Shown here: positions 1-64,000 of the stretch, piece by piece
How the letters are laid out: the number at the start of each line of letters is the position of its first letter
How positions within the stretch are numbered: the stretch's first letter is position 1
Source of the DNA: Peristeroidobacter agariperforans
Lineage (GTDB): Bacteria > Pseudomonadota > Gammaproteobacteria > Steroidobacterales > Steroidobacteraceae
Direction of reading: 5' to 3'
DNA length: 64,000 nt
Assembly: GCF_004138335.1 (NCBI RefSeq)
Contig: NZ_RYFW01000008.1
Location: 62,001 to 126,000, forward strand
The notes under the pieces: generated by a model
Databases searched by the model: none
Told to the model about the DNA's origin: nothing
The model's input: the letters and a program-made list of their open reading frames with translations, nothing else
Translations under genes and position numbers: made by a program

Positions 1-439
1 TCACGATGCGGCCGTATCCTTGCGCCCTCATATGAGGCCACGCCGCGCGTGTCACCTGGAAGGCACCGTTGAGATGTACGCGATGGATCACATTCCAATC
101 GTCTTCGGTCATCTTGTGGAATGCCGCGTCTCTCAAGACGCCCGCATTGTTGATTAAGATGTCGATGCGACCGAAGTGGTCCAGCGCCGATTGCACAATC
201 TTGCCGCCATCTTCGACTGAATCGCCATTAGCAGCTGCTTGTCCGCCGGCGGACACGATTTCGTCCACGACAGCCTGAGCCACCGATGGATCCCGCCCGC
301 CACCTTGGGCAAGTCCGCCCAGATCATTGACCAACACCTTCGCGCCGCGCGCCGCGAACGCTTTGGCGTACGAGCGTCCCAGACCATTGCCGGCGCCAGT
401 AACGAGCGCCACGCGCCCATCCAAACGGACCTGAGTCAT
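1..439 (-). CDS. SDR-family dehydrogenase, 3' end off the window
   Basis: The frame reads from an ATG at 437-439 and is still open at base 1, so about 146 N-terminal residues are visible. They show the Rossmann glycine motif TGAGNGLG near residue 15 and the NNAG motif near residue 95, both diagnostic of classical short-chain dehydrogenases. The segment LVNDLGG directly after the first beta-alpha unit resembles the 3-hydroxyacyl-CoA dehydrogenase domain of MFE-2/17-beta-HSD4-type enzymes, so an NAD-dependent hydroxyacyl-CoA dehydrogenase is the most likely role; the substrate is inference. The catalytic YxxxK lies beyond the edge. It is divergent from the LysR gene at 605, a usual arrangement for a regulator and its target. 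Confidence 0.85.
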
Positions 440-547
440 TGCGTTCTGAACCTCTAATTCGTGTGCGCGGCGCCCCGCGTTTGGATCGACTGGATCTGGT
501 TCCCCCTCGTCGATGTGCGCAAAGTCTCACCGGTGAGCTATTCTGTC

Positions 548-565
548 TATTGGAAAATTTCGATA
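548..565. promoter_or_regulatory. Candidate LysR-type operator
   Basis: In the 165-bp gap between the divergent SDR and LysR genes lies an imperfect dyad, TATTGGAAA followed by ATTTCGATA, with six of nine positions symmetric. LysR regulators usually bind such interrupted dyads upstream of their own gene. The site sits about 40 bp before the LysR start. Assignment rests on position and symmetry only. Confidence 0.3.
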
Positions 566-604
566 CTCTGATTCCTCCAAGGAATACCTGCCGAGGACCT
601 TCCG

Positions 605-1585
605 ATGATTGAGCTCCGCAAGATTCGCCACGTAATGGAGGTCGCCCGGCATTCAGGGTTTGCCAGGGCAGCAGAGGCACTTCACCTCACTCAATCCGCG
701 TTGACGAAGAGCGTACAGAGCGTGGAGCAGCACCTTGGATTGACCTTGCTGGAGCGAGGTCCGCGCGGAGTTCGGCTCACTGCCGACGGAGAGTGGTTCG
801 TGGAACGAGCCGCCCGCGTTCTGGCGGAGGTCGAACAAATCGAAGTGGGCGGACAGGCAGCCCGAGATCTTCGGCAAGGGAATCTTCGCATCGGAGCGGC
901 GCCAGCCGCTCTCGACACTTTGCTGCGCGGGCCGCTCGTAAGCTTCGTTCGTCAATATCCGGGGGTCCGCTTGGCGATCACGGCCAACACCGTGGAGCAG
1001 ATCGGAGTCCTACTCATGCGCGGAGAATTGGACTTCGCCGTTGGCGCTCTTGAGAGCCTCAGCGGAGAGCAAGGAATTGAGGTGAAGCAACTCTACACCG
1101 CACCTGTATCCATGTTTGTTCGGCGAGGGCACCCGTTGGATACAGGAAGCACGCCTTCCCTAAAGGAGATGTTTCGATACCCCATGGTGGGGCCTACGCC
1201 CCCTGAGCCGCATCACCAGTTATTCCGCCGACTCGCGATCGAGCTCGGTTCGCCTTTTCGTCAACCGCACATCATCGTTAGCTCATTCGCGGTGACTCAG
1301 AAACTGATCGAGCAAACAGACTGCTTTTCGTTCGTATTCGAAGAACGCACTGACAGCACAGTGTTCGCGTCACGCTTTCGAAGCTGGCCAAGCCCCGCGA
1401 ATGTTCCGCCTTTGGCGATTGACGTCGCATGGAGATCGGGTTGGCAACCTCCGCGAGCGGCTATAGAGATCATCGGGATGATGCAGGAGGCGAAGGCGAG
1501 CAAAGGCGCAACGAATAAAGAGGTCCCTCCGGGTAAGCCAGCAGAGCGCTCAACTCGCCGCCTTCGAAGAAGACCCAAGAAGTGA
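605..1585 (+). CDS. LysR-family transcriptional regulator
   Basis: A 326-residue protein with an N-terminal winged helix-turn-helix at about residues 1-62 (ARAAEALHLTQSALTKSV is the recognition region) followed by a periplasmic-binding-like effector domain from about 90 to 300 (LRIGAAPA begins it). This is the full LysR architecture; the basic C-terminal tail of about 25 residues is slightly longer than usual. The gene is divergent from the SDR dehydrogenase at 1-439, its most likely target. It ends about 100 bp before the arsenic operon and is probably unrelated to it, because that operon has its own ArsR. The effector cannot be told from sequence. Confidence 0.9.
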   Translation: MIELRKIRHVMEVARHSGFARAAEALHLTQSALTKSVQSVEQHLGLTLLERGPRGVRLTADGEWFVERAARVLAEVEQIEVGGQAARDLRQGNLRIGAAPAALDTLLRGPLVSFVRQYPGVRLAITANTVEQIGVLLMRGELDFAVGALESLSGEQGIEVKQLYTAPVSMFVRRGHPLDTGSTPSLKEMFRYPMVGPTPPEPHHQLFRRLAIELGSPFRQPHIIVSSFAVTQKLIEQTDCFSFVFEERTDSTVFASRFRSWPSPANVPPLAIDVAWRSGWQPPRAAIEIIGMMQEAKASKGATNKEVPPGKPAERSTRRLRRRPKK

Positions 1586-1682
1586 CATCCGCCCAGATCT
1601 GATCCGACGGCAGCTGGAAGCTGTACAACGCTTGCATCGAGCTATCGTTCATGCAATTCTACATTTCCAAAAGTGTGGAACT

Positions 1683-2027
1683 ATGGAATCTAAAGCGGTC
1701 ATCCTTGCGCTAGGTGCGTTGGCTCAGGAAACACGCCTCGAGATCTTTCGCATGCTGGTCAGGCGAGGCCCTGAGGGTTTCACCCCCGGCGAGATCGCCG
1801 AGCTCATATCGATTCCAGCGAACACGCTCTCCTTCCATTTGAAGGAGCTGCAAACAGCGCAGTTGGCGTCGTCCCGGCGCGAGGGCCGAAACATCTACTA
1901 CAGCGCCAACCTCGATCACATGAACACAGTGCTCTCGTTCCTGACCGACAACTGCTGCAGCCTGTCCAGTACGCCACGGGACTCCAGTTGTGCCCCGAAG
2001 ATCGCGATTCGGAAGAAGCGCGCCTGA
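1683..2027 (+). CDS. arsR: ArsR-family arsenite-responsive repressor
   Basis: A 114-residue winged-helix repressor. I start it at the ATG at 1683 because the family's first helix (ALGALAQETRLEIFRML) begins about nine residues later; the frame is open further upstream without resemblance. There is no CVC metal motif in the DNA-binding helix. Instead a Cys91-Cys92 pair and Cys103 lie near the C-terminus, matching the Acidithiobacillus ferrooxidans type of ArsR, where As(III) is bound by three C-terminal cysteines. It heads the arsR-acr3-arsC operon and should repress it until arsenite or antimonite binds. Family assignment is firm; the sensing-site type is inferred from cysteine placement. Confidence 0.92.
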   Translation: MESKAVILALGALAQETRLEIFRMLVRRGPEGFTPGEIAELISIPANTLSFHLKELQTAQLASSRREGRNIYYSANLDHMNTVLSFLTDNCCSLSSTPRDSSCAPKIAIRKKRA

Positions 2028-2051
2028 ACCGTACGTCCCGAGCCTCGCCTC

Positions 2052-3107
2052 ATGTCGACTTTCGAACGTTATCTCACCGCCTGGGTCGCCGGCTGCATCG
2101 TCGTCGGTATCGCCTTGGGTCACTTGTTTCCAGGGGTCTTCCAGTTCATCGGGCGAGCCGAGTACGAGCGCGTCAATCTGCCGGTCGCCCTGCTGATTTG
2201 GCTCATGATCGTCCCGATGCTTTTGAAGATCGACTTCCGCGCTCTACGAGGAGTGAGATCGCACTGGCGTGGCATAGGCGTCACTCTTTTCATCAACTGG
2301 GCGGTGAAGCCTTTCTCGATGGCGTTGCTCGGCTGGTTCTTTGTTGGCCAGGTATTCCGGCCGTACTTGCCGGCCGAGCAGATCGAATCATACATCGCCG
2401 GGCTCATACTACTCGCCGCAGCTCCGTGCACCGCCATGGTTTTCGTATGGAGCCAGCTCAGCAAGGGTGAGCCCCACTTCACCTTAAGCCAAGTAGCTCT
2501 AAACGATCTGTTGATGGTGGTGGCCTTCGCTCCAATCGTTGGGCTACTGCTGGGTCTGTCGGCGATTACGGTGCCTTGGAAGACTTTGCTGCTCTCGGTG
2601 GCGCTCTACATCGTGGTCCCGGTAGTGGTCGCTCAAGTAATTCGACGCGCAGTTCTGAGTAGCCGCGGCGAAGCTGGACTGAAGCAGTTGCTGGAGGTAC
2701 TCCAGCCGGTTTCACTGTTTGCATTGCTGACGACGCTGGTGCTGCTGTTTGGATTTCAGGGCAAGGAGATCATCGCTCAACCGATCGTCATCGCACTGCT
2801 CGCTGTGCCCATCCTTGTGCAGGTGTACTTCAACGCGGGGCTAGCCTACTGGTTGAACCGGGTAAGCGGCGAGATCCACTGTGTGGCCGCGCCGTCGGCA
2901 TTGATCGGCGCTAGCAACTTCTTCGAGCTCGCCGTTGCCGCGGCAGTCAGTCTTTTCGGATTGGAATCAGGCGCGGCGCTCGCCACGGTCGTGGGAGTGC
3001 TCATTGAAGTACCCGTTATGCTGTCGGTCGTCCACATCACGATGAAGACACAGGATTGGTACAACCGCGGTGCCGCGGTCCGGCGCCGAGCGGAAGCGAA
3101 TGGTTGA
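2052..3107 (+). CDS. acr3: ACR3-family arsenite efflux permease
   Basis: A 351-residue polytopic inner-membrane protein with about ten hydrophobic segments. It carries the ACR3 hallmark [11 protein letters not shown], with Cys126 at the position of the essential cysteine of the family, and a glutamate in the late helix (VLIEVPVML) where ACR3 proteins keep their second essential residue. It exports arsenite using the proton motive force. It starts 24 bp after the arsR stop and is followed by arsC, giving a complete minimal arsenic resistance operon: sensing, reduction, extrusion. Length and motifs are normal for the family. Confidence 0.95.
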
Positions 3108-3121
3108 GTGAGGAAGATTGC

Positions 3122-3568
3122 ATGCAACGCATCCTGTTCCTTTGTGTCGCCAACTCGGCCCGAAGCCAGATGGCAGAGGGACTCGCAAGGCGCGTGCTCG
3201 ATGGCATCGCAACGGTAAGCAGCGCCGGATCACAGCCCAGCCGCGTCAACCCCTATGCTATCCAGGCCATGGCTGAGATCGGCATCGACATATCGACGCA
3301 TACCTCGAAGTCTGTAGCTGAGTTGAATGCCGCCGATTTCGACGTGGTCATCACGCTTTGCGCCGAGGAGGTGTGTCCGGTGTTGCCCGGTCGGGTGCAG
3401 CGCATGCACTGGCCAACACCTGACCCTGCGCGAACCGAGCTCGACGACACCCCCGAGATCGTATCTCAGAGGTTTCGAGACGCACGGGACGAAATCCTAT
3501 CGAGGATTCTCGGATATAAAGAGATGCTGACGCGCGGAAGCTTAGTTGGAGAGAACATGGCTACTTGA
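3122..3568 (+). CDS. arsC: Arsenate reductase, low-molecular-weight phosphatase type
   Basis: A 148-residue protein of the LMW-PTPase-like arsenate reductase family. The N-terminal P-loop CVANSARS (Cys8 to Arg14, CX5R) is the arsenate-binding catalytic loop. Cys80 and Cys85 (TLCAEEVC) match the resolving cysteine pair of the thioredoxin-coupled Staphylococcus aureus pI258 ArsC type. It reduces As(V) to As(III), which the ACR3 pump just upstream exports. I use the ATG at 3122, 15 bp after the acr3 stop and immediately before the conserved beta strand; a longer frame overlaps acr3 and has no family resemblance. Confidence 0.93.
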
Positions 3569-3704
3569 CGAGGTGTTTGCGAGTGGCATGGTCGGTATAG
3601 GTGCCCACGCCGCTGCGGGAGGCGAAGTTCCCTAGCGCCTCGAAGCTCACCGTCACCGGATTGGCGCCAATCGGCTACCGAGACTCCCGGGCATACTTCG
3701 CCCC

Positions 3705-4329
3705 ATGCAGACGCCCCACCCCGTCCTGTACTCGTTTCGGCGCTGCCCCTACGCCATCGGGCACGACTGGCGCTCGACGTCAGTTCCCAAGCCGTTGACG
3801 CAGAGAAGTCGAGCTACGCGATAAGCCAGCCGAAATGTTGCGCGCGTCGCCGAAGGGCACCGTGCCGGTACTGATCGACACCGACGGCACGGTGATCGAC
3901 GAGAGTCTCGACATCATGCTTTGGGCCCTGCGTCGTAGCGATCCCGAGCAGTGGCTGGCGCCGGAGCGGGACGATTTCGCAAAGATGCAATCGCTGATCC
4001 GCCACTTCGATGAGCATTTCAAGGGGCATCTCGATCGATACAAGTATCCGACTCGATTCGCCGACGCGGATGTGGAGCACAGCCGGGGCGAAGCCATCGT
4101 CAGCCTGCAGTTGCTGGAATCGCGGCTTCAGTTATCGAGCAATCTGTTCGGAAATCGAGTAGCACTGGCAGACATGGCGATCGCACCATTCGTCCGCCAG
4201 TTCTCCAGAGTCAATCCGTCGTGGTTCGCGAGTCAACCGCTGCCGAATGTGATGCGCTGGTTGGCCGCCATTCTGGGGTCGCCTCGATTCGTTCGGATCA
4301 TGCGGCCGAGAGCCGTTCTCGCTCGTTGA
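3705..4329 (+). pseudogene. GST-family protein, broken by two 1-bp deletions
   Basis: This stretch aligns along its whole length with the intact GST gene at 50531-51145. Relative to that copy it has lost one base near 3754 (CATGCGGGC has become CATCGGGC) and one near 3808, so the N-terminal thioredoxin-like half is read in three frames; only the last 164 residues remain as a long open frame from 3835. The start MQ and the RRCPYA motif are preserved in the first frame. The 20 bp before the ATG also match the intact copy, so promoter and gene were duplicated together. The C-terminal half is still well conserved, suggesting recent inactivation. A sequencing error would have to occur twice to explain it. 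Confidence 0.85.
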
Positions 4330-4484
4330 GCTGCAGACAGCTCGGTCGCCAGCGACTCGATACTTTCGCGATACCCTCAACGCGTGTCATCGAGCCTGCT
4401 GATCCAGATAGTCGCGGCGCGCGTGTACTCCGCTGCGCAATCCGAATACAGTACTGTCGCGTTCGTTAATTATGGTGTCGCTCC

Positions 4485-5150
4485 ATGAATCAGCCAGCCG
4501 CTAAAATCGAGCTGTGGCACTGCGCAGACACGCGCTCGTTCCGAGTCCTCTGGGTGCTCGAGGAACTCCGCTTGCCGTATCAGCTGCATCTGCTGCCTTT
4601 CCCGCCGCGCGCTCGCATGCCCGAGTATCTCGAGATCAATCCATTGGGAACGATTCCGTCGATGCGAGACGGTGACACATTTATGACAGAAAGCGCAGGC
4701 ATCGTGCAGTACCTGGCGACACGCCATGCGCCCAATGAGCTCGTGGTTGGAGTAGAGGATCGTGCGTACGGCAGCTGGTTGAACTGGTTGCATTTCGGTG
4801 AGGCCACTCTGACTTTCCCGCAGACGCTGATCATGCGCTATCGCAAGCTCGAACCTGGGCGCGCAGAACAGGTCGCTGACGACTACGCACGCTGGTTTAT
4901 GAGTCGCCTGCGACAAGTCGATCGAACCTTGCAAGCCACCCCCTGGTTATGCGCGGGACGTTTCACGGCGGCGGACATTTCGGTCGGATACGCGCTTCTA
5001 CTCGCCGATTTCCTCGAGCTTTCCAGTCGCTTTCCCCAAGCGGTCGCGGAGTACTGGTTGCGCTTGCAAGCCCGGCCAGCATTTCAAGCAGCCAAGGGAG
5101 CCCAAAAAGGTAGCTTGGCAGCAGAACTCGCGTCGCTACAGCACGCGTGA
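4485..5150 (+). CDS. Glutathione S-transferase family protein
   Basis: A 221-residue cytosolic GST fold: thioredoxin-like N-terminal domain (about residues 8-85; CADTRSFRVLWVLEEL, with the cis-proline segment NPLGTIPSM and TESAGIVQYL) and an all-helical C-terminal domain (about 95-215, with FTAADISVGY, the N-capping box region). The catalytic residue is probably the Ser/Thr after CADTRS, as in bacterial beta/theta-like GSTs. It sits between a GST pseudogene and, across the repeat, a third GST. The paralogues differ clearly from each other, so this is not a simple tandem duplication. Substrate unknown. Confidence 0.9.
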   Translation: MNQPAAKIELWHCADTRSFRVLWVLEELRLPYQLHLLPFPPRARMPEYLEINPLGTIPSMRDGDTFMTESAGIVQYLATRHAPNELVVGVEDRAYGSWLNWLHFGEATLTFPQTLIMRYRKLEPGRAEQVADDYARWFMSRLRQVDRTLQATPWLCAGRFTAADISVGYALLLADFLELSSRFPQAVAEYWLRLQARPAFQAAKGAQKGSLAAELASLQHA

Positions 5151-5326
5151 GCTGCGAGTAGCGAACTCACCAAGCCTCGTAGCCCCGAAGCGTCACATCC
5201 GCAAGCTTCGCGCAGAAGGCGCGACGCTCCTACTCAGCGATGTTATGAATCGTACTTTCTCTAAGGAACCAGCCCACCAACGCGTAAGTAAAGAGTGTGG
5301 CAACCGAATCGGCATCCTTACGTATT

Positions 5327-5690
5327 GTCCAAGAATTCAATCGCGTTGAGTTTCGCCGCTTTTCCGGCGAAACTCCAACACCGTGGAGAGAGCCTATCTC
5401 ACCGATAGTTCGGCCGAACTCTGCCTCGCTGTCGGACCGAACCTCAGTCAGTGCGCTGCGACGCTTCGATAAAATAAGTCCTCAAACCCGCCACGCTTCC
5501 AGCCCTTTGGGCATGTTTCTATTCTCGTTCCCAACCTCGCGATTTCCCTGATCGTTTATCCTGACTCTTAATCAGTTGGTTATAGGTCCGAGTCCTATAC
5601 GGCCACCACTTTCCTGCGTTGAATTCCGAGAGTTATGTTTCGAGGCGACTACGAAATTCCCGCCTCTATAAAACTCTCTGTAAAACTCCC
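5327..5690 (+). repeat. Dispersed repeat, copy A, with tRNA-Lys 3' half
   Basis: First of three related copies in the window (others at 6765-7027 and 15327-15650). Shared blocks in order: TCCAAGAATTCAATCG, a GTTTCGCCG/CGGCGAAAC hairpin (perfect here), CCTCAAACCCGCCAC, CTCGCGATTTCCCTGATCG, a tRNA 3' half, then GAATTC and a trailing block GAGGCGACT-GAAATTCCCGCCTC. Copies A and C extend over the same range. This copy fills most of the 620-bp gap between two GST genes, in which I see no open reading frame of substance. The repeat orientation is given by the tRNA half. Confidence 0.75.
5561..5608 (+). other. tRNA-Lys(CUU) 3' half remnant, copy A
   Basis: The sequence folds as an anticodon arm (CTGA, loop CTCTTAA, TCAG, anticodon CTT), a short variable region, a perfect T arm (ATAGG, seven-base loop, CCTAT) and an acceptor 3' strand ending in CCA. 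The 5' half (acceptor 5' strand and D arm) is absent upstream. One base of the acceptor strand is missing here compared with copy B. It is a fragment, not a working tRNA. Confidence 0.75.
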
Positions 5691-5773
5691 TTTGATTCGC
5701 CCGCCTGCTGCCGCGCAGTCGGCGTCCAGCCACTCGAAGCCCATGTCTCGGTGTTGATTCATCGTCCCATTGA

Positions 5774-6550
5774 TCATCTTTCCGAGCCCACGCGCGGTCC
5801 TGATGGCGCGTGCTGAGGCAAGGCCGGCAGCGGACCGATCAAGCCATCTGGCCGTGCTTTCGCCAGCATCCGCTGGTACGCCGGACGCGCTTCAACTTTC
5901 GTTTTCCACGCGGCGACTTTGGGGAATTGAGCGGCGTCGACGATGTTGAGCTTGGTCGCCACATCCAGCGGAAATTTCATCATGATGTCGGCCCCTGAAA
6001 ACTCGGCGCCACCGAACCAGGGATGTTTCGCCAGATACTCTTCAGCGAACTGCACGACTGCTTCGGAGTCCACCAGCGGCGAACGCTGCTTAGGCGGGTT
6101 GGTGCGCCAAGCGCGGTAGTCCGAGAACAATCGAGCTGCCAGCGACCCCTCCGCGTAATGCATCCACATCACGTAGTAGGGATAGTCCGGCGCATCGAGC
6201 GCGGGCCGCAGAACCCCCGCTGCTGCATGACGGTCGAGAATCGTTTCGATGATCGCACCGGACTCGACGAGGATCTGATCGCCATACTTCACTGTCGGCG
6301 CCATTGGTACGATGGGGCTGAGCGCACGAATCGCAGCCATCGAACCGGCGAGATCTCCTCGCCTGAACTCCAGCCGGTAAGGCAGCTGCAATTCCTCCAT
6401 CAACCAGACGATCCGTTCCGACCTGCGGCCCTCGAGGTGATATATCGTCACTTCGGGCATGGGGATCGGCTTCGCCGACCCGGTTGAAGTCGACGTCGCA
6501 CATCCTGTGAGCACCACCGCAGCCAGCATGCATACGATCGAGCGATTCAT
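5774..6550 (-). CDS. GST-like protein with lipoprotein signal peptide
   Basis: A 258-residue protein. Residues 1-17 form a lipoprotein signal: basic start, hydrophobic stretch AAVVL and lipobox LTGC with Cys17. The next residue is Ala, which by the +2 rule predicts outer-membrane sorting. From about residue 33 a GST fold follows: ITIYHLEGRRSERIVWLMEEL-like strand and helix, VPMAPTVKYGDQ at the cis-proline region, VESGAIIETIL, and a helical C-terminal domain with FSGADIMM. GSTs are normally cytosolic, where glutathione is abundant, so an exported lipidated GST is unusual. The tail ends proline-rich and disordered. The gene lies between repeat copies A and B. Fold and lipobox are clear from sequence; function outside the cytosol is unknown. 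Confidence 0.85.
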   Translation of the reverse strand: MNRSIVCMLAAVVLTGCATSTSTGSAKPIPMPEVTIYHLEGRRSERIVWLMEELQLPYRLEFRRGDLAGSMAAIRALSPIVPMAPTVKYGDQILVESGAIIETILDRHAAAGVLRPALDAPDYPYYVMWMHYAEGSLAARLFSDYRAWRTNPPKQRSPLVDSEAVVQFAEEYLAKHPWFGGAEFSGADIMMKFPLDVATKLNIVDAAQFPKVAAWKTKVEARPAYQRMLAKARPDGLIGPLPALPQHAPSGPRVGSER

Positions 6551-6764
6551 TCAGGTCCCCCTTGATGCTTCTAGAACACTCGCAGCGTGCGACTCCGTGG
6601 GGACGGCGGCAATGGGCTAGACATATCTTTTCCGACCTCACCGGATTGGCGATGCGGGTTTCCCGTGAAATCGCGCCATAGGGATCAGCAACGAGGCCTT
6701 GTTCGCCGGCCGCGCCGCCCAGTGGCATGATGATGCTTCCGGCTCAGGCGTCGATCACTTGAAC

Positions 6765-7027
6765 TTCAACTGCTGTGGAGCGAGCCTATATTGCCGTTGG
6801 TTCGAGCAAACTCTGCCCTCGCTATGGGGCCGGACCTCGATCGGTCTGCCTCGCAGGCTCTATACAGTAAATCCTCAAACCCGCCACACTTCCAGGCTCT
6901 TTGGGCACGTTTCTATAATATTCCCGCTCCCAACTTCGCGATTTCCGTGATCGTTTATCCTGACTCTTGATCAGTTGGTTATAGGTTCGAGTCCTATACG
7001 GCCCACCACTTTCCCCATTTGAATTCT
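6765..7027 (+). repeat. Dispersed repeat, copy B, with tRNA-Lys 3' half
   Basis: Second copy of the repeat described at 5327. It keeps the central blocks (GAGCCTAT, CTCTGCC, CCTCAAACCCGCCACAC, TTCGCGATTTCC, the tRNA half) and ends at the shared GAATTCTG. The left-hand TCCAAGAATTC block and the right-hand GAGGCGACT block seen in copies A and C are missing, so this copy is truncated on both sides. Its right end coincides with the start of a truncated coding remnant at 7019. The preceding 200 bp after the lipoprotein GST show nothing I can name. Confidence 0.7.
6960..7008 (+). other. tRNA-Lys(CUU) 3' half remnant, copy B
   Basis: Anticodon arm CTGA-CTCTTGA-TCAG (anticodon CTT), T arm ATAGG-TTCGAGT-CCTAT and a full acceptor 3' strand ACGGCCC followed by A and CCA. 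This is the best preserved of the three copies. The matching 5' strand GGGCCGT and a D arm are not present upstream. Confidence 0.8.
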
Positions 7028-7360
7028 GCGACCTTCGATCTGCGCGTCGAAGGAAATCGGCTCGGCATCGATATTCAGGAAAGCGCGAAGTGGAGTGGCT
7101 ACTTCATTCCGATGGTGTCGCTGACGCAGCTACAGGTCGGGTACTACGGGGACATCACCGAGCGGAACATCGCCAAGGGCCTGCTCTCCTGGTGGGGGGA
7201 CGGGCGCGCGTGTAGCGCGAGCGGATGGTTCGTGGTAAATGATGTGACATACGTCGCCGGCGCGATCACGGCGATCGATCTGCGGTTCGAGCAGCGGTGC
7301 GAGCTGTCGTCGACGGCGGCGCTGCACGCCAAGCTGCACTGGCGGAGCGACAACCCCTGA
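7019..7360 (+). pseudogene. C-terminal remnant of a secreted protein domain
   Basis: An open frame of 113 residues from a TTG, lacking any signal peptide or start signal. Its content (GYYGDITE, LSWWGDGRAC, GWFVVNDVTY, LTAIDLRFEQ-like with IDLRFEQRC) resembles a C-terminal module I know from large exported proteins of Lysobacter/Steroidobacter-like bacteria, where a tryptophan-rich strand set ends in AIDLRFEQHC. The N-terminal part of such a protein is absent: upstream sequence is repeat copy B, whose last shared bases GAATTCTG are the first codons here. I read it as the stump of a gene cut by the repeat. Recognition of the module is from memory and moderate. Confidence 0.5.
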
Positions 7361-7509
7361 GCCTCGGGCTCACTCACTCATTCGCACGTGTTCTTTCTTG
7401 CTGGCCATCCACGCGGATCGGGCTGGCCATCTTCTGTTTTTGATCTGATGCGGCTCGACGAAACGGGCCCCGACGGCCGCGCATCCAAGCGCTCATTGCC
7501 CCGAGGGTG

Positions 7510-7672
7510 CACGTCGCAGTGACACCGTCCTTCGCACGTTTTTAGTTGCAGCCAAGATTGAGGAAACTCGAGGGCGATCCAGCCGACGTCCGCGTGGAAA
7601 TCGTCACCGATCTGAAGCATTCCAATCTGGTCGGAGGTGAGGTGGATCTGGCGATCCGCTACGGCCGAAGCT
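7510..7672 (+). pseudogene. LysR substrate-binding domain fragment
   Basis: About 50 codons resembling the start of a LysR effector domain: a first frame with VTPSFAR near 7519, then, after a frame change near 7540, QPRLRKLEG, VRVEIVTDLKHSNLV and VDLAIRYGR. In intact LysR proteins these pieces follow each other as SFA-x-LPRL...P-x-V-x-V...DLAIR. No HTH region lies upstream and the similarity ends at about 7672. The rest of the 7361-7911 gap shows no other recognisable coding sequence. Confidence 0.6.
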
Positions 7673-7911
7673 GTTCGTCGATCATCGGTGCTCGCGCCAG
7701 CGCGGCGGCATGGACGTGTCGTAACGACTCGCTTCTGGACATCGGTCGGCCTTGCGCCTTTGCGTGCGCTTCAAGTTGGCGTAGATTGATCGCTAAGTGT
7801 CGCTTCTGCCAACCGTGCGCCCTGCGGCACGCTCCGACAATAGGCGATGATCTTCGTCCGCTTTTCGGGCCGCGCGGCGCACGCAGCGTCCCGCTCTCTG
7901 GGCCCACATCT

Positions 7912-9048
7912 ATGACTGCCCTGCCTCCCTTTGAGCTCGAGTGTTACTTCGCCCGCTGGGAGTTCGCCGCCAAATACCATATGACGGCTTCGGACGCCGA
8001 GAGCATGTCGGTGCCGGAACTCCTCGCCATGGCTGCGCCCCACGATCGCGCCGCATACGAGAATCTTTGGCTGGGCTACACCGAAACCAGGGGGCTGCCC
8101 GCGCTGCGCGATGTGATTGCAAGCACGTACGCAAACCGACGCGCCGATGAAATCCTCGTCACGACCGGCGCAGAAGAGGCTATCTACGCCACACTCCAAA
8201 CGGTGCTCGAACGCAGCAGCCACGCCATCGTCGTCACCCCGAACTACCAATCGCACGAGACCATCGCGCAATCCCTCTGCGATGTCACTGGAGTGCCGTT
8301 GAACGCCGACGACGGTTGGTCGCTCGATATCGATCGTGTCGCCGCGGCGGTCCGGCCGAACACACGATTGATGCTGATCAACTTTCCACACAACCCCACC
8401 GGGGCGATCCTGTCGCGGGAGCGTTTTGACACATTGGTCGGCCTGTGCCGCCGGCACGGCATCTACCTGTTCTCCGATGAAGTATTCCGGTTGCTCGGGC
8501 CAGAAGGCACGGAACATCTGCCCCAAGTGGCGGATGTGTACGAGCGAGGCATCTCTCTTGGAGTCATGTCCAAGGCCTACGGGCTGCCCGGGCTTCGCAT
8601 CGGTTGGCTTGCCAGTGCCGATCGGGAAATTCTCCGACGGATAGAACACACCAAGCACTACCTGTCCATCTGCAACGCCGGCCCAAGCGAGCGCTTGGCC
8701 ATCATCGCACTGAAAGCGCGCGACCGGATCCTCGCCCGCAACTGCAGTATCGTCACGCAAAACCTCCAGATTCTGGATCAGTTCTTCGCAGAACATCTCG
8801 AACTGTTCGAGTGGACCCGACCACAGGGCGGGTGCATCTCCTACCCACGCTACCTGGGTTCGGAAGGCGTCGAACGCTTCACCAGCGACCTCGTTGAAAC
8901 CGCGGGTGTGCTGCTGGCGCCGGCCAGCATCTTTCAGTCGAACCTGGGGCCTACACCAACTGATCGCTTCCGTATCGGCGCAGGCCGCCGCGGCATCGGC
9001 GAGGGATTGGAAGCGTTCTGCGGCTACCTCAAACGTCGTCGAGCATGA
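7912..9048 (+). CDS. PLP-dependent aminotransferase class I/II
   Basis: A 378-residue fold-type I aminotransferase. Visible features: LGYTETRGLPALRDVIA near residue 50, the phosphate-loop region TTGAEEAIYA near 80, NFPHNPTGA near 160, the SDEVFR aspartate near 187 and the PLP lysine in MSKAYGLPGLRIGW near 224, with a C-terminal FRIGAGR arginine. I start at the ATG at 7912, because the in-frame extension upstream belongs to the LysR remnant. The stop overlaps the start of a short ornithine-cyclodeaminase-like fragment (ATGA), so the two once formed a translationally coupled pair. Amino acid specificity cannot be set from sequence. Confidence 0.88.
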   Translation: MTALPPFELECYFARWEFAAKYHMTASDAESMSVPELLAMAAPHDRAAYENLWLGYTETRGLPALRDVIASTYANRRADEILVTTGAEEAIYATLQTVLERSSHAIVVTPNYQSHETIAQSLCDVTGVPLNADDGWSLDIDRVAAAVRPNTRLMLINFPHNPTGAILSRERFDTLVGLCRRHGIYLFSDEVFRLLGPEGTEHLPQVADVYERGISLGVMSKAYGLPGLRIGWLASADREILRRIEHTKHYLSICNAGPSERLAIIALKARDRILARNCSIVTQNLQILDQFFAEHLELFEWTRPQGGCISYPRYLGSEGVERFTSDLVETAGVLLAPASIFQSNLGPTPTDRFRIGAGRRGIGEGLEAFCGYLKRRRA

Positions 9049-9191
9049 CAAACACGTTGCCGCGACATGATATCGACGCAATCCGGCGAGTCTTCGACAT
9101 GGACGAGATTGTCGAAGCGATGCGCCGGGCGTTCAGCGCTTACGCCCGAGGAAAGATCGGCGTCGAATCCGCAGCGAACTTTGAACTTTGA
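9045..9191 (+). pseudogene. Ornithine cyclodeaminase-family N-terminal stump
   Basis: A 48-codon frame starting with an ATGA overlap on the aminotransferase stop. IRRVFDMDEIVEAMRRAF and AYARGK match the N-terminal helix of ornithine cyclodeaminase/mu-crystallin proteins (compare the complete member at 27876 with ALVREAMQSLSRGK). Family members run to about 310-330 residues; here a stop follows at once and the next sequence belongs to a dienelactone hydrolase gene, so over 80 percent of the gene is lost. The overlap shows that it was originally an operon partner of the aminotransferase. Confidence 0.6.
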
Positions 9192-9199
9192 CCACGACC

Positions 9200-9973
9200 A
9201 TGATGCACAAAGAATTGGTGCAGTATCGAGACGGAGAAACCGTGTGCGAGGCCTACGTTGCGCACGCGGGGCGCCCGAACAAGCAGCCGTGTGTACTGAT
9301 CGCACACGACTGGAGTGGCCGATTGCCCCATGTGGATCGCATGGCCGATGAGATGGCTGCGCACGGGTATGTAGGGATCGCGATCGATATATACGGTCAC
9401 GGCAATCGTGGTCGCATCGAAGCCGACAACAGTGCGCTGATGGCTCCATTCATCGAAGACCGGGCGCTCCTGCTGCGCAGGCTGCAATCCGCGCTCGATG
9501 CGGCGGCATCGCTGCCGTTTGTCGACTCACACAGAGTGGCGATAGTGGGGTATTGCTTTGGCGGACTGTGCGCACTGGACCTGGCGCGCAGCGCAGATCC
9601 CCGCCTGGCGGCCGCAATCAGTATCCATGGAGTGCTGTCGAAACCTCCAGGCGTCACTCAGCGCATCAGCGCCAGCGTTCTGGTGCTGCACGGCTGGGAA
9701 GATCCCTATGCGCGCCCTCGCGAGGTTCTCGAACTAGCTCAGGAGCTGACGCAAGCAGGAGCAGACTGGCAGTTGCACGCCTACGGCCACGCTCTGCACG
9801 CTTTCACGGCGGAGAGCCTGAATGACCCGGCGAAGGGTCTTGCTTATCACCCCAAGGCGGCGGCTCGTGCCCGACACGCGCAGATCTCGTTCCTAGCAGA
9901 GACTCTTGCGAGTCATCGCCAGCCTGGGGATGCCGCTCTTGACCGGCCGCTGCGTGAATCGAATTCGGCCTGA
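9200..9973 (+). CDS. Dienelactone hydrolase family protein
   Basis: A 257-residue alpha/beta hydrolase with the dienelactone hydrolase triad: nucleophile Cys in GYCFGG (about residue 118), aspartate in HGWEDPYA (about 170) and histidine in GHALHAFT (about 203). The family hydrolyses dienelactones or related esters in the cytoplasm, though many members have unknown substrates. A TTG at 9188 would add four residues; I prefer the ATG at 9200, with a second ATG right behind it. It begins directly after the ornithine-cyclodeaminase stump and may have been brought in by the deletion that removed that gene. Confidence 0.85.
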   Translation: MMHKELVQYRDGETVCEAYVAHAGRPNKQPCVLIAHDWSGRLPHVDRMADEMAAHGYVGIAIDIYGHGNRGRIEADNSALMAPFIEDRALLLRRLQSALDAAASLPFVDSHRVAIVGYCFGGLCALDLARSADPRLAAAISIHGVLSKPPGVTQRISASVLVLHGWEDPYARPREVLELAQELTQAGADWQLHAYGHALHAFTAESLNDPAKGLAYHPKAAARARHAQISFLAETLASHRQPGDAALDRPLRESNSA

Positions 9974-10139
9974 TCGTGCCTTCGGCCTCGGGAGCAGAGC
10001 TGCGACGAGAGGTGAGCAACACAGCGTCGGCCGCGCGACGCTGCATTGTCACTTCCTTTGCGATTCTCGCCGTAGCGCCGCTGGTTGAGCGTGGACTGGG
10101 CATTAAGCTTGTTGCATCTCTCCTCGCAGGGTCATCACG

Positions 10140-10568
10140 ATGCATCGCTTCGTCCCGGTCTTCTTCTATGGTGGTTTGATCAATCCAAAGATGCTGGAAA
10201 AGCTGGGCGTGAGCGCGCGTACGCAAGCCGTCGCCGTACTGCTTGGCTACCAGTTGACGATCTCACCGTGGGTGAATGTCGAACCCAGTGACGGTGGCCA
10301 GGTCTACGGCGTCGTCATGGACATGACGCAGGCGGAGCTGGATAAGATCTACTCGCAGCTCAAGGTGAAATACGTTCCCGTCGCGGTCACGGTCTCTCAG
10401 GGGGATCAGACGGTCACGGCACTCAGCTACATTGCCGATGAGCCGATGATTCCGGCCCAGGCCGAGGAAGGACATGTTCGCATGTTGCTCGACGCGGCAG
10501 AGCAGCGTCAGTTTCCCGAGTGGTATCTGGAGCGAATTCGCTCGTATCTGCCGCCGCACTCCAAGTAA
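10140..10568 (+). CDS. Gamma-glutamylcyclotransferase-like (AIG2/GGCT) protein
   Basis: A 142-residue protein beginning VFFYGGLINP, a variant of the YGSL-type substrate loop of the GGCT/AIG2 fold. It continues with GQVYGVVMDMTQAELDKI, where these proteins have a G-x-[VL]-[YW]-x-[ILV] strand and a helix around a glutamate. The usual catalytic glutamate could be one in the EEGH segment near residue 116. Enzymes of this fold cyclise gamma-glutamyl amino acids or amines to 5-oxoproline. It stands alone on the plus strand. Fold assignment is fairly good; substrate unknown. Confidence 0.65.
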   Translation: MHRFVPVFFYGGLINPKMLEKLGVSARTQAVAVLLGYQLTISPWVNVEPSDGGQVYGVVMDMTQAELDKIYSQLKVKYVPVAVTVSQGDQTVTALSYIADEPMIPAQAEEGHVRMLLDAAEQRQFPEWYLERIRSYLPPHSK

Positions 10569-10588
10569 TCGATGCAAGGGAACTGCGC

Positions 10589-10794
10589 TGCAATCGTTGC
10601 AGGATCGTCTGGATCGCTACCAAGCCGATTCACGCGCCCGGCAGAATCCTGCGACGACGGCGGCACTCGAGGCAGTGATTGCCGAGCTTCGCATCAGTCA
10701 TCCGCCGGGCGGCTACATGCAGCCCGGCGACGCGTTCCCGGATTTTTCAGTCGCTCGGATGAATCGTCCAGCATTCAACGGTGACGACACGTAA
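10589..10794 (+). pseudogene. Peroxiredoxin-like (AhpC/TSA) N-terminal fragment
   Basis: About 68 codons reading LQDRLDRYQADSRAR, LEAVIAELR and PGDAFPDFSV. That is the helical leader and first strand (PGD-x-[AF]-PDF) of AhpC/TSA-type peroxiredoxin-like proteins. A stop follows at 10792-10794, before the catalytic cysteine motif would appear. The remaining sequence up to the AraC gene at 10922 shows no continuation. No start codon with a plausible ribosome site was found. Best read as a truncated gene. Confidence 0.45.
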
Positions 10795-10921
10795 ACGATG
10801 TCGCAGCGGCTGCGTCGTGGTAGCTGCCACCGCGAATCCTGCCGTCGGCGCGCAACTGGTTTGCATCTTCGAGGACGACTCGGAGCCGGGTAGCTCAGAG
10901 ATCGCCAGTCAGCGTGAGGAT

Positions 10922-11890
10922 TCAGCCAATGTGCTCGCTGAAACGTTTGCGATATGCCGTCGGACTGATGCCGAGCCGGCGGCGGAAGTGATGGCGCAGA
11001 TTGGTCGCCGTGCCCAGCCCGCATTCCGACGCGATGATCTCGACCGATAACGCCGTTGCTTCGAGCAGCTGCCTGGCGCGATCGACGCGTGCCGCCAGCA
11101 GCCAGTCAACGGGAGTGACGCCGGTCTTTTGTTTGAAGCGGCGCATGAAGGTCCGGGTGCTCATCGCGTGCAGCTGCGCCAGCTGTTTCAACTGGCACTC
11201 CATGTGTAAATGTTTGGACATGTGCTGAAGCGCGGAGGAAATACGATCGCGATGCTGGGTCAACACGGGGCGCTCGATGAACTGCGCCTGGCCGCCGTCG
11301 CGGTGGGGCTGCACGACCAGGCGGCGGGCGACCTGGTTGGCGATGTTCGAGCCATAATCGCGCCGGACAAGGTGCAGGCAGGCATCGAGCCCGGCTGCGC
11401 TGCCTGCCGAGGTGATGACCTGGCCTTCGTCGACATATAGAACATCCGGATCGACCGAGACGCGCGGAAACCTGCGACGAAACGCTTCGACGAAACGCCA
11501 ATGCGTCGTCGCTCGCTTGCCGTCGAGCAAGCCCGTCGCGGCCAATACGAATGAACCTGCGCAGATCGAGAGCAGCCGAGCGCCGCGATCATGAGCAAGG
11601 CGCAGTGCTTGAATGAGGTCGTTGGCAATGGGCGCGTCGACGACGCCCTTCCATCCAGTGACCACGACGGTGCCGGCATCGCGCAGCCGCTCCAGCCCCG
11701 CATCGGGCCGGATCTCGATACCGTACTCGCCTTTGAGCACGCCGGGCTCCGCGCCTGCGGTCTCGAAGCGATACCAACCCGGTTCGAATTCCGGGCGGAG
11801 CAGCCCGAACACCTCGGCGGCACAGGAGAACTCGAAATTGCTGAGACCATTGTAGACGAGCGCGACGACCAGGGGATTCGATGGAGCCAT
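10922..11890 (-). CDS. GlxA-type AraC-family transcriptional regulator
   Basis: A 322-residue regulator. Residues about 8-170 form a DJ-1/PfpI-like domain (ISVAxxVYNGLSNFEF-type start, SICAGSFVLAATGLLDGKRATTHW around the nucleophile-elbow cysteine). Residues about 215-320 form a double helix-turn-helix AraC domain (LAQLHAMSTRTFMRRFKQKTG and the ASECGLGTATNLRHHFRR signature). The start chosen is the ATG at 11890; the frame is open further up but without family resemblance. GlxA-like regulators bind unknown small ligands in the DJ-1 domain. A second member of the family is at 59527. Confidence 0.9.
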   Translation of the reverse strand: MAPSNPLVVALVYNGLSNFEFSCAAEVFGLLRPEFEPGWYRFETAGAEPGVLKGEYGIEIRPDAGLERLRDAGTVVVTGWKGVVDAPIANDLIQALRLAHDRGARLLSICAGSFVLAATGLLDGKRATTHWRFVEAFRRRFPRVSVDPDVLYVDEGQVITSAGSAAGLDACLHLVRRDYGSNIANQVARRLVVQPHRDGGQAQFIERPVLTQHRDRISSALQHMSKHLHMECQLKQLAQLHAMSTRTFMRRFKQKTGVTPVDWLLAARVDRARQLLEATALSVEIIASECGLGTATNLRHHFRRRLGISPTAYRKRFSEHIG

Positions 11891-12231
11891 GACGAACGAC
11901 GCTGCGGTGGCAAGATGTGAGCACGTGTGCAAATCATGCCAAGACGCGCTCGCGAATGAAGCAATCGGCCCGAAAACTGGCGCGAAGTTACCGATGGATG
12001 GCGTCTTATTTGCGAGATGCGTAAGCGCCGCTGCTTGGCAGTTCATTAGCGAACGATGTCACTCGCACCGATGGTGCATCGGCGATGTCTTCCTGCCGCG
12101 CAGGCCGACTCGAACCGCGACGATGACGGGTGTAGGTCCACTTCGGTGCGACCAACGCTCGGTATCATTGCGTCAGCGTATCCGGCGCCGACATGCGGCC
12201 TTTGATCGCTCGCTTGCCAGCGGTGCTGTTG
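11891..12231. other. Intergenic region without recognisable feature
   Basis: The 341 bp between the start of the GlxA-type regulator and the end of the LysR gene contain only short shadow frames on both strands. The regulator's promoter should lie here, but I could not identify convincing -35/-10 boxes or a palindrome. Confidence 0.5.
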
Positions 12232-13128
12232 CTACAGCCCGCCGAGTCGCAGCCGTGAGACGAGGAAATCCACGAACGCTCGTACCTTCGCGGGCATGGA
12301 CGCCGAGTCTTGCCAAAGCACGTGGATGGGCACGGCAGTGGGCTCGAACGCTTCGAGGACGAGGCGGACTTTTCCGGTGTCCACCAGATCTTTGATCTGC
12401 CACAACGGTGAATAGCCGAGTCCGAGTCCATTCATCACGGCCGCGTAGATCGCGGACATGGCGTTCGATCGAAACGCGCCATGCACAATCACGCTGTGTG
12501 GCTTGTCGTCGACATGGAATCGCCACAGGCCCGGGCGCGAGTCCACCGTCCTGACGAGGCAGGAGTGACGGGAGAGATCGGATGGATGCTCTGGAACGCC
12601 ATGGCGGTCCAGATAGCTCGGCGCCGCGAACACGACTCGGCGCAACGATCCCAATCGTCGTGCTCGCAAACTCGAGTCCGGCAGATCACCGATGCGAACC
12701 GCGAGGTCGAGTTGCTCGGCCGCGAGATCGACGAACGCATCCGACAGCTCCAGATCGACGCGTACTTGGGGATACTGCAACATGAACTCCGCAATGATCG
12801 GCACCAGATAGCTGGGGCCGAAAAGAACCGGCGCGCTGATGCGTAATTTTCCGGCGGGCTCGGCGATGCCGCGCGTAGCGGCAAGCTTTGCTTCGTTGAC
12901 GCTGACGATTGCCGGTTTCACGCGCTCATAAAACTCCAGACCTGCTTCGCTCGCGGACGAGCCTCTGGTCGTGCGCTGGAGTAATTCGATGCCGACGTCC
13001 TGCTCCAATGCCGCCAGCGAGCGGCTGACCGACTGCAGCGATCGCCGCAAGCTCGCGGCCGCGGCGGTCAAACTGCCATTCTCCACGATCGCAATGAATG
13101 CTTCGAAGTCTTCGATCCGGCTCATCAC
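12232..13128 (-). CDS. LysR-family transcriptional regulator
   Basis: A 298-residue LysR protein: N-terminal HTH (FIAIVENGSLTAAAASLRRSLQSVSRSLAALE, residues about 8-45) and an effector domain beginning KLRISAPVLFGPSYLVPII near residue 92, with the LDLAVRIGDLPDSSLRARR signature of the CrgA/AaeR-like clade. The length is typical. It is divergent from the NmrA-type reductase at 13229 across 100 bp, and such LysR/NmrA divergent pairs are common, so the reductase is the probable target. The inducer is unknown. Confidence 0.92.
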   Translation of the reverse strand: MMSRIEDFEAFIAIVENGSLTAAAASLRRSLQSVSRSLAALEQDVGIELLQRTTRGSSASEAGLEFYERVKPAIVSVNEAKLAATRGIAEPAGKLRISAPVLFGPSYLVPIIAEFMLQYPQVRVDLELSDAFVDLAAEQLDLAVRIGDLPDSSLRARRLGSLRRVVFAAPSYLDRHGVPEHPSDLSRHSCLVRTVDSRPGLWRFHVDDKPHSVIVHGAFRSNAMSAIYAAVMNGLGLGYSPLWQIKDLVDTGKVRLVLEAFEPTAVPIHVLWQDSASMPAKVRAFVDFLVSRLRLGGL

Positions 13129-13228
13129 TCTCTCGAAAATCGACAGGCAGCCTCACGCCGTCTGGTGATTGTTGGGGTGGGGAAGGAAATCTACTCTGGA
13201 TGGCCTGAAGTCACCAATGGAGTCTCGC

Positions 13229-14119
13229 ATGTCGAAAGGTCCGATCGTTCTCGTCGTCGGCGCGACGGGAAAGTATGCGCGCCTGGTCGTTCCAGAGTTA
13301 CGCAACCGGGGTGCCGTGGTTCGCGCACTGGTCAGAGCCGAAAGCCGCGCGCAGATCGCTCGCGAGAATGGAGCGGACCAAATCTCGATTGGAGATTTGC
13401 GCGATCCGGTAAGCCTGGAGCGCGCGTTGCCGGGAGTGACTGGCGTGTTTCATATCGGTCCGGTGTTCGCAGCCGATGAGGCTCGGATGGGGGTGAATCT
13501 GGTCCAGGCCGCCGAGCGCGCCGGTGTGAAGAAGTTTGTGTTCTCGTCGGTGATTCAACCGACCAATACCGAACTAAAGCATCACGTAGCGAAGGTTCCG
13601 GTAGAGAGCGCACTGTACAACTCACGCTTGCAGTACACCATCCTGCAGCCGGTGAACTTCATGCAGAACATCGGTATGGCGTGGCCCGCGATCGTGTCGA
13701 AGCGCGCATTTGCTGAACCATTTCCGGCCGACGTTCGCATCGCTCGTGTCGATTATCGGGATGTCGCGGAAGTGGCGGCGATCGCACTGACCGAGGAGCG
13801 GCTGGCGTTTGCCACGTTGCAATTGAGTGCGGGCATGTACGATCGCCGGCAGATCGCGGCAATGATCTCAGATGAGCTTGGCGAGCTGATCGAGGCGCGT
13901 GAGTTGAGCTTTAATGAGTGGGTAGCGGTGGCGCGGCCGCCGTACGGTATTCAAGAGTTGCAGGCGCTCGCTACGGTTTACGCGCACTACTCGCGCTATG
14001 GCCTCGGAGGCAACAGCGTGTCTTTGTCGGCAGCTCTGCAAAGGGAGCCTCGCTCGTTGCGAGCGTACATTCGCGAGTGTGCTAACGCGACTGCGGCTCA
14101 GCGCGCGAGAGATGCATAG
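13229..14119 (+). CDS. NmrA-like NAD(P)-binding protein (atypical SDR)
   Basis: A 296-residue atypical short-chain dehydrogenase with the N-terminal dinucleotide motif GATGKYAR (family consensus GATGxxG; the last glycine is Ala here) near residue 11, followed by VRALVRAESRAQ and HIGPVF segments typical of NmrA/HSCARG and quinone-reductase-like proteins. These bind NADP(H) as redox sensors or reduce quinones. I start at the ATG at 13229 because GGAG lies seven bases before it; an in-frame ATG at 13217 is possible. It is divergent from the LysR gene at 13128, which likely controls it. Confidence 0.85.
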   Translation: MSKGPIVLVVGATGKYARLVVPELRNRGAVVRALVRAESRAQIARENGADQISIGDLRDPVSLERALPGVTGVFHIGPVFAADEARMGVNLVQAAERAGVKKFVFSSVIQPTNTELKHHVAKVPVESALYNSRLQYTILQPVNFMQNIGMAWPAIVSKRAFAEPFPADVRIARVDYRDVAEVAAIALTEERLAFATLQLSAGMYDRRQIAAMISDELGELIEARELSFNEWVAVARPPYGIQELQALATVYAHYSRYGLGGNSVSLSAALQREPRSLRAYIRECANATAAQRARDA

Positions 14120-14227
14120 ATGAGTGGTGCCGATCGCGCGGCTTCGTGGGCCGGCGCCTGCACGGCGCGTGATGTTAGGAACAATCCGATGGGTCCGGCC
14201 AATCCGCTGACGGCCGCCCCGAGAAAT

Positions 14228-15226
14228 TCATCGCCTCGCATCGAGCCACGGCGCAAGCGACAAGCTCCAGATATTATAGTTGCCGTTATCCCATGACTGC
14301 ATGCGCGCGAGATCGGCGCTCGCTTGAGATTGGGTGCGGGGGAAAGTGATCGGTAGGACGCGTTCGCTGCTGAAATAGAGCGTGCGATGATCAGGGCTCA
14401 GCCGCGGTTCTGCATCCGAGCCGGGGCTGTTGACGCCACCACCCATAGACTGAGGATCGCTCCAGCCGTCACCGGTACGAAAAGCAATGAACAGATCGAT
14501 GCTGCGCTTGGGCACGCGACCCGAGCCGAAGATGACGAATGACTCGTCGGCCGCGACCGCCGGATCGACATCGCTGGCAGTGCCGTCGCTAAATGGTAAG
14601 GGCTGCGCCAGGGCATAGGCGCCGTCGCGATACTGCGAACGGAACAAGCGGAACTTGCCGGTCTTCGTATCTGTGGTCATGAACCACACGCTACCATCGC
14701 CAGTCACGCTCGGCGCGAACGTCGTCGTATTCGTGTTGACCGCATCCGACAAACGCACTGGCTCGCCCCATCCATTGCCTCTGCGGTCGACGCGCCAGAT
14801 ATTGCCGCCTTTTTGCGGGCCGCCATTGTAAGTTGCCTCGATCGACTTACCGCCCGGTTTCATCGGTCGATTCGACACGAATGCGAGCCAGGAACCGTCC
14901 GGCGCGAATGCGGGCTCCATATCGTTCCACTCACCAGAAAACGCAGCGATCCGCGGCTCGGACCAACGCCCGTCGACGCGGGATGAGAACAGGATCGTTG
15001 ATTGCGCGGCACTGCTGCGCCCGAAATAGACGGAATTGCCGTCGGGGGCAAAGGCAGGCGCCGAATCGTGTGCAGAAGCGGAGATCACGGCGGGAGCGAA
15101 AACTTCCGGTGCCGTGGTGTGTGCATCAGGTATTGACGCCGGCCCGGCTGCCGCAAGGTCGCCGCATCCGGCCACAAGCGCTGAACACACAATTGTAACA
15201 ATCGCAAGCGTCGTGGGGAGTTTCAT
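14228..15226 (-). CDS. PD40/TolB-like beta-propeller lipoprotein
   Basis: A 332-residue exported lipoprotein. The N-terminus is a signal with lipobox VAGC (Cys near residue 20). The mature part holds repeated PD40/WD40-like motifs: SAPAFAPDGNSVYFG, EPAFAPDGSWLAFVSNRP, APSVTGDGSVWFMT, DPAVAADESFVIFGS and EPRLSPDHRTLYFSS, about five blades in all. Such propellers of the TolB-like type occur as scaffold or sensor proteins in the periplasm. The start at 15226 gives the signal peptide; a longer frame begins with unlikely residues. It stands alone, downstream of repeat copy C on the opposite strand. Confidence 0.85.
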   Translation of the reverse strand: MKLPTTLAIVTIVCSALVAGCGDLAAAGPASIPDAHTTAPEVFAPAVISASAHDSAPAFAPDGNSVYFGRSSAAQSTILFSSRVDGRWSEPRIAAFSGEWNDMEPAFAPDGSWLAFVSNRPMKPGGKSIEATYNGGPQKGGNIWRVDRRGNGWGEPVRLSDAVNTNTTTFAPSVTGDGSVWFMTTDTKTGKFRLFRSQYRDGAYALAQPLPFSDGTASDVDPAVAADESFVIFGSGRVPKRSIDLFIAFRTGDGWSDPQSMGGGVNSPGSDAEPRLSPDHRTLYFSSERVLPITFPRTQSQASADLARMQSWDNGNYNIWSLSLAPWLDARR

Positions 15227-15326
15227 GCGAATTCTGTGGCGTGAATTGAGTGCCTCATTACTGTACCGGATGCAGTCCGTCGAGTAGTGTTTCGACGCGA
15301 CGAAATGCGGTCTCGATCGGCGTAGT

Positions 15327-15650
15327 GTCCAAGAATTCAATCGGGTTGAGTTTCGGCGCTTTTCCGGCGAAACTATACGGACCGAACCTCGATCAGCACC
15401 CCGCAGCCTCTATAGAACAAGCCCTCAAACCCGCCGCGCTTCCAGGCTCTTTGGGCATGTTTCTATAAAATTCCCGATCCTAACCTCACGATTTCCCTGA
15501 TCGTTTAGTATGACTCTCAATCAGTTGGTGATAGGTTCGAGTCCTATACGGCCCATCACTTTCCTGCTTTGAATTCTGCCAGTTACTGCTAGATTCGAGG
15601 CGACTGCGAAATTCCCGCCTCTATAAAACTCCCTATGCTTCGCCTGCCTC
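15327..15650 (+). repeat. Dispersed repeat, copy C, with tRNA-Lys 3' half
   Basis: Third copy of the repeat at 5327. It shares the left block TCCAAGAATTCAATCG, the hairpin block (one arm mutated, GTTTCGGCG against CGGCGAAAC), CCTCAAACCCGCCGC, CTCACGATTTCCCTGATCG, the tRNA half, GAATTCTG and the right block GAGGCGACTGCGAAATTCCCGCCTC. About 55 bp present in copies A and B between the hairpin and the ACCGAACCTC block are missing. It fills the gap upstream of the RIO kinase gene and may supply part of its leader. Confidence 0.75.
15511..15558 (+). other. tRNA-Lys-like 3' half remnant, copy C
   Basis: The anticodon arm has decayed (TGA-CTCTCAA-TCA, anticodon now CTC), the T arm ATAGG-TTCGAGT-CCTAT is intact, and the terminal CCA has become TCA. 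No 5' half is present. It is the most diverged of the three remnants. Confidence 0.7.
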
Positions 15651-15657
15651 ACCTCGT

Positions 15658-16503
15658 ATGAGACTTCCCGCCGCGCTCCAGGAACTGCTGGACGAGGGCA
15701 TCATCGATGCTGTCGTTCGACAATTGAAAAGCGGCAAGGAAGCGTCCGTTTATGTGGTTCGCTGCGGCGATCAGACGCGCTGTGCCAAGGTCTACAAGGA
15801 CATGGCTCAACGCAGCTTTCAGCGACGTGCCCAGTACCAAGAGGGTCGGAAGGTGCGCGGCAGTCGCGAGTCTCGCGCGATGGCAAAGAGCACCCGCTAC
15901 GGCCGCAAGGAACAGGAGAGCGCATGGAAGAACGCCGAGGTCGACGCGCTCTATCGGTTGTCCGGCGCGGGGGTGCGTGTGCCGCAGCCGTTCGGATTCT
16001 TCAACGGCGTCCTGATCATGGAGATGGTGACGGACGCTTACGGCGATAGCGCGCCGCGGCTGGGTGAGGTGGAGTTGTCAGCCGCGGTGGCGCGCGACTA
16101 CCACCGATTCCTCATCGGCCAGATCGTGCGTATGCTCAGCGCAGGTCTGATCCACGGCGATCTGTCGCAGTTCAACGTGCTGATCGGCGAGCAGGGACCC
16201 GTCATCATCGACCTGCCACAGGCCGTCGATGCGGCGGGCAATAACAACAGCTTCGCGATGCTCGAACGGGACGTAACGAACATCACAGAGAAGCTGGGCC
16301 AGTTCGCACCAGAGCTGCTGGAAACGAGATTCGCCCATGAAATGTGGACGCTGTTCGAGCAGGGCGAACTGAAGCCGGACAGCGAATTGACGGGTATTCA
16401 TATCAGGGATGAAACACCGGCGAATCTCGATCAGGTCGTGTCCGCTATCGAAGATGCACGCTACGAGGAAATGGCACGCCGCGAACGCGAGGCCGCCGAG
16501 TAA
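15658..16503 (+). CDS. RIO1-family serine protein kinase
   Basis: A 281-residue RIO-type kinase. It has the ATP-binding loop KSGKEASVY (residues 24-32), the nucleotide-contacting lysine in CAKVYK (Lys44), the catalytic loop HGDLSQFN (166-173, Asp168) and the metal-binding IIDLPQ (Asp185), the RIO equivalents of HRD and DFG. A lysine/arginine-rich segment at 50-88 is the RIO1-type flexible loop. Bacterial RIO1-like proteins exist in Pseudomonas and relatives; their role in bacteria is unclear, whereas eukaryotic and archaeal RIO kinases act in small ribosomal subunit maturation. The ATG lies eight bases after the end of repeat copy C. It is probably monocistronic. Confidence 0.92.
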   Translation: MRLPAALQELLDEGIIDAVVRQLKSGKEASVYVVRCGDQTRCAKVYKDMAQRSFQRRAQYQEGRKVRGSRESRAMAKSTRYGRKEQESAWKNAEVDALYRLSGAGVRVPQPFGFFNGVLIMEMVTDAYGDSAPRLGEVELSAAVARDYHRFLIGQIVRMLSAGLIHGDLSQFNVLIGEQGPVIIDLPQAVDAAGNNNSFAMLERDVTNITEKLGQFAPELLETRFAHEMWTLFEQGELKPDSELTGIHIRDETPANLDQVVSAIEDARYEEMARREREAAE

Positions 16504-16526
16504 CGCCGGAGGCTCCGCAGTGTCAC

Positions 16527-17165
16527 TCACGTTCCCACGAGCCTTTCCCACTTTGCAACTGACGCCTCGATCCAAGACTGTCGCGGCTTGCCGGTCGATA
16601 TTTCGGCTCGCATCGATGCTTCTGCCGCAAGGCGCGCTGCAACGAGATTCGTGACCTCATCGAGCCGAGAAGCATCGAAACATACGAGGCCATCCTCGTC
16701 CGCAACGACAATATCGCCGGTGCAAATGACCTGGCCGCCAATGGCCACCGGGCTTCCTATGCGACCCGGCCCCTCCTTGGAAGGACCACGGTGGCTGGTT
16801 CCGCGGGCAAAGCAGGCAAAAGGTTCGGGCCCGCGGAAGGCAGCGACATCTCTGACGGCTCCGTCGATGACAAATCCCGACATGCCGCGCTGTATGGCGT
16901 AACTTCTCGACAAGTCACCCACCAATGCACGTTCGAGGCAGTGCCCTCCGGCGACGATCAGGACGTCGCCCGCTTGCGCACGCCCAAGCGCCACGTGGAT
17001 GGCGAGATTGTCGCCGGCGCGCGTCTCGACAGTGAACGCCCGGGCAACGAGACAGGCGTGCCCGCAGTCATAGCGGTTCAGACCAGAGACGCCTCCCATT
17101 CGACCCAGCGCGTCTCCCACGACGGAAGCACCAGCTTGCCTCAAGACTTCCATAGCCACGCTCAC
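16527..17165 (-). CDS. RraA/HMG-aldolase-like family protein
   Basis: A 212-residue protein of the RraA-like (formerly demethylmenaquinone methyltransferase-like) fold, with the family signature GFVIDGAVRDV near residue 110 and the downstream GGQVICTGDIVVADEDG segment. Members include 4-hydroxy-4-methyl-2-oxoglutarate aldolases and oxaloacetate decarboxylases, with a G-x2-RD metal/substrate site as here, and also the RNase E inhibitor RraA. I place the start at a GTG (17163-17165) overlapping the stop of the serine hydrolase (GTGA), which indicates translational coupling; an ATG 12 bases on is the alternative. It is the last gene of the leftward operon from 23131. A catabolic aldolase acting on a 2-oxo acid fits the context, but this is inference. 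Confidence 0.82.
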   Translation of the reverse strand: MSVAMEVLRQAGASVVGDALGRMGGVSGLNRYDCGHACLVARAFTVETRAGDNLAIHVALGRAQAGDVLIVAGGHCLERALVGDLSRSYAIQRGMSGFVIDGAVRDVAAFRGPEPFACFARGTSHRGPSKEGPGRIGSPVAIGGQVICTGDIVVADEDGLVCFDASRLDEVTNLVAARLAAEASMRAEISTGKPRQSWIEASVAKWERLVGT

Positions 17166-19108
17166 CCGAGTCTCAGCCCCAGCAGATTCCAATAGTGCAG
17201 CAAGACGACGAACAGAACTGCGCAGGCACAGTGGACCGATGGCCAGGCGAGCCCACGCACCGAACGCCGCTTGGTAGCCATCACAACGAGGATCAGCAAC
17301 AGCGCCAGAGTGAGCGCCGCCACGGCGATGCCTATCGCAACTCCGACGAATAGTCGGGTAGGAACGCCTCGCGCCATGATTGGCGCGAGACCTCCCGCCA
17401 TCACCGAGCCGAGCAGCAGCGTCGTCATGACGATCAGCACACCGAGCAGTGCGAGAAGCGTCTTCAGCCGTGCGTCCGCGCTCGAGCCGATATTTTTCTT
17501 GCGAAACGCGTCGCGAACTGCAGCAGCCGCACTGATCAATATCAACAACAACCCGACAGCATGCCAGCGCGGATCCGCGAACCACTCGATGCGCCGCATT
17601 GGCACCAGCGACGATTTCAAGCTAAAGCCGTCGATACGTCCCTGCGCACGCTGAAATACAACCCGCTCGCCAAGCGAGTTCTGAAATACATCGGGCGCGA
17701 CGGGCATCCACTGTTCACGCGCGAGCAGTAACGTGCCGTTCGCCATCGGCTTGACCGTCACCGGCAGCGACCCCAGCAATTTTTCGAATGTCGTGAAGGA
17801 ACGTCGTTCGCTTCGATAAGCACCGGCGTACTGCGCCAGCTGCGGCCAGTCGCTATCGTTCGGCGCAACACGTGGCCGCGTAGCCGGCAAGTACCGGTCG
17901 ATAAATGCGCGCACGAACTCGCGCCGTGCATATCCGCCCTCTTGGCTGTTGTAGACGACGAACAATCCCAAGCCCGCATCGGGCACCAGCATCAGTTCGC
18001 TTTGCGTGTAATTCGTCGAGCCATCGTGACGGAGAATGCGACGGCCATTGCGGCGCCCATCCATCAAGCCCAAAGCCATTCCGTCCAGAGCGTCCGATAC
18101 TTGCGCGCTATGCTGCTGCATGACTTGAACGGTGCGTTCTTCGAGAATGCGCGCATCATCCAAAACGCCGCCCTGAAGGTGTGCGAGCATAAGTTTTCCG
18201 ATGTCGTCGGCGGTCGCAATCATGCCGCCGGCGGGTCCGCTCGGCGCCATATCTTCCACAGCTCCGGTCATCCGGCCGTTCCTATAAACGTAACCTCGAG
18301 CTCTATTGGAAAGCGCTCCACTGCCTGCGTCAGCGAACACGCTATCTCGCATGCGCAGGGGACTGAGAATGTTGTCAGCCGCGTACTGCGCGAAACTACG
18401 ATTCGAAATGCACTCCACCACATGCGCCGCCAGCAGTGCGCCCCAGTTGGAATACGGCCTCGCGGCGTGGGCGAGATCCTGTGGAGGCGGGAGCACCCGA
18501 GCTGGCATGTGACTCGCGAGAAACGCCCCCAGCGACGAATATTTGCTCGCGACCTGCGGAGCGAACGGAGCTCCAACCTCTTCGAACCCCGCCGTATGCG
18601 TGAGCAGATGGCGCATCGTCACCGGCGCGGTAGACGTGTCAGGTATCTTGAACCGCAGCAAATAGCGGTTCACATCGGCATCCAGATCGAGCCTGCCCTG
18701 CTCCACGAGCTGCATGACAGCCGTCCAGATGATCACTTTCGAGATCGAACCGACCGTGAACCGCGTCTTCAGAGGATCGACGCTCGTCCGCTGCTCCAGA
18801 TCGGCGTATCCGTAACCTTTTCCGAGCAGCACTGCGCCATCCTTGACCACCACGACGGCGGCGCCGGCGAGCTTATGAGCCGAGAACTGCGCCGCCATTA
18901 CGCCGTCGAAGAATATTTCCAGTTCGCGCGGCTCCAGAGCCCGTTCAGGCAACGCGACCGGTTCGGATCCTTCGGCCGCGCGTTGCTGAAGCTCCGGCAC
19001 AGAGACCGAGGCGAGATCGACCATTTCGGCGCGCACACCGGATGCAGGAACCGTGAGCAACGCGGCTGCAAGCGCCGCCACCCGTAAACAAACGTCCCAT
19101 GGATACAT
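17162..19108 (-). CDS. Serine hydrolase, beta-lactamase/MlrB-like, with membrane tail
   Basis: A 648-residue exported enzyme: signal peptide at 1-28, a class C beta-lactamase-type domain at about 55-400 and a hydrophobic C-terminus with about four membrane segments (about 535-645). The active-site SISK (Ser121, Lys124) and YSN (near residue 217) motifs are both present, plus LLTHTAGF, typical of DD-peptidase/esterase/peptidase members. It should sit in the inner membrane with the catalytic domain in the periplasm. The group includes D-stereospecific peptidases, esterases and MlrB of the microcystin pathway. It lies third in the leftward operon, 35 bp after the esterase. Hydrolase class is certain, substrate not. 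Confidence 0.88.
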   Translation of the reverse strand: MYPWDVCLRVAALAAALLTVPASGVRAEMVDLASVSVPELQQRAAEGSEPVALPERALEPRELEIFFDGVMAAQFSAHKLAGAAVVVVKDGAVLLGKGYGYADLEQRTSVDPLKTRFTVGSISKVIIWTAVMQLVEQGRLDLDADVNRYLLRFKIPDTSTAPVTMRHLLTHTAGFEEVGAPFAPQVASKYSSLGAFLASHMPARVLPPPQDLAHAARPYSNWGALLAAHVVECISNRSFAQYAADNILSPLRMRDSVFADAGSGALSNRARGYVYRNGRMTGAVEDMAPSGPAGGMIATADDIGKLMLAHLQGGVLDDARILEERTVQVMQQHSAQVSDALDGMALGLMDGRRNGRRILRHDGSTNYTQSELMLVPDAGLGLFVVYNSQEGGYARREFVRAFIDRYLPATRPRVAPNDSDWPQLAQYAGAYRSERRSFTTFEKLLGSLPVTVKPMANGTLLLAREQWMPVAPDVFQNSLGERVVFQRAQGRIDGFSLKSSLVPMRRIEWFADPRWHAVGLLLILISAAAAVRDAFRKKNIGSSADARLKTLLALLGVLIVMTTLLLGSVMAGGLAPIMARGVPTRLFVGVAIGIAVAALTLALLLILVVMATKRRSVRGLAWPSVHCACAVLFVVLLHYWNLLGLRLG

Positions 19109-19143
19109 GCATTCTTTCCGCTGGCGCTTCGATGGAGCGTCGC

Positions 19144-20139
19144 TCAGCCTTTCGGCCGCGAGCCGAGCACGATCGGCAGCATGCGATTGATGAGCACCGG
19201 CACCACCGAGATGTGATTCTCTCCTTGGATCTCCATGAACCGGGTTCGCAAACCCGACTTCTCCAGCGGTTGCAGCTTTTGATACAGCTCGCGTGCGCCG
19301 CTGACGATGCGAGCGCGTTGCAGCTGAGGCGCCAGTTTCTCGGCCACGGCCGGATTGAGCGACGGCGGCATCTTTTCGTCGTACTCGGCGACGTACAGCA
19401 GCAAGTGGGCATCGACCTGGCGCTTGTCCTGTGCCGCGATGAAACGTTCGGCTGAGTCGAGAACGTATCCGCCGTTGAAGCCCAGGCTCGGGCTGCCGCA
19501 TACATAATCGCGGAAGGCTTGCGGCTGCGTGAACAGCACGTGCAGTGCGAAGGAACAGCCCAGCGAATGGCCGAACAGCGTGCGCCGCTCGTCATCGATC
19601 TTGACCCGGCGTTTGATCCAGGGATCGAGCTCCTCGCGCAGGAATCCAAGGAATTGCATCGCCCCACCCATCTTCGGTGGCTCCACGCCCGGCGGCATTT
19701 CCTCGCGCAGCGGAACATCGGGCACGAAGTCGTAGAAGCGACGATGCGCGTTGAACGGCGTATCGCCGGGATAGGCGACGCCCACGATCACCGCCTGGTT
19801 GATGCCGGTGAACTGCGGCTGCCGGCCCTGCAAGCGAATCGCGTTCGCGAGCGGTTCAAACCAGGCGTTGCCGTCGAGGACATAAACAACGGGCCAACCA
19901 GACGCCGGCGCCTGCCCGACCGGCAGATAAACGAATATCCGATAGTCCTGGCCCGCCTTGGAGCGCATCGCGTGCTCCTCGGTGTTGGGCACAGGCACCG
20001 GCCGCGCGACCTCGGCCTCATTCGCCAGTGAGGTTCGAGACCACACCGAGGCAGCGATCCCAAGCAGCAGCGCAAGCGCAAGGATCAGGAAAGGGACCTG
20101 GGCTCGCGCCCCGCCGAAGCTCGCTATCGTCGTCTGCAT
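19144..20139 (-). CDS. IroE-like alpha/beta-hydrolase esterase
   Basis: A 331-residue esterase-D-family hydrolase (PF00756 type) with an N-terminal hydrophobic signal anchor (about residues 12-32). VYVLDGNAWF, APASGWPV, the nucleophile elbow GHSLG and the GSPSLG segment resemble the siderophore esterases IroE and Fes, where the order APASGxP, LDGNA, GHSxG and SPSL is the same. A C-terminal GENHIS histidine completes the triad. It should act in the periplasm. I use the ATG at 20139 because GGAG lies seven bases upstream; an ATG at 20151 is also possible. It follows TonB receptor 1 by 91 bp. The siderophore-esterase resemblance is from memory of IroE and is the main clue to the substrate of this operon. 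Confidence 0.85.
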   Translation of the reverse strand: MQTTIASFGGARAQVPFLILALALLLGIAASVWSRTSLANEAEVARPVPVPNTEEHAMRSKAGQDYRIFVYLPVGQAPASGWPVVYVLDGNAWFEPLANAIRLQGRQPQFTGINQAVIVGVAYPGDTPFNAHRRFYDFVPDVPLREEMPPGVEPPKMGGAMQFLGFLREELDPWIKRRVKIDDERRTLFGHSLGCSFALHVLFTQPQAFRDYVCGSPSLGFNGGYVLDSAERFIAAQDKRQVDAHLLLYVAEYDEKMPPSLNPAVAEKLAPQLQRARIVSGARELYQKLQPLEKSGLRTRFMEIQGENHISVVPVLINRMLPIVLGSRPKG

Positions 20140-20230
20140 TGATTGCTCCATCGATGATTCAAAAAGCGGCGCGTCGGTCCCACCACCGGCGCGCCAGTCG
20201 GCGATCCTTACGATCGCCCCTCTCGCAGTC

Positions 20231-23131
20231 TCAAAGACTGATGCGCACTCCGCCATAGAAGTAGCGCCCGATCGTGTCGTATAGCCCCGGGTTGGTGGCG
20301 AGCGCGGAGATGGCGAACTCATAGGGCACGATCGCGGGATCGTTATCGAACACGTTGTTCACACCGGCGAAGAGCTCGAGCGAGCCTGCACCGAGTTGCA
20401 GCGGCACGCGCGCCGACAAATCCAGATACCATTCGGCGGCAATCGAGTTGTCCTCGATGTCCTCCGGTCCATAGGTATTGTCGTACTTGCCCGAACCGAT
20501 GTAGCGCACCTGCCCCGACACACCGACATGATCGGTCGCATAAGAAACATTGGCGTTCCAGCGCAACTTCGGCAGCCCCGAATTGTCACGGCGCAATTCG
20601 CCGGCTCGGTCGATCCTTTCCAGCGCACGCGTATCGCTCTGTTCGATCAGATAGCCGCCGAGCACGCTGACGGTAATGTTTGCATCGCCGCTCTCGAATA
20701 ACGCAGGCGCGCTGAAGCCGTAGCGCGCCTGCCAATCGACACCCCGATTGCGAAACTCTGCGACGTTCAGACCGGAGCTGGTGATGCTCGCGAGCTGACC
20801 CGATGCGTCTCGCTGCACGCCAGCGCAATAGCTGTTTGGATAACTGCCGCCGTAACAGCCGTCCAGGATCGTAGGCACCGGAACCCCCAGCAGAATCGCA
20901 TCGGCGATCCGGATGTCGTACCAATCGAGCGAAAGGTTGAGGCCGGGAACGGCCGGCGGCGCTACGATCAAGCCTGCGGTCCGGGTCCGCGCCGTCTCTT
21001 CATTGAGATTCGGATTGCCGCCGGTGAGCACGCGAATGAGCCCATTCGAGGCCGCGAAATTGGCAGGCAAGCCAGCGGCGGCGCAGGACTGCGCGTAGGC
21101 CGGATTGGCCGCTTGGCTGGCCGCATCGCAGGGATCGACCGGAGTGAAGAACGACACGCCCTCGGGCGCGAACAATTCCGCGATATTGGGTGCGCGAATA
21201 TCTTGCGAGAGCGAACCTCGAAAAGTAACGGAGTGCGCCGTATCCCAAACGAAACCCAGCTTCCATGTCTCGACGCTGCCGATCGTGTCGTAGTCGGTGA
21301 GTCGCGCAGCGGCGCTCAGTTCGAGGCTGCGGGCGAAGCTCTGCTGCGTGAGAACGGGCAGCAGTATTTCGGCAAAGGTCTCCTTCACCGAGAACTCGCC
21401 CGACAGCGCCTGACCGGTGCCCAGCAAGAACGCCCCGGCAGCCGTCACGTCGTCGCCGGCGCCGGTGTATTGCTCCTTCCGGTACTCCACGCCGGCGGCG
21501 ATCGACAGCGGCCCCGCCCACAGCTCCCAGGGTTGACCCCGAATTTCAGCCGACCCTACGGTCTGGCTCTGCTCCTGCGTGAAGAACGAAGTTCCAGAAA
21601 CATAGTCGATCGCGGCGGCGCTCGGCGCACCGAAGCCGAATAGATTGATCGGTTGACATCCTTGCGCAGCCGCCGCCGTGAGCGGATTCAGCGTCGCACG
21701 ACAGACGATCTGTCCATTGGCATCGCGGATGGCATCGGCGGCAAAGGCAAATCGTGCGGGCATGAAATTGTTGCTCAGACGCTCGGTCGAATCCGCCTCG
21801 CCATATTGCACATAGGTTTCCCAAGACCAGGCTGCGCCGAACTCGCCCGCCAGTCCGAGCACCGCGCGCCGCATCCGTTGCTCACGGTTGGTGCGGATGA
21901 ACCCCATGTCCGTGTTCAGTCGTCCCAGCGCGAATGCTGGAATCTGATTGTCCTGCAGCAGTGTTCGCAACTCATCGGGAAGAAACGCGTTGTCGGCGCG
22001 CACCGGCAAATTACCCAGGACGAAAGATTGCACCACGTCGGAGTGCGCGTCTGTCAGCGCATATCCGCCTTCGAAGAAGACCCGCACGCGCTCGGTGAGA
22101 TCCAGATCGGCGGACATGAAAGCGTTTTTGCGCTCGTACGGTTGCGACAGCGCCGCGTACTGGCCGAAGTTGGCGCCGTCGCCGCCGATCATGTAAGGCG
22201 GAGAAACGATCGAACCTCGCTCGAACGGGGCCAAGCCGCCGCCTGGCGTGAATTGCAGATTAGCGACCGGACCGGGCCCGAGGATCAGCCCGCCCTCGGT
22301 AGCGATCGTCAGATTGGCATCCGGGCGGATGAGTCGCGCCGGAATGCCATCAGTCGGGCCGGTGTCGGCCGGATTGCGAATGACGCCCCAGCGGCGTGCG
22401 CCCCAGTCGCGATCCTTCTGATCGGCGATACCGGCGCTCTTCTGGTATTCGGCGGCTAGCAGCACGTGGCCGCGCCCCGCGAAAAAGTCATCGCCCGCGG
22501 CCAAAGCAAAACGAGTGTCGCCGGCATCGCCCTGTTCGGCAGCTCCATACTGCGCAGTCGCCCGCACGCCCTGCAAATCTTTGGCGTAGATCACATTCAC
22601 CACACCCGCGACGGCATCGGAGCCCCAGGCTGCGGAGGCGCCGCCAGTGACTGTCTCGATGCGCTCCAGTGCCACACTCGGCAACACGCTCACATCCACG
22701 GACCCGCCGACAGTCGTCGGTGCGTGCCGCCGCCCATTCACCAGCACGAGTGTGCGCTTAGGCCCGAGCGCGCGTAGATCGAGAAACGCCGAGCCCGCAC
22801 CCCCTGAAGAATCATTGGCTGCGGGACTGACGCCGGCCAGAAACGCCGGCGACTCGTTGACGAAGCTCGCCACGTCGGTGGCGCCGCTGATCAGGAAGTC
22901 CTCCGCGGTGAGCGACATTACCGGCGTAGGCATCACGGCGTTCTCACGACGTATGCGAGAAGCCGTCACCACCACCTCCGCCACTTCCTGCAGTTCCTGA
23001 TGGACATCCGCCATCGGCGATTCCGCAGCGTGCAGGACCGCCGCGGGCCAGCCTAGCACCGCGGCAGCACACGCTGTCGCAAGCGGGGCTCCCCCCGAGT
23101 TGAGTCGACCATGGCCACGTCGTGTACGCAT
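20231..23131 (-). CDS. TonB-dependent receptor 1
   Basis: A 966-residue outer-membrane receptor: signal peptide to about residue 36 (ending LHAAES), a TonB box EVVVTASR near 50, a plug domain with LVLVNGRR and VTGGASAAWGSDAVAGVVN, then a long beta barrel with IRAPNIAELF and the C-terminal strand ending YGGVRISL. The final residue is Leu rather than the usual Phe. The start at 23131 has GGGAGAGG upstream. It leads the leftward operon (receptor, esterase, serine hydrolase, RraA-like) and is divergent from the peptidase/transport operon at 23312. It is a clear paralogue of the receptor at 36950 (shared DRDWG, ATEGGLI, GPG and FxPGG segments). Import of a peptide or siderophore-like compound is inferred from neighbours. 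Confidence 0.93.
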   Translation of the reverse strand: MRTRRGHGRLNSGGAPLATACAAAVLGWPAAVLHAAESPMADVHQELQEVAEVVVTASRIRRENAVMPTPVMSLTAEDFLISGATDVASFVNESPAFLAGVSPAANDSSGGAGSAFLDLRALGPKRTLVLVNGRRHAPTTVGGSVDVSVLPSVALERIETVTGGASAAWGSDAVAGVVNVIYAKDLQGVRATAQYGAAEQGDAGDTRFALAAGDDFFAGRGHVLLAAEYQKSAGIADQKDRDWGARRWGVIRNPADTGPTDGIPARLIRPDANLTIATEGGLILGPGPVANLQFTPGGGLAPFERGSIVSPPYMIGGDGANFGQYAALSQPYERKNAFMSADLDLTERVRVFFEGGYALTDAHSDVVQSFVLGNLPVRADNAFLPDELRTLLQDNQIPAFALGRLNTDMGFIRTNREQRMRRAVLGLAGEFGAAWSWETYVQYGEADSTERLSNNFMPARFAFAADAIRDANGQIVCRATLNPLTAAAAQGCQPINLFGFGAPSAAAIDYVSGTSFFTQEQSQTVGSAEIRGQPWELWAGPLSIAAGVEYRKEQYTGAGDDVTAAGAFLLGTGQALSGEFSVKETFAEILLPVLTQQSFARSLELSAAARLTDYDTIGSVETWKLGFVWDTAHSVTFRGSLSQDIRAPNIAELFAPEGVSFFTPVDPCDAASQAANPAYAQSCAAAGLPANFAASNGLIRVLTGGNPNLNEETARTRTAGLIVAPPAVPGLNLSLDWYDIRIADAILLGVPVPTILDGCYGGSYPNSYCAGVQRDASGQLASITSSGLNVAEFRNRGVDWQARYGFSAPALFESGDANITVSVLGGYLIEQSDTRALERIDRAGELRRDNSGLPKLRWNANVSYATDHVGVSGQVRYIGSGKYDNTYGPEDIEDNSIAAEWYLDLSARVPLQLGAGSLELFAGVNNVFDNDPAIVPYEFAISALATNPGLYDTIGRYFYGGVRISL

Positions 23132-23311
23132 GAAGCCTCTCCCCTGTTTTTTGTTCGATTGACGCGCGTCGCGTGCAGCGCCGCGCTTTCGAGATTGGAG
23201 CACGCGATTTTCTCAGTTGCAAATATTTTTCTTTTTTTGAAATTTCATGTTGCCAATTCTGCTAATACCGCGCGATAGTAGCAACCGCACGATTCATGGG
23301 GAGCGGGCCAG
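23132..23311. promoter_or_regulatory. Bidirectional promoter region of the eleven-gene cluster
   Basis: These 180 bp separate the start codons of TonB receptor 1 (leftward) and the DUF885 gene (rightward) and must hold both promoters. The stretch 23208-23270 is strikingly AT-rich for this genome (AAATATTTTTC, TTTTTTTGAAATTTCATG) and includes the small palindrome GAAATTTC. No regulator gene is adjacent, so control is likely from the XRE-cupin or Lrp genes further right; that is inference. Confidence 0.55.
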
Positions 23312-25015
23312 ATGACTGAGCCGACGAGGGCTGGGACCACAGCGGCGATCGCGCTTGCGCTCGCATCCATGCTGACCTCACAGGCGGCAAACGGCGACCA
23401 AGCGCAGCGTACGATTGCGGAAATTGCTGCTGCCCTGCGCGCCAGCCGTCACTCCGAGCCCGGAGCTCTCCCGGACAACACCGCGGCGGCACTCCGCTCG
23501 CGTCATGAAACCGAAGACCGGCTCCACGAGCAGTTGCTCACACTCAAAGAAGCGCAGCTGCAGCCAGCAGCCGCAATCGCTTTCGAGGCCCTGCGAGCAA
23601 CCGTCGAAGCCGAGCGCGAGGTACGCGTGTGCCGACGCGAGCTGTGGAACGTCGATCACATCAGTGGGTGGCATATTCAGCTCGGTGCGTGGGCCGAGCG
23701 TCAGCCAGTCGATTCGCCAGCCGCGCGCTCGCGGGCGCTCGCTCGATGGCAACAAGTCCAAGGCTTCATCCATCGCGAAACGGCACTGCTGCGAGCTGGA
23801 CTCGATCTCGGATACTCGGCGCCCCAAGCCGTGGTACGACGCGTCGTACGGCAACTCGATGATCAGCTGGAATCCGCGGCGGCTTCATCGCTCGCCTCGC
23901 CCGCGAAGCGCACCGACGACGCCAATTTCGCTCGCGACCAGCAGCTGATCTTGCAGAAGGACGTGCTGCCCGAACTGCGGCGCTATCGCGATTTCTTGCG
24001 CGACGAGTATGTGCGCAAGGCTCGTAGTTCGATCGGCGTCTCATCGTTGCCGCACGGCCGGGACTGCTATCGCGCCCTGCTCAGAAGAGAAACGAGCCTG
24101 GGCAGCTCGCCCGAAGAGATCTTCGAGCGCGGCCAGAAGATGATCGAGGAGAACCGAGCCGCGATCGTCGAGCTCGGCGCCTTGCAGTTCGGTACTCGAG
24201 ATGTCACGCAGATCATGGCGCGGCTCCAGGCGGATCCAGCCAATCGGTTCGACTCACCCGAAGCGGTGCTGCAGTTCACGCGCGAAGTGACGGAACGCGC
24301 TCGCGAGGCATCGAAAGGCTTATTCATCGCACTTCCTCGAGCGCCACTGGAAGTGGTCGCCTTCCCAACGTATCAGCGCGACAGCGGCATGAACCCGTAT
24401 TACTCGCCCTCGCGCGACGCTGAGCCCGCTCGCTATCTGGTCAATCTGCAAACCTGGCGCGACAACGCCCGGAGCCAGGTCGAAGTCACGAGTGTGCATG
24501 AGGCGTGGCCCGGCCATCACGTACAGATCTCGCTCGCTCAGTCGCTGCCGTATGGCAATGAGTTGCTCGCCGTCGCGCGCTTTCCTGCGTACATCGAAGG
24601 CTGGGCCCGTTATGCAGAGCGGCTCGCTGATGAATTCGGGATGTACACCACTGCGCACGCGCGCATTCTCTGGCGAGCGAAGCCGGGCTTCGGCATGGTC
24701 GTCGACCCAGGATTGCATGCTTTCGACTGGCCGCGCGAGCGCGCCCTCGAATTTCTCATGTCGAGCGGACTGTTCCCGAGCGAGCAGAGCGTGAACGACA
24801 TGATCGATCGCATCGCCGTCATGCCGGCGCAGCTCACTGCATACGACACGGGCGGTTCTGAAATCCTGAGTCTGCGCGAGCTGGCACGCGAGCGGCTAGG
24901 CAAGAAGTTCGATTTGCGCCAGTTCCATGCCCAGCTTTTGGGAATGGGATACGCACCGCTCGGTACGGTACGCAAGCTCACCCTGCAATGGATCGAGCGC
25001 TCGGAGCAGCCATGA
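23312..25015 (+). CDS. DUF885 family exported metallohydrolase
   Basis: A 567-residue DUF885 protein with an N-terminal signal (AIALALASMLTSQAANG). The zinc motif HEAWPGHH (starting near His396; HExxxGHH is the family hallmark) and the downstream EGWARYAE glutamate identify it as a metallopeptidase-like hydrolase. Members are mostly periplasmic and probably cleave peptides or peptide-like amides. It opens the rightward operon and its stop overlaps the start of the POT transporter (ATGA). The GMNPYYSPSRD segment is also typical of the family. The enzyme likely makes short peptides that the next gene product imports. Confidence 0.9.
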   Translation: MTEPTRAGTTAAIALALASMLTSQAANGDQAQRTIAEIAAALRASRHSEPGALPDNTAAALRSRHETEDRLHEQLLTLKEAQLQPAAAIAFEALRATVEAEREVRVCRRELWNVDHISGWHIQLGAWAERQPVDSPAARSRALARWQQVQGFIHRETALLRAGLDLGYSAPQAVVRRVVRQLDDQLESAAASSLASPAKRTDDANFARDQQLILQKDVLPELRRYRDFLRDEYVRKARSSIGVSSLPHGRDCYRALLRRETSLGSSPEEIFERGQKMIEENRAAIVELGALQFGTRDVTQIMARLQADPANRFDSPEAVLQFTREVTERAREASKGLFIALPRAPLEVVAFPTYQRDSGMNPYYSPSRDAEPARYLVNLQTWRDNARSQVEVTSVHEAWPGHHVQISLAQSLPYGNELLAVARFPAYIEGWARYAERLADEFGMYTTAHARILWRAKPGFGMVVDPGLHAFDWPRERALEFLMSSGLFPSEQSVNDMIDRIAVMPAQLTAYDTGGSEILSLRELARERLGKKFDLRQFHAQLLGMGYAPLGTVRKLTLQWIERSEQP

Positions 25016-26346
25016 CGCAGTTCGCCTCGCAAAGCGAGCCTGTTCCAGCAGACGCCCAGCCAAGCCTTGACGCGAGGACTCACCTCGGCTCGGCACAGTG
25101 GTTCGGACAACCGCGCGGGCTGACGATCCTGTTCCTCACAGAAATGTGGGAGAAGTTCTCCTACTTCGGCATGCGCGCGATGCTGGTCTACTACATGACC
25201 CAGCAGCTCATGTTCTCTCAGCCCCGCGCGTCGCTGATCTACGGCCTGTACACGGGCGCAGTGATGTTGACGCCGTTGGCAGGGGCGGCGCTGTCCGATC
25301 GCTGGCTGGGTCGCCGCCGCGCAGTCGTCCTGGGATGTCTGATCATGACCCTGGGCCACTTCATGATGGCATTCGAGCCGCTCTTCTTCGTGGCGCTCGC
25401 CATCATTGCCGCCGGCAGCGGATTGTTTCTACCGAACCTGCCGAGTCAGATCGATGGGCTCTACGCTGCTACCGATCCGCGACGCAATTCGGCATTCAGT
25501 GTCTACTACGTGGGAATCAACACCGGCGGATTACTTGCGCCACTGGTCTGTGGAACCATTGGCGAGCTGTTCGGCTGGCACTGGGGATTCGCAACGGCAG
25601 GCTTGGGAATGGTCGTCGGCCTGCTCATATATATCGGCGGCGCCGGTTACCTCCCGCCAGAAGATCCGCGTTCAGCAACGCGACTCGCGCGGGCGCAATG
25701 GACCAGCGAGGAAGACCGCAAACGCGCGTACGCCCTGCTCCTCGCACTCGCGCTCATCGTGATGGTATTCCGAGCCAGCTACGAACAGATCGGCAACACC
25801 ATCGCCACGTGGATCGACGCCGGCGTGGATCGCGGCGTCGGCGACTTCACCATTCCGATGACCTGGTTTCAATCGCTGAATCCTTTGCTGGTGTTTACGT
25901 TGACACCGCTGCTCGTGGCTCGATGGACCGCGCAGGCAAAACGCGGCAAGGAAGCGCCTGCGCTGGCCAAGATGGCGAGCGGAGCCGTTCTGGTTGCGAG
26001 CGCATGGTTCCTGCTGTCGTGGGTCGCCCTGACGCTCGATGGCGCACCTCGAGTGAGCTGGCTGTGGGTGGCGCTATTCTTTGCGCTGATGACGGCCGGC
26101 GAGCTGTATGTGTTTCCTATCGGACTTGCGCTGTTCGCTCGCATTACGCCCGCGGCATTCACCGCGACGGCCATCGCGGTGTGGTATCTCGCCGGCTTTG
26201 CCGGCAACCTGCTCGGCGGCGGCGCTGGCACGCTGTGGGTACACCTTTCACATGCGCAGTTCTTTGCGCTCATGGGCGTGATTGCCGCTTTCGCCGCTGC
26301 ACTCTTCGTGGGTTGCAAACGATTCATGCGCCTGCCTGCGCGTTGA
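25012..26346 (+). CDS. POT-family proton-coupled oligopeptide transporter
   Basis: A 444-residue inner-membrane transporter of the POT/PTR2 family. The first helix carries FLTEMWEKFSYFGMRA, corresponding to the ExxERFxYY signature with the last Tyr replaced by Phe and Arg by Lys, and YYVGINTGGLLAPL matches the second POT motif (FYxxINxG). It takes up di- and tripeptides with protons. The start at 25012 overlaps the DUF885 stop by four bases. Length and family match MlrD of microcystin degraders, and an MlrC-type peptidase follows directly. Peptide uptake between a periplasmic and a cytoplasmic peptidase makes functional sense. Confidence 0.92.
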   Translation: MTQFASQSEPVPADAQPSLDARTHLGSAQWFGQPRGLTILFLTEMWEKFSYFGMRAMLVYYMTQQLMFSQPRASLIYGLYTGAVMLTPLAGAALSDRWLGRRRAVVLGCLIMTLGHFMMAFEPLFFVALAIIAAGSGLFLPNLPSQIDGLYAATDPRRNSAFSVYYVGINTGGLLAPLVCGTIGELFGWHWGFATAGLGMVVGLLIYIGGAGYLPPEDPRSATRLARAQWTSEEDRKRAYALLLALALIVMVFRASYEQIGNTIATWIDAGVDRGVGDFTIPMTWFQSLNPLLVFTLTPLLVARWTAQAKRGKEAPALAKMASGAVLVASAWFLLSWVALTLDGAPRVSWLWVALFFALMTAGELYVFPIGLALFARITPAAFTATAIAVWYLAGFAGNLLGGGAGTLWVHLSHAQFFALMGVIAAFAAALFVGCKRFMRLPAR

Positions 26347-26355
26347 GGTCCATTC

Positions 26356-27861
26356 GTGCGCATCCTGACCGCCGCCATTGTCACCGAGACCAACACCTTC
26401 TCGCCGCAGCCCACGGACTGGGAGCAGTTCCAGGCATGCGGGCTGTGCTGGCGAGAAGGCGACTACATCGAAGAGACCGCGTTCACTGCCCCTGTCCTGC
26501 TGATCAAGCGGCTGGGCGAACGTGATGGACACGAGGTGGTGCTCGGACCTTCGGCCTACGCCGATCCGGCCGGGCCGACCCGACGCGGAGTTTATGAAAG
26601 CCTGCGGGAGGAGATTTTGCGACGGATCGAAACCGATGGACCGTTCGATGCCGTTCTGCTCACGTTACACGGCGCCATGGTCGCAGAGGGTTATGAGGAC
26701 TGCGAAGGCGACCTGCTGCACAAGGTACGTGAGCGCGTCGGTGCGACCGCGTTCGTAGGCGCCATGCTCGATCCGCATTGCCATCTGACCGCGGCCATGG
26801 TCAGCGCTGCGGACGCCATCACGATCATGAAGGAATATCCACATACGGACGGCGAACAGCGCTTGCGAGAGTTGTATCGCATTTGCCTGCGCGTGCTGGC
26901 CGGCGAGATCCGGCCCGCCGCCGCACTGATCGATTGCGGGTTGGTGGGAGTGTGGCCAACCTCGCACGAGCCCATTCGATCGCTGGTCGACCGGATCAGT
27001 CTCCGCGAGACGCACGAGCCGATCGTTTCCATCGGCTTCGCCCATGGTTTTCCGTGGGGCGACGTTCCAGAAGCCGGAGCCCGCGTTCTGGTACTCACAA
27101 ACGAAGCGCTCGACGTGGCGGAGTCCACGGCAGTTGCGATCGCCGATGAAATCTGGTCGCTACGCGATTTCGCGCGGATCGAGACGGTCAGCGTCTCTGA
27201 AGCGCTGAGCGAAGTTGCCGTCAGTCGCCAAGGCCCGGTTGTTCTAGCCGACATCGCCGACAATCCGGGCGGCGGCGCGCCGGGCGACTCTACTTTCATC
27301 CTGCGCGAAGCTTTGAACCGCGGGCTGAGAGACATCGCCATCTCACTCGTCCACGATCCACAAAGCGTAGATCAGTGTTTCGACGCTGGGCTCGGTGCTC
27401 CTGCGAATCTGCGGATCGGCGGCAAACACGGCCGCGTCTCTGGTGAACCGCTCGAGGTGCGCGCAACGATTCGCGGGCTGAGCGAACGACATTCTCAGCA
27501 ATCCCCAGCGGAGGGCCCAAGGATTCCGCTGGGCCGCTCTGCATGGGTCGAGATCGATGGCGTGCACGTTATTCTCACGCACTCGCGGTACCAGGCGGTC
27601 AGCCCCGACGTCTTTAGCGGACTCGGACTCGATCCCGCGGCGCTACGTGCTGTGATCGTCAAATCCACAAATCACTTCCGCGCACGATTCTCAGCCATCG
27701 CAGATCGCATCCTGAGTGTGGATACACCGGGCGCGCTGTCGCTCGACTTCGCCAATCTCCCCTACCAGCGTCGAGCGCGGAACGTTTGGCCCCGGTGCGA
27801 CAGCCGGCCCGAGCAGACGGTCGTACTGCGCCAGCTCCAGCCGCGTCGTTTCATCCTGTGA
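26356..27861 (+). CDS. M81-family metallopeptidase (MlrC-type)
   Basis: A 501-residue protein of peptidase family M81, whose founding member MlrC degrades linearised microcystin. The N-terminal signature ILTAAIVTETNTFSP, the segment LLTLHGAMVAEG, the metal-ligand region LDPHCHL and ADNPGGGAPGDST near residue 305 are all present, and the length matches MlrC (about 500). It starts at a GTG 10 bp after the POT gene, with GAGG upstream. It should work in the cytoplasm on imported peptides. M81 proteins are widespread and most have no known substrate, so microcystin itself is not implied. Confidence 0.9.
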   Translation: MRILTAAIVTETNTFSPQPTDWEQFQACGLCWREGDYIEETAFTAPVLLIKRLGERDGHEVVLGPSAYADPAGPTRRGVYESLREEILRRIETDGPFDAVLLTLHGAMVAEGYEDCEGDLLHKVRERVGATAFVGAMLDPHCHLTAAMVSAADAITIMKEYPHTDGEQRLRELYRICLRVLAGEIRPAAALIDCGLVGVWPTSHEPIRSLVDRISLRETHEPIVSIGFAHGFPWGDVPEAGARVLVLTNEALDVAESTAVAIADEIWSLRDFARIETVSVSEALSEVAVSRQGPVVLADIADNPGGGAPGDSTFILREALNRGLRDIAISLVHDPQSVDQCFDAGLGAPANLRIGGKHGRVSGEPLEVRATIRGLSERHSQQSPAEGPRIPLGRSAWVEIDGVHVILTHSRYQAVSPDVFSGLGLDPAALRAVIVKSTNHFRARFSAIADRILSVDTPGALSLDFANLPYQRRARNVWPRCDSRPEQTVVLRQLQPRRFIL

Positions 27862-27875
27862 CATTGGAACATCTC

Positions 27876-28835
27876 ATGCAGTTGCGTGTCATCGACTCGA
27901 TTCTCATTCGCCTGCACCTGGGTTATCCCGCCTGCATAGCACTAGTGCGCGAGGCGATGCAGAGTCTTTCCCGCGGCAAGCCCATCCATGCGCCCAGGCA
28001 GATCCTGCCGTTGCGCACCGGCCAGGCGTTCGGCGTCATGCCCGGAGCGATGGGCCTCGGAGAGGTATTCGGCGCCAAGTTGGTGAGCGTGTTTCCTCCT
28101 GGCGCTGGCGCGCACTCGTCCCATCAAGGCGTAGTTGTGCTGTTCGATCCGGACTCCGGCGCGCCCGTGGCGATCCTGGACGCCGGCGAGATCACTCGAA
28201 TACGGACCGCCGCTGCGAGCGCCGTCGCTACTGCTGCGCTGGCGCGCGCCGAAGCCTCGCAACTCGCAATCCTCGGTTATGGTGAGCAGGCGCGAGCGCA
28301 CATCGCTGCAATCAAAGAAGTGCGCCCGCTTTCGCGCATCCTCGTATGGGGTCGAGATCGCGAACGACGTGAACGCTTCGTCGCCGAGGTCGCCGAGTCG
28401 AGCGGCATCGCGTGCATCGCCGTAGACAGTGCGCAGGCTGCCGCCAGCGAGGCCGACATCATCTGCACGACCACTTCGGCGAGTGAGCCCATTCTCGAGG
28501 GTGCATGGGTACGTCCTGGCACACACGTCAATATCGTTGGTTCCAGTCATGCAGGTCCGGCGGAAATCGATGTGGCTCTGGTGGTCGCGTCGCGCTTCGT
28601 CGCGGATCATCGTGCATCGGTGTTACGACAGGGGGCTGAGTTCCTGCGAGCCAAGGCGGCTGGCCGTGTCGACGACGATCATGTCGTCGCCGAAATCGGC
28701 CAGGTGCTGCTGGATGAGGTGCCGGGTCGCAGTAACGATGAGCAGATCACCGTGTACAAGTCGCTGGGCCACATCGTCCAGGACCTGTGCAGCGCCTGGC
28801 ACGTGTATCAGGCAGTGATGAGGCATGACCGATGA
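27876..28835 (+). CDS. Ornithine cyclodeaminase/mu-crystallin family imine reductase
   Basis: A 319-residue Rossmann protein of the OCD/mu-crystallin family. The conserved REAM helix near residue 23, the NAD(P) motif LGYGEQARAHI near 135 (consensus GxGxQA), and the C-terminal GQVLLDEVPGR and TVYKSLGHIVQDL segments are standard. Family reactions include ornithine cyclodeamination, alanine dehydrogenation and reduction of imines such as iminosuccinate. The start is the ATG at 27876, 14 bp after the M81 gene; its stop overlaps the next gene by four bases. A tightly coupled OCD-family plus threonine-dehydratase-like pair recalls EutC-EutB of hydroxyectoine breakdown and BhcD-BhcB of the beta-hydroxyaspartate cycle. 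Confidence 0.88.
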   Translation: MQLRVIDSILIRLHLGYPACIALVREAMQSLSRGKPIHAPRQILPLRTGQAFGVMPGAMGLGEVFGAKLVSVFPPGAGAHSSHQGVVVLFDPDSGAPVAILDAGEITRIRTAAASAVATAALARAEASQLAILGYGEQARAHIAAIKEVRPLSRILVWGRDRERRERFVAEVAESSGIACIAVDSAQAAASEADIICTTTSASEPILEGAWVRPGTHVNIVGSSHAGPAEIDVALVVASRFVADHRASVLRQGAEFLRAKAAGRVDDDHVVAEIGQVLLDEVPGRSNDEQITVYKSLGHIVQDLCSAWHVYQAVMRHDR

Positions 28836-29803
28836 GCACCACGCAACGACTCCACGAAATCGTCCTGCAAGCGCGGCACGCCGATTTCATCTCCGCATCC
28901 GAGCGCCTGGCGCCGTATGTGATGCCCTCCCCGCTCATAGCGTTCCCTGGCAGACCAGGGCGGACATTACGCTTGAAGGCGGAGAATCTGCAGCCGCTCG
29001 GCTCATTCAAGATCCGTGCGGCGTTCAACGTTCTGCTGCAAGCCGCGAGTCGGCGCAGCCTGTCACGCATTGCAACTGCAAGTGCAGGCAACTTCGCGCA
29101 GGGACTCATGCTCGCCGCACGGCAGCTGGGCGCGCAACTGAGTGTGCACATTCCAGACACGGCCGCCGAAAACAAGCGCGCCGCGCTTCGAAACATGGGC
29201 GCGAATCTGTTTGTTCATTCCTTCACTGACTGGTGGCGGATCCTCATGACACGCGAAACGGGCGCGGCGGAAGAGCTATTCATACATCCGGTATGCGAAC
29301 CCGATGTGATCATCGGCAACGGCTCGATCGGTGTGGAACTGCTCGAGCAATGGCCTGAAGTGGACACCGTCGTCGTCCCCATCGGCGGCGGTGGCCTGGC
29401 CGCGGGAATCGCCCTGGCGCTCCGCTCGGCAGGACGGCGCATTCGCATCGTCGGCTGCGAGATCGAAACGGCCGCACCGCTCAGCGCAGCACGCGCCGCG
29501 GGCCGCCCGGTGCCGGTGAATCGCGCTCCCAGCTTCGTCGACGGTATAGGCTCGAACTGCGTTCTCGATGAAATGTGGCCGCTGTTGCGCGATCTCATCG
29601 ACGATGTCGTTGTCGTGAGCGTGGAACAAGCGCGTGCAGCCGTGCGCACACTGGCACAGACCAATCACCTGGTCGTCGAAGGGGCCGCCGCAGTCGCGTT
29701 CGCAGCTGCCAGCTCGCCCGACTTCGAGGCGCGCAACGTTGCAGCCATTCTTTCCGGCGGCAACATCGATCACCGTGTGCTGTGTGAGATTCTGTCTTCA
29801 TGA
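28832..29803 (+). CDS. Threonine dehydratase-like PLP enzyme
   Basis: A 323-residue fold-type II PLP enzyme. The PLP lysine lies in LGSFKIRAA (about residue 63), followed by the SAGNFAQG asparagine loop and the phosphate-binding glycine loop PIGGGGLAAG. It lacks the C-terminal ACT-like regulatory domain of biosynthetic IlvA, like catabolic dehydratases, beta-hydroxyaspartate dehydratase and EutB. It should eliminate water or ammonia from a beta-hydroxy amino acid to give an enamine/imine, a suitable substrate for the reductase encoded just upstream. It overlaps its neighbours by four bases on both sides. Enzyme family certain, substrate inferred. Confidence 0.88.
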   Translation: MSTTQRLHEIVLQARHADFISASERLAPYVMPSPLIAFPGRPGRTLRLKAENLQPLGSFKIRAAFNVLLQAASRRSLSRIATASAGNFAQGLMLAARQLGAQLSVHIPDTAAENKRAALRNMGANLFVHSFTDWWRILMTRETGAAEELFIHPVCEPDVIIGNGSIGVELLEQWPEVDTVVVPIGGGGLAAGIALALRSAGRRIRIVGCEIETAAPLSAARAAGRPVPVNRAPSFVDGIGSNCVLDEMWPLLRDLIDDVVVVSVEQARAAVRTLAQTNHLVVEGAAAVAFAAASSPDFEARNVAAILSGGNIDHRVLCEILSS

Positions 29804-31026
29804 GTAGCGCCGCCATGCATTGCGCCTCGCCTCCGGATTTCCAGACTCGCTTCCCGCTCGGAGCGAGCATCAGCGTTGCCGAGCTCGAGCGCGATCCCTA
29901 CCCCTTCTTCGCTCGAGTCCGCGAGCGCGAACCGCTGACCTGGGTAGAAGCACTGAAGATGTGGTACGTCACGGGATACGATGACGTCCGACGTGTGCTG
30001 ATGGACGGCGTGAACTTCACGGCGACCGCCGAACGTTCACCTATTCGCGACACCTTTGGCGAACAGATGCTGAGCAGTGAGGGGGAGGCGCACAGGCGAT
30101 ATCGCCGGGTATTCCTGCAGGGATTCAGCGCAGTCAGCGTAACTCGTCTGGAATCTCATATCAGAGCGGCCGCGGCAGGATTGGCCGATGAGTGCAGCGG
30201 CGCGTCTACAATCGAGCTGCGGACGCGTTTCGCGAGCCGCCTGCCGATCCACACCATCCTGTTGGCGTTCGGGATGGAACTGGCGGCCGAGCAGGATCTG
30301 CGCCGCTGGTATGACGACTTCGAACGTGCTCTGGCGAACTTCGAAGGCGATCTGCACACGCGCGAACGCGCTCAAAGTAGCACAAAGCAGTTTCATGAGT
30401 ACCTGCACGCAGGATTACAGGCCGCGCGCCGGAACCCCGACGACTCGCTCCTGTCGAGCCTCGTGCAGGCGCCGGCGGATCGGCGCCTGAGCGACGAGGA
30501 ACTCGTCCGCAACCTCTCCATTGTTTTCTTCGGCGGCATATCCACCGTGGAGGCGCTGATCCTGAACAGTCTATGGGCGCTGTCCGCGCATCCGGAACTG
30601 ATCGAACGCGTGCGCAGTGATGAGGCCCTGCTGGCGAATGCGATCGAGGAAACGATGCGCTGGCTGGGCCCCGTGCAGTCGGCGACTCGATACGTGGTGC
30701 AGGACGTGGAGTTGCGAGGAGTGACGCTGCGCGCAGGCGAAACGGTGAATTGCATGCTCGGCGCGGCCAACCACGATCCTCTCATGTTCCCTCATCCGGA
30801 ACGCTTCGACATCACACGCCCGAACCTGACCGCGCACATGGGCTTCGCGACCGGGCATCACATGTGTCTTGGCTTCCGGCTGGCTAAAGCGCAGGTGAGA
30901 ATTGCGCTGCAAATCCTGCTATCGCGCTTTGCTCCGTTCGAAGTCATCGATCGAGAAGCGAATCCGCCCACCGGCTACGAGTTCAGGCAACCCCGCGCCA
31001 TGTGGATTCGGGGAGCTGTGCGATGA
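29800..31026 (+). CDS. Cytochrome P450
   Basis: A 408-residue soluble bacterial P450. The haem loop FATGHHMCLGFRLA (FxxGxHxCxG) supplies the Cys ligand near residue 349, and EETMRW is the ExxR motif of helix K. The I-helix reads FFGGISTVEAL where most P450s have AG-x-[DE]-TT: the acidic residue is Ile here and the threonine is kept, so proton delivery may differ. It depends on ferredoxin and reductase partners not encoded nearby. It overlaps the genes on both sides by four bases, so it is an integral step of the pathway, probably an oxidation of a side chain or N-alkyl/acyl group. Confidence 0.93.
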   Translation: MSSAAMHCASPPDFQTRFPLGASISVAELERDPYPFFARVREREPLTWVEALKMWYVTGYDDVRRVLMDGVNFTATAERSPIRDTFGEQMLSSEGEAHRRYRRVFLQGFSAVSVTRLESHIRAAAAGLADECSGASTIELRTRFASRLPIHTILLAFGMELAAEQDLRRWYDDFERALANFEGDLHTRERAQSSTKQFHEYLHAGLQAARRNPDDSLLSSLVQAPADRRLSDEELVRNLSIVFFGGISTVEALILNSLWALSAHPELIERVRSDEALLANAIEETMRWLGPVQSATRYVVQDVELRGVTLRAGETVNCMLGAANHDPLMFPHPERFDITRPNLTAHMGFATGHHMCLGFRLAKAQVRIALQILLSRFAPFEVIDREANPPTGYEFRQPRAMWIRGAVR

Positions 31027-31577
31027 GCGCTCGCGACAATGGCATGTCCTCGCGCGCATCCACACTAGCGGGCTATGCCGTTGCATTCTGGTCGCTGCTT
31101 TATCTCTTGCCTCATCTGGTGTGGGCGCTCGGCGTGAGGGCGGGATTCGTAGCTCTGCATCCATCTATCGCGACGCTTCCACAATGGCGGACCATCAATT
31201 GGATTGCGTCCGCTATCCTTGGGATCGCCGCCCTGCTCGGCCTCGCATTACGACGGCGCTCTCCCAACGCAGCGGTACATCGCGCGAAGCTCACCGTCGC
31301 ATGGTTTGGCTCGTGCATAGCGACGGCGCACGGCCTGGTGGGCATCGGCATGCGAATCGCAACGATCTCCGGCTGGCCGCAGCCTGCTGTGCCCGCCTGG
31401 CTCTACTGGGATCTGCTGGTTTTCGAGCCCTGGTTCCTGATCGAAGGCGTGTTGCTCGCACTCGCCGGCGGCTTGTTGCTGCCGGACAGATCACAACGTA
31501 GACGATGGGCCTTGCTGTGCGTGGCGGGCACAGCTATCGCAATCATCTTTGCGCTGATGCGAGTGAAGATCTGGTGA
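31023..31577 (+). CDS. Small integral membrane protein (DUF3995-like)
   Basis: A 184-residue protein with four clear hydrophobic helices (about residues 16-38, 60-80, 93-115 and 128-150) and a possible fifth at the C-terminus. The first helix YAVAFWSLLYLLPHLVWALG resembles DUF3995 proteins, a family of unknown function. It starts at an ATGA overlap with the P450 stop and closes the seven-gene rightward operon. Its last 35 bp overlap the convergent FAD oxidase gene. Function unknown; a membrane accessory or exporter is possible. Confidence 0.75.
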   Translation: MSARDNGMSSRASTLAGYAVAFWSLLYLLPHLVWALGVRAGFVALHPSIATLPQWRTINWIASAILGIAALLGLALRRRSPNAAVHRAKLTVAWFGSCIATAHGLVGIGMRIATISGWPQPAVPAWLYWDLLVFEPWFLIEGVLLALAGGLLLPDRSQRRRWALLCVAGTAIAIIFALMRVKIW

Positions 31578-32709
31578 GAGGCGCTGGGCGCCGAAGGCGG
31601 TCCGGACTGAGCGCTTCGAGAGTGACACCGCATGTCGCCAGATCCTCCGGCAATCCTTGGCCGCGTACCAGCGATGCGGCGAGACGCGCCATCGCCGGCG
31701 CCGTCTGCACACCGTAGCCGCCCTGCGCGGCCAGCCAGAAAAAGCCCGGGACATTCGCATCGAAGCCGACCACCGGCGTACGGTCCGCCACGAAATTGCG
31801 CAAGCCTGCCCACTTGTGCTTGACATGCCTGACATCCAAAGTCGTCGCCGAGCACACGCGATCGATGGCGACTGCGATGTCCCACTCCTCCGGCTGCACA
31901 TCGCTTGGCTCCACTGGAGTCTCATCAGCGGGAGACAACAGCAACAGCCCCGCATCCGGTTTGAAATAGAACTGCTCCTCGATATCCAGCACCAGTGGCC
32001 ACGAGCCGATCTCCACGCCAGCGGGCGCGGCCACCAGCAAAGCAGTACGACGGCACGGCTGCAGTTCGATGCCTGCCACTCCTGCGAGACTCGCGATCTC
32101 ATCCGCCCACGCGCCTGCGGCGTTGATGACCACTGGAGCGAAGTAGCGGGCATCATCGGTGATCGCAGTCCACTCGCGCGCCGCGTACTCCAGACGCGTC
32201 ACACGCGACGACATGACGGTAACGCCGCCGCGAGCACGCAGCATGCGCAGATAGGCCTGATGGAGCCCATGCACATCGATATCGCAAGCGCCCGTCTCGT
32301 ACAGTGCCCCGGCAACGCACTCAGGGCGAAGGATCGGACAGATCTGCAGCGCTTGCTCGCGCTCGATTCGCTTGACACGCGCACCAACGTGATCCGCCGA
32401 TTCGAACTCGCGTAGCGACTGCATTTGCTGCTCGGACGCGATGTACATCACGCCACGAGGCCCAACCAGAGGCGCGGCGGCGAACTGCGCAGGAGGATTG
32501 AAGAACAGAGGGCGACTGGCCTGCGACAAGCTGCGCACGACCGGGGCGCCGTAGGTCTCCGAGAACAGCGCGGCGGACCGTCCCGTCGAGTGATATCCGG
32601 GCTGCCGCTCAGCCTCGAGCAGCAGCACTTTGTGAGACGCTGCCAGTTCGGCGGCCGCCGAAGCGCCCGCCAGTCCGCCGCCGATCACGATGATGTCGAA
32701 CCTATCCAT
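31543..32709 (-). CDS. FAD-dependent amino acid oxidase/dehydrogenase (DAO/DadA-like)
   Basis: A 388-residue DAO-superfamily flavoprotein. The N-terminal dinucleotide motif VIGGGLAGASAAAEL begins near residue 8 and is followed by the ERQPGYHSTGRSAA segment that precedes substrate binding in glycine/sarcosine/D-amino-acid oxidases. VINAAGAWADEIA near 200 and a C-terminal GGYGVQTAPAMARLAA loop complete the fold. It probably deaminates a D-amino acid or N-alkyl amino acid to the 2-oxo acid. The start at 32709 has GAGGG upstream; a longer frame exists. It is divergent from a D-aminoacylase gene at 32826, which suits a role in D-amino acid use. Its 3' end overlaps the convergent gene at 31023. Confidence 0.88.
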   Translation of the reverse strand: MDRFDIIVIGGGLAGASAAAELAASHKVLLLEAERQPGYHSTGRSAALFSETYGAPVVRSLSQASRPLFFNPPAQFAAAPLVGPRGVMYIASEQQMQSLREFESADHVGARVKRIEREQALQICPILRPECVAGALYETGACDIDVHGLHQAYLRMLRARGGVTVMSSRVTRLEYAAREWTAITDDARYFAPVVINAAGAWADEIASLAGVAGIELQPCRRTALLVAAPAGVEIGSWPLVLDIEEQFYFKPDAGLLLLSPADETPVEPSDVQPEEWDIAVAIDRVCSATTLDVRHVKHKWAGLRNFVADRTPVVGFDANVPGFFWLAAQGGYGVQTAPAMARLAASLVRGQGLPEDLATCGVTLEALSPDRLRRPAPLTRSSLASAQR

Positions 32710-32794
32710 CCGGCCCTCGCCTGCCCAAACGCACTCACCGCTCCGTCCCGGAGCACTCTTTAGAAGTCGCATTGAATCATGAAGTTTGCTAAAT

Positions 32795-32812
32795 TGGAAA
32801 TTCAATTTTCCA
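32795..32812. promoter_or_regulatory. Candidate operator TGGAAA-N6-TTTCCA
   Basis: A perfect inverted repeat with six-base arms and a six-base spacer (TTCAAT) lies 14 bp before the D-aminoacylase ATG at 32826, in the 116-bp gap between it and the divergent FAD oxidase. Similar AT-rich dyads occur at 35227-35243 and 39836-39852, each beside an XRE-cupin regulator or D-amino-acid gene. It overlaps the likely ribosome-binding region, so bound protein would block expression. Binding partner inferred. Confidence 0.4.
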
Positions 32813-32825
32813 TTGTGGAAATGAC

Positions 32826-34415
32826 ATGCATCCAGCAATGCTCATCGCGATGGCTGCCGGCATATCCATCGCCGCGTCGGCCCTTGCCACGCCCAGCGCG
32901 GACGAACCCTGCTACGACCTGGTCATCCGTGGCGGACTCGTCCTCGACGGCTCCGGCGCCCCGGGCGAGCGCATGGACATCGCGGTCCGCGGCGATCGCA
33001 TCGTCCACATGGCCAATCCCCTCGATCTCTGCGCCGTGCACGAAGTGGATGCGCGAGGACTTTATGTGTCCCCTGGATTCATCAGCCTTCACGACCACTC
33101 TGTGCCGGAGGCTTGGACCACGGCGGAAAACCTGCTGACACAAGGAATCACGTCCGCAATCACCAACGCGGACGGACGCGGCGAGCCCAACCTCGATGAT
33201 CAATTCCAGTCCAGCGAGGGATTCGGCGTAAACATCGGGCCGTATGTCGGCTTCAACGCGATATGGCAGTCCGTGATGGGCTTGAACGACCGCCGGCCGA
33301 CGCCGGCGCAGTTGCAGCGCATGCGCGATATGGTTGCTGCCGGCATCCAGGCCGGCGCCTGGGGCGTGTCGGCGGGGCTCGACTACAAGCCCGCTTATTG
33401 GGCGCGAACCGATGAGGTGATCGAGGTCGTTCGGGCAGCGGCTGGCAGTCACACCAATTTTCCGAATCACGAACGCCTCAGTGAGGCGAACGGCACAAGC
33501 TCGCTGGCAGGCATTGCGGAGACGATCACAATCGCAGAGCGGGCGCAGCTCATGCCTGTGATCACACACATGAAGCTGCAGGCCGGCGACCGAGGCAAGG
33601 TGGCAGAACTGTTCGCGCTCCTCGATCAGGCGGAGCGCCGCGGTGTGCACGTCGGAGCCGACGCTTACCCCTACACGTATGGGTACACCGGCAGCGTCGC
33701 CCAGCTCCTGTTTCCCGCTTGGGCACAGGAAGGTGGACGCGACGCGACGCTGGCGCGACTTGCTCGTCGGGAGTTGCGGCAGCAGACGACGGAATACATC
33801 GGGCGACAGATCGAGACCCGCTGGACAGGCATCGACGGAGTCTTCTTTCCCAAGTCCGGTCGCAGTCTGCAGGAAGTCATGCACGAGCTCGACCTCGACG
33901 ATCCCGGCGAGGCCGTCATCCGCCTCTATGAGCAAGGCGATCAGCCCATCATCCTGCACTTCGGCCAGGAGCAGGACGTGAAGGCGATCCTATTGGATCC
34001 TCGAGTTGCCATCTCATGCGACTGCGGCGCCACCTCGGCGAAGTACGGACATCCGAGGTATTGGGGCGCCTATCCCCGTTTTCTTGGTCGCTATGTGCGC
34101 GAGCAGCGCCTCATGAGTTGGCAAGAAGCGGTGCGCCGAATGACGGCGCTGCCCGCTGCGATGATAGGAATGACCGAGCGAGGGCTGTTACGGCCCGGCA
34201 TGGTCGCGGATATCACGATCTTCGATTCGCGGACCATCATGGACCATGCGACTATTCAAGAACCCACGCAGCGCTCGGAAGGCATACGCCACGTGATCAT
34301 CAACGGCACTATTGCGCTAAAGGATGGCATACCGGCCAGCGCACGCGCCGGCAAACTCTTGCGGCGGTCGCCGAACATGCCGTCCGAGAGCGTCAGCGGC
34401 GCTTCGCGCCCTTGA
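32826..34415 (+). CDS. Exported N-acyl-D-amino acid deacylase-family amidohydrolase
   Basis: A 529-residue amidohydrolase with a signal peptide (residues 1-22). YDLVIRGGLVLDGSG begins the composite beta sandwich, PGFISLHDHS supplies the HxH metal pair (near residues 85-87), and later motifs include ITHMK and the C-terminal HPRYWGAYPRFLGRYVRE and LLRPGMVADITIFD segments typical of D-aminoacylases. It hydrolyses N-acyl-D-amino acids or related amides, here in the periplasm. It is divergent from the FAD oxidase, so free D-amino acids could pass to that enzyme. The last 23 bp overlap the convergent XRE-cupin gene. Confidence 0.88.
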   Translation: MHPAMLIAMAAGISIAASALATPSADEPCYDLVIRGGLVLDGSGAPGERMDIAVRGDRIVHMANPLDLCAVHEVDARGLYVSPGFISLHDHSVPEAWTTAENLLTQGITSAITNADGRGEPNLDDQFQSSEGFGVNIGPYVGFNAIWQSVMGLNDRRPTPAQLQRMRDMVAAGIQAGAWGVSAGLDYKPAYWARTDEVIEVVRAAAGSHTNFPNHERLSEANGTSSLAGIAETITIAERAQLMPVITHMKLQAGDRGKVAELFALLDQAERRGVHVGADAYPYTYGYTGSVAQLLFPAWAQEGGRDATLARLARRELRQQTTEYIGRQIETRWTGIDGVFFPKSGRSLQEVMHELDLDDPGEAVIRLYEQGDQPIILHFGQEQDVKAILLDPRVAISCDCGATSAKYGHPRYWGAYPRFLGRYVREQRLMSWQEAVRRMTALPAAMIGMTERGLLRPGMVADITIFDSRTIMDHATIQEPTQRSEGIRHVIINGTIALKDGIPASARAGKLLRRSPNMPSESVSGASRP

Positions 34416-35166
34416 GTTTAGCGGGCGCCCGGCCTCGGGCTGCGCGACGCTCGGGCTTTTCGGCAGAGGCCTTGCTGATCACCGGCGCTAATGCAGCCGC
34501 AGGCGGCTGCGGCACGGCGACGCTGCGAGCTTGGAGTTCCGAGGCGTGCACGCCGGTGCCAGCACAGATCGACAGCACTCTGCAGGGCCCTTCGGCAGCG
34601 GCGATATATGCGTGCCCCATGCTGCTGTCGAAAAAAATGGAGTCGCCTGGATACAGCTGCACGGGCGCATACAGTTCGGAATGGAACTCCACGACGCCCT
34701 CCAGCACGAACGAATATTCCTCGCCTTCGTGTCGGATGAACTCGCCGAATTCCTCGATACTGCGATGCTTGATCTCGCCCAGCAGGGGCACGAACTTTTT
34801 CTCGAGCAGATCGGTTGCCTGGAATATCTGGCGATAGGCAGGCGTATCGATCACGCCGCCTTCACCATTGCGGGTGATGCTGCGCCTGCCGTTGCCGGCG
34901 CCGCCCCCGGGTTTGCGCTCGGCGCCGGACGCTGCAGCCTGCTCGCCGAAAATGCTGGCAATCTCGATGCCCAGACCTTCGCTGATCCGCGCCAGCTTGT
35001 CATAGGTGAGCGACATCTTGCCGTTTTCGACCTTCGACAACGTCGAGGTCGGCAAGCCGCTGCGCTTGCTCAACTCGGCGAGCGGCCAACCGCGCTCGCG
35101 ACGCAGGCGTTTCAACACGGCGCCGGGCTCGTGCGGCCGCCGCTCCTTTTTCAATTGCTCAGTCAT
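34393..35166 (-). CDS. XRE-cupin transcriptional regulator 1
   Basis: A 257-residue regulator: XRE-type HTH at residues about 13-70 (LAELSKRSGLPTSTLSKVENGK), a glycine/arginine-rich linker (about 75-100), a cupin domain at about 110-195 (EGEEYSFVLEGVVEFHSE, PGDSIFFDSSMGHAY) and a basic proline-alanine tail. XRE-cupin proteins bind small ligands such as amino acids or polyamines in the cupin. The start at 35166 is the ATG that opens the HTH region. It is paralogous to the regulator at 42333 (shared TSTLSKVE, SLTYDKL). It sits between two D-aminoacylase genes and is the best candidate controller of the block. Confidence 0.9.
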   Translation of the reverse strand: MTEQLKKERRPHEPGAVLKRLRRERGWPLAELSKRSGLPTSTLSKVENGKMSLTYDKLARISEGLGIEIASIFGEQAAASGAERKPGGGAGNGRRSITRNGEGGVIDTPAYRQIFQATDLLEKKFVPLLGEIKHRSIEEFGEFIRHEGEEYSFVLEGVVEFHSELYAPVQLYPGDSIFFDSSMGHAYIAAAEGPCRVLSICAGTGVHASELQARSVAVPQPPAAALAPVISKASAEKPERRAARGRAPAKLKGAKRR

Positions 35167-35226
35167 GCTTGCCGCGCCCGCAAGGGGCAATACCCTTCCC
35201 GTAGGGAAGGTTAGCGCCCCCGCCAT

Positions 35227-35243
35227 GTTTCAACAATTGAAAC
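35227..35243. promoter_or_regulatory. Candidate autoregulatory palindrome upstream of XRE-cupin 1
   Basis: GTTTCAA-CAA-TTGAAAC is a perfect dyad with seven-base arms. It lies 61 bp before the XRE-cupin ATG (35166), inside the 130-bp gap to the D-aminoacylase 2 stop, where this gene's promoter must be. XRE repressors commonly bind such short dyads and repress themselves. Position and symmetry are seen directly; the binding protein is inferred. Confidence 0.45.
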
Positions 35244-35296
35244 TTAGACTGGCGGCGCAAAACGCCCCGTTTCAGCGGCGCTTGCGGCCTGCGTCC

Positions 35297-36934
35297 CTAG
35301 TCGGCTTGCCGATACCCCGGACCTCTGAGCACGAGCCCCGGCCTGGCGCCGGTGTGCCGTCCCTTGTCGATAACCACGCGGCCGTTCACCAGCACATACT
35401 CGATGCCCGCCGGGAATGCCGTGGGGTTTTCGTACGTGGCGAGGTCATCGAGTTGTTCCAGATTGAAAACTGTAATGTCGGCGTGCATTCCCGGACGCAA
35501 CAGCCCTCGCCCGTCCAATCCCATCCGAGCCGCGGGCCAGGACGTCATTTTCCGAACCGCCTCCTCGAGCCGCAGCACTTTACGCTGCTTGACGTATTTG
35601 GCGATGACGCGTGGGAACGTGCCGAAAGCTCGCGGATGCGCCAGACCTTCTGCAGGCAAGGCCCCACGTTCGGCCACACCTGCGTCGCTACCGATGCTGG
35701 TCCAGGGGAACTGCAACGCGGTCGCGACGTCCTGCTCGGACATCAGATGAAAGAACCCCATCGCGCGCTTGGGCAGCGCGGCTAGCACGACGTCCCAGGC
35801 GGCATCCGCCGGATCACGCTCCAGTTGCTCGCCAATCTGCTGCAAGTTCATGCCTTCGTACTGGCGGTACTGCGACGAATGCGCATTGGCGAGTGTGATA
35901 TTGCTCCACCCGCCTGCCGCCTTCACCAGATTGGACCAGCCCGGCTGCGAGCCCTCTTGCAGCTCGCGTTTCAGACGAGCGCGTACCGTGGGATCAGCCA
36001 GCCGCTTCATTCCTTCGTCGACTCCATCGGCGAAGATCCAGTTCGGTGCAGTGACGCTCAGGCCCGTGCCGCCGGCCGTGTACGGATACACATCGGCGGC
36101 GATGTCCACTCCTCGATTGCGGGCCTGCTGGATCAACGCGCCGGCTTCCCGCATCAGCGTCCCCCAGCCTAGCGCATAAGCCGCTTTCAAGTGATAAATC
36201 TCGACTCGCGCACCGCTGCGATCCGCGATCTCGATCGACTCGGCGATGGCCTTCAGCAAGTCGGCGCTCTCATCGCGCATGTGGCTTGCGTACATACCGC
36301 CGTAGCGAGCAGCCACTCGCGCCAGCTCGATCAGATCCTGCGTACTCTGAAAGCTTGCGGGCGGATAGATCAGCGCGGTTGCCACGCCGAAGGCGCCCGC
36401 CTCCATCGCTTGTGCGACCCGCGCCTTCATTGCGTCCATCTGCTTCGAGTCAGGCGCCCCGGCCGCGTCGCCCATGACTTCGATGCGAGCCTGGTGCGTG
36501 GCGTAGTACGAACCGAAGTTCATGGAAACGCCCTGACGCTGCAACTGTGCGAAGTAGTCCGCGAGCTCCGCGGCTTTGACGGGCACGCCGCCTTCGCCGC
36601 TGATGGCCGTGGTGACGCCCATTCGGACCTTGTTTTCTGCCGGTCCGATCGACAGGCCCGCTCTCGCGGACTGGTCCATCATGTCGATCCAGCCGGGCGA
36701 AACATACAAGCCTTTTGCAGCGATCTCGCGCGCCCCGTCACCATCGATGCGCCCGATGGCGACGATCCGCCCATCTTTGACGGCGACGTCGCCGTTACTC
36801 CAAGGGTTGCCAGCGCCGTCGATCAGGCGTCCGCCGCGAATGACAACGTCATACTTCGGCGCGGCCTCCGCCGCCGGCACGGCGAGCGAACACATCAGGA
36901 GTATCGATATGAGAAAGCTGCGCATTGCTTTCAC
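35297..36934 (-). CDS. D-aminoacylase-family amidohydrolase lacking the HxH motif
   Basis: A 545-residue exported amidohydrolase (signal peptide residues 1-24) homologous to the protein at 32826: YDVVIRGGRLIDGAG, SHMRDES, IYHLKAA, SIGSDAGV, HPRAFGTFPRV and LLRPGMHADITVF are all in place. At the position of the first metal-binding HxH it reads PGWIDMMDQSA, so both histidines are gone, and the next strand reads ITAISGEGG-like TTAISGEGG, with Glu where classical D-aminoacylases carry Cys. I have seen this MxxQS/GEG pattern in a separate subfamily, so it is probably active with one metal. It ends the operon started by TonB receptor 2, 15 bp after that gene's stop. Confidence 0.85.
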   Translation of the reverse strand: MKAMRSFLISILLMCSLAVPAAEAAPKYDVVIRGGRLIDGAGNPWSNGDVAVKDGRIVAIGRIDGDGAREIAAKGLYVSPGWIDMMDQSARAGLSIGPAENKVRMGVTTAISGEGGVPVKAAELADYFAQLQRQGVSMNFGSYYATHQARIEVMGDAAGAPDSKQMDAMKARVAQAMEAGAFGVATALIYPPASFQSTQDLIELARVAARYGGMYASHMRDESADLLKAIAESIEIADRSGARVEIYHLKAAYALGWGTLMREAGALIQQARNRGVDIAADVYPYTAGGTGLSVTAPNWIFADGVDEGMKRLADPTVRARLKRELQEGSQPGWSNLVKAAGGWSNITLANAHSSQYRQYEGMNLQQIGEQLERDPADAAWDVVLAALPKRAMGFFHLMSEQDVATALQFPWTSIGSDAGVAERGALPAEGLAHPRAFGTFPRVIAKYVKQRKVLRLEEAVRKMTSWPAARMGLDGRGLLRPGMHADITVFNLEQLDDLATYENPTAFPAGIEYVLVNGRVVIDKGRHTGARPGLVLRGPGYRQAD

Positions 36935-36949
36935 CCTTCAGCCATCGGC

Positions 36950-39736
36950 TCAGAAGTTGAACCTCAGGCCCGCGACAAAGTACCGGCCCATCACATCGTA
37001 AATCTGCTTGTTGGTAGCAAGCGGTATGAACACCGTGTCGGGCGCGACTGGCGGGTCGCGATCGAGCAGATTGTTCACGGCAAAGAGCGCCTGTGCCTCG
37101 CCACCGCCGAGCATCATAGTGTGTTGTAGAGACAAATCCACATAGAAGCGGCTGCTCACAGTGTTGTCGTCTATGCCCCGCTCGCCTCGATTGAAGCGGG
37201 GATTGAACGTGTGATCGTAGGCGCCGCCGCCAACATAGCGCCCCTGCAATTGCACGGTCGTCGGACCAAGGGTGTATGCGACGGACGCGTTCCAGCGCCA
37301 GTGCGGAATGCCATCGACGAACGGACCGACATCTCCAGCGCGGTCGATCGCATTGACGCCGTCATCCGTGATGAGCGTGTCCACATATGTTGCCAGCGTG
37401 CGCACCCACAAATCACCGGGCGCGCCGCCAATCAGGTTCGACAGTGCCGTGGAATAGCTGAGCTCGAAATCCGCGCCACGCGTCTTGAGCGTGCTCAGAT
37501 TGATCAGGGTCGCCTGCACCGTCTCGATGGCGCCGGATGCATCTCGTTGAATGAGCGAACACAGTTGCGCCGCGCCGTTGGCACAGCGTGAGACGATGTC
37601 CTGCGCCTCCAACGTGCCGACCGCGCCTTCGATCTCGATATTGTAAAAGTCCAGCGAAGCGCGCACACCCGGCGCCCAACCAGGCTCGTAAACCACGCCG
37701 GCCGTGATCGTATCGGCACGTTCGGCCTCGAGGTCGGGATTCCCTCCGCGCAGCATGCGAATGTTGGTCTGCAGTCCGGTCGACGGGTCGATCACGGTGC
37801 GGAACACCGTCGAGGTTTGCGCAAACAGCTCGCCAAGATTCGGCGCGCGGATATCGCGGGAACGCGTCGTGCGCAAGCGCAGGCTGTCGTTGATCTGCCA
37901 GGTCGCACCCGCCTTCCATGTCGTTTCAAAGCCGCTGACGTTGTAGTCGGCCCCGCGCGCTGCGAGATTGAGATCCAGTTGCTTGGCCCAGGACGTAGCG
38001 GCGGCGAGCGGAATCACCGCTTCGACGTACGCTTCGCGCACGTTGTAGGAGCCGTTGAGCGGCGTCGCGTTACCAAGAGTGAACGAACCGGCAGCCGTCA
38101 GCGCGTCCACCGCCTGCTCGGTCGCATCGCGCCGGTATTCCGCGCCGACCGCAGTCGAGATCGGACCGGCCCAGGTCGACAGCGGCTCACCGCTGAGATT
38201 CACACCGTACACGGTCTGCTCGAGCTCGGTGATCTGCCGCTGATCGGCGGTGATATAGGCGAGCGCAGCCGCCGAAGGTGAGCCTTTGCCGAAGATGTTG
38301 AGCGCGACGCAGCCGTCATCCGGATGGGTGAGGCTGGACCGGCAGACGGACTGCCCGCTGATGGGATCGATGACGGAATCGAGTGCTTGACGGAATTGCG
38401 GTTCCAGCCGGTTGTTGTTCAATCCGCCCTCGATCCTGGTCCTGCCATATTGCGCGTACGCATCCCAGCGCCACGTTGCGCCGAACGAACCGTTCATTCC
38501 CAACACTCCGCGCTTGGTGACGTTCTCGTTTTCGCTGCGCACGTAACCAAAGTCGGTGTTCAAGCGGCCCACCAGCAGTTCATCCACGCCCGCGAGCTGC
38601 ATATCCTGGCGCAGCGAGTCGGGCAGGAAGGCGTTGTCGCGACGGATACGCAACGTGCCGAAATCGAATGTCGGAAGAATGGCGAAGTCGCTGTAGGTGC
38701 GCCCGTAGGACGCTTCCGCGAACACGCTCAAAGTGTCCGTGACGTCGAACGAGCCGCGCGAGAACACGGCCCGGCGCTCGACTGGCACCTGCAGCGTGAC
38801 GTCGTAACCAAGGTTCACGCCGTCGCCACCCTGCATGAAGCTGGTTCCTGCATGTTGGCCGCGCACGAACGGCTCGGGAATGCCCCCCGGACCGAACTCG
38901 ATGTTTCGAAACGCTCCGGGCCCGACGATGAGCCCACCTTCGGTGGCGTTGGCGATGTGCGCATCAGGCACGATCAGTCGCTGCGGCTGACCTGTCCCGG
39001 CGACGTAGGCGGGATTGGCAATGACCTGCCAACCCTCGCGCCCCCAATCGCGATCGGATTGCTTGAGCACTCCCTGGTTGTCGGCGGCTTCAGCGGAGAT
39101 CGCGAAGTGACCGCGGCCTGCGGCAAACGACGCTCCATACGTCAGGTCGGCGCGATACTCTTCGCCATCGCCCTGGTTGGACAGGCCGTACTGAGCGCCG
39201 CCGCTGAACCCCTCGCGATCGTGGTCGAGGATCAAGTTGACGACGCCCGCAACCGCATCCGAGCCCCAGGCCGCCGAAGCGCCGCCAGTCACCACTTCGA
39301 CGCGCTCGATCAATGCACTCGGAATCACGTTGAGATTGAAAGTGCCGGCGGCGTTGCTCGGCACGTGACGCCGGCCATCCACCAGCACCAGCGTGCGACT
39401 GGCGCCAAGCCCGCGCAGCGCGAGAATGTTCTGACCGGCGGAGCCGGCGGACGTGGTGGTCGAGCTCGGCGTCGTCGAGGCCTTGAACGAAGGGGACTCG
39501 TTGAGCAGGTCGGCGATATTACTGGCGCCGCTGAGCTTGATTTCCTCCGCGCCCAGCACTGTCGTCGGCGTGGGTGCCGCGAAACCGCTGCGGTCGATGC
39601 GAGACGCCGTCACAACGATGTCTTCGATCGCGGTGGCGCCGCTCATCTCCTGTTGAGCGAAGGCAGTTCCCGGCAGCAATGCCACGCACACGGCGCTTCC
39701 CAGTACGGACCTGACGGCCCCGAATCGCTCAGACAT
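36950..39736 (-). CDS. TonB-dependent receptor 2
   Basis: A 928-residue outer-membrane receptor with signal peptide (ending TAFAQQ near residue 29), TonB box DIVVTASR near 41, plug motifs LVLVDGRRHVP and GGASAAWGSDAVAGVVN, and a barrel ending in RFNF with the terminal Phe recognised by the BAM machinery. It is clearly paralogous to receptor 1 (shared DRDWG, ATEGGLIVGPG, IRAPN, ELFA, RGGNPDL). It is followed 15 bp later by D-aminoacylase 2, so it probably imports an N-acylated or D-residue-containing compound for that enzyme. It is divergent from the D-serine-dehydratase-like gene at 39917. Confidence 0.93.
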   Translation of the reverse strand: MSERFGAVRSVLGSAVCVALLPGTAFAQQEMSGATAIEDIVVTASRIDRSGFAAPTPTTVLGAEEIKLSGASNIADLLNESPSFKASTTPSSTTTSAGSAGQNILALRGLGASRTLVLVDGRRHVPSNAAGTFNLNVIPSALIERVEVVTGGASAAWGSDAVAGVVNLILDHDREGFSGGAQYGLSNQGDGEEYRADLTYGASFAAGRGHFAISAEAADNQGVLKQSDRDWGREGWQVIANPAYVAGTGQPQRLIVPDAHIANATEGGLIVGPGAFRNIEFGPGGIPEPFVRGQHAGTSFMQGGDGVNLGYDVTLQVPVERRAVFSRGSFDVTDTLSVFAEASYGRTYSDFAILPTFDFGTLRIRRDNAFLPDSLRQDMQLAGVDELLVGRLNTDFGYVRSENENVTKRGVLGMNGSFGATWRWDAYAQYGRTRIEGGLNNNRLEPQFRQALDSVIDPISGQSVCRSSLTHPDDGCVALNIFGKGSPSAAALAYITADQRQITELEQTVYGVNLSGEPLSTWAGPISTAVGAEYRRDATEQAVDALTAAGSFTLGNATPLNGSYNVREAYVEAVIPLAAATSWAKQLDLNLAARGADYNVSGFETTWKAGATWQINDSLRLRTTRSRDIRAPNLGELFAQTSTVFRTVIDPSTGLQTNIRMLRGGNPDLEAERADTITAGVVYEPGWAPGVRASLDFYNIEIEGAVGTLEAQDIVSRCANGAAQLCSLIQRDASGAIETVQATLINLSTLKTRGADFELSYSTALSNLIGGAPGDLWVRTLATYVDTLITDDGVNAIDRAGDVGPFVDGIPHWRWNASVAYTLGPTTVQLQGRYVGGGAYDHTFNPRFNRGERGIDDNTVSSRFYVDLSLQHTMMLGGGEAQALFAVNNLLDRDPPVAPDTVFIPLATNKQIYDVMGRYFVAGLRFNF

Positions 39737-39835
39737 CGATCGTCCCCCTGCAAGCACGTTGATCACCCGGCGCGGGTCGGGCCGCGCCGTCCCCACAGCA
39801 CAGCACCAAGGGGTGTTGGTGTCAACGAAAATTTT

Positions 39836-39852
39836 CTATTTTGGAAAAATAG
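39836..39852. promoter_or_regulatory. Candidate operator between TonB receptor 2 and PLP gene
   Basis: CTATTTT-GGA-AAAATAG is a perfect dyad with seven-base arms in the 180-bp gap between the receptor start (39736) and the PLP enzyme start (39917). It sits in an AT-rich patch (39826-39862) that stands out from the surrounding sequence and could serve both directions. A TTGGAAA core is shared with the dyad at 32795. Confidence 0.45.
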
Positions 39853-39916
39853 ATTTTCTGCTTTAGCATGGCATGCGAAACACGGCCGGCACGGCCCCCA
39901 CAGAGCACGACCTCCA

Positions 39917-41206
39917 ATGCAGCACTTCCGTGACCCTAGCGACGCGGCTCCCCTCGACTGGACCTGCAAGGGCATCCCCGAACATCTTCTCGGCAGGACC
40001 AGCAGCGAGATCGGTGCATTGGATCTGCCGCTGTTCGATGCTGGCGTGCTCTTCCCGATGGCGGTACTGCGCGAGGATATCCTGCAGGCCAACAGCCGCT
40101 GGATGATGCAGTTTCTTGGCATGTTCAACGCGCAGCTGGCACCGCACGGCAAGACCACGATGAGCCCGGATCTCATGGCGCTACAGTTGCGGGATGGCGC
40201 GTGGGGATTGACGGCGGCGACCGTCCATCACGTCCGCGCCTACAGGCGCTGGGGCGCACGACGCATCCTGATGGCCAATCAGCTCGTCGGCGACAGCGAG
40301 ATCGAATGGATCGCCGCGGAGCTGGCGCGCGATGCCTCGTTCGAGTTCTTCTGCCTCGTCGATTCCGTCGCGCTGGTCGAGCATCTCGCCGAACGCCTTG
40401 CGCGCCATTCACTGCGCCGGCCAGTGAACGTGCTGTTGGAAATGGGCACCAGCGGCGGACGCACCGGCGTTCGCACTATCGAACAAGGTGTGCAGGTGGC
40501 CGTCGCCGTAGCCAGCAAGCCGCAGCTTGCCTTGTGCGGTGTGGAGACCTTCGAGGGCTTGTTTCTGGCCGAACCGGATGCGGAGCAACGCGCGGAGCAG
40601 ATGCTGCTCGCTACTTTGGATCTAACGACGCGCTGTGAGCAACTCGGGCTTTTCAACACCCCGACCGTGCTGTTGAGCGGCGGCGGCTCCAGCATGTTCG
40701 ACCTGGCGGCGCGCCTGCTGTCACGTCACGCCCTGTCGCGGCCTGCGCAGGTCATCGTCCGCTCGGGCTGCTACATCGCGCATGACGACGGCATGTATCG
40801 CTCGCTGTTCGAAAGGTTTCGGCAGCGCATGCCGGTTCCGGACGAGCTCGCCGGCGGCCTGCGCCCGGCGCTGCAGGTGTGGGCGCGTGTGCAATCGAAG
40901 CCCGAGCCCGGCCTGATGATCTGCGGACTCGGCAAGAGAGACGTGGGCAACGACATCGCGCCGCCGACCCTGCTCGGCTGGCTACCGCAAGGGTCGACCC
41001 GGATGCGCGCCATCGAAACGCAGTGCACGGTGCGCGGCCTCAACGATCAGCACGCACACATCGTCGGAGAGTGCGGGCAGTTCGCGGTCGGCGATCTGGT
41101 GGCGTTCGGCGTCTCGCATCCTTGCACGACCTTCGACAAATGGCGCGCGCTGCTGACCATCGATGAGCACCTGCACATCACGGGCCTGATCCGCACCTAC
41201 TTCTGA
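39917..41206 (+). CDS. D-serine dehydratase/D-threonine aldolase-type PLP enzyme
   Basis: A 429-residue protein with an alanine-racemase-type PLP barrel and a C-terminal D-serine-dehydratase domain. The PLP lysine is in APHGKTTMSP (Lys79). The C-terminal HPC motif (His401, Cys403) matches the HxC zinc site of eukaryotic-type D-serine dehydratase and related aldolases, and GLNDQHAHI supplies a nearby histidine. It should deaminate or cleave a D-hydroxy amino acid. The frame stays open about 1.6 kb upstream, but that part is antisense to TonB receptor 2; the ATG at 39917 begins the homologous region. It forms an operon with the transporter and two regulators that follow. Confidence 0.88.
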   Translation: MQHFRDPSDAAPLDWTCKGIPEHLLGRTSSEIGALDLPLFDAGVLFPMAVLREDILQANSRWMMQFLGMFNAQLAPHGKTTMSPDLMALQLRDGAWGLTAATVHHVRAYRRWGARRILMANQLVGDSEIEWIAAELARDASFEFFCLVDSVALVEHLAERLARHSLRRPVNVLLEMGTSGGRTGVRTIEQGVQVAVAVASKPQLALCGVETFEGLFLAEPDAEQRAEQMLLATLDLTTRCEQLGLFNTPTVLLSGGGSSMFDLAARLLSRHALSRPAQVIVRSGCYIAHDDGMYRSLFERFRQRMPVPDELAGGLRPALQVWARVQSKPEPGLMICGLGKRDVGNDIAPPTLLGWLPQGSTRMRAIETQCTVRGLNDQHAHIVGECGQFAVGDLVAFGVSHPCTTFDKWRALLTIDEHLHITGLIRTYF

Positions 41207-41217
41207 AGGACACACAA

Positions 41218-42336
41218 ATGGTGTGGCAGCGCTACTTCCTCCCCGCTTTCACCTTCATGTCGGTCGTGATCGGCGGCGGCTACGCCACGGGACGCGAGTT
41301 GGTCGAGTTCTTCATGCCCGCGGGCCCGATCGGCGGGCTGCTCGCGATGATAGTGACGGCCGCGGTCTGGAGCATCATGTTCGGACTTTCGCTGGCCGTG
41401 GCGTGCGCCACGCACAGCTACGACTATCGATCGTTTTTCCAGCAGCTGCTCGGCCGCGGCTGGATCCTTTTCGAGATCGTATATCTGCTGTTGCTGATCC
41501 TCGTGCTCGCGGTGCTCGGCGCCGCGAGCGGAGCAATTGGCGCCAGCATGTTTGCCGCGCCAGAATGGGTGGGCGCGGTGGCTTTCCTGTCGCTGGTGGG
41601 ACTGTTCATCTGGCTGGGTGGATCGGCGATCGAGCGTCTGTTCTCTCTGTGGGGGCTGGCCATGATCATCGCGTACCTCGCGGTCCTCGCGATGTGCATG
41701 ATTCATTTCGGCGAGAGGATCGAGAGTGTGTTCGGCGCCGGACAGTCCCCCGCGCCGGGCTGGCTGGCAGGAGGGTTGAAATACGCCGGCTACAACATAG
41801 TCATCGCCCCCGCCCTGCTTGGGTGCGCTCGCTACCATCGCAGTCCTTCAGCAGCGTTCGTTGCCGGCGCCCTGGCCGGGCCGGTGGCGATTCTTCCCGG
41901 CGTGTTGTTCTACATCGCGATGCATGCCGCCTACCCAGCCATTCAGGACGCACCCATTCCGCTGACCCTGCTGCTCGATCGGCTCGACACTCCGTGGCTT
42001 GCGTTGATCATGCACACAATCGTGTTCGGCACGCTGGTACAGACCGGCGTCGGCGTGCTGCATGGATTGAACGAGCGGCTGCTGGGAGGAGAACGGCACG
42101 TTGCCGATTCGAAGAATCGTTTCATGCGGCTTGCCGTCAGCGCCGCCGCATCGATGGTCGCGGTCGCACTGGCCACCTGGATCGGCCTGGTCGATCTGAT
42201 CGCCAAGGGGTATGGATATCTCGCATGGATCATCATCGTCGTTTACGCCCTGCCGCTCCTGAGCGTAGGCGTGTGGAGGATATGCCAGTCCCGTGCGCTG
42301 AAAAGATCGGCAGTCGCAAGCGGTGTGGCCACATGA
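41218..42336 (+). CDS. YkvI-family membrane transporter
   Basis: A 372-residue polytopic membrane protein with about ten helices. The N-terminus PAFTFMSVVIGGGYATGREL is characteristic of the YkvI family, part of the APC-like amino acid transporter group; the broken first helix GGGYATG resembles the substrate and ion site of LeuT-fold transporters. No member has a well-known substrate. It begins 12 bp after the D-serine-dehydratase-type gene and its stop overlaps the next regulator (ATGA), so uptake of the same D- or hydroxy-amino acid is a reasonable inference. Confidence 0.82.
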   Translation: MVWQRYFLPAFTFMSVVIGGGYATGRELVEFFMPAGPIGGLLAMIVTAAVWSIMFGLSLAVACATHSYDYRSFFQQLLGRGWILFEIVYLLLLILVLAVLGAASGAIGASMFAAPEWVGAVAFLSLVGLFIWLGGSAIERLFSLWGLAMIIAYLAVLAMCMIHFGERIESVFGAGQSPAPGWLAGGLKYAGYNIVIAPALLGCARYHRSPSAAFVAGALAGPVAILPGVLFYIAMHAAYPAIQDAPIPLTLLLDRLDTPWLALIMHTIVFGTLVQTGVGVLHGLNERLLGGERHVADSKNRFMRLAVSAAASMVAVALATWIGLVDLIAKGYGYLAWIIIVVYALPLLSVGVWRICQSRALKRSAVASGVAT

Positions 42337-42917
42337 CAGCGGCGAAGCCGACGCTCGGCAACTTCTTGCGCAGTTTTCGACGTGAGCGGCACTGGACCTT
42401 ACGGGAAATGAGCGCCCGAGCGGGTATTCCGTCCTCGACCCTCGCCAAGGTCGAGCACGATCGACTGTCACTCACGTACGATCGACTGGTGCAGCTCGCG
42501 GAGCGCGTGCAGCTGCCGATATTCCGGCTGTTTTCGCCAACGGAAGATTCGCCTCGACCGAACAGTCCGATAGGCAGCGCCCGCCGCAGCATCGGGCGCC
42601 TCGCCGATGCGCCTCGCTCCAGCACACCTGGCTACGATAATTACGAGCTATGCGCGGAGCTGCGCCAGAAGCGCATGCTTCCATCGATGACGCTCGTCCG
42701 CACACGAGAACTCGGTGAGCTGCAACGCGACCACGGCGAACAGTTCATTTACGTCCTGTACGGTTGCGTCGAAGTTCACACTGAGTTCTATGCACCCGCC
42801 TTGCTCACCGCTGGGGAGTGCATTTATATCGACATGGACATGGCTTACGGATGTATCGCGGCTGAGAATTGCGACGAGGCAAGTGTTTTGCGCGTGCTCG
42901 CATGCTCGACAAGATAG
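42333..42917 (+). CDS. XRE-cupin transcriptional regulator 2
   Basis: A 194-residue regulator: XRE HTH at about residues 9-65 (LREMSARAGIPSSTLAKVEHDRLSLTYDRL), an arginine/serine-rich linker and a C-terminal cupin (EQFIYVLYGCVEVHTEFYAP, TAGECIYIDMDMAYG). It is shorter than, but clearly paralogous to, the regulator at 34393, sharing the HTH and the VE-x-H-x-E-x-YAP cupin strand. It overlaps the transporter stop by four bases and the Lrp start by 16, so regulator and transporter are co-translated. It likely controls this operon in response to the transported amino acid. Confidence 0.9.
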   Translation: MTAAKPTLGNFLRSFRRERHWTLREMSARAGIPSSTLAKVEHDRLSLTYDRLVQLAERVQLPIFRLFSPTEDSPRPNSPIGSARRSIGRLADAPRSSTPGYDNYELCAELRQKRMLPSMTLVRTRELGELQRDHGEQFIYVLYGCVEVHTEFYAPALLTAGECIYIDMDMAYGCIAAENCDEASVLRVLACSTR

Positions 42918-43357
42918 AAATTGCACTCCTGAGCGCTCTCGAGAACGACGCTCGCCTTTCTTTTGCCGAGCTCGGCGACAAGGTGGGACTTTCCAAGACC
43001 CCCTGCTGGTCGAGGGTCAGGGACCTCGAGAAGCGCGGCATCATCAACGGCTATCGTGCGGAGCTCGATCCTGCAGCGATTGGCCTGAACATCCATGCCT
43101 TCGTGCAGGTCACCCTCGAATCGGCGAAGCACGTGGAGTTCGAGGCTGTCGTCCAGCGGCATCCCTCGATCGTGCGCTGCTTTGCCACGGCCGGGGATGG
43201 TGACTACCTCCTGCAGGTTCTGGTTTCAACCATCGCCGATCTGGATAGACTGTTGCGCGTCGAGATTTCTCGCCTGCCGGGCGTGGACCGAATCTCAACC
43301 ACTGTGTGCGTGAAGACGGTGAAGCATCGCACCAGCATCATCGACTGCATGCGCTGA
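42902..43357 (+). CDS. Lrp/AsnC-family transcriptional regulator
   Basis: A 151-residue Lrp/AsnC regulator with N-terminal HTH (FAELGDKVGLSKTPCWSRVRDLEKRGII, about residues 19-48) and C-terminal RAM ligand-binding domain (GDGDYLLQVLV near 100 is the typical glycine-rich turn). The start at 42902 lies inside the 3' end of the XRE-cupin gene. Members of this group respond to amino acids. It is convergent with tryptophan 2,3-dioxygenase 50 bp away, and such AsnC genes often control amino acid catabolism next door, here the operon it belongs to, the dioxygenase, or both. Confidence 0.92.
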   Translation: MLDKIEIALLSALENDARLSFAELGDKVGLSKTPCWSRVRDLEKRGIINGYRAELDPAAIGLNIHAFVQVTLESAKHVEFEAVVQRHPSIVRCFATAGDGDYLLQVLVSTIADLDRLLRVEISRLPGVDRISTTVCVKTVKHRTSIIDCMR

Positions 43358-43406
43358 CATGCCGAGTACATTCGGCGAACCAAAAGTCACGTGGGCACGG
43401 CCCGCC

Positions 43407-44204
43407 TCAAAGAGCCGTGCGCACCGAGAACAACTCGGGAAAAAATCGTTGATCGATCACTCTGGCCAGATACGGCACGCCGGGAGTGCCCCCTGTGCCG
43501 GATTTTCGGCCAATGATCCGCTCGACCGTCCGTAGATGGGCGTAGCGCCACAACTGAAATCGATCCTCCAGATCGACTAGTTTCTCCGCAAGCTCGTACA
43601 GGTCCCAGTACTGCTCGTTGTTGCGATAGACCTCTGCCCACGCGCCTTCTACGCCGCTCGAGATCCGGTAGGGCCGAGAAAAATCCCGTTCGACATGATC
43701 GACAGGGATGGGCAGGCCACGGCGGCGCAAGGTCCGCAAGGCCTCGTCGTACAAACTCGGTTCATGCAACGCTTGCCGAAGCGCATCGTGAGCGGACGTA
43801 TCCTCGGCGAATCGATTCAGGTGCGCTGCGTCCTTGTTTCCAAGCAGGAATTCGAGCAGCCGGTACTGCTGAGATTGGAAACCTGAGCTCGTTCCCAAGA
43901 GATGACGAAAGCCCAGGTAATCCGACGGCGTCATGGTGCCCAGAACGTCCCATGAATGAATCAGCTGTTTTTGGATGGCTGCGACTCGCGCCAGCATCTT
44001 GAACGCTGAATCGAGTTGATCCGATGCGATGCAGTTGCGTGCGGCACGCAGCTCGTGCAGGCACAACTTGAGCCATAGCTCGGAGGCCTGATGAATGATG
44101 ATGAACAGCATTTCATCATGGCTGTCCGAGCGAGGCGCCTGCTGAGCCAGCAAACCAGGCAGGCGCAAGTATTGTGCGTAAGTGAGTTCTGCCGCCATTC
44201 TCAT
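43407..44204 (-). CDS. kynA: Tryptophan 2,3-dioxygenase
   Basis: A 265-residue haem dioxygenase, near-typical length for bacteria. LTYAQYL and the signature SHDEMLFIIIHQASELWLKLCLHEL (the His and Glu near residues 35-43) belong to the family, as does RYAHLRTVERIIGRKSGTGGTPGVPYL, whose early His is the proximal haem ligand. It opens the tryptophan indole ring to N-formylkynurenine, the first step of the kynurenine pathway. Later kynurenine genes are not in the window. I start at the ATG at 44204; an ATG six bases on is equally possible. Convergent with the Lrp gene. Confidence 0.93.
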   Translation of the reverse strand: MRMAAELTYAQYLRLPGLLAQQAPRSDSHDEMLFIIIHQASELWLKLCLHELRAARNCIASDQLDSAFKMLARVAAIQKQLIHSWDVLGTMTPSDYLGFRHLLGTSSGFQSQQYRLLEFLLGNKDAAHLNRFAEDTSAHDALRQALHEPSLYDEALRTLRRRGLPIPVDHVERDFSRPYRISSGVEGAWAEVYRNNEQYWDLYELAEKLVDLEDRFQLWRYAHLRTVERIIGRKSGTGGTPGVPYLARVIDQRFFPELFSVRTAL

Positions 44205-44514
44205 GAGCACTCGTGCCAAGCTTCGACCAGTATGGCGAAGCTGGCCGAGAACATTGTTCCAGACGTGGGTCGGATTTCCATGCGCCTGCAAACGACCGTG
44301 ATCAACTCGGGGTCTTTCTCGAAACAATATCCAGCAGCGCGCAATTTGGGCGCTGCCCGTGCTCAGGCGATTCGAGCGGACGGCCGGCCAGCTCACCCCG
44401 GAGCCCCAGTGGACTCAGTCAACAGTCTCATTCCAGCGAGGCGGCGGCTGCTTCCGTGGTGCAGATTCCGAACAGGTCACATTCGTTATGGCAAGAACGG
44501 CTTAGTCTTGCGGC
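44205..44514. other. Intergenic region without recognisable feature
   Basis: The 310 bp between the divergent tryptophan dioxygenase and diguanylate cyclase genes must hold both promoters. I see only shadow frames and no clear palindrome, RNA structure or gene remnant. Confidence 0.5.
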
Positions 44515-45741
44515 ATGATCAACGGGGCACCACTGAATCTCGCCGCAGTTCCGGATTCGCCGCATGCGGTGGAGTTGCAGCGTGCTCAGCAGGACCTGCG
44601 CTTCAGCCCCGAGCTGGAGGCGGAGTACCTCCGCATCCGTCTTCTCGATAGTCGTCTCGTCATTCGTGTGACGTGCGCCCTGGCCGCTGTGCTGGCGGTT
44701 GCCCGGGGCGTCGAACAAACGGCGACCGGCTTCCCGGTGGGCGGCCCTGCGATCGCACTCGCCCTCGTTACCATCGCGTCCGTGCTGTTGGCGTCCCTGG
44801 CGTGGAGCTCGGCTTTCGAGCGCCTCTTTCTTCCCTTCGCCCGTCTGATCGTTCCAATCAGGAATGTGGTGGTCGCCGGATGCATAGCCGCGGCCGCAGC
44901 GGATGGTCAGCGCGAAATGCTGATGTTCCTGCCGGTGCTGTTGTTCGGCCCCTTTTTCTTCCTGGGACTGAGCTACCGAACGGCGCTGCTCACGAGCATG
45001 CTGACTGCAGCTTCCTTCGTCGTTCATGCCGCGCTTTCCGGGTTGGCTTTACCGGTGGCGCTGCGCTCCATTGCCTTCCTGCTCATTGCCTTGGCGGGAT
45101 GCGCCGTCGCCGCTCGACATCTGGAACGACTGTCACGCACGTCCTTTCTCGAAACCCGCCTAATATCGCAGCTGGCTCAACACGACACGTTGACCGGCAC
45201 CAAGAATCGCCGTGTATTCGACGAGCACCTGGCACGCCTTTGGCCGCAGGCTGTCGCAGAGCGACGCACGATAGCCATCCTGTTGCTCGACGTCGACCAT
45301 TTCAAAGCCTACAACGACTATTACGGGCACCAGGCAGGCGACGGCTGCCTGCGTCAGATCGCCGAATGTTTGCAGTCGATCGTGCGGGGTCCGCTCGATG
45401 TGTTGTCCCGTTACGGCGGTGAAGAGTTCGTCGCCATGCTCTTCGACGTCAACATCGGTCAGGCCATGGCCATCGCCGATCGCGTGCGCCGCTCCGTCCA
45501 CGAATTAGGAATCGAACATCGGGGCTCTCGCACGTCCGCGACCATCACCATCAGCATCGGCGTCGCCGTCATCGAACCCTCCGCCGCCCGAACCCCTCGC
45601 GGCGCCCTGCAGCTCGCAGACCAAGCGCTCTATGCCGCGAAGGTCAGCGGCAGGAATTGCGTTCGGGTAATGAATGAGGCCGATTACGGAATGCTCGTGA
45701 CCGGAGTGTTCACCAAGCAACCTTGGGCGGAAAAGCCTTAG
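44515..45741 (+). CDS. Membrane-bound GGDEF diguanylate cyclase
   Basis: A 408-residue protein with an N-terminal membrane region of about five to six helices (residues 50-200) and a C-terminal GGDEF domain (about 222-390). DTLTGTKNRR opens the domain, the catalytic signature is RYGGEEF (residues 299-305) and LDVDHFKAYND binds metal. It therefore should make cyclic di-GMP from two GTP. The inhibitory RxxD site expected five residues before GGEEF reads GPLD, so product inhibition through a canonical I-site is unlikely. It is a single gene; the signal sensed by the membrane domain is unknown. Confidence 0.92.
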   Translation: MINGAPLNLAAVPDSPHAVELQRAQQDLRFSPELEAEYLRIRLLDSRLVIRVTCALAAVLAVARGVEQTATGFPVGGPAIALALVTIASVLLASLAWSSAFERLFLPFARLIVPIRNVVVAGCIAAAAADGQREMLMFLPVLLFGPFFFLGLSYRTALLTSMLTAASFVVHAALSGLALPVALRSIAFLLIALAGCAVAARHLERLSRTSFLETRLISQLAQHDTLTGTKNRRVFDEHLARLWPQAVAERRTIAILLLDVDHFKAYNDYYGHQAGDGCLRQIAECLQSIVRGPLDVLSRYGGEEFVAMLFDVNIGQAMAIADRVRRSVHELGIEHRGSRTSATITISIGVAVIEPSAARTPRGALQLADQALYAAKVSGRNCVRVMNEADYGMLVTGVFTKQPWAEKP

Positions 45742-45855
45742 TCCCGCGGTCGGCGTGAGGGGTGTCGCAGATCGGAGTGTGACCGCCCAATGACTCACGA
45801 ACCCGATCGAGTTCCCTCCAAGAATTTCGAGTGCGCGCCGAGCAACGCGTGAAAC

Positions 45856-47217
45856 TTACGTAGGTTTGGGAAACTCCATCACGAAACGAGCCCCGCGGAC
45901 CGCATTCGCGTCGAGCGACAGGCGTCCGCCTTGCCGCTCCATGATGCACTTCGCGATTGCGAGCCCCAAGCCTGCGCCGGGGCCAGACGCATTGGGACCG
46001 CGGCGGAAGCGCTCGAACAGGGACGCAGCGGCATGCGCAGAGATTCCGGGCCCATCATCGGCAATAATCACAGTGGCAGAATCAGCGGACAGCGTGATCG
46101 ACGTGCCGGCGGGCGTGTACTGAATCGCGTTCTCGATCAGGTTGCGAAAGACCAGGCGCATCAGTGTTGCATTCCCGTGCGCAGGCACAGCGGCGTCAGG
46201 CGTTGCGGCAGTCACGTAGTGCTCTGATTCGAGCGCAACAGGCGCCAGCTCCCGAGCCACTTCCAGCGCCACGGCGTGCGCGTCGAACGCGGCAAACTGG
46301 AACTGTTCCTGCGAATCGAGGCGCGCAAGACAGAGCAATTGCTCGACGAGGCGCGCGAGCTGTTCGATTTCCAATGCAACATCGCCCAGCTCCTGCGCCG
46401 AAAAGCGGGACTCGAGCCGTGCTCGCAACGTTGCAAGCGGGGTACGCAGCTCATGCGCAGCGTTAGCGGTAAATTCCCTCTGCACGCGATAGTCCGCTTC
46501 GAGTTGATCGAGCGAGGCGTTGACTGCCTGAACCAGCGGAACGAGCTCCCGAGGAAGGTTTTTAGCATGCAACCGCTCGTCCAAACGATGCAGCGACAAC
46601 GTCGAGGCCTGATGCGAGACGGCGCGCAACGAGCGCAGCGACGACAGCACCGTCACGACCACGACGCTGACCACGGCGATCAGCAGGAGGGCAATCGGCG
46701 GATACAGCTCGTCCAATGCGCCGAGCATGAGCTGGGCGACCAGGCTCTCCGCATCTTGGAGATTCCGCACCACACGCAACCAGTATCGGCCGTGATGATC
46801 ATCGAGATCGAGCGCGGCAGCCATGATGCTGTTGCCCGACAACGCATCCGTTTCCCGCTGCATGATGACCTGCCCACCGCCTTGAGCAGCCGGCAATGGC
46901 AGATACGGCGCAGAGAAACCGCCCGACTGCAGCACCGTGCCATCAGCGCTCAGCAATTGATAACCGTTCAATGCATCCGGTTGGGCGTAGAACTCTTGCA
47001 GGGACCGCGGCAACTCGAGACGCGGTGGGCCCGTCCCTGACACGATCGATGCACGCAGGTCCTGCACTTGGACGGCGATGCTCTGGCCTTCCAGACCCAT
47101 AATCCCGTCGCGAAATTCGAAGTACAGCACCAGATAGCTGCCGGCCAGCGCCAGCACGACCACGATGGTCAATCGAACGACGAGTGCTCGAAGAAGGGAT
47201 GGAGATGGAGCACGCAT
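45856..47217 (-). CDS. Sensor histidine kinase (EnvZ/QseC type)
   Basis: A 453-residue inner-membrane kinase: first membrane helix about residues 9-30, a periplasmic domain to about 165, a second helix about 168-192, then the phosphoacceptor helix AAHELRTPLATLRARLE, N-box NLIENAIQY, and DDGPGI and GAGLGLAI ATP-lid motifs. The start at 47217 lies 10 bp after the response regulator stop. A longer frame upstream overlaps the regulator and has no homology. It is the last gene of an operon behind TonB receptor 3. The periplasmic domain has no feature I recognise, so the signal is open. Confidence 0.92.
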   Translation of the reverse strand: MRAPSPSLLRALVVRLTIVVVLALAGSYLVLYFEFRDGIMGLEGQSIAVQVQDLRASIVSGTGPPRLELPRSLQEFYAQPDALNGYQLLSADGTVLQSGGFSAPYLPLPAAQGGGQVIMQRETDALSGNSIMAAALDLDDHHGRYWLRVVRNLQDAESLVAQLMLGALDELYPPIALLLIAVVSVVVVTVLSSLRSLRAVSHQASTLSLHRLDERLHAKNLPRELVPLVQAVNASLDQLEADYRVQREFTANAAHELRTPLATLRARLESRFSAQELGDVALEIEQLARLVEQLLCLARLDSQEQFQFAAFDAHAVALEVARELAPVALESEHYVTAATPDAAVPAHGNATLMRLVFRNLIENAIQYTPAGTSITLSADSATVIIADDGPGISAHAAASLFERFRRGPNASGPGAGLGLAIAKCIMERQGGRLSLDANAVRGARFVMEFPKPT

Positions 47218-47227
47218 CGAGCTGCGA

Positions 47228-47893
47228 TCAGGAGACAAGATAGCCCAGACCGCGCAAAGTCCGGAGCGACACATCAGCACCGGCGGCCGCGAGCTTCTTG
47301 CGCAACCTGTGCACTTGGGTCTCCACCGAATTCGCACTGCGCTCTTGCTCGAAATCATACAGGCATTCGGCAAGCCGCTCCTTCGAGATGACACGGCCCT
47401 GATGGCGCAGCAGCGCCTCGAGCACGATCAGCTCCGAGCGTGTCAGGTCGAGCGGCGTCTCGGCTACAGTGGCGATGCGTGCGGACGTATCGAGCTTCAA
47501 GCGACCGAGCGTCAACGTTCGACCCAATGCCGCTCCCGGACGACGCAACAGCGCGCGCAGCCGAGCGATGAGCTCCTGCATCGCGAAGGGCTTGACGAGA
47601 TAGTCGTCCGCGCCGCCATCCAGACCGCGCACGCGATCCTCGATCGAACCTAGCGCGGTGAGGATCAGCACGGGTGTCGTGTTACCTCGGTCACGCATTT
47701 CTTTTAGCGCGCCGAGGCCGGTGCCGTCCGGGAGCATGAGATCGAGCACGGCGGCATCGTAGTCGGCCGCTCGCCAGAGCCGCAGTCCCTCGGTCGCCGT
47801 TCCCGCTGTATCGACTGCGAAGCCTTGCGCACGCAGGCTCTCCGCGACGGCCTGACAGAGACGCTGGTTATCTTCGATGATCAGCAATCTCAC
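47228..47893 (-). CDS. OmpR/PhoB-family response regulator
   Basis: A 221-residue regulator with a receiver domain (acidic pair IIEDN, phosphoacceptor Asp51 in VLDLMLPDG, switch Thr in ILTA, Lys in DDYLVKPF) and a C-terminal winged helix (about 125-220, VETQVHRLRKKL recognition helix, RGLGYLV end). It is the partner of the kinase encoded just downstream. Its start lies 21 bp after the TonB receptor 3 stop, so receptor and signalling pair are likely one transcript, which predicts that the system controls its own receptor. Confidence 0.94.
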   Translation of the reverse strand: MRLLIIEDNQRLCQAVAESLRAQGFAVDTAGTATEGLRLWRAADYDAAVLDLMLPDGTGLGALKEMRDRGNTTPVLILTALGSIEDRVRGLDGGADDYLVKPFAMQELIARLRALLRRPGAALGRTLTLGRLKLDTSARIATVAETPLDLTRSELIVLEALLRHQGRVISKERLAECLYDFEQERSANSVETQVHRLRKKLAAAGADVSLRTLRGLGYLVS

Positions 47894-47914
47894 TGGACAA
47901 TCTCAGTGATCGGC

Positions 47915-50335
47915 TCATTCGCCCGGCGTCCAGGAATATTCGAACCGGAGTCCGATGGTGGGCAGCGGCTCGTCGAGTCCTTCGATGATGTTGACGCCGC
48001 GACGTTCGTCCCATTCATAACCGTTGGCGTTCTCGCGACCGTAAACGTTCAGGATGTCCAGATAGGCAACCAGGCTCAGCGGGCCGAAGCGGCGCTGGTA
48101 GTCCGCGCGCAGACTCAGCGAATGATAGGCAGGCAGACGCTCGGCGTTGGTGCGCGTCAGCTCCTTCGAGTAACGCACGGGACCTGCGTCTCCCAACACG
48201 TCGCTGTGCACGACGAACGCATCGGTGGGCCGGCCCGAAGCATATTTCCATTTCGCCGAGAATGTCCACCGATCGCTCGCCTGCCAGACGCCGACGATAC
48301 CGAACGCATGCGGCCGATCCCAATCCGACGCATATTCCCCTTCGCCGAGCTTGTCATCGCGGCGGGCGCGCGAGTAGGAGTAAGTCGCCGAAGCGCTCCA
48401 GCTTCGGCTCATGCGCTTGGCAAGCATCAGATCCACGCCCGTGGCGGAACCCTCGCCGCTGTTCGTTGCAATGTTCGTGGTCCGATCGTCGAACACGATC
48501 AGGTCGTCGAGCTTCTGATAGTACCCTTCGGCCGAAAAACGCAGATCGTCGCGCAGGTGCCGGGAATAGCCCAGCACCCACTGAGTGGAGCGCTCGCTCT
48601 TCAGATCGAGATTGGATGGATCGGCCGCGATATCGAGATAACGCGGTGTTTGATAGTACACGCCACCCCCGGTCCACACTCGGGTGACCGCGTCGGGTTG
48701 CCAACTCAATAGCAGGCGTGGGGCGACGACGGACTTTCCGGAAAACCCATCGCGCTCGTAGCGCATTCCGGGTGTCCATGTGAAATCGCCGATGGTCCAG
48801 GCGTAGTCGGCATACGCGGCAATCTGCGTCTCCGCTGCGTTCAACGTGGAGTTGTATTCCTCGGGCGTCAGCACGATGAACTGTCGGGTCGGGTCGGGAC
48901 GGAAGTCCGACTGCTCGTACACATACCGTATCCAGTCGCCGGACAGACGACGGTCGAAGTCGAGATCCACGCGAGCGACCCGCGCGCCGGCGGAGAAGAT
49001 TCCATCCGAGCCCAGCACCGTGCTGAAATCGCCGCGCCAGCCGATCTCTGTTTCACGCTCCTTGATGCTCAGAATGTTCTCGCGGACCGGCGTCGTGGCA
49101 GGTGTCGGGTCAGGGCCCGCGAGGTCCGGATATGCCTCGCCCTCCGTGCCTGTCGTATCGCTGCTGCGGTAATAGAAGGTATTGCGCAACTGTGCGACCT
49201 CACCGGGAGACCACCGCCACGTCACGCCAAACAATGTGTTGTCCTGCTGCGTATCCTCGAGCCCCACGTCCTCGAAGTTTTCGGACTCGAGCGCGTTCTC
49301 GACCGTTCGCTTGGAATCCTCACTTGCCTGAATCGCCAGCAGCTCGAGACGATGATCGTCATTCAGGTCGGTGACGGACTTCACGATGAAGTCGGTCAGG
49401 GTCTGCTTGCCGATGTCCTTCTCATCGATCGCTTCGAACAAGTTGCTGAAATCGAAGTGGCGCGCCGATAGCAGCAAGCTGGTGTTATCGGCCACGTAGC
49501 TCGGTCCGTCGTAGTCCACCTCCACTCCGATGATGTCGACGCGTGCGCCCGCCGTGGAGCTCACGGGATTGCCGTCCGCGATCTCCAGCTCCAGCAACGA
49601 ACCATTCCTGCCGCCCTCGGCCGCCCGCCAGCCGCCCGGAGAAAACTTGGCGCGGCCGATGATGTTCGGCGCGAAGATCGAGTATCGTCCGCCGCCATCG
49701 ACAGCCTCCTGCTCGCCGAACGACTCATCGAAATGCGCCACCTTATCGAAAGGAATGCCATCGATCAGGATCAGGTTGTCCCGCGGCCCGTTGCCGCGCA
49801 CGGTGAAGCTCGAGAACTCCCCCGTCGAGACGACGCCCGGCAGAACGTCCAGCGCTCGGAACACGTCGCCTGCACTGCCCGGATTACGCCGTATCTCTTC
49901 ACGCTCCAGCTGCACGGTGTTCGGCGTCGCCCGCGGATCCCCCGCTGTCGCGCGCGCCGAGACAACCACTTCTGCAAGCGTTTCATCGCTCCCGCGCACC
50001 AGCGCGAATTCGACGGCAGCGACTCTGCGAAGCACGACCCGTACATCCGCCTGCACGGCTTTCAGAAAGCCCTGCTCCTCCACCTCGACCGAATACACGC
50101 CTTCCGGCACGCGATCGAACGAAAACGCTCCGGCGGTATCGGTTTCAACCGTGCCCTGAACCCGCTGATTTCGCATGAGGCGTACGGTGGCCGTCGGTAC
50201 CGCCCGTCCAGTCACCGAATCCACGATGCGTCCACGAACGCCACCCTCAGCCCCCTGTTGCGCCTGGGCATGCGCTGGAAGCGAGACAGATACACAGAAT
50301 GTAAGAGCGGCAAGCGGCAAGAATTTTTGCGGCAT
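47915..50335 (-). CDS. TonB-dependent receptor 3 with carboxypeptidase-regulatory-like domain
   Basis: An 806-residue outer-membrane protein. A signal peptide (ending AHAQAQ) is followed by a CarboxypepD_reg-like beta sandwich (about residues 30-115: VRGRIVDSVTGRAVPTATV, AGAFSFDRVPEGVYSVEV), a plug domain (TVRGNGPRDNLILIDGIPF) and a barrel. The C-terminus ends SWTPGE, without the usual terminal aromatic. This domain order is commoner in Bacteroidetes-type receptors but occurs in proteobacteria. It differs from receptors 1 and 2. It heads an operon with a two-component system. Cargo unknown; metal or carbohydrate are possibilities. Confidence 0.9.
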   Translation of the reverse strand: MPQKFLPLAALTFCVSVSLPAHAQAQQGAEGGVRGRIVDSVTGRAVPTATVRLMRNQRVQGTVETDTAGAFSFDRVPEGVYSVEVEEQGFLKAVQADVRVVLRRVAAVEFALVRGSDETLAEVVVSARATAGDPRATPNTVQLEREEIRRNPGSAGDVFRALDVLPGVVSTGEFSSFTVRGNGPRDNLILIDGIPFDKVAHFDESFGEQEAVDGGGRYSIFAPNIIGRAKFSPGGWRAAEGGRNGSLLELEIADGNPVSSTAGARVDIIGVEVDYDGPSYVADNTSLLLSARHFDFSNLFEAIDEKDIGKQTLTDFIVKSVTDLNDDHRLELLAIQASEDSKRTVENALESENFEDVGLEDTQQDNTLFGVTWRWSPGEVAQLRNTFYYRSSDTTGTEGEAYPDLAGPDPTPATTPVRENILSIKERETEIGWRGDFSTVLGSDGIFSAGARVARVDLDFDRRLSGDWIRYVYEQSDFRPDPTRQFIVLTPEEYNSTLNAAETQIAAYADYAWTIGDFTWTPGMRYERDGFSGKSVVAPRLLLSWQPDAVTRVWTGGGVYYQTPRYLDIAADPSNLDLKSERSTQWVLGYSRHLRDDLRFSAEGYYQKLDDLIVFDDRTTNIATNSGEGSATGVDLMLAKRMSRSWSASATYSYSRARRDDKLGEGEYASDWDRPHAFGIVGVWQASDRWTFSAKWKYASGRPTDAFVVHSDVLGDAGPVRYSKELTRTNAERLPAYHSLSLRADYQRRFGPLSLVAYLDILNVYGRENANGYEWDERRGVNIIEGLDEPLPTIGLRFEYSWTPGE

Positions 50336-50530
50336 AGCGGGTTCCTCGGACACTTGATAGTGATCGGACGCCAAGCTAGCAATCGAGTCTGTCGCGAAAC
50401 TTGCGGCCCGTGCGGAACTGGAATCCGACCCACGTAGCGAGCCTGTGTCAGTGTGCTGCCGTAGCACGATCGCTTACCAGGCTTCCCGCGTTGCAGCGGC
50501 TAACGAGCCACCGGGTATACTCGCGCCCCC

Positions 50531-51145
50531 ATGCAGGCGCAGCTCCCCATCCTGTACTCATTTCGCCGCTGCCCCTATGCCATGCGGGCGCGGCTGGCAC
50601 TAGACGTAAGTGCCCAAGCCGTTGCCGTAGTAGAAGTCGCGTTACGCGACAAGCCAATCGACATGCTACGTGCGTCGCCAAAAGGCACGGTGCCGGTTCT
50701 GATCGACACAGACGGCTCGGTGATCGACGAAAGCCTCGACATCATGCTCTGGGCTCTGCGCCGGAACGATCCCGAGCAATGGTTGGCTCCGGGCCGAGAC
50801 GATTTTGCAGCGATGAGCTCGTTGATCCGCCATTTCGACGAGCACTTCAAGGGCCATCTCGATCGATACAAGTATCCAGATCGATTTGTCGGCGCGGATC
50901 GCGAGCTCAGCCGAAGCGAAGCCGTGATTAGCCTGCAGTTGCTGGAGTCGCGACTTCAATCATCGAGCTACCTGTTCGGGAATCGAGCAGCACTGGCGGA
51001 CATGGCGATCGCGCCGTTCGTCCGTCAGTTCTCCGCAGTCGATCTGGGCTGGTTCGCAAATCTGCCGCTGCCCAACACAGCGCGCTGGCTGGCGATGATC
51101 CTGAACTCCCCTCGATTCGTACGGATCATGCGACCAGCAGGCTGA
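50531..51145 (+). CDS. GST-family protein with CPYA motif, intact copy
   Basis: A 204-residue GST-fold protein. The thioredoxin-like domain begins ILYSFRRCPYAMRARLAL, with Cys14 in a CPYA motif as in glutaredoxin-2-like and omega-type GSTs, followed by SPKGTVPVLIDTD (cis-proline) and DESLDIMLWAL; the helical C-terminal domain contains ALADMAIAPFVRQF. It probably uses the cysteine for thiol transfer with glutathione. It is the intact sister of the pseudogene at 3705-4329. A TATACT box lies 14 bp before the ATG, leaving almost no leader if it is the -10 element. Its 3' side borders the IS region. Confidence 0.9.
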   Translation: MQAQLPILYSFRRCPYAMRARLALDVSAQAVAVVEVALRDKPIDMLRASPKGTVPVLIDTDGSVIDESLDIMLWALRRNDPEQWLAPGRDDFAAMSSLIRHFDEHFKGHLDRYKYPDRFVGADRELSRSEAVISLQLLESRLQSSSYLFGNRAALADMAIAPFVRQFSAVDLGWFANLPLPNTARWLAMILNSPRFVRIMRPAG

Positions 51146-51300
51146 ATCGAGAGAGCAGTAAGTGTCAGATGCTCTACTGCTGCCACATGGTGTCGCGACT
51201 GCCGCAGAACGTGCCTAACTGGCGGCGCGCCATCGACGTCTCCCCAATCCTGAGTAGCGCGATGGTTCAGAGTCCAGCCCCAGAGACGGAGGTTGGACGG

Positions 51301-51564
51301 GTGAAGAAGCGGTTTTCTGAAGAACAGATCATTGGCTTTCTGCGGGAAGTGGATGCCGGCGTGCCGGTCAAGGAGCTGTGCCGAAAGCACGGCTTCTCCG
51401 AGGCCAGCTACTACCTCTGGCGCAACAAGTTCGGCGGCATGGAGGTCTCCGACGCGAAGCGGCTGAAGGCGCTGGAGGCCGAGACTGCGCGTTTGAAGAA
51501 GCTGCTGGCCGAGTCGATGTTAGAGAACGAGGTGACGCGCGAGGCGTTGCGAAAAAAGTGGTAG
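51301..51564 (+). CDS. IS3-family transposase OrfA
   Basis: About 87 residues from a GTG at 51301 ([16 protein letters not shown]). It contains the HTH_Tnp_1 helix-turn-helix ([24 protein letters not shown]) and a leucine-zipper-like helix ([16 protein letters not shown]) ending in ALRKKW. OrfA binds the element ends and normally continues into OrfB by a -1 frameshift. The open frame extends upstream to 51169 but runs through the element's left end, so the GTG is preferred. Confidence 0.85.
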
Positions 51565-51581
51565 GCGCACCAGCTCGATGA

Positions 51582-52404
51582 GAGGTGGTGCGCTGGATGA
51601 AACCACAAGGACTGTCCGAACGGCGTGCGCTGCAGATCATTGGGATGAGCGCGAGCTCGTTGCGATATCAGCCAGCGCCGGATCGCAACGGCGAACTGCG
51701 CGAGCAGATCGTGCATTGGCGCAGCGCCATCGTCGCTACGGCGCCGGGATGATCTACCTGAAGCTGCGTCAGGCCGGCCGTCGCGTGAATCACAAGCGCG
51801 TGGAACCGCTCTACGTGCAGGAGAAACTGCAAGTTCGTCGGCGCCGACGGAAGAAGATACCGACGTCGGAACGACAGCCGTTAGAGCGCCCGTCGGAGGC
51901 TAATGTCGTGTGGTCGATGGATTTTGTCTTCGATCGCGTCGCTGGTGGCCGTGCGATCAAGACTCTCGCGGTCGTGGACGATGCCACACACGAGGCGATC
52001 GCCGTCGTTCCCGAGCACAACATCAGCAGTCGTCAGCTCGTGCGTATGCTCGAAGATATCTGCACCCGCCGCGGCTACCCCAAAATCGTTCGCACCGACA
52101 ATGGCAAAGAATTTTGTGGTCGAGCGATGCTGACCTGGGTGCACGAGAATCACGTCCTGCTGCGGCTGATCGAGCCAGGCAAGCCGAACCAGAACGGCTA
52201 CATTGAATCATTTAACGGGCGCCTACGAGATGAATGCTTGAACGAGCACTGGTTCACGAGCTTGGCGCACGCCAGGGCGGTGATTGAAGCTGGAGACGTG
52301 AATACAACGAGGAACGCCCGAAGCGATCTCTCGGCGGACTTACGCCATCGCAGTACGCAAGGCAATTGGCAGAGAAGAAGGTTACATTAACGGCCGGACT
52401 CTAG
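51582..52404 (+). pseudogene. IS3-family transposase OrfB, two frameshifts
   Basis: An rve/DDE integrase read in three frames. The first frame gives [21 protein letters not shown]. After loss of one base near 51713 the second gives [25 protein letters not shown] (first Asp), RTDNGKEF (second Asp) and [15 protein letters not shown] (Glu). After loss of one base near 52291 the third gives [20 protein letters not shown] and stops at 52402. The catalytic triad survives but no single product does. A stop also precedes the first piece. Confidence 0.85.
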
Positions 52405-52706
52405 GACAAAGTGCTACTCAAGGCGGGGGGACGTCGCCATTTCTCTGCCGACAGTGTCGATGAGTTGATGCGTTGAATCTGATTCGCCCCTTCTCTGACT
52501 CGGTTTCGAGCGCCTACTAAAAATTAAGGCGTGAGAGGGGCGCTACCGTCCGCTGTGGTCCCCGCAATAACCTCGTCTGACCGACCTCCCGTTGGGTCTA
52601 TTTTGTTCACGCGCACACCAACGAATACTCGTGGCGTAACCCACCGAGTATTGCTTTGGCATGAACCGAGCGAAAGCCGTCCAGCCGATGCCGAGAAGGC
52701 GACAAC

Positions 52707-52970
52707 GGCACGGTCGAACCCGCGGAGGATCAGGAACGCCTGGACCCAGAGCTGAGTGCGGGCGTCCGCGGTTGCAATGTGTCACCCAAGCTTTGAGCGT
52801 CCGGCGTAGATGTGCTTCTGAGAGCGGGATGATCCTGTCCAACACCCTCTGCGAATCGTCCCGATGACGCGTTCGCAGATGGAATCTGCTTTGGGACTGC
52901 GCGGCGGATTCTTCAACACCCAGCCACAGCGACGCAGTTTTTCAGACAGGCCCACAAGTCCCATGCCCCT
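52707..52970 (-). pseudogene. Integrase-type transposase C-terminal fragment
   Basis: Two minus-strand pieces of one DDE transposase: the first frame reads LKNPPRSPKADSICERVIGTIRR, and after a frameshift near 52845 the second reads DRIIPLSEAHLRRTLKAWV and NRGRPHSALGPGVPDPP. This is the region around the catalytic Glu and the C-terminal tail of an rve-type transposase. No N-terminal half is present. It is unrelated to the IS element next to it. Confidence 0.7.
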
Positions 52971-53541
52971 CAACAGCCACATTTTCGAGTATTCCCTGGG
53001 CGGGAAAGAGCCGGCGGGTCGCAACAAGAACTGTTCACTCAAGTGTCCCTCCAGTCAGATTAGCACTTTAGGTTGTCACTGGGTCATTACAAGAGTGCCA
53101 TTGTCAAATATCCAATGACTAAGATGCCTCGCCTCTCCATCAGAAGCAGCGCATTCAAAGCATTCGGCCGCCAGTCCACATTCGTCATAGGGCGCAGCCA
53201 TCTGACAGCCTTCTAAGCTAGTTCGCGCATCTCAGGCGCGCCGATCGAGCGACAATACTCAACGCGAGAGAGGTAATGCATGGCGCCGGGGAACAATTCC
53301 GCGCGGGCTGGAAGGCACACTGGATTACTATCATTCTGCTTAGTTTGCAGCATGGGCGCAGCGGCCACTATTGGGATTGCATTGTACTCATACCATCATG
53401 CTGCCTGGATGGTCTCAGCGCTAGTGAGCGCCCTTGTGTGAGTTGTGTGGAATCACGCAGTCACAAGGCTCTTCACCTGGGCAGAGACGGATGATGAGCA
53501 GTATTGACCTGTAGGTGGTGCAATTCACTTTGAGTGCGCAT
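52971..53541. other. Intergenic stretch without recognisable feature
   Basis: About 570 bp between a transposase fragment and the membrane protein gene. Only short frames without resemblance to anything I know are present. Base composition drifts to lower GC towards the membrane protein gene. The promoter of that gene should lie in the last 200 bp. Confidence 0.45.
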
Positions 53542-54969
53542 ATGCCCAACCAGGATAGTTATGGATCTCGTCGCCATCACGAAGAAGGGAGGCGCGAGCA
53601 TGAACTTGGTCTCGCCAGGTCGTCATGGTTGGAGCGCGCCTTCCCTCGAACGAGGCTCTCGCTCGCCGACTATGCGCTTTGTGGCGTGTCGCTGGGCATC
53701 TGCTTCTTCCTGTTCTTTCACGATGATATCGTATATCTCGGGCAAAATTCACTGAACTATCTATATGGCAGCCCATGGGAATTCTACGAAAACGCAGCGA
53801 AGCACCAGGCATGGGGCGCTACGTATCCTCCTTCCCTATATATAATCTTTGCAGTATGGCTCTATCCTTGGAAACTGGCAGGAGTAATCGTCAGCCCACA
53901 TGAATTCCCTTGGTACTTGACTTATTGGCTTAAATTTCTGACCACCATTATATATTTTCTCTCTGCACATACATTCTATCTGATTGCAAAGGAACACTTC
54001 TCGAACGATGAGGCCGCGAAGTACGCCACCGCTGCTTGGTTTACAGCACCTCTTGCCATATTTTCTCAGTTCCTACTTTCCCAGGTTGATATATTCTACG
54101 TGCTGCTGTCGTTGCTAGGATACCTAATGATTGTGCGCGACCGTAATTTGCCGGCCTCGGCACTCTTCGGGATAGCAATGACATTTAAATTTTTTCCGGC
54201 ATTCATTTTTATTCCTTTGCTCCTGCTACGTGAAAAGAACGTGGCGCGGATAGCAGTCAATATCTTCGTATTCTCTCTGCCAACCCTGATTATCTATTGT
54301 GTTTACTGGCATTCACCGTTCGTCACCGATCCGGTTCGGCAGGCACTTGTCGATCGTATCTTTTCAGAAGCCATTGTGGGGGAAGGGGGCCACATCAAGA
54401 TCTATTTGCTGCCTGCGGCATTCATGATTCTGTGCGGGGTGGCATATTTCAGGAGCGCGACCGCTGAATTTCGATTGCAGGAGTCTGCACATGTCTGGTT
54501 GGTGGCTTCGATATTGCCCTTCCTATTTATTCTCTGGCACTCTCAGTGGTTGATACTTCCGGTGGCTGCCATGGTTCTAACATCGGTGGGCCGTATAAAA
54601 CTTAAGTCGTTCATGCTGCTTGATCTTGTTGGAATGGCTCTGTTCGTGGCCACTATGTCATACATTGTTGATGCCGCTATCTTTCGTAAAGAGATATTCA
54701 ACGTGCATTTCTCCAACCCGGTGCCGATGACCGAACTATTCCTCTGGTTTGGTGACAAAAGTTACAACGTGTTCTTGACGGGATTCACTGGCTACTTGGC
54801 GCTGCAGATCGTGCTCAAGTGCGGAATGCGCGATGAGGTTAAATTCAAAGATGGATTTGCCTCATTCGACTATGGAGATCTCCGATGGCGCTTCTACGGA
54901 GGTTTGTTGTTATTTTTGGTGCCCGCGCTGCTTTCAGTGTACAGGGCTAGCGCCCCCCACTTTGAGTAA
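53542..54969 (+). CDS. Polytopic membrane protein, GT87-like (DUF2029) mannosyltransferase-type
   Basis: About 475 residues with ten or more hydrophobic helices. FFLFFHDDIVYLG resembles the first extracytoplasmic acidic loop of polyprenol-phosphate-dependent glycosyltransferases, and ALFGIAMTFKFFPAFIFIPLLLLR matches the helix in which DUF2029/PIG-M-like enzymes have GxAxxxKxxP. It may transfer a sugar to an exported glycan or lipid. The start is uncertain: the ATG at 53542 is used, while a GTG at 53515 is in frame. The gene is visibly richer in A+T than the rest of the window (runs such as TATATATAATC) and is bracketed by IS debris, so it was probably acquired by transfer. Confidence 0.65.
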   Translation: MPNQDSYGSRRHHEEGRREHELGLARSSWLERAFPRTRLSLADYALCGVSLGICFFLFFHDDIVYLGQNSLNYLYGSPWEFYENAAKHQAWGATYPPSLYIIFAVWLYPWKLAGVIVSPHEFPWYLTYWLKFLTTIIYFLSAHTFYLIAKEHFSNDEAAKYATAAWFTAPLAIFSQFLLSQVDIFYVLLSLLGYLMIVRDRNLPASALFGIAMTFKFFPAFIFIPLLLLREKNVARIAVNIFVFSLPTLIIYCVYWHSPFVTDPVRQALVDRIFSEAIVGEGGHIKIYLLPAAFMILCGVAYFRSATAEFRLQESAHVWLVASILPFLFILWHSQWLILPVAAMVLTSVGRIKLKSFMLLDLVGMALFVATMSYIVDAAIFRKEIFNVHFSNPVPMTELFLWFGDKSYNVFLTGFTGYLALQIVLKCGMRDEVKFKDGFASFDYGDLRWRFYGGLLLFLVPALLSVYRASAPHFE

Positions 54970-55084
54970 TGATTGTTTTGGATATATTAGTTTCGCCTTG
55001 GTCTGATACCCCTCTTGCAAAGAGCGGGGTTGCTCGGTTCGATTAGTGTTACCAGGCAATCACCTAACCAAAAGAGCAACCCGC

Positions 55085-55206
55085 GTGAATGTTTTGAATC
55101 AGAACATCATCAAGCACAGGATGGGCCTGTTGAATCTGGCCGACGAGCTTTGCAATGTCTCCAAGGCCTGCCGAGTGATGGGCGTGTCTCGAGATACGTT
55201 CCACAG
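55085..55206 (+). pseudogene. Transposase N-terminal fragment (IS481-like)
   Basis: From a GTG at 55085 the frame reads NQNIIKHRMGLLNLADELCN and VSKACRVMGVSRDTFH, the N-terminal helix-turn-helix of IS481-family transposases. The similarity stops exactly where the next element begins at 55207, so that element inserted here. Just upstream, GGGTTGCTC and GAGCAACCC form a nine-base stem that may be part of the element's end. Confidence 0.7.
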
Positions 55207-55805
55207 TATCGACCCAGCGGAACCTGCTCAGCTCATGCTGCTAAAGCGAAGGCTTCGGCCGGCGTTTTCATACCCCGCGACTGATGAGGTCGCCGATTGT
55301 TGTAAGGACTGATCCAGTCACCAATCACGCCGCTGGCGTGCTTTAGAGTCTCGAAGCGATGCCGGTGCACGCATTGGTCTTTTGAGCGCTCGTATCACGC
55401 GTTCCACCAGGCCGTTCTGCTCGGGCGTATGTGGCGTGATGAACTCCTGGCGAAGGCCGTAGCCGCGTACCAGCGCGGTGTAGCTATGACTGGTAAAGAC
55501 TAGGCCGTTGTCCGAGCGAAGTAGAAACGCGTGCGGCACACGTCCCAATATTCCGAAGCGCGCGATCAACGCCTGCTAGGAGCATCGCCTCGCCGTAGGC
55601 TTCCTGCATCATCCAGCCAGTTATCGATCTCCGAGGGCAGCAGGTCATGAGCTCGGCCGGCTTCGGCCACTGTCGCCCTACCTTCAATAATCTCCAGCAC
55701 CAACGCGCTCTTGCGTCGAGCAGTCCAGCGTTTGATCCCGTGGTCCATCAATGTGTTCAAGTGTATCAAAGATCAACACCTGAGCAGGTTTTCACTGGGT
55801 CGATA
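55207..55805 (-). mobile_element. Internally deleted IS3-family element
   Basis: Terminal inverted repeats of 25 bp with three mismatches mark the ends: TATCGACCCAGCGGAACCTG at 55207 and its partner ending CACTGGGTCGATA at 55805. On the minus strand it holds an orfA start (from 55743, RWTARRKSALVLEIIEGRATVAEA) and an orfB C-terminus (55569 down to 55234: LLRSDNGLVFTSHSY, FITPHTPEQNGLVERVI, then after a frameshift NNRRPHQSRGMKTPAEAF). The orfB N-terminal half is missing. At 599 bp it is about half a normal IS3 element. Confidence 0.75.
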
Positions 55806-55811
55806 CGGAAC

Positions 55812-56045
55812 GGCACACGACTGGGCTTGGTGCCGTGCTTCACGCCGCCGCGTAGCCCGCAGTCGAATGGAATAGCCGAGGCGTTCGTGAAAACGTTCGA
55901 GCGCGACTACGTCCGCGTGAGCGAGTGTAGGGCCGCGCAGTTAGCGTTATCGCAAATCAGGGTGGTTCGAAGATTCCAACGAGCACCATCCCCATCGGTG
56001 ACTGGGAATGAGGTCACCTCGCAAGTTCATCCGCAGTTATCATCA
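55812..56045 (+). pseudogene. IS3-type OrfB C-terminal fragment
   Basis: The plus strand reads GLVPCFTPPRSPQSNGIAEAF and VKTFERDYVRVSE (the Glu of the DDE site), then after a frameshift near 55930 WFEDSNEHHPHR, a stop, and LGMRSPRKFIRSY. This is the C-terminal quarter of an IS3-group transposase distinct from the element at 51234. It begins seven bases after the end of the deleted IS at 55207-55805, again suggesting that the latter jumped into it. Confidence 0.75.
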
Positions 56046-56046
56046 A

Positions 56047-56124
56047 TCCGCAGCCGATCGGCGTCTGGTTTACCTCTCCCAGGATCTTGACCATTTGCTC
56101 TTCGGCGAATCGTCTCTTCTTCAT
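56047..56124 (-). pseudogene. IS3-type OrfA N-terminal fragment
   Basis: On the minus strand from the ATG at 56124 the frame reads KKRRFAEEQMVKILGEV, the start of an IS3-group OrfA, with GAGAGGAG as a ribosome site just upstream. After about 26 codons the similarity is lost. It faces the OrfB fragment on the other strand, so the two come from different element copies or from an inversion. Confidence 0.6.
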
Positions 56125-56145
56125 CGCTCCTCTCTCCCGAGGAGC

Positions 56146-56256
56146 CGACGTCCCCCCGCCTTGAGTAGCACTTTGTCCTAGAGTCCGGCCGTTAATGTAA
56201 CCTTCTTCTCTGCCAATTGCCTTGCGTACTGCGATGGCGTAAGTCCGCCGAGAGAT
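56146..56256 (-). repeat. 111-bp inverted copy of the IS3 element's right end
   Basis: The reverse complement of 52326-52436 recurs here with no difference that I could find by eye. It includes the OrfB tail coding for [17 protein letters not shown], the stop and the terminal repeat. Beyond 56256 the similarity ends. Together with the element at 51234 it brackets about 3.7 kb containing the AT-rich membrane protein and other transposase debris, like the outline of a decayed composite element or an inversion boundary. Confidence 0.85.
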
Positions 56257-56426
56257 CCGGGAGACGTCGGAGCCATCATCTCACGAAGCTTCAGCTGGGG
56301 CCGAAATTCGATCGGCAGGTCAGCGCGATCGTATAGGTAGAAACCGATGATCCAACGCGGGAGGGGGGACATTGTCGCTCAACGATTGATCTATTCGCAT
56401 ATAGATTGACTGCGCACAGGGCCCTT

Positions 56427-57776
56427 ATGCCAACCCGCCGGGATTTTATTGAGCAAGCAGCACTCGCTGGTGTGCTTTCGAGTTCCATTGCGCGCGCTAG
56501 TTCTGAAGTCTTGGAAAGTCCCGCTGCATCTACGGCAGGTATGTCGAAGAGACGATCGAAATTCGGTCCCACTTTGAAAATAAAATCCTTGATACGCCGT
56601 GATGAAACAATAATTAGAAATAATGCTGCCCACGGGGACAACTGGCACATGACCTGGGCGGATGACGGTCTTCAGTATGTCAGTATGTGTGATGGTCACG
56701 GACCGATCGAACCTCTTTCAGAGGACTACAATAGTCGATTGCTCGCGCTCGAAGGCGGCCCGAAGAACTACGAATTTCGTGATGTCCAAGGATACCCAAA
56801 ACTCAGGCCCAATTTCGAGACGGATCCACGTTATTATAACTTTGGCGTTATAGCGTTTGATGGAAATATCTATCAGTTCCTGAGTACTTGGTCCATTCCT
56901 GCGGGCAAAGAGGCGGCAGCGGGTGAGATGCGCTTCATGGGGGTAAAGGCGATCTATTCCTCGAATAACGGAATCACGTGGCATAACCAGGACGGATCGG
57001 CGCCCGTAAAATGGGAGGGTTGGAATCAGCGGTCCAAAGAAACAATGCTTTTTTACGAAGAGCCGCAGGAAACGTTCTCGATGCTGTCAGTTCTGCAAAT
57101 GGGGCGTGGATATAGAGACAACCGTGATGGATTTATTTACATCTATGCTCCGAATGGCAACACTGAAGGTACGATGAATGAACTCGTCATGTTTCGAGTT
57201 CCCAAAACGAGGATCTTGGATCGAAGGGAATATGAGTATTTCGCCGGATGGTCGCCTACTGGCGAAGCGAAGTGGACGAAGCATATTGATGGACGTGGGA
57301 TAGTGCATAAGTTTCCATCTGGATGGGTGAATAAGACACGTCATCCATGGGCATGGATTCCTAGCATTACGTACAATGCCCCGTTGGGCCTCTTCATGAT
57401 GGCCAATTGGGGGACCGGCGTAGGTCCCGAGCCGGATTGCGAGTGGTTTTGGAAGCCAAGCTACCTGGGCTTCTGGACAGCGCCGCACCCTTGGGGACCC
57501 TGGACTCAGGTGCATGAGGAAATGGCATGGACCCCGGAGGGAGATACCAACGCTTGTTGCTATAGCCCTATCATCTCGCCAAAATGGATCGCTGAAGATG
57601 GTAAGTCATTTTGGCTTGTATGGACAGATTTTATGCATGTAGATGCAGAGAAGCTTCCCCAGATCAAAGAATGGATAGATAAACTCAATCATCCTGGAAT
57701 GAAGAGAGCGGAGCTTGGGCGGCTCATTGCACCGTACTACGGCTTCAATATACAGCGTGTTGATCTGACAGTCTGA
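56427..57776 (+). CDS. Tat-exported protein, predicted beta-propeller (sialidase-like/DUF4185-like)
   Basis: A 449-residue protein. The N-terminus MPTRRDFIEQAALAG is a twin-arginine signal (RRDF) and a hydrophobic stretch follows. The body has repeated tryptophan-rich segments (HMTWADDG, GITWHNQDG, PHPWGPWTQV, SFWLVWTDF) spaced like blades of a sialidase or glycosyl-hydrolase propeller. I do not recognise catalytic residues, so enzyme activity is unproven; DUF4185 is my nearest guess. I use the ATG at 56427 because the signal begins there. Like the membrane protein at 53542 it is AT-richer than the core genes and lies just outside the inverted IS end, so it is probably part of the same acquired segment. 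Confidence 0.65.
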   Translation: MPTRRDFIEQAALAGVLSSSIARASSEVLESPAASTAGMSKRRSKFGPTLKIKSLIRRDETIIRNNAAHGDNWHMTWADDGLQYVSMCDGHGPIEPLSEDYNSRLLALEGGPKNYEFRDVQGYPKLRPNFETDPRYYNFGVIAFDGNIYQFLSTWSIPAGKEAAAGEMRFMGVKAIYSSNNGITWHNQDGSAPVKWEGWNQRSKETMLFYEEPQETFSMLSVLQMGRGYRDNRDGFIYIYAPNGNTEGTMNELVMFRVPKTRILDRREYEYFAGWSPTGEAKWTKHIDGRGIVHKFPSGWVNKTRHPWAWIPSITYNAPLGLFMMANWGTGVGPEPDCEWFWKPSYLGFWTAPHPWGPWTQVHEEMAWTPEGDTNACCYSPIISPKWIAEDGKSFWLVWTDFMHVDAEKLPQIKEWIDKLNHPGMKRAELGRLIAPYYGFNIQRVDLTV

Positions 57777-57845
57777 GGATTGTGCACGCACTTGGTCTGT
57801 ACAGCTCTCGTATTTCCCCGACAGTCAGGATCTCCGAGCTAGGGT

Positions 57846-58620
57846 TCAGTCAGCCGTTGGCAGCGGCACATTAACCGGCTCCTCCAGCTTCACTTTTGCG
57901 GCGATCTCACGCCGCTTCGCATCGACGTCCTTCGAGATCGGCGCAACGTTCTCGTAGAAGCCGTCGATCAGCACCTTGTTGGTGTCCTCGTCGATCAGCG
58001 TCGAGAGCGTCTTCATGTGACGCCAGGCCGGAGACGCGACCGTGCGTTTGTTGCCGCCGTGGATGTCGCTGTAGTTCGCCCCCCACTTCGGGCCTGCTGG
58101 TCGTGAGCTCGATGTAGAACAGCCCTTCGGAACCGCCGGAGAGTCCGCCCTGGCGACCGAAGCGGTACACCGCGTCCGCCTTCGCGAACTTCTTAGGGTG
58201 CTCCAGCATGAACTTGCGGAAACCCATCGACATGCGTTCCTCGGCGCCGAAGATCACATTTACGGGCAGCTTGCCGAACGCCGCCTTGATCGACGTGAGT
58301 GCGTTGAGCTGCACGACCTGCGGCCCCTTGGAGTTTGGCACCGCGGCCGATCAACACTTTCTTGAACGGCGCTGCTCGACAAGTTGGCCTTCGAACGGCG
58401 GCGCCTTCCATAGATCGGGCTGCGTCACCGGCATCGTGTCGTACATCCAGTACAGCACCACGGTTTTATCGACGCCCTCGTCGCAGTTCGCGTAAACAAA
58501 AGGGTTGCCCTGCTGGCCCTACTCCGTCACCCCAGGCTCGTAGAGCTCCGTTTCCTGGCGGCCGAGCTGGTCGAAGTAGCCCTTCACCATCTCGGCGGAT
58601 TCCTGAATGCCTTCGCGAGT
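57846..58620 (-). pseudogene. M20-family peptidase, multiply frameshifted
   Basis: Reading leftward, pieces of one M20/M25/M40 metallopeptidase appear in order but in different frames: EGIQESAEMVKGYFDQLG (near 58617), then VDKTVVLYWMYDTMPVTQPD (about 58475), KKVLIGRGA (about 58360), NSKGPQVVQLNALTSIKAAF (about 58335), EERMSMGFRKF, FYIELTTS (about 58100), HGGNK-like, and finally ENVAPISKDVDAKRREIAAK with a natural stop at 57846. At least three frameshifts and a stop near 58520 separate them. All exist in the expected order, so this is a decayed full-length gene that has lost its start. Confidence 0.75.
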
Positions 58621-58905
58621 TCGAACCCTCGTTCCTCTTCGGCGATCGAGCTTTCGCACCAGCGCCCCGTCTGATGCGTCGAGCAGAGCGATGTGGCCAA
58701 CGGTGTTCTTGATTACGATCCGATGTTCGTCGGGATGAATCGCGCAGTGCACGACATTGCGGAGCGGACGAACTCGAAATCGCCGTGAGCGAGTGGTCAG
58801 ATCCCATGCCTCCACCTCGCGACTCCACCTCAAAAGCGAAGCACCGCTCGGGGAGAACGCAACGCCAATGCATGGTGGAAGCTTGAGCACTGTGGTCATT
58901 CTCAA
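58621..58905 (-). pseudogene. WD40-like N-terminal stump fused to the M20 remnant
   Basis: From an ATG at 58905 about 95 codons read as WD40-type repeats: IGVAFSPSGASLLRWS, EVEAWDLTTRSRRFRV, CAIHPDEHRIVIKN and IALLDASDGALVRKL, each with the AFSPDG-like turn and a WDL or LLD strand. The frame then runs without interruption into the M20 fragment near 58620 and stops at 58519. Two unrelated genes have therefore been joined. Proteins with such repeats normally contain many more blades, so this is a truncated gene. Confidence 0.6.
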
Positions 58906-59007
58906 CCTTCGCGCCTTGCGCTCGACGGCTCAAGTGAAACGAGAAGTGTAACGATCGGGTCCAGCAACCATAAAGAATTCGCAGGTCTCTTGCGCAGCCA
59001 GCTGTGG

Positions 59008-59457
59008 TTATCGCTTCCGCCGTGTAGCAAGTTGAGTCGATGAGACAAGGCTTGCCCAGTCGACCAGATTCCAGCGCTGCACGATGCAGGTCATCACGCC
59101 CATCGTTACTGCCGGATCTGCGGCGACAATCGACCGCGCGCCCTCATCGTCGTCGGCTTCGAACGCTGCGGCGCCCCCGGAGTGATCGGCAAATGCGCCT
59201 GCGAACTTCAGTCGGTGGTGGCGATATAGCTCGAGCATGTAGCGACCGTGGTCACGCAACGGCTGCTCGCTGGTCGGCTTTCCGGGGAGCCATCCAGGAC
59301 CCGGGCGATAGATGGCGAGATAGAGCGGTCGCCGGCCGGCGTTTGCGCCAGGCCGGACAGCAACTGCCGCGCTGCCGATGCCCACTCCTGCTGCGGCAAT
59401 TCCGGACTTCACGAAGCGGCGGCGGCCGCGCGTTGTCGGCGTCGTGGGGCTTTTCAT
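59008..59457 (-). CDS. Tat-exported YCII-like domain protein
   Basis: A 149-residue protein. The N-terminal RGRRRFVKSGIAAAGVGIGSAAVAV is a twin-arginine signal. The mature part (about residues 43-140: YLAIYRPGPGW, LRDHGRYMLELYRHHRLKFAGAFAD, DEGARSIVAADPAV) has the pattern of a YCII/EthD-like dimeric alpha-beta-barrel domain with the H...D pair of YciI proteins. These domains are usually cytoplasmic, so export is unusual. It is divergent from the AraC-type regulator at 59527 across 69 bp and is its likely target. Function unknown. Confidence 0.7.
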   Translation of the reverse strand: MKSPTTPTTRGRRRFVKSGIAAAGVGIGSAAVAVRPGANAGRRPLYLAIYRPGPGWLPGKPTSEQPLRDHGRYMLELYRHHRLKFAGAFADHSGGAAAFEADDDEGARSIVAADPAVTMGVMTCIVQRWNLVDWASLVSSTQLATRRKR

Positions 59458-59526
59458 GCAGTCAGGCTACTCCTGTCGCGCATCGGATGAAGTGGCATAA
59501 TCGCCACCATCGTGGCGAGAACGGAC

Positions 59527-60540
59527 ATGAGCCGTACAAACTCTGAGATTCGCATCGCGGTGCTGGGTTACGACCGGTGCTCCGCCTGGATCACTGCGGG
59601 GCTGCTCGAATTGTTTGCGGTCGCCGGCATCGCGGGCCGCCAATCGGGCCGGAATGGGGTGCACTTTCGCTGCGAAGTCGTGAGCACCACTCGCCGGCCC
59701 GTTCGCGCTTCACACGGCGTGCGGCTGACTCCAGCACCGCTGCGCCGCCATTACGAGGCTGTCATCGTTCCGCCAGTTTGGGTCGAATCTGTCTCCGAGC
59801 TCGTTCAGCGCGTCGAGCAGCTGCATAGCCTGCATGCGCTACTGCGCACGCTCGCTTCTCGCAGCGACATCACGGCAAGCGCATGCAGCGGCGCAGCTAT
59901 TCTTGCGAGCGCAGGTTTGCTCGCCCAACGCCGCGCCACGACGTGTTGGTGGCTGGCGTCATGGTTCGCTCACACGTTTCCGGACATCGATCTCGAGCCA
60001 GATCGGCTTGTGATGATCGATCGCGATCGCTGGACCGCAGCCGCGGGTTCGGCGTACATCCATCTCGGCCTGGCGCTCGTACAGCGATTTGCAGGATCGA
60101 GAGTCGCGACGGCAACGGCTCGGCTCCTGCTGGTTGAACGTCGGCGCGGTTCGCAGTCGCCATTCATGAACCGGCTGGACAACGCCGTGCAGACGGACGA
60201 CGCGATCGTGGGTCGCGCGCTAAGGCTGTTCGAGACGAATGCGACGCGCCGGACGACGCTAGGAATGCTCTGTAAGGATCTGAACGTCAGCGAACGAACT
60301 CTATCGCGTCGTTTCCACGCTGTGCTTGGAATGTCGCCGCTGACCTACATCCAATCGCTGCGCATCTCAAGGGCGCGCACCTTACTCGAGGAGACTTCGT
60401 CGCCGCTCGACGCGATCGTGGAGCAATGCGGTTACGAAGACATCTCCTCGTTCCGAAAGTTGTTCACGCGACACGTCGGCATGACGCCTCGTGAATATCG
60501 TTCGCGGTTCGGGGGCTCGACCAGCGGCAGTCAGCAGTAG
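59527..60540 (+). CDS. GlxA-type AraC-family transcriptional regulator
   Basis: A 337-residue regulator with a DJ-1/PfpI-like N-terminal domain (RIAVLGYDRCSAWITAGLLELF; SACSGAAILASAGLLAQRRATTCWW around residues 120-145) and a C-terminal AraC domain (LNVSERTLSRRFHAVLGMSP and CGYEDISSFRKLFTRHVGMTPREYR). It has the same architecture as the regulator at 10922 but is only distantly similar. The ATG at 59527 is used; a GTG at 59512 is in frame. It is divergent from the Tat-exported YCII-like gene. Confidence 0.9.
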   Translation: MSRTNSEIRIAVLGYDRCSAWITAGLLELFAVAGIAGRQSGRNGVHFRCEVVSTTRRPVRASHGVRLTPAPLRRHYEAVIVPPVWVESVSELVQRVEQLHSLHALLRTLASRSDITASACSGAAILASAGLLAQRRATTCWWLASWFAHTFPDIDLEPDRLVMIDRDRWTAAAGSAYIHLGLALVQRFAGSRVATATARLLLVERRRGSQSPFMNRLDNAVQTDDAIVGRALRLFETNATRRTTLGMLCKDLNVSERTLSRRFHAVLGMSPLTYIQSLRISRARTLLEETSSPLDAIVEQCGYEDISSFRKLFTRHVGMTPREYRSRFGGSTSGSQQ

Positions 60541-60585
60541 TCGGGCGAACCGCTATACGGCGTGGCAGCCCACCACTAGACCACG

Positions 60586-61137
60586 TCAAGGATTGTTCGG
60601 AAATCCCTTTACGTTCGGTTCCAAGGGCAATTGCAGGACGTTCGTCAAGTAGCTGACCGTGCGATAGAAGCCGGCAAGCATGAGCAACTCAAGAATCGCT
60701 CCATCGCCGAACCGCGCCCGCAGGCGCCTCCACATTTCGTCGGTAACGCCGACTCGCTCGTGCAGTTCATCGCACAACTGGATCAGCACGCGTTCCTCTT
60801 CGTCCCAGCACGCATCGTCGGCGCTTCCATGCGCGAGTGATCGGACCTGCTCGTCCGTGAGATTTGCTCGTGCACCGAATACGGCGACGTGAATGCTCCA
60901 TTCATACTCGGAGCCGCAGCGCGCCGTGGTTCGATCGATGACGATTTCACGCTGTCGCACAGTGAGGTGACCGTCGTCGAGCAGGGAACCTTGGAAGAAC
61001 TTTCGGAACAAACGCTCATCGCGTGCGAGCGTAGTGAAGAGCGTTAACGGGGCCATGCCCGGCGGCATGACCGACTCTATTGCGCTTTTGATCTTTGGCG
61101 GAAAAGGCTCGTTAGCCGGACTGATGCGGGATCCCAT
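60586..61137 (-). CDS. Carboxymuconolactone decarboxylase-like protein
   Basis: A 183-residue all-helical protein of the CMD/AhpD-like family. RTTARCGSEYEWSIHVAVFGARANL matches the core helix with Cys and His in an RxxxxCxxxxExxxH arrangement, and the N-terminal MAPLTLFTTLARDERLFRKF helix is typical. Members act as decarboxylases or thiol-dependent peroxidase partners; many are uncharacterised. The variant active site (one Cys, with Glu and His downstream) argues against AhpD activity, which needs CxxC. It is divergent from the amidohydrolase at 61342, a pairing consistent with ring-fission catabolism, though this is inference. Confidence 0.85.
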   Translation of the reverse strand: MGSRISPANEPFPPKIKSAIESVMPPGMAPLTLFTTLARDERLFRKFFQGSLLDDGHLTVRQREIVIDRTTARCGSEYEWSIHVAVFGARANLTDEQVRSLAHGSADDACWDEEERVLIQLCDELHERVGVTDEMWRRLRARFGDGAILELLMLAGFYRTVSYLTNVLQLPLEPNVKGFPNNP

Positions 61138-61341
61138 AATAAGAACAGGCTAGAACGCTACGAACCGCAAAGCAAGCACTCCGCATTGCTTGACGCACAG
61201 CTCGGCGCACCTCTGTGCGTGCTGACCGATTTCGCCATGAAAATGTTCATTCTGCCGCTTACGCGCTCGCTACCGAACTGAGAGCATCCGGATCGCGAGC
61301 AGCGAAGTCACAAGTCGGCCATCGCATGAGGAAAAAGAGAG

Positions 61342-62160
61342 ATGCAGATTGTCGATGCTTGGGCGCAGATCACCACCGAACGCATGAGCCGGCAGCCTTG
61401 GATGCAGACCTTGTACCGCTGGACACGACGCAGTGAAGCCGGGGCTCAATCGCTGGCCTCAACGCTGGCGGCCATGGACGAAGCCGGTGTCGGCATCGCG
61501 CTGCTCTCAGCGTGGCACGCTCCGACTGGAAGCTTGATCTCCAACGAGGAAGTGGCAGAGCAAGTCGCCGCAGCGCCGGGCCGGTTCCGGGGTGTAGCGA
61601 GTGTCGACCTGTTTCGGCCGATGGATGCCGTGCGAGACATTCGTAGCTGGGTCGAACGATCGAAGTTCGTGGCGGTGCGTGTTGTGCCTTGGCTATGGGA
61701 TCTCCCACCGACCGATCGTCGTTACTACCCGGTGTATGCAGCGTGCATCGAGGCCGGCGTCCCGCTCTGCACTCAGATCGGCCATACCGGCCCGTTGCGT
61801 TCGTCTGAAACTGGCCGGCTGATACCCTATCTCGAGCAGGTGATGCTCGACTTTCCCGAACTTGTTGTGGTCGGCGGCCACGTCGGCTTTCCGTGGATCG
61901 ACGAGCTGACCACTATGGCCGTGAAGTTCGAGCACTTCTACGTCGATACCTCTGCTTACGTACTCCACCGCCTTCCGCCGGCGTTCGTCGACTGGATGAA
62001 GGGCATCGGGTCGCGGCGGGTCATGTTCGGGAGCAACTGGCCAATGCTGACTCCGGCGCAATGTCTCAAGGAGCTCGATCATCTGCAATTGACTGATGAG
62101 CAAAGCGCCGATTTTCTGGGTGGCACTGCGCGGCGAGTCTTCCACCTCCCCGCTTCCTAA
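61342..62160 (+). CDS. Amidohydrolase 2-family (ACMSD-like) protein
   Basis: A 272-residue TIM-barrel protein of the amidohydrolase_2 (ACMSD-like) group. VPLCTQIGHTGP, VVVGGHVGFPWIDEL (metal or catalytic His) and RRVMFGSNWPM (FGSDxP with Asp changed to Asn) mark the late strands. The first strand reads VDAWAQIT where active members carry DxHxH, so the HxH metal ligands are absent, as in a metal-poor subgroup. It may be a decarboxylase or hydrolase with altered metal dependence. An AGAGAG ribosome site precedes the ATG. Confidence 0.82.
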   Translation: MQIVDAWAQITTERMSRQPWMQTLYRWTRRSEAGAQSLASTLAAMDEAGVGIALLSAWHAPTGSLISNEEVAEQVAAAPGRFRGVASVDLFRPMDAVRDIRSWVERSKFVAVRVVPWLWDLPPTDRRYYPVYAACIEAGVPLCTQIGHTGPLRSSETGRLIPYLEQVMLDFPELVVVGGHVGFPWIDELTTMAVKFEHFYVDTSAYVLHRLPPAFVDWMKGIGSRRVMFGSNWPMLTPAQCLKELDHLQLTDEQSADFLGGTARRVFHLPAS

Positions 62161-62190
62161 GGGCCGCACTAATGGAAAGGTTGCGCGCTT

Positions 62191-62772
62191 CTATGTCGAA
62201 CTCGCCAACACTCGCAGCTCCTCGCGCACATCCTGCCAGTTCCGCTCGTAAAAGACCGGCAGTTGTCCAGTGAACCGGCGCACTAGCCATTGAGCGAAAT
62301 CACCCACGGGCATGCCGTCGACGAGAGTTATTTCAGGAAGCGGGTCAGACTGAACGAAATTTGACATCCATTCTCGATCGGATTTTCCACGTTCCGACCA
62401 GTAACCGAGGGCGCGCCACCGTGAATCGAGCAGGACGACTGTCGGAATGCGGCTTACTCCGCCTCTTCCGGGAAATTGCGCAGCGGCAGCCTTGTGCTTG
62501 TCATGGCTTGCCACGCGCAGTTCCGCACCGGGTGAAGCTTCCACGAGCCGCGCGATGAACGGAAGATTGATGACGCAATCAGCACAGTACGGCTCGCAAA
62601 GAATCAGCACTCGCGCGCCCGGCTGAAAGATGCAACTGTCCGCGTCCGACGCAATAAACCCGAACCGCCGATAAGTTTGATGAAATCGGTCGGCATTCGC
62701 TCGTACGCCGCCTAGATACTCATCGAAGCTGACGCCTTCAGCATAGATCGGTTGAAGTGAATTGTCGCTCAT
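62191..62772 (-). CDS. Thioredoxin-family protein
   Basis: A 193-residue protein with a thioredoxin fold at about residues 40-160. The active-site segment is LCEPYCADCVINLPFI: CADC is the CxxC pair, with an extra cysteine three residues before. The cis-proline loop is GRGGVSRIPTVVLLD. The N-terminal 35 residues are helical and resemble the TlpA-like thioredoxin_9 group in Bacillus (YbdF/YtpP-like). No signal peptide is visible, so a cytosolic thiol-disulfide role is likely. I start at the ATG at 62772; the frame continues upstream 14 codons. It is divergent from the Lrp gene at 62905. Confidence 0.8.
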   Translation of the reverse strand: MSDNSLQPIYAEGVSFDEYLGGVRANADRFHQTYRRFGFIASDADSCIFQPGARVLILCEPYCADCVINLPFIARLVEASPGAELRVASHDKHKAAAAQFPGRGGVSRIPTVVLLDSRWRALGYWSERGKSDREWMSNFVQSDPLPEITLVDGMPVGDFAQWLVRRFTGQLPVFYERNWQDVREELRVLASST

Positions 62773-62904
62773 TCTGCCTCTTTTGTTCGTGATGACACAG
62801 CCGACTGGACTCAAGCATCCACTAAGGTGCGGCCAGCGTGAATGGACGATCGAAGGTATGCTCGATCCTCCACACAGAAATTAAGTTCCTGAGGGGACCT
62901 GACT

Positions 62905-63354
62905 TTGAATTCGAATGTGGACCGCCTCGATCGCCTGATCCTGGCTCACTTGGAACGTGAGGGTCGAATCGGCTTCGCCGAACTCGGCCGTCGCGTCGGC
63001 CTGTCTTCACCCGCTGTCGCCGAGCGCGTCCGTCGGCTTGAAGACTCTGGCGTGATCACCGGGTATCACGCGCATGTCGATCCCGCGAAGTGCGGCCGAG
63101 GCATCGTGGCGATCGTGAATCTCACAATTCGGGGCGAGGAGTGCCCGAACGTGGGAAAACACGTTGCAGGCATCCGTTCGGTTGTCGAATGCCACCGAGT
63201 CACGGGCGAACATAGCGCCGTCATGAAAGTCGCAGTTGGCTCCATTGCAGAGCTCGAGGCCTTGGTCGATCGCTTAGTGACAATAGGCAAGCCGTCGTCG
63301 AGCGTTGTGTTGTCCAGCCCCGTTCGCTTCAAGCCGCTGACCGACCTTCCTTGA
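62905..63354 (+). CDS. Lrp/AsnC-family transcriptional regulator
   Basis: A 149-residue Lrp-type regulator with HTH FAELGRRVGLSSPAVAERVRRLEDSGVI (about residues 24-51) and a RAM domain to the end (VVECHRVTGEHSAVMKVAVGS). The most probable start is a TTG at 62905, because GAGGGG lies eight bases before it; no ATG precedes the HTH region. It is divergent from the thioredoxin-like gene. It is distinct in sequence from the Lrp at 42902. Ligand unknown. Confidence 0.9.
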   Translation: MNSNVDRLDRLILAHLEREGRIGFAELGRRVGLSSPAVAERVRRLEDSGVITGYHAHVDPAKCGRGIVAIVNLTIRGEECPNVGKHVAGIRSVVECHRVTGEHSAVMKVAVGSIAELEALVDRLVTIGKPSSSVVLSSPVRFKPLTDLP

Positions 63355-63403
63355 TGCTGCGTGTCGACCCGCGACCGCAGAATGCTCGGTTGATCAGTAG
63401 TGC

Positions 63404-63979
63404 TTATGGACACTCCGTCGAGCTGCGAAGATCATGCTCCAAATCGCGTATCGCCTCGAGATTGCCAGTCACGTACGATGCTTGGGGCCTGATGGCGCGT
63501 GCCTGCAGCAGATCGCGCCGTGCCGCCGCGATATCCCTCGACAACAGGAACATGACCGCGCGATTCGCATACGCGATCGCGACGTATGTATCAGGTCGGA
63601 CGCGCTCGGCAGATGAAGATTTGTACGACGCGAGCTTCCGATCCCGAAGCGCAGCTTCCACGGCTCCATCGCAGGCGGTACGCGCGTTTACCCACTCTTT
63701 AGATGCTGTGTGTATGACGCATAAGTTCGTCAGCGACCAGGAGCCAGGGTTGGCAACCGCAAGCTTCGAGAGAGCAATGTCGTAGCGTCTGGCCAGGATG
63801 TGCCGGCCGCCGGGCCCGGTTGGGTAGGCTGTTAAAACCAACGGTCGCGAGCCACCCTGGATCTCAATAGCAGCTTTGGCAAAGGGCCTGGCCACCGCGC
63901 CGGGAGAGGCAAGGAGAAACGTTGCGCAGGAAAAAAAAACTGCAAGCGTGGCTCGACAGCTTGACTCAATGATGTGCAT
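63404..63979 (-). CDS. Secreted protein of unknown function with TPR-like helices
   Basis: A 191-residue protein with a Sec signal peptide (residues 1-30, ATLAVFFSCATFLLASPGAVA). The mature part has alternating helices with alanine and tyrosine at tetratricopeptide-like spacing (YDIALSKLAVANPGSWSLTNLCVIHTASKEW; YVAIAYANRAVMFLLSRDIAAARRDLLQARAIRP), suggesting two to three TPR-like units. I recognise no enzyme motif. Two cysteines (LCVIH and RTACD) could form a disulfide. GAGGCTTC before the ATG gives a ribosome site. It lies at the right edge of the window and its operon context is not visible. Confidence 0.65.
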   Translation of the reverse strand: MHIIESSCRATLAVFFSCATFLLASPGAVARPFAKAAIEIQGGSRPLVLTAYPTGPGGRHILARRYDIALSKLAVANPGSWSLTNLCVIHTASKEWVNARTACDGAVEAALRDRKLASYKSSSAERVRPDTYVAIAYANRAVMFLLSRDIAAARRDLLQARAIRPQASYVTGNLEAIRDLEHDLRSSTECP

Positions 63980-64000
63980 AGAAGCCTCCGAGGACGACTG

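Follow-up and report, generated by a model that had tools for sequence, protein, structure and literature searches.

The 64-kb stretch of DNA analysed here (the window) contains an island of about nineteen genes, spanning positions 16527–42917 (~26 kb), which probably encodes a catabolic or scavenging system for peptides with D-residues, perhaps non-ribosomal or modified ones, possibly bearing an ester or N-acyl group. The preliminary description had proposed the scavenging of an unusual peptide or of a foreign siderophore; the first idea is retained here, narrowed to D-residue peptides, and the second is not. D-specific enzymes are the nearest relatives of several island members, namely D-serine deaminase (PDB 3gwq, 300 bits), N-acyl-D-glutamate deacylase (3gip, 187 bits) and D-aminoacylase (1m7j, 176 bits), and D-peptidases occur among the PDB relatives of a serine hydrolase, SerH.

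Peptides containing D-residues are resistant to ordinary proteases and persist in nature. To our knowledge few complete pathways for their breakdown are known, the best known being the mlr pathway. If our reading is correct, the island would provide a testable parts list for such a pathway, would connect, within one locus, TonB import with the metabolism of D-amino acids, and would point to a specific place in which the origin of the mlr genes could be sought. The parts are of known kinds; their combination turned up in none of the other genomes covered by the searches.

Gene content and layout

The eleven genes originally listed are exactly those we find, with every family backed by Pfam, and they form two operon-like arms. 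The left arm, on the minus strand, starts with TonB-dependent receptor 1 (20231–23131; PF00593 barrel and PF07715 plug, 101 and 53 bits), whose plug is nearest to BtuB in the PDB and which scores under every NCBIfam receptor cut-off listed. Est (19144–20139; PF00756, 71 bits), with GHSLG and GENH motifs and one N-terminal hydrophobic segment in the hydropathy plot, had been called IroE-like. This is right at the level of the IroE/BesA family; the best PDB match is BES (2qm0, 187 bits), with fungal IroE-like esterases (94 bits), enterobactin esterase (83 bits) and IroE itself (2gzr, 80 bits) lower. SerH (17162–19108; PF00144, 199 bits) has four C-terminal transmembrane helices predicted from hydropathy. 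Its top PDB relatives are IS11 and a PBP-related beta-lactamase, an alkaline D-peptidase is third, and a DD-carboxypeptidase, a D-amino acid amidase, ClbP and esterases follow; S121xxK124, Y219SN221 and H361xG363 are unchanged across six homologues. The arm ends with a member of the RraA-like aldolase/oxo-acid decarboxylase family (16527–17165; PF03737, 119 bits), which reaches 210 bits against PRK06201, below the cut-off of 231.

The right arm, on the plus strand, begins with a DUF885 protein (23312–25015; PF05960, 337 bits; PDB lipoprotein 3o0y, 127 bits), a putative zinc peptidase judging from its HEAWPGHH motif; among the matches listed for DUF885 in the open-licence PMC literature, no title looked relevant. 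It is followed by a POT/PTR2 proton-coupled peptide transporter (25012–26346; PF00854, 156 bits), which at 273 bits is well over the cut-off of 130 for the oligopeptide:H+ symporter family TIGR00924, and by an M81 metallopeptidase of the MlrC fold family (26356–27861; PF07364 (DUF1485), 260 bits, and PF07171 (MlrC_C), 181 bits) that is 46% identical to M81 proteins on Paracoccus plasmids. Next are an OCD/mu-crystallin family imine reductase (27876–28835; PF02423, 221 bits), matching pyrroline-2-carboxylate reductase best in the PDB and thiomorpholine-carboxylate dehydrogenase second, and PALP, a PLP enzyme of the serine/threonine dehydratase and serine racemase family (28832–29803; PF00291, 209 bits), with catabolic threonine dehydratase and serine racemase as PDB relatives. 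A cytochrome P450 (29800–31026; PF00067, 116 bits), whose I-helix motif FGGISTVEA is unusual in an alignment with three relatives, and a small DUF3995 membrane protein (31023–31577; PF13160, 36.5 bits, cut-off 34.3) complete the arm.

All five four-base overlaps reported previously are exact: GTGA at 17162–17165 on the minus strand, between SerH and the RraA-like gene, and ATGA at 25012, 28832, 29800 and 31023. The remaining gaps within the right arm are short (POT–M81, 9 bases; M81–OCD, 14 bases). The divergent region is indeed 180 bp long (23132–23311), given the start of receptor 1 at 23131, and has no Fur-box-like site. A sigma-70-like match at 23250–23279 is the sole one in 16.4–35.4 kb, but since shuffles of that stretch average 3.6 matches it is no proof. 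Neither an Rfam scan at gathering scores nor a tRNA search gave any match in the window.

The cluster does not, as had been thought, end at 31577, and genes up to 42917 belong to it too. These additional genes are a DAO-family FAD oxidoreductase (31543–32709, minus; PF01266, 187 bits), which reaches no NCBIfam cut-off; the N-acyl-D-amino-acid deacylase-like amidohydrolase (32826–34415, plus) that matches 3gip and 1m7j; XRE-cupin regulator 1 (34393–35226, minus, with a start at 35166 or 35226; HTH_3 and Cupin_2); a second amidohydrolase (35297–36934, minus; PF07969) of the same NCBIfam subfamily as the first (NF006560, 226 and 201 bits, respectively, cut-off 340), so that there are two D-aminoacylase-type hydrolases; and TonB-dependent receptor 2 (36950–39736, minus; PF00593 and PF07715). 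Three plus-strand genes follow. The D-serine deaminase-like PLP enzyme (39917–41206; PF14031, 60.6 bits, and PF01168) aligns with 3gwq over residues 32–429 of 429. A multi-pass membrane protein, probably a permease (41218–42336), has eight hydrophobic segments by hydropathy and no Pfam or NCBIfam match. XRE-type regulator 2 (42333–42917) exceeds the cut-offs for HTH_19, HTH_31 and HTH_3, while the Cupin models are unmatched and its cupin half is assigned by similarity only. Many members of the PF00144, amidohydrolase and DAO families are not D-residue-specific, which counts against a D-residue reading, as does the absence of DgcN and DgcA from the island.

Linkage of the genes in relatives

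In relatives, genes homologous to the right flank occur alongside homologues of the eleven genes and DgcA-, DgcN- and DadA-like genes. The two arms are also linked, as the preliminary description had implied. In eight fetched loci with the closest POT homologues (55–62% identity), SerH lies within ~3 kb of POT in six, and a permease homologue (41–44%) is present in five (E ≤ 1e-30). Four of the eight (L129, L130, L131 and L135) carry an XRE gene 51–56% identical to regulator 2, and every one has at least one of SerH, permease and XRE. A SerH homologue is likewise found within ~3 kb in two of the four M81 loci fetched. Among genes picked by eye in the same POT loci, five of the DUF1611 type score 444–459 bits against DgcN, whose cut-off is 480, and three of the enolase type score 359–383 bits against DgcA (cut-off 400). 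Locus L101 combines OCD, POT, PALP, an XRE-cupin gene 41% identical to regulator 2, two amidohydrolases and a D-Ser dehydratase-fold protein with a DgcA over the cut-off (407.6 against 400). In L067 a DadA-like gene (381.6, cut-off 383) accompanies M81 and OCD, and in L115 a DAO homologue (49%) adjoins OCD.

For a controlled comparison, 20 loci chosen by anchor score alone were set against 20 random stretches at preset positions in the same genomes, several loci being from one genome. Another non-TonB island homologue (E ≤ 1e-30) was present in 13 of the 20 anchored loci and in none of the random ones (Fisher P = 6e-6). By anchor, such a partner was found for P450 in 2/3 loci, for POT in 8/9, for M81 in 3/4 and for Est in 0/4, the nearest approach for Est being a DUF885 gene in L138 at 1.5e-30. 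Adding OCD and PALP loci gives 20/40 (P = 3e-5), a figure that is inflated because the OCD loci were partly picked after a partner had already been seen. With 25 control proteins of the window, 0/1000 pairs matched in the anchored loci at 1e-30 and 5/1000 at 1e-15; at the latter threshold, three of the 20 random loci held an island homologue (DUF885 twice, PALP once).

No homologue of the RraA-like protein or DUF3995 (E ≤ 1e-15) was found in the 40 anchored loci. The same is true of the D-serine deaminase-like enzyme at E ≤ 1e-8, and this gene is therefore placed in the island by position alone. Among 29 OCD loci with ~1.5-kb flanks (L069–L097), eight had an island partner at E ≤ 1e-6, and 10 of 18 wide OCD loci had none at 1e-30. 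In 24 loci of OCD relatives from other phyla, PALP directly adjoins OCD in five (L009, L013, L015, L017 and L023) and lies within 1 kb in L024, a locus that also has a weak XRE-cupin match; SerH-like genes occur in L021 and L023, and no other island gene was seen. POT relatives outside the family (45%, in 2/320 other genomes of the class at 1e-85) have no island neighbour, nor does a POT paralogue in the same genome (41%, L140) at 1e-30.

Searching for conserved neighbourhoods, as had been suggested, showed that pairs and modules recur; the complete gene set was found only here among the genomes searched. P450 and M81 were each absent from 13 other genomes of the genus (E ≤ 1e-50 and E ≤ 1e-60, respectively). 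P450 was present in 3/149 other genomes of the family and in none of 348 others in the phylum sample, and M81 in 5/149 of the family; the source genome is the only one common to both family lists. The open-licence PMC literature yielded nothing relevant on this gene set or on D-residue peptide clusters.

These data also bear on the unlikely case that the island scavenges peptides in general, irrespective of their stereochemistry, and was built of abundant peptidase and TonB families. P450 lies beside DUF885 and an M19 dipeptidase in two of three P450 loci (L062 and L063), the second adding a TonB receptor and an M3 peptidase, and OCD–PALP pairs exist in clusters whose neighbouring genes, inspected by eye, include no recognised D-amino-acid enzyme (L103, L109 and L110). 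Such an account is, however, at odds with the absence of non-TonB island homologues from the random loci and with the nearness of several island members to D-specific enzymes.

A proposed scheme for D-residue peptide breakdown and its alternatives

From the gene families we infer a scheme for the breakdown of D-residue peptides. A peptide would be imported across the outer membrane by the TonB receptors. In the periplasm its ester would be opened by Est, and cutting and de-acylation would fall to SerH, as a membrane-anchored enzyme of the penicillin-binding/D-peptidase fold, to DUF885 and to the D-aminoacylase-like hydrolases. POT would carry di- or tripeptides inward, and whatever peptide is left would be cleaved by M81 in the cytoplasm. 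D- or hydroxy-amino acids may then become imines or keto acids through the action of DAO, PALP and the D-serine-deaminase-like enzyme, with OCD reducing imines to L-amino acids. Side-chain or oxo-acid remnants might be handled by P450 and the RraA-like enzyme, and the XRE-type proteins are candidate regulators.

The statement that no described system has this gene set overlooked the mlr pathway (mlrABCD of Sphingopyxis and relatives), which shares a trio of families with the island and whose substrate, microcystin, contains D-residues. As outlined in an excerpt of PMC12474180, that pathway has a periplasmic beta-lactamase-like serine hydrolase with a Ser-x-x-Lys pair, a PTR2 inner-membrane transporter and a cytoplasmic M81 enzyme. 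SerH, POT and M81 parallel MlrB, MlrD and MlrC, the MlrB-type hydrolase (with its SxxK) and the MlrD-type PTR2 at family level only. By contrast, Pfam matches none of the 19 island genes to MlrA (a CPBP/Abi-type membrane protease), and the island adds the esterase, DUF885, OCD, PALP, P450, D-amino-acid enzymes and two TonB receptors. The island M81 is not a true MlrC, scoring 315 bits against the NF041767 cut-off of 999, which no protein exceeded in 369 genomes of the phylum or 14 control genomes. It is 36% identical to MlrC (7ylq) and keeps the zinc ligands E11, D139, H141 and H163, but not E70 (near an alignment gap), Q468, S485 and R492. The 7ylq sequence gave 280 matches among plasmid records, all below 60% identity, the best of the eight listed being 41.9%.

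It is improbable that the island is a pathway of the mlr kind devoted to a single cyclic or N-acylated non-ribosomal (depsi)peptide, in which Est replaces MlrA as ring opener. The three Mlr roles would be filled by family and predicted location, all M81 zinc ligands are retained, Est could open a lactone and P450 could act on a lipid or aromatic part. Against this stand the M81 differences and the fact that SerH, POT and M81 were seen together nowhere but in this window. Slimmer still is the chance of a start-to-finish version for a cyclic or N-acylated peptide with D-residues, with an IroE/BesA-type esterase for MlrA and PALP, DAO and OCD as an imine hub yielding L-amino acids from D- and hydroxy-residues. 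Were it true, the SerH–POT–XRE clusters of this family, with M81 variants, would be the kind of reservoir behind mlrB, mlrD and mlrC. According to an excerpt of PMC6563193, it was not known before that work where mlrB and mlrC came from; its authors give the four mlr genes one common history and entry into sphingomonads with a genomic island, a conclusion that does not fix the source but makes late assembly less likely.

Recycling of muropeptides or peptidoglycan, with POT, the DD-peptidase-like SerH and the D-amino-acid enzymes acting on cell-wall fragments, is improbable. Cell walls have D-Ala and D-Glu as their principal D-residues, and one deacylase is closest in the PDB to N-acyl-D-glutamate deacylase. 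In addition, DgcN/DgcA-like genes lie beside POT and SerH in relatives, where the POT, SerH, permease and XRE families surround them; an excerpt of PMC12363236 describes dgcN as a key gene of the pathway by which acidic D-amino acids are irreversibly racemized. DgcN and DgcA themselves have no match among the 19 island genes, which instead include D-aminoacylase-, DAO- and D-Ser-deaminase-like enzymes. Against recycling, cell-wall amidase, LD-carboxypeptidase, amino-sugar and anhydro-muropeptide families are all missing from the Pfam hits of the 19 genes. Moreover, recycling leaves the TonB receptors, the esterase and P450 unexplained.

Scavenging of a foreign siderophore, in which the receptor imports a ferric siderophore, the esterase cuts its lactone to free the iron and the rest recycles the peptide, is very improbable. 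Est shares the alpha/beta hydrolase family and the Ser and His motifs of the IroE, BesA and Fes siderophore esterases, its N-terminal segment suits a periplasmic enzyme, and beta-hydroxyaspartate, a siderophore residue, is in principle within reach of PALP and OCD. Unlike in those systems, neither an iron ABC transporter nor a ferric reductase is found among the 19 island genes, and a 19-base Fur consensus has no match anywhere in the window when three mismatches are allowed. Receptor 1 scores 25.5 bits against 223.5 for TIGR01783, a weak point as it misses every listed receptor cut-off, and two of the four Est loci fetched are surrounded by peptide hydrolases (L138, with an STN-type receptor, by DUF885, S15 and gamma-glutamyltranspeptidase; L139 by M20). 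The lack of a Fur-like box in the window and of any iron gene in the island, together with the Est neighbours, led us to reject this as the main reading.

Further known enzyme systems resemble the proposed imine steps. The EutB/EutC pair of hydroxyectoine and the BhcB/BhcD pair of beta-hydroxyaspartate metabolism likewise combine a PALP-fold dehydratase with an OCD reductase; identity with either is rejected, the scores being 199 bits for EutB (cut-off 413), 162 for EutC (472), 156 for BhcB (550) and 160 for BhcD (500). In the D-to-L inversion of arginine by DauA and DauB, DauB is of the OCD family. The imine is made there by the FAD dehydrogenase DauA (PMC5619798, in excerpt), and an imine from the FAD enzyme of the island could similarly be reduced by its OCD-family reductase. 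Neither island gene reaches an equivalog cut-off, and the island OCD also adjoins a PLP dehydratase gene.

Extent and layout of the island

The preliminary description concerned a real divergent cluster and was good as far as it went, but it understated the extent. All eleven genes are present in the families assigned to them (Pfam), the arms diverge from a region of 180 bp (23132-23311), and the five four-base overlaps are exact (minus-strand GTGA at 17162-17165; ATGA at 25012, 28832, 29800 and 31023). The other gaps in the right arm measure 9 bases, between the PTR2-family transporter (POT, 25012-26346) and the M81 metallopeptidase (26356-27861), and 14 bases, between the latter and the OCD-family gene (27876-28835). 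As had been proposed, each arm reads as an operon from its compact layout. The right-hand end, placed at 31577, did not hold: within this genome of 7.65 Mb the island continues to 42917 and comprises 19 genes.

The first of the added genes belongs to the FAD oxidoreductase (DAO) family (31543-32709, minus strand), and its 3' end overlaps that of the DUF3995 gene. Next come an amidohydrolase (best PDB matches: N-acyl-D-glutamate deacylase, 187 bits, and D-aminoacylase, 176 bits), an XRE-cupin regulator, a further amidohydrolase assigned to the NCBIfam subfamily of the first, and a second TonB receptor. A D-serine-deaminase-like gene (39917-41206; PF14031), with the D-serine deaminase 3gwq as best PDB match (300 bits, residues 32-429 of 429), is separated by a permease from a second XRE-type regulator (42333-42917). 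GC content is 62.9% in 16527-42917 against 59.9% on the left side and 61.4% on the right (up to 51 kb), a small difference.

Linkage of the island genes in other genomes

The exact cluster is not conserved, given that the P450 and M81 each occur in 0/13 other genomes of the genus. Across 150 family genomes, own included, searched with one protein at a time, the other genomes with a match numbered 3 for the P450 (E ≤ 1e-60), 5 for M81 (1e-90), 6 for the IroE/BesA-family esterase (1e-30), 16 for the threonine-dehydratase-like PALP (1e-50), and 27 each for OCD (1e-50) and POT (1e-60). Linked modules, such as the serine hydrolase (SerH) with POT, do occur in relatives' loci.

Homologues of POT at least 55% identical occupy nine loci in eight other genomes; eight loci were taken, the ninth (G112), cut by a contig end, being left out. 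At E ≤ 1e-30, these contain SerH (6/8, at most ∼3 kb from POT), the permease (5/8) or an XRE-cupin gene (4/8), with at least one of the three in each. To those four XRE genes the island's second XRE regulator is closer (51-56% identity) than the first (38-43%). Since SerH and POT, from the reported cluster, travel with the permease and second regulator, from outside it, the right flank is tied to the reported arms. Also in the POT loci are five genes like DgcN of D-glutamate catabolism (L130-L134; picked by eye, then tested, 444-459 bits against a cut-off of 480) and three like DgcA of the same catabolism (L128, L133, L134; 359-383 bits against 400).

Wider neighbourhoods of homologues, these POT loci among them, were compared with the island proteins, counting partners at E ≤ 1e-30 with the anchor and both TonB receptors left out; for comparison, 20 random stretches were taken at positions set beforehand in eleven of the genomes, one of them the own genome. 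Such partners were found in 20/40 anchored loci and 0/20 random loci (Fisher p 3e-5), the anchored loci being not fully independent, the OCD and PALP loci partly picked after a partner had shown up, and one L101 gene being matched by both amidohydrolases. Among loci taken by anchor score alone, 13/20 have a partner (p 6e-6): 8/9 for POT, where the single miss is a paralogue of the own genome (L140), 3/4 for M81, 2/3 for the P450 and 0/4 for the esterase. A less selected OCD sample (L069-L097, ∼1.5-kb flanks, E ≤ 1e-6) gave a partner in 8/29. A control set of 25 proteins encoded elsewhere than in the island, some of which may be doubtful ORFs, matched in 0/1000 pairs for anchored and 2/500 for random loci at 1e-30, and in 5/1000 and 5/500 at 1e-15. 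At the latter threshold 3/20 random loci contain an island homologue (DUF885 twice, PALP once). Nothing homologous to RraA, DUF3995 or the D-serine-deaminase-like gene was found in the 40 anchored loci.

In L101, OCD (46%), POT (33%), PALP (35%), XRE-cupin (39%) and two amidohydrolases stand together with a DgcA that passes its cut-off (407.6 against 400); a D-Ser dehydratase-fold protein, peptidases of families M2 and S9 and a TonB receptor are also present. In L067 the neighbours of M81 are a DadA-like gene and OCD; in L066 they are a DAO gene, XRE-cupin and SerH (28%). L108 combines M81 with XRE-cupin and SerH (27%), and in L107 it has no island partner. OCD has a 49% DAO homologue nearby in L115; in L102 it adjoins a 49% D-aminoacylase-like fragment and a D-Ser dehydratase-fold gene. 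Relatives of the P450 stand alongside DUF885 and M19 dipeptidase genes in L062 and L063, the latter adding a TonB receptor and an M3 peptidase; none of these four accompanies the relative in L061.

OCD and PALP are adjacent in L009, L013, L015, L017 and L023 (Chloroflexi, Gemmatimonadetes and Caldithrix records), and among the neighbours of the pairs in L103, L109 and L110 no D-amino-acid enzyme was recognised by eye. OCD-PALP is a widely spread gene pair. In two Sphingomonadaceae loci (L014, L016) several genes are, by eye, placed almost alike around the OCD homologue, which suggests that a separate cluster containing OCD is conserved there.

Protein relatives and candidate function

Many of the enzymes recurring around the island genes are D-amino-acid enzymes, and the island is therefore read as a scavenging or catabolic system for D-residue-containing peptides. 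This is the best explanation of the island and a reasonably probable candidate function. None of the island proteins scanned against NCBIfam reached an equivalog cut-off. The SerH motifs SxxK, YSN and HxG are invariant in six homologues, and the protein has four C-terminal hydrophobic segments; among its PDB relatives IS11 and a PBP-related beta-lactamase rank highest and alkaline D-peptidase comes third, while DD-carboxypeptidase, D-amino acid amidase, ClbP and esterases score lower. The DUF885 protein has the motif HEAWPGHH and POT has EMWEKFSYFG. The nearest PDB relatives are pyrroline-2-carboxylate reductase for OCD, and catabolic threonine dehydratase and serine racemase for PALP.

A foreign siderophore, the other cargo first proposed, is very improbable. 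The esterase family does fit, with GHSLG and GENH motifs and a BES esterase as nearest PDB relative, but no Fur-like box was found in the window, none of the 19 island genes is an iron gene, and in 2/4 loci the esterase relatives lie among peptide-hydrolase genes (DUF885, S15 and gamma-glutamyltranspeptidase in L138; M20 in L139). The TonB receptor misses the siderophore-receptor cut-off, as it does every receptor cut-off listed, so that the score says little.

For D-residue peptide scavenging, the functionally closest system described is the mlr pathway of microcystin degradation, a parallel not named in the preliminary description, which knew of no system with this gene set. PMC12474180 describes MlrB as a periplasmic serine hydrolase with a Ser-x-x-Lys pair, MlrD as a PTR2 transporter moving the tetrapeptide inward and MlrC as a cytoplasmic M81 enzyme. 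The resemblance is in roles and not in membership: the island has no MlrA, and its M81 is not an MlrC. The latter is 36% identical to microcystinase C (7ylq) in alignment, and up to 46% identical to other M81 proteins, among plasmid records. It keeps all the MlrC zinc ligands given in PMC9982164 (E39, D167, H169 and H191, printed once as H196), whereas in our alignment E70, there termed very critical and lying near a gap, Q468, S485 and R492 differ. According to PMC6563193, it had not been known before that study where mlrB and mlrC came from; the study concludes that the four mlr genes have a common history. Loci of the present type, whose SerH and POT are likened to MlrB and MlrD by described role only, are where the source of these genes might be sought.

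In the P450 (29800-31026), the I-helix stretch FGGISTVEALILN is identical in its three family relatives (L061:10040-11239, L062:10461-11681, L063:9646-10869), and Ser precedes the conserved Thr, where an acidic residue is usual. This is possibly an unusual oxygen-activation site.

Repeats and mobile-type genes around the island

Two copies of a glutathione-S-transferase-like gene (by eye) flank the island, one per side (3672-4304 and 50497-51132); they point the same way at a distance of ∼47 kb and share 81% DNA identity, the left copy having the shorter open frame. A repeat of roughly 250-350 bp occurs at 5321-5676, 6762-7029 and 15321-15631, the last a short way left of the island; the copies are mostly 81-84% identical, and Rfam gave no match to them or elsewhere in the window. 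HTH_Tnp_1 and rve transposase-type genes (51169-52390 and 52-58 kb) adjoin a low-GC stretch (52-54%), and a perfect inverted repeat of 112 bp (52325-52436 / 56146-56257) lies at this transposase-type gene region.

What the first reader, a model, noticed from the sequence alone, without database searches (positions are those of the whole stretch)
16527..31577. Divergent eleven-gene cluster: candidate scavenging pathway for an unusual peptide or foreign siderophore
Four leftward genes (TonB receptor, IroE-like esterase, serine hydrolase, RraA-like) and seven rightward genes (DUF885 hydrolase, POT transporter, M81 peptidase, OCD-family reductase, threonine-dehydratase-like, P450, small membrane protein) start from one 180-bp region. 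Start/stop overlaps of four bases occur at 17162, 25012, 28832, 29800 and 31023, so both arms are operons. The order makes a pathway: outer-membrane import, periplasmic ester and amide cleavage, peptide uptake, cytoplasmic proteolysis, then amino acid conversion and oxidation. The esterase resembles siderophore esterases (LDGNA, GHSLG, SPSLG), which fits a TonB cargo. I know of no described system with this gene set.
Basis: partly seen in the sequence, partly recalled or inferred. Interest (0 to 1): 0.78.

Follow-up and report, generated by a model that had tools for sequence, protein, structure and literature searches.

The report
Island for eating D-amino-acid peptides
A 27-kb stretch of a bacterial genome holds a gene set that seems jointly controlled and looks built to import and dismantle a peptide with mirror-image (D-) amino acids; it is put together like the known microcystin-eating genes but lacks their ring-opening enzyme and has an esterase instead.

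Summary
The eleven genes, the 180-bp divergent promoter and the five 4-base overlaps are real. The cluster does not end at 31577. A palindrome, TTTCN7GAAA, occurs four times in the window, each in a promoter region between 16.5 and 43.4 kb. Those promoters also serve a DauA-type D-amino-acid dehydrogenase, two D-aminoacylases, a D-serine-deaminase-like enzyme, a second TonB receptor and two XRE-cupin regulators (20 genes in all). A pattern fitted to the four sites hits nowhere else in the genome. The palindrome lies 22-30 bp upstream of M81 in 6 of 6 relatives with the closest regulator. The set parallels the microcystin mlr island, including an MlrD-clade POT, but lacks MlrA, and its M81 fails the MlrC model. 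Best reading: a regulon for catabolism of a D-amino-acid-containing, perhaps ester-closed peptide, the esterase taking MlrA's ring-opening place. A siderophore cargo is not supported. Esterase and M81 orthologs are listed on contigs of equal length in two cases, which suggests that the two arms are conserved together. The substrate is unknown.

The parts
16527..17165 (-). RraA-like aldolase/decarboxylase family protein, GTG start overlapping the S12 stop
   Evidence: PF03737 121 bits; best NCBIfam PRK06201 212 bits, below its cut-off 231; GTGA overlap
17162..19108 (-). S12 (beta-lactamase-fold) serine hydrolase with SISK at 112, YSN at 210 and four C-terminal hydrophobic segments (numbered from the start at 19081); taken as a membrane-anchored periplasmic hydrolase, perhaps D-specific
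   Evidence: PF00144 201 bits; motifs and segments; solved relatives are mixed: IS11 esterase and a PBP homologue rank first, alkaline D-peptidase, SurE, Lip3 DL-peptidase and ClbP below
19144..20139 (-). Esterase with one N-terminal hydrophobic segment; proposed ring-opener
   Evidence: PF00756; closest solved chain BES 2qm0 188 bits, IroE 2gzr 80 bits; segment
20231..23131 (-). TonB-dependent receptor 1
   Evidence: PF00593, PF07715; ATG
23228..23242 (.). Palindrome site 1, TTTCTTTTTTTGAAA, between receptor 1 and DUF885
23312..25015 (+). DUF885 putative metallohydrolase (HEAWPGH)
   Evidence: PF05960 337 bits; motif; one of 12 DUF885 matches in this genome
25012..26346 (+). POT transporter of the MlrD clade
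26356..27861 (+). M81 metallopeptidase with the MlrC zinc residues
27876..28835 (+). OCD/mu-crystallin family, imine reductase-like
   Evidence: PF02423; closest solved Delta1-pyrroline-2-carboxylate reductase 6t3e 165 bits
28832..29803 (+). Threonine/serine dehydratase- or racemase-like PLP enzyme
   Evidence: PF00291; closest solved catabolic threonine dehydratase 2gn0 162 bits, serine racemase 152 bits
29800..31026 (+). Cytochrome P450 with FATGHHMCLG haem motif
31023..31577 (+). DUF3995 small membrane protein
   Evidence: PF13160; hydrophobic segments
31543..32709 (-). DauA-type FAD D-amino-acid dehydrogenase (DAO); E87 and H48 of DauA replaced, five other listed active-site residues kept
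   Evidence: 3nyc 346 bits; mapping
32807..32821 (.). Palindrome site 2, TTTCCATTGTGGAAA
32838..34415 (+). Amidohydrolase of the N-acyl-D-amino-acid deacylase kind (1), MlrF-related; an ATG at 32826 is also possible
   Evidence: PF07969; 31% to MlrF
34393..35190 (-). XRE-cupin regulator 1 (type A, goes with M81/DAO clusters); start uncertain, an ATG at 35226 is also in frame
   Evidence: 54-60% orthologs in L038-L042 and L045
35228..35242 (.). Palindrome site 3, TTTCAACAATTGAAA, upstream of regulator 1
35297..36925 (-). N-acyl-D-amino-acid deacylase kind (2)
   Evidence: D-aminoacylase 1rjp 208 bits; 58% relative in L205 beside POT and S12 genes
36950..39736 (-). TonB-dependent receptor 2
   Evidence: PF00593, PF07715; in-frame ATG
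39833..39847 (.). Palindrome site 4, TTTCTATTTTGGAAA
39917..41206 (+). D-serine-deaminase-like PLP enzyme (DSD)
   Evidence: PF14031; 3gwq D-serine deaminase 301 bits
41218..42336 (+). Membrane protein without a Pfam match at E 0.001, 42-44% to genes beside related clusters
42333..42917 (+). XRE-cupin regulator 2 (type B, goes with POT/S12/DgcA clusters)
42902..43357 (+). Lrp/AsnC-type regulator
   Evidence: PF01037, PF13412

Best explanation
A self-regulated catabolic island of 20 genes (16527-43357) for a peptide that contains D-amino acids and probably an ester bond. Proposed route: receptors 1 and 2 import it; in the periplasm the esterase opens or trims it, and the membrane-anchored S12 hydrolase, DUF885 and the two deacylases (which have signal-like N-termini) cut it; the MlrD-clade POT carries fragments inward; M81 cleaves them; the DauA-type dehydrogenase and the D-serine-deaminase-like enzyme remove amino groups from D-residues; the imine reductase-like, dehydratase-like, RraA-like and P450 enzymes process what is left. 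The XRE-cupin proteins, regulator 1 above all, bind TTTCN7GAAA at four promoters. Shown by computation: gene content, overlaps, the shared palindrome and its recurrence with the closest regulators, mlr-like architecture, POT clade. Inferred: substrate, order of steps, cell location, binding by the regulator.
For: Palindrome: 4 exact matches in the window, 0.66 expected, 1 of 100 shuffles reaching 4, all in the four island promoter regions. The pattern fitted to them hits only these four places genome-wide, control 0. Test elsewhere: 22-30 bp upstream of M81 in 6 of 6 loci whose regulator is closest (229-244 bits), 0 of 3 at 199-206 bits, 0 of 14 at 60-190 bits, 2 of 76 without one (Fisher 2e-6). 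Neighbourhood: of 73 M81 loci with over 6 kb each side (of 102), DAO in 18, XRE-cupin in 18, both in 14. In the 10 of 17 genomes with a single DAO match at E 1e-60, it lies in the M81 locus each time. POT: window POT, MlrD and 7 cluster POTs fall on one side of a 100/99 branch against 22 other POTs; MlrD's best hit in this genome is the window POT, 1.6e-90 against 1.9e-57 for the next. The authentic mlr island holds S12, POT, M81, D-aminoacylase and a DAO 42% identical to the window's. D-amino-acid families. Arms together.
Against: No substrate, expression or binding data. The palindrome was first seen by inspecting these very promoters; with one mismatch allowed the excess is modest (24 against 15.5). 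The six loci that confirm it are related alphaproteobacteria, so not six independent events, and the three next-closest regulators lack it. Only part of the set is widely linked: in the 73 loci, RraA, esterase, DUF885, PALP and TonB receptor homologs above threshold number 0, P450 and the membrane protein 1 each. S12, POT and M81 are large families, and the nearest solved S12 relative is an esterase. The neighbour label on the M81 tree needs 11 changes (19.1 in shuffles). D-aminoacylase and DAO families also serve ordinary D-amino-acid use.
Confidence: 0.7

Rival explanations
1. Foreign-siderophore scavenging: the receptor imports a ferric ester siderophore, the IroE-like esterase opens it, and the other enzymes use the amino acids.
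For: Esterase closest solved relative is BES (188 bits), then fungal siderophore esterases, Fes-type and IroE; a TonB receptor precedes it in the same direction.
Against: Best Fur-box match in the 180-bp promoter 11 of 19; 111 places in the window score 11 and 25 score 12. Siderophore receptor models far below cut-off for both receptors, e.g. TIGR01783 25.7 and 49.5 of 223.5 bits. No iron gene recognised among the island proteins scanned. The shared palindrome goes with an XRE-cupin regulator.
Confidence: 0.07
2. A microcystin (mlr) pathway proper, in a new host.
For: S12, POT, M81 and D-aminoacylase parallel MlrB, MlrD, MlrC and MlrF; M81 matches the MlrC model over nearly its full length.
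Against: MlrA absent: best hit 26.6 bits on another contig. M81 scores 315 of the 999 bits required and groups apart from MlrC (quick tree, MlrC a long branch). No M19 (MlrE) among the 19 island proteins scanned. MlrB only 28.6% identical.
Confidence: 0.05
3. General use of D-amino acids and peptidoglycan or mixed D,L-peptides from dead cells, with no single specialised substrate.
For: Related clusters in genus and family members carry DgcN, DgcA, M19 and S15-type genes; two D-aminoacylase-kind, a D-serine-deaminase-like and a DauA-type enzyme here.
Against: No DgcN (DUF1611) or DgcA (enolase-fold) among the 19 island proteins scanned. Esterase and P450 are not expected for peptidoglycan peptides, and the esterase seems to travel with M81.
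Confidence: 0.2
4. Chance neighbours: several unrelated catabolic operons side by side.
For: Several members (PALP, RraA-like, DUF885, esterase) show no linkage in the 73 loci examined.
Against: One palindrome at all four promoters and, in its fitted form, nowhere else in the genome; repeated co-occurrence of the core.
Confidence: 0.05

Closest known systems
Microcystin degradation island with mlrC-A-D-B-E-F, Sphingosinicella microcystinivorans genome (L201, L202)
   Same: TonB receptors, S12 hydrolase (MlrB), POT (MlrD), M81 (MlrC), D-aminoacylase (MlrF) and a DAO-family dehydrogenase in one region; same proposed periplasm-to-cytoplasm route (PMC12474180, passages)
   Different: Here no MlrA, no M19 found, M81 fails the MlrC model; adds esterase, DUF885, OCD, PALP, P450, D-serine-deaminase-like enzyme and XRE-cupin regulators with a shared palindrome
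M81-DAO-XRE-cupin clusters of Phenylobacterium, Rhizomicrobium and other alphaproteobacteria (L038-L042, L045); I found no paper on their function
   Same: M81, DAO and XRE-cupin type A in all six, with the palindrome upstream of M81; S12 at 34-38% in 5 of 6, OCD in 4 of 6, POT in 2 of 6
   Different: No esterase, P450 or PALP homolog at E 1e-10 in the stretches held
POT-S12-membrane protein-XRE-cupin clusters with DgcA in genus and family members (L179, L181, L183) and in an alphaproteobacterium (L205)
   Same: POT 55-57%, S12 35-37%, membrane protein 42-44%, XRE-cupin type B 50-58%
   Different: No M81 in these stretches; DgcA instead (381 and 352 bits of cut-off 400 in L181 and L205) and, in L181, DgcN (456 of 480) and M19; DgcN and M19 in L179 and L183 by eye only, not seen in L205
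DL-peptidases Lip3/Lip7 and ester-first breakdown of the cyclic lipopeptide orfamide
   Same: S12 fold (9sn1); two-step logic of ester opening then backbone cleavage (PMC13188892, passages)
   Different: There the orfamide steps are split between two organisms; here both are proposed in one regulon, untested
ClbP-type membrane-anchored S12 peptidases
   Same: S12 domain with SxxK and YxN and C-terminal membrane helices (PMC9889268, passages)
   Different: Sits in a catabolic set; four hydrophobic segments against three helices; sequence match weak (34 bits); D-Asn-specific residues not tested

Membership tests
mlr microcystin pathway | MlrA ring-opening protease | tested here: not met
   Own genome: only a 26.6-bit hit on another contig
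mlr microcystin pathway | MlrC (NF041767 cut-off 999 bits) | tested here: not met
   315 bits; zinc residues E11, D139, H141, H163 kept, positions of Q468, S485 and R492 changed, E70 aligned to Ala, though the gap placement there is uncertain
mlr microcystin pathway | MlrD-clade POT transporter | tested here: met
   42% to MlrD; one side of a 100/99 branch, MlrD a long branch
mlr microcystin pathway | MlrB serine hydrolase | tested here: inconclusive
   Same family; 28.6% over 357 residues; different C-terminal part
mlr microcystin pathway | MlrF D-aminoacylase | tested here: met
   Two homologs at 30-31%, family level only; MlrF located by a published primer
mlr microcystin pathway | MlrE M19 dipeptidase | tested here: not met
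   No M19 among 19 island proteins scanned with Pfam (regulator 2 not scanned; rest of genome not searched)
mlr microcystin pathway | Degrades microcystin | not testable with these tools
   Needs an assay
Siderophore uptake and hydrolysis | Fur-controlled promoter | tested here: not met
   Best 11 of 19 against a recalled consensus; 111 window places score 11 and 25 score 12
Siderophore uptake and hydrolysis | Siderophore-type TonB receptor | tested here: not met
   Listed NCBIfam siderophore models are all far below cut-off
Siderophore uptake and hydrolysis | IroE/Fes-like esterase | tested here: inconclusive
   Family likeness only: BES 188 bits, IroE 80 bits
DauA D-amino-acid dehydrogenase | Active-site residues H48, Y53, E87, R222, E246, Y249, R305 | tested here: inconclusive
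   5 of 7 kept; E87 to V, H48 to L (residue list from PMC11193025 passages)
XRE-cupin regulon | Shared operator-like site at regulator and target promoters | tested here: met
XRE-cupin regulon | Regulator binds the site | not testable with these tools
   Needs gel shift or reporter

The most novel reading that the evidence does not exclude
A complete single-organism regulon that takes up and mineralises a cyclic D-amino-acid depsipeptide or lipopeptide. The esterase opens a lactone ring where MlrA opens a lactam, and an S12 hydrolase, an MlrD-clade POT and an M81 peptidase do the rest. It was assembled by joining two older peptide-catabolic modules, which one alphaproteobacterial genome still keeps about 0.4 Mb apart, each with its own XRE-cupin regulator (types A and B).
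Probability: 0.35. Interest if true: 0.78.

Novelty: new variant of a known kind. Interest (0 to 1): 0.62.

Why it matters
Cyclic peptides with D-residues resist most proteases, and the mlr pathway is the best-known bacterial route for one class of them (own knowledge). This island suggests that mlr is one branch of a broader, modular family of D-peptide catabolic islands marked by an MlrD-clade POT and, in one branch, an XRE-cupin operator that can be searched for. It offers testable genes for the two-step breakdown of ester-closed lipopeptides, for which the passages I saw of a commentary name only a handful of enzymes (PMC13188892).

Tried and rejected
Siderophore cargo: Fur box and receptor models gave no support. 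Microcystin pathway proper: no MlrA, MlrC model below cut-off, M81 apart from MlrC in a quick tree. A close M81 in the same genus: of 98 genomes (this one included) 19 have an M81 at E 1e-30; the best other is 44%, in another genus of the family. Type-B operator in the window: among five type-B promoter regions no 4-base dyad was shared by more than two, and none of the 12 best was in the window promoter regions checked. Permease fold: model too poor to use (pLDDT 58), not searched. S12 model is moderate (pLDDT 62), so one search is read only as S12 family. Sphingomonad ortholog cluster by genome search: 6 of 249 (E 1e-100) and 2 of 6 (E 1e-80) genomes had an M81, none above 44%, so the S. rhizophila neighbourhood could not be read. 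Plasmids: 493 records, all under 60%. Esterase in 296 genomes of the order: 5 with hits at E 1e-25, this genome among them, best other 39%, neighbourhoods not read. P450 in 118 genomes: 5 with hits at E 1e-60, this genome among them; of the other four, one (L158) has it by M81 and S12, one (L157) sits on a 7-kb contig with a TonB receptor, one (L156) lies near M19 and a DUF885-like piece, one (L155) shows no such neighbour. No Rfam match in 13000-46000. Organism: no tool named it and I did not establish it. Papers: searches were searches; only passages were seen of PMC9982164, PMC12474180, PMC10845958, PMC6563193, PMC7082461, PMC11193025, PMC6167471, PMC7232508, PMC9889268 and PMC13188892; no paper was read whole.
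Full report
OBSERVATION. The eleven ORFs, their strands, the 180-bp divergent region and the five four-base overlaps are as reported. Family assignments hold. The window is part of contig 16 of a 7.65-Mb genome; no tool named the organism.

THE CLUSTER IS LARGER. Right of 31577 come a DauA-type FAD D-amino-acid dehydrogenase (3nyc, 346 bits), an amidohydrolase of the D-aminoacylase kind, an XRE-cupin regulator, a second D-aminoacylase-kind protein (1rjp, 208 bits), a second TonB receptor, a D-serine-deaminase-like enzyme (3gwq, 301 bits), a membrane protein, a second XRE-cupin regulator at 42333-42917 and an Lrp-type gene. Regulator 2 was missed by my first ORF pass.

SHARED PALINDROME. TTTCN7GAAA occurs four times in 64 kb, at 23228, 32807, 35228 and 39833. 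The expectation is 0.66, and 1 of 100 shuffles reached four. All four lie in the promoter regions of receptor 1/DUF885, dehydrogenase/deacylase 1, regulator 1, and receptor 2/deaminase-like gene. By its own base make-up each region would hold a site with probability 0.0025-0.0095 (the last region as taken includes some 50 bases of the receptor gene). With one mismatch allowed the excess is modest, 24 against 15.5 expected, 1 of 100 shuffles reaching 24. A degenerate pattern fitted to the four sites hits only these four places in the genome, 0 in the reversed-pattern control; that is circular for their presence but shows no further sites of this form. Because the motif was found by looking at these promoters, I tested it elsewhere. 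Of 102 M81 loci, 99 were scored (3 dropped for short upstream sequence or a truncated match). It lies 22-30 bp upstream of M81 in 6 of 6 loci whose regulator scores 229-244 bits, in 0 of 3 at 199-206, 0 of 14 at 60-190, and 2 of 76 with no such regulator (Fisher 2e-6 for 6 of 9 against 2 of 90). The six are related alphaproteobacteria and not independent events. Over whole loci the motif is less sharply enriched: 18 in 526,871 bases of 28 cluster loci against 24 in 1,337,104 bases of 72 control loci.

CONSERVED NEIGHBOURHOODS. Among 73 of 102 M81 loci with over 6 kb on each side, DAO is found in 18, XRE-cupin in 18, both in 14 (Fisher 2e-8), S12 in 8, OCD in 3, DSD in 3, POT in 2, deacylase 2 in 2, P450 in 1, the membrane protein in 1; PALP, DUF885, TonB receptors, esterase and RraA in 0 at the thresholds used. 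In 17 genomes searched for DAO (18 loci given, two from one genome), 16 have a match at E 1e-60 and 10 have only one; by coordinates all 10 lie in the M81 locus. Loci L179, L181, L183 (family and genus members) and L205 (an alphaproteobacterium) carry POT (55-57%), S12 (35-37%), the membrane protein (42-44%), XRE-cupin type B and a DgcA-like gene, without M81. DgcN and M19 were checked by HMM in L181 only, seen by eye in L179 and L183, and not seen in L205. Window regulator 1 is closest to type A (54-60%) and regulator 2 to type B (50-58%). One genome, G725, holds both modules apart: M81-DAO-XRE-cupin-S12 near 1.20 Mb (L106; its regulator scores 204 bits to regulator 1, 140 to regulator 2) and POT-S12-DgcA-deacylase 2-XRE-cupin near 1.61 Mb (L205; 162 and 190 bits). 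The window island therefore looks like a join of two modules.

ARE THE TWO ARMS CONSERVED TOGETHER? Esterase and M81 orthologs are listed with longest contigs of equal length: 13,712 bases (80%, 83%) and 612,060 bases, both named Sphingosinicella rhizophila (59%, 57%). Esterase and P450 orthologs share 42,837 bases (91%, 94%). Equal length is strong but indirect evidence; those contigs could not be opened. The P450 list (best 120 of 678) shows no 612,060-base contig, so the P450 may be a later addition. Of 118 genomes, 4 besides this one have a P450 at E 1e-60 (48-54%); in one of them (L158, same order) it lies by M81, S12, an M55 D-aminopeptidase and a TonB receptor, while L155 shows no such neighbours. 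Against wide conservation: the esterase has no hit over 39% elsewhere in 296 genomes of the order.

COMPARISON WITH mlr. The authentic island (L201, L202, from the S. microcystinivorans genome) reads: TonB receptor, acyl-CoA synthetase-like, MFS, mlrC, mlrA, mlrD, mlrB, M19-like, D-aminoacylase-like, acyl-CoA-type genes, aminotransferase-like, DAO-like, S58 peptidase, TonB receptor (S58 by HMM, the other non-mlr names by eye or by likeness to window proteins; mlrA-D named by eye and by likeness to 7ylq and the window proteins). Published primers fall in the M19-like gene (mlrE, 1 mismatch) and the D-aminoacylase-like gene (mlrF, 2 mismatches). Against the window: MlrC 37.7%, MlrD 42.1%, MlrB 28.6%, MlrF 30-31%, DAO 42.3%. 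MlrD, the window POT and 7 cluster POTs lie on one side of a 100/99 branch against 22 others, MlrD on a long branch. MlrC groups elsewhere in the M81 tree; the window clade lies near DAO-linked M81s with weak support, 81 (quick tree without bootstrap). MlrA is absent from the window genome. MlrC's zinc residues E39, D167, H169, H191 map to E11, D139, H141, H163, while several substrate-pocket residues differ (residues from PMC9982164 passages). So it works like mlr but is not a member.

MECHANISM. The S12 protein has SISK and YSN motifs and four C-terminal hydrophobic segments. Its solved relatives rank IS11 esterase and a PBP homologue first, then alkaline D-peptidase; SurE, Lip3 and ClbP also match, so D-specificity is inferred. 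The dehydrogenase keeps 5 of 7 DauA active-site residues but has Val for E87, which interacts with the guanidinium of D-arginine, so D-arginine is an unlikely substrate. The esterase is nearest BES (188 bits). In orfamide breakdown by a soil community, ester opening by one member precedes backbone cleavage by another (PMC13188892 passages), which suggests the ring-opening role proposed here. This is the least secure step.

VERDICT. A new variant of the mlr-like kind of D-peptide catabolic island, with a well-supported candidate regulon and an unknown substrate.

Noticed in passing
window 5585, 6984, 15534: A 22-base sequence resembling a tRNA 3' end (GGTTCGAGTCC...) occurs exactly twice and once with 3 mismatches, the last copy just left of the island; ARAGORN finds no tRNA in the window. 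Possible interspersed repeat or old integration scar; no copy in the 20 kb right of the window.
   Followed up: partly
window 3835-4329 and 50690-51145: Two closely similar glutathione-S-transferase-like ORFs lie on either side of the island (by eye).
   Followed up: no
window 51301-51564 and 52001-60000: An IS3-type OrfA-like ORF (by eye) followed by a stretch of lower G+C (0.535-0.572) right of the island, possibly mobile DNA.
   Followed up: no
window 43407-44198: ORF resembling tryptophan 2,3-dioxygenase, convergent with the Lrp gene (by eye), possibly a neighbouring amino-acid catabolic gene.
   Followed up: no
G000, whole genome: Twelve DUF885 matches over the cut-off in one genome.
   Followed up: no
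P0118: A 795-residue metagenome protein listed with M81 and alpha/beta-hydrolase domains, named M81/thioesterase: hydrolase and M81 in one chain, reminiscent of the esterase plus M81 pairing here.
   Followed up: no
L201:19780-20000 with L202:1-919, and L202:916-2406: MlrE and MlrF, called of unknown function in PMC6167471 (passage), are here an M19 dipeptidase-like (by eye) and a D-aminoacylase-like protein, located by published primers.
   Followed up: partly
L181, L183, L179, L205, L090 promoter regions: A shared stretch like TTGACAATTCTCCAATCAGGA upstream of type-B regulators, resembling the type-A palindrome (by eye): a possible type-B operator.
   Followed up: partly
L131 and L056: Two M81 loci without a detected regulator still carry the palindrome 91 and 172 bp upstream of M81.
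   Followed up: partly
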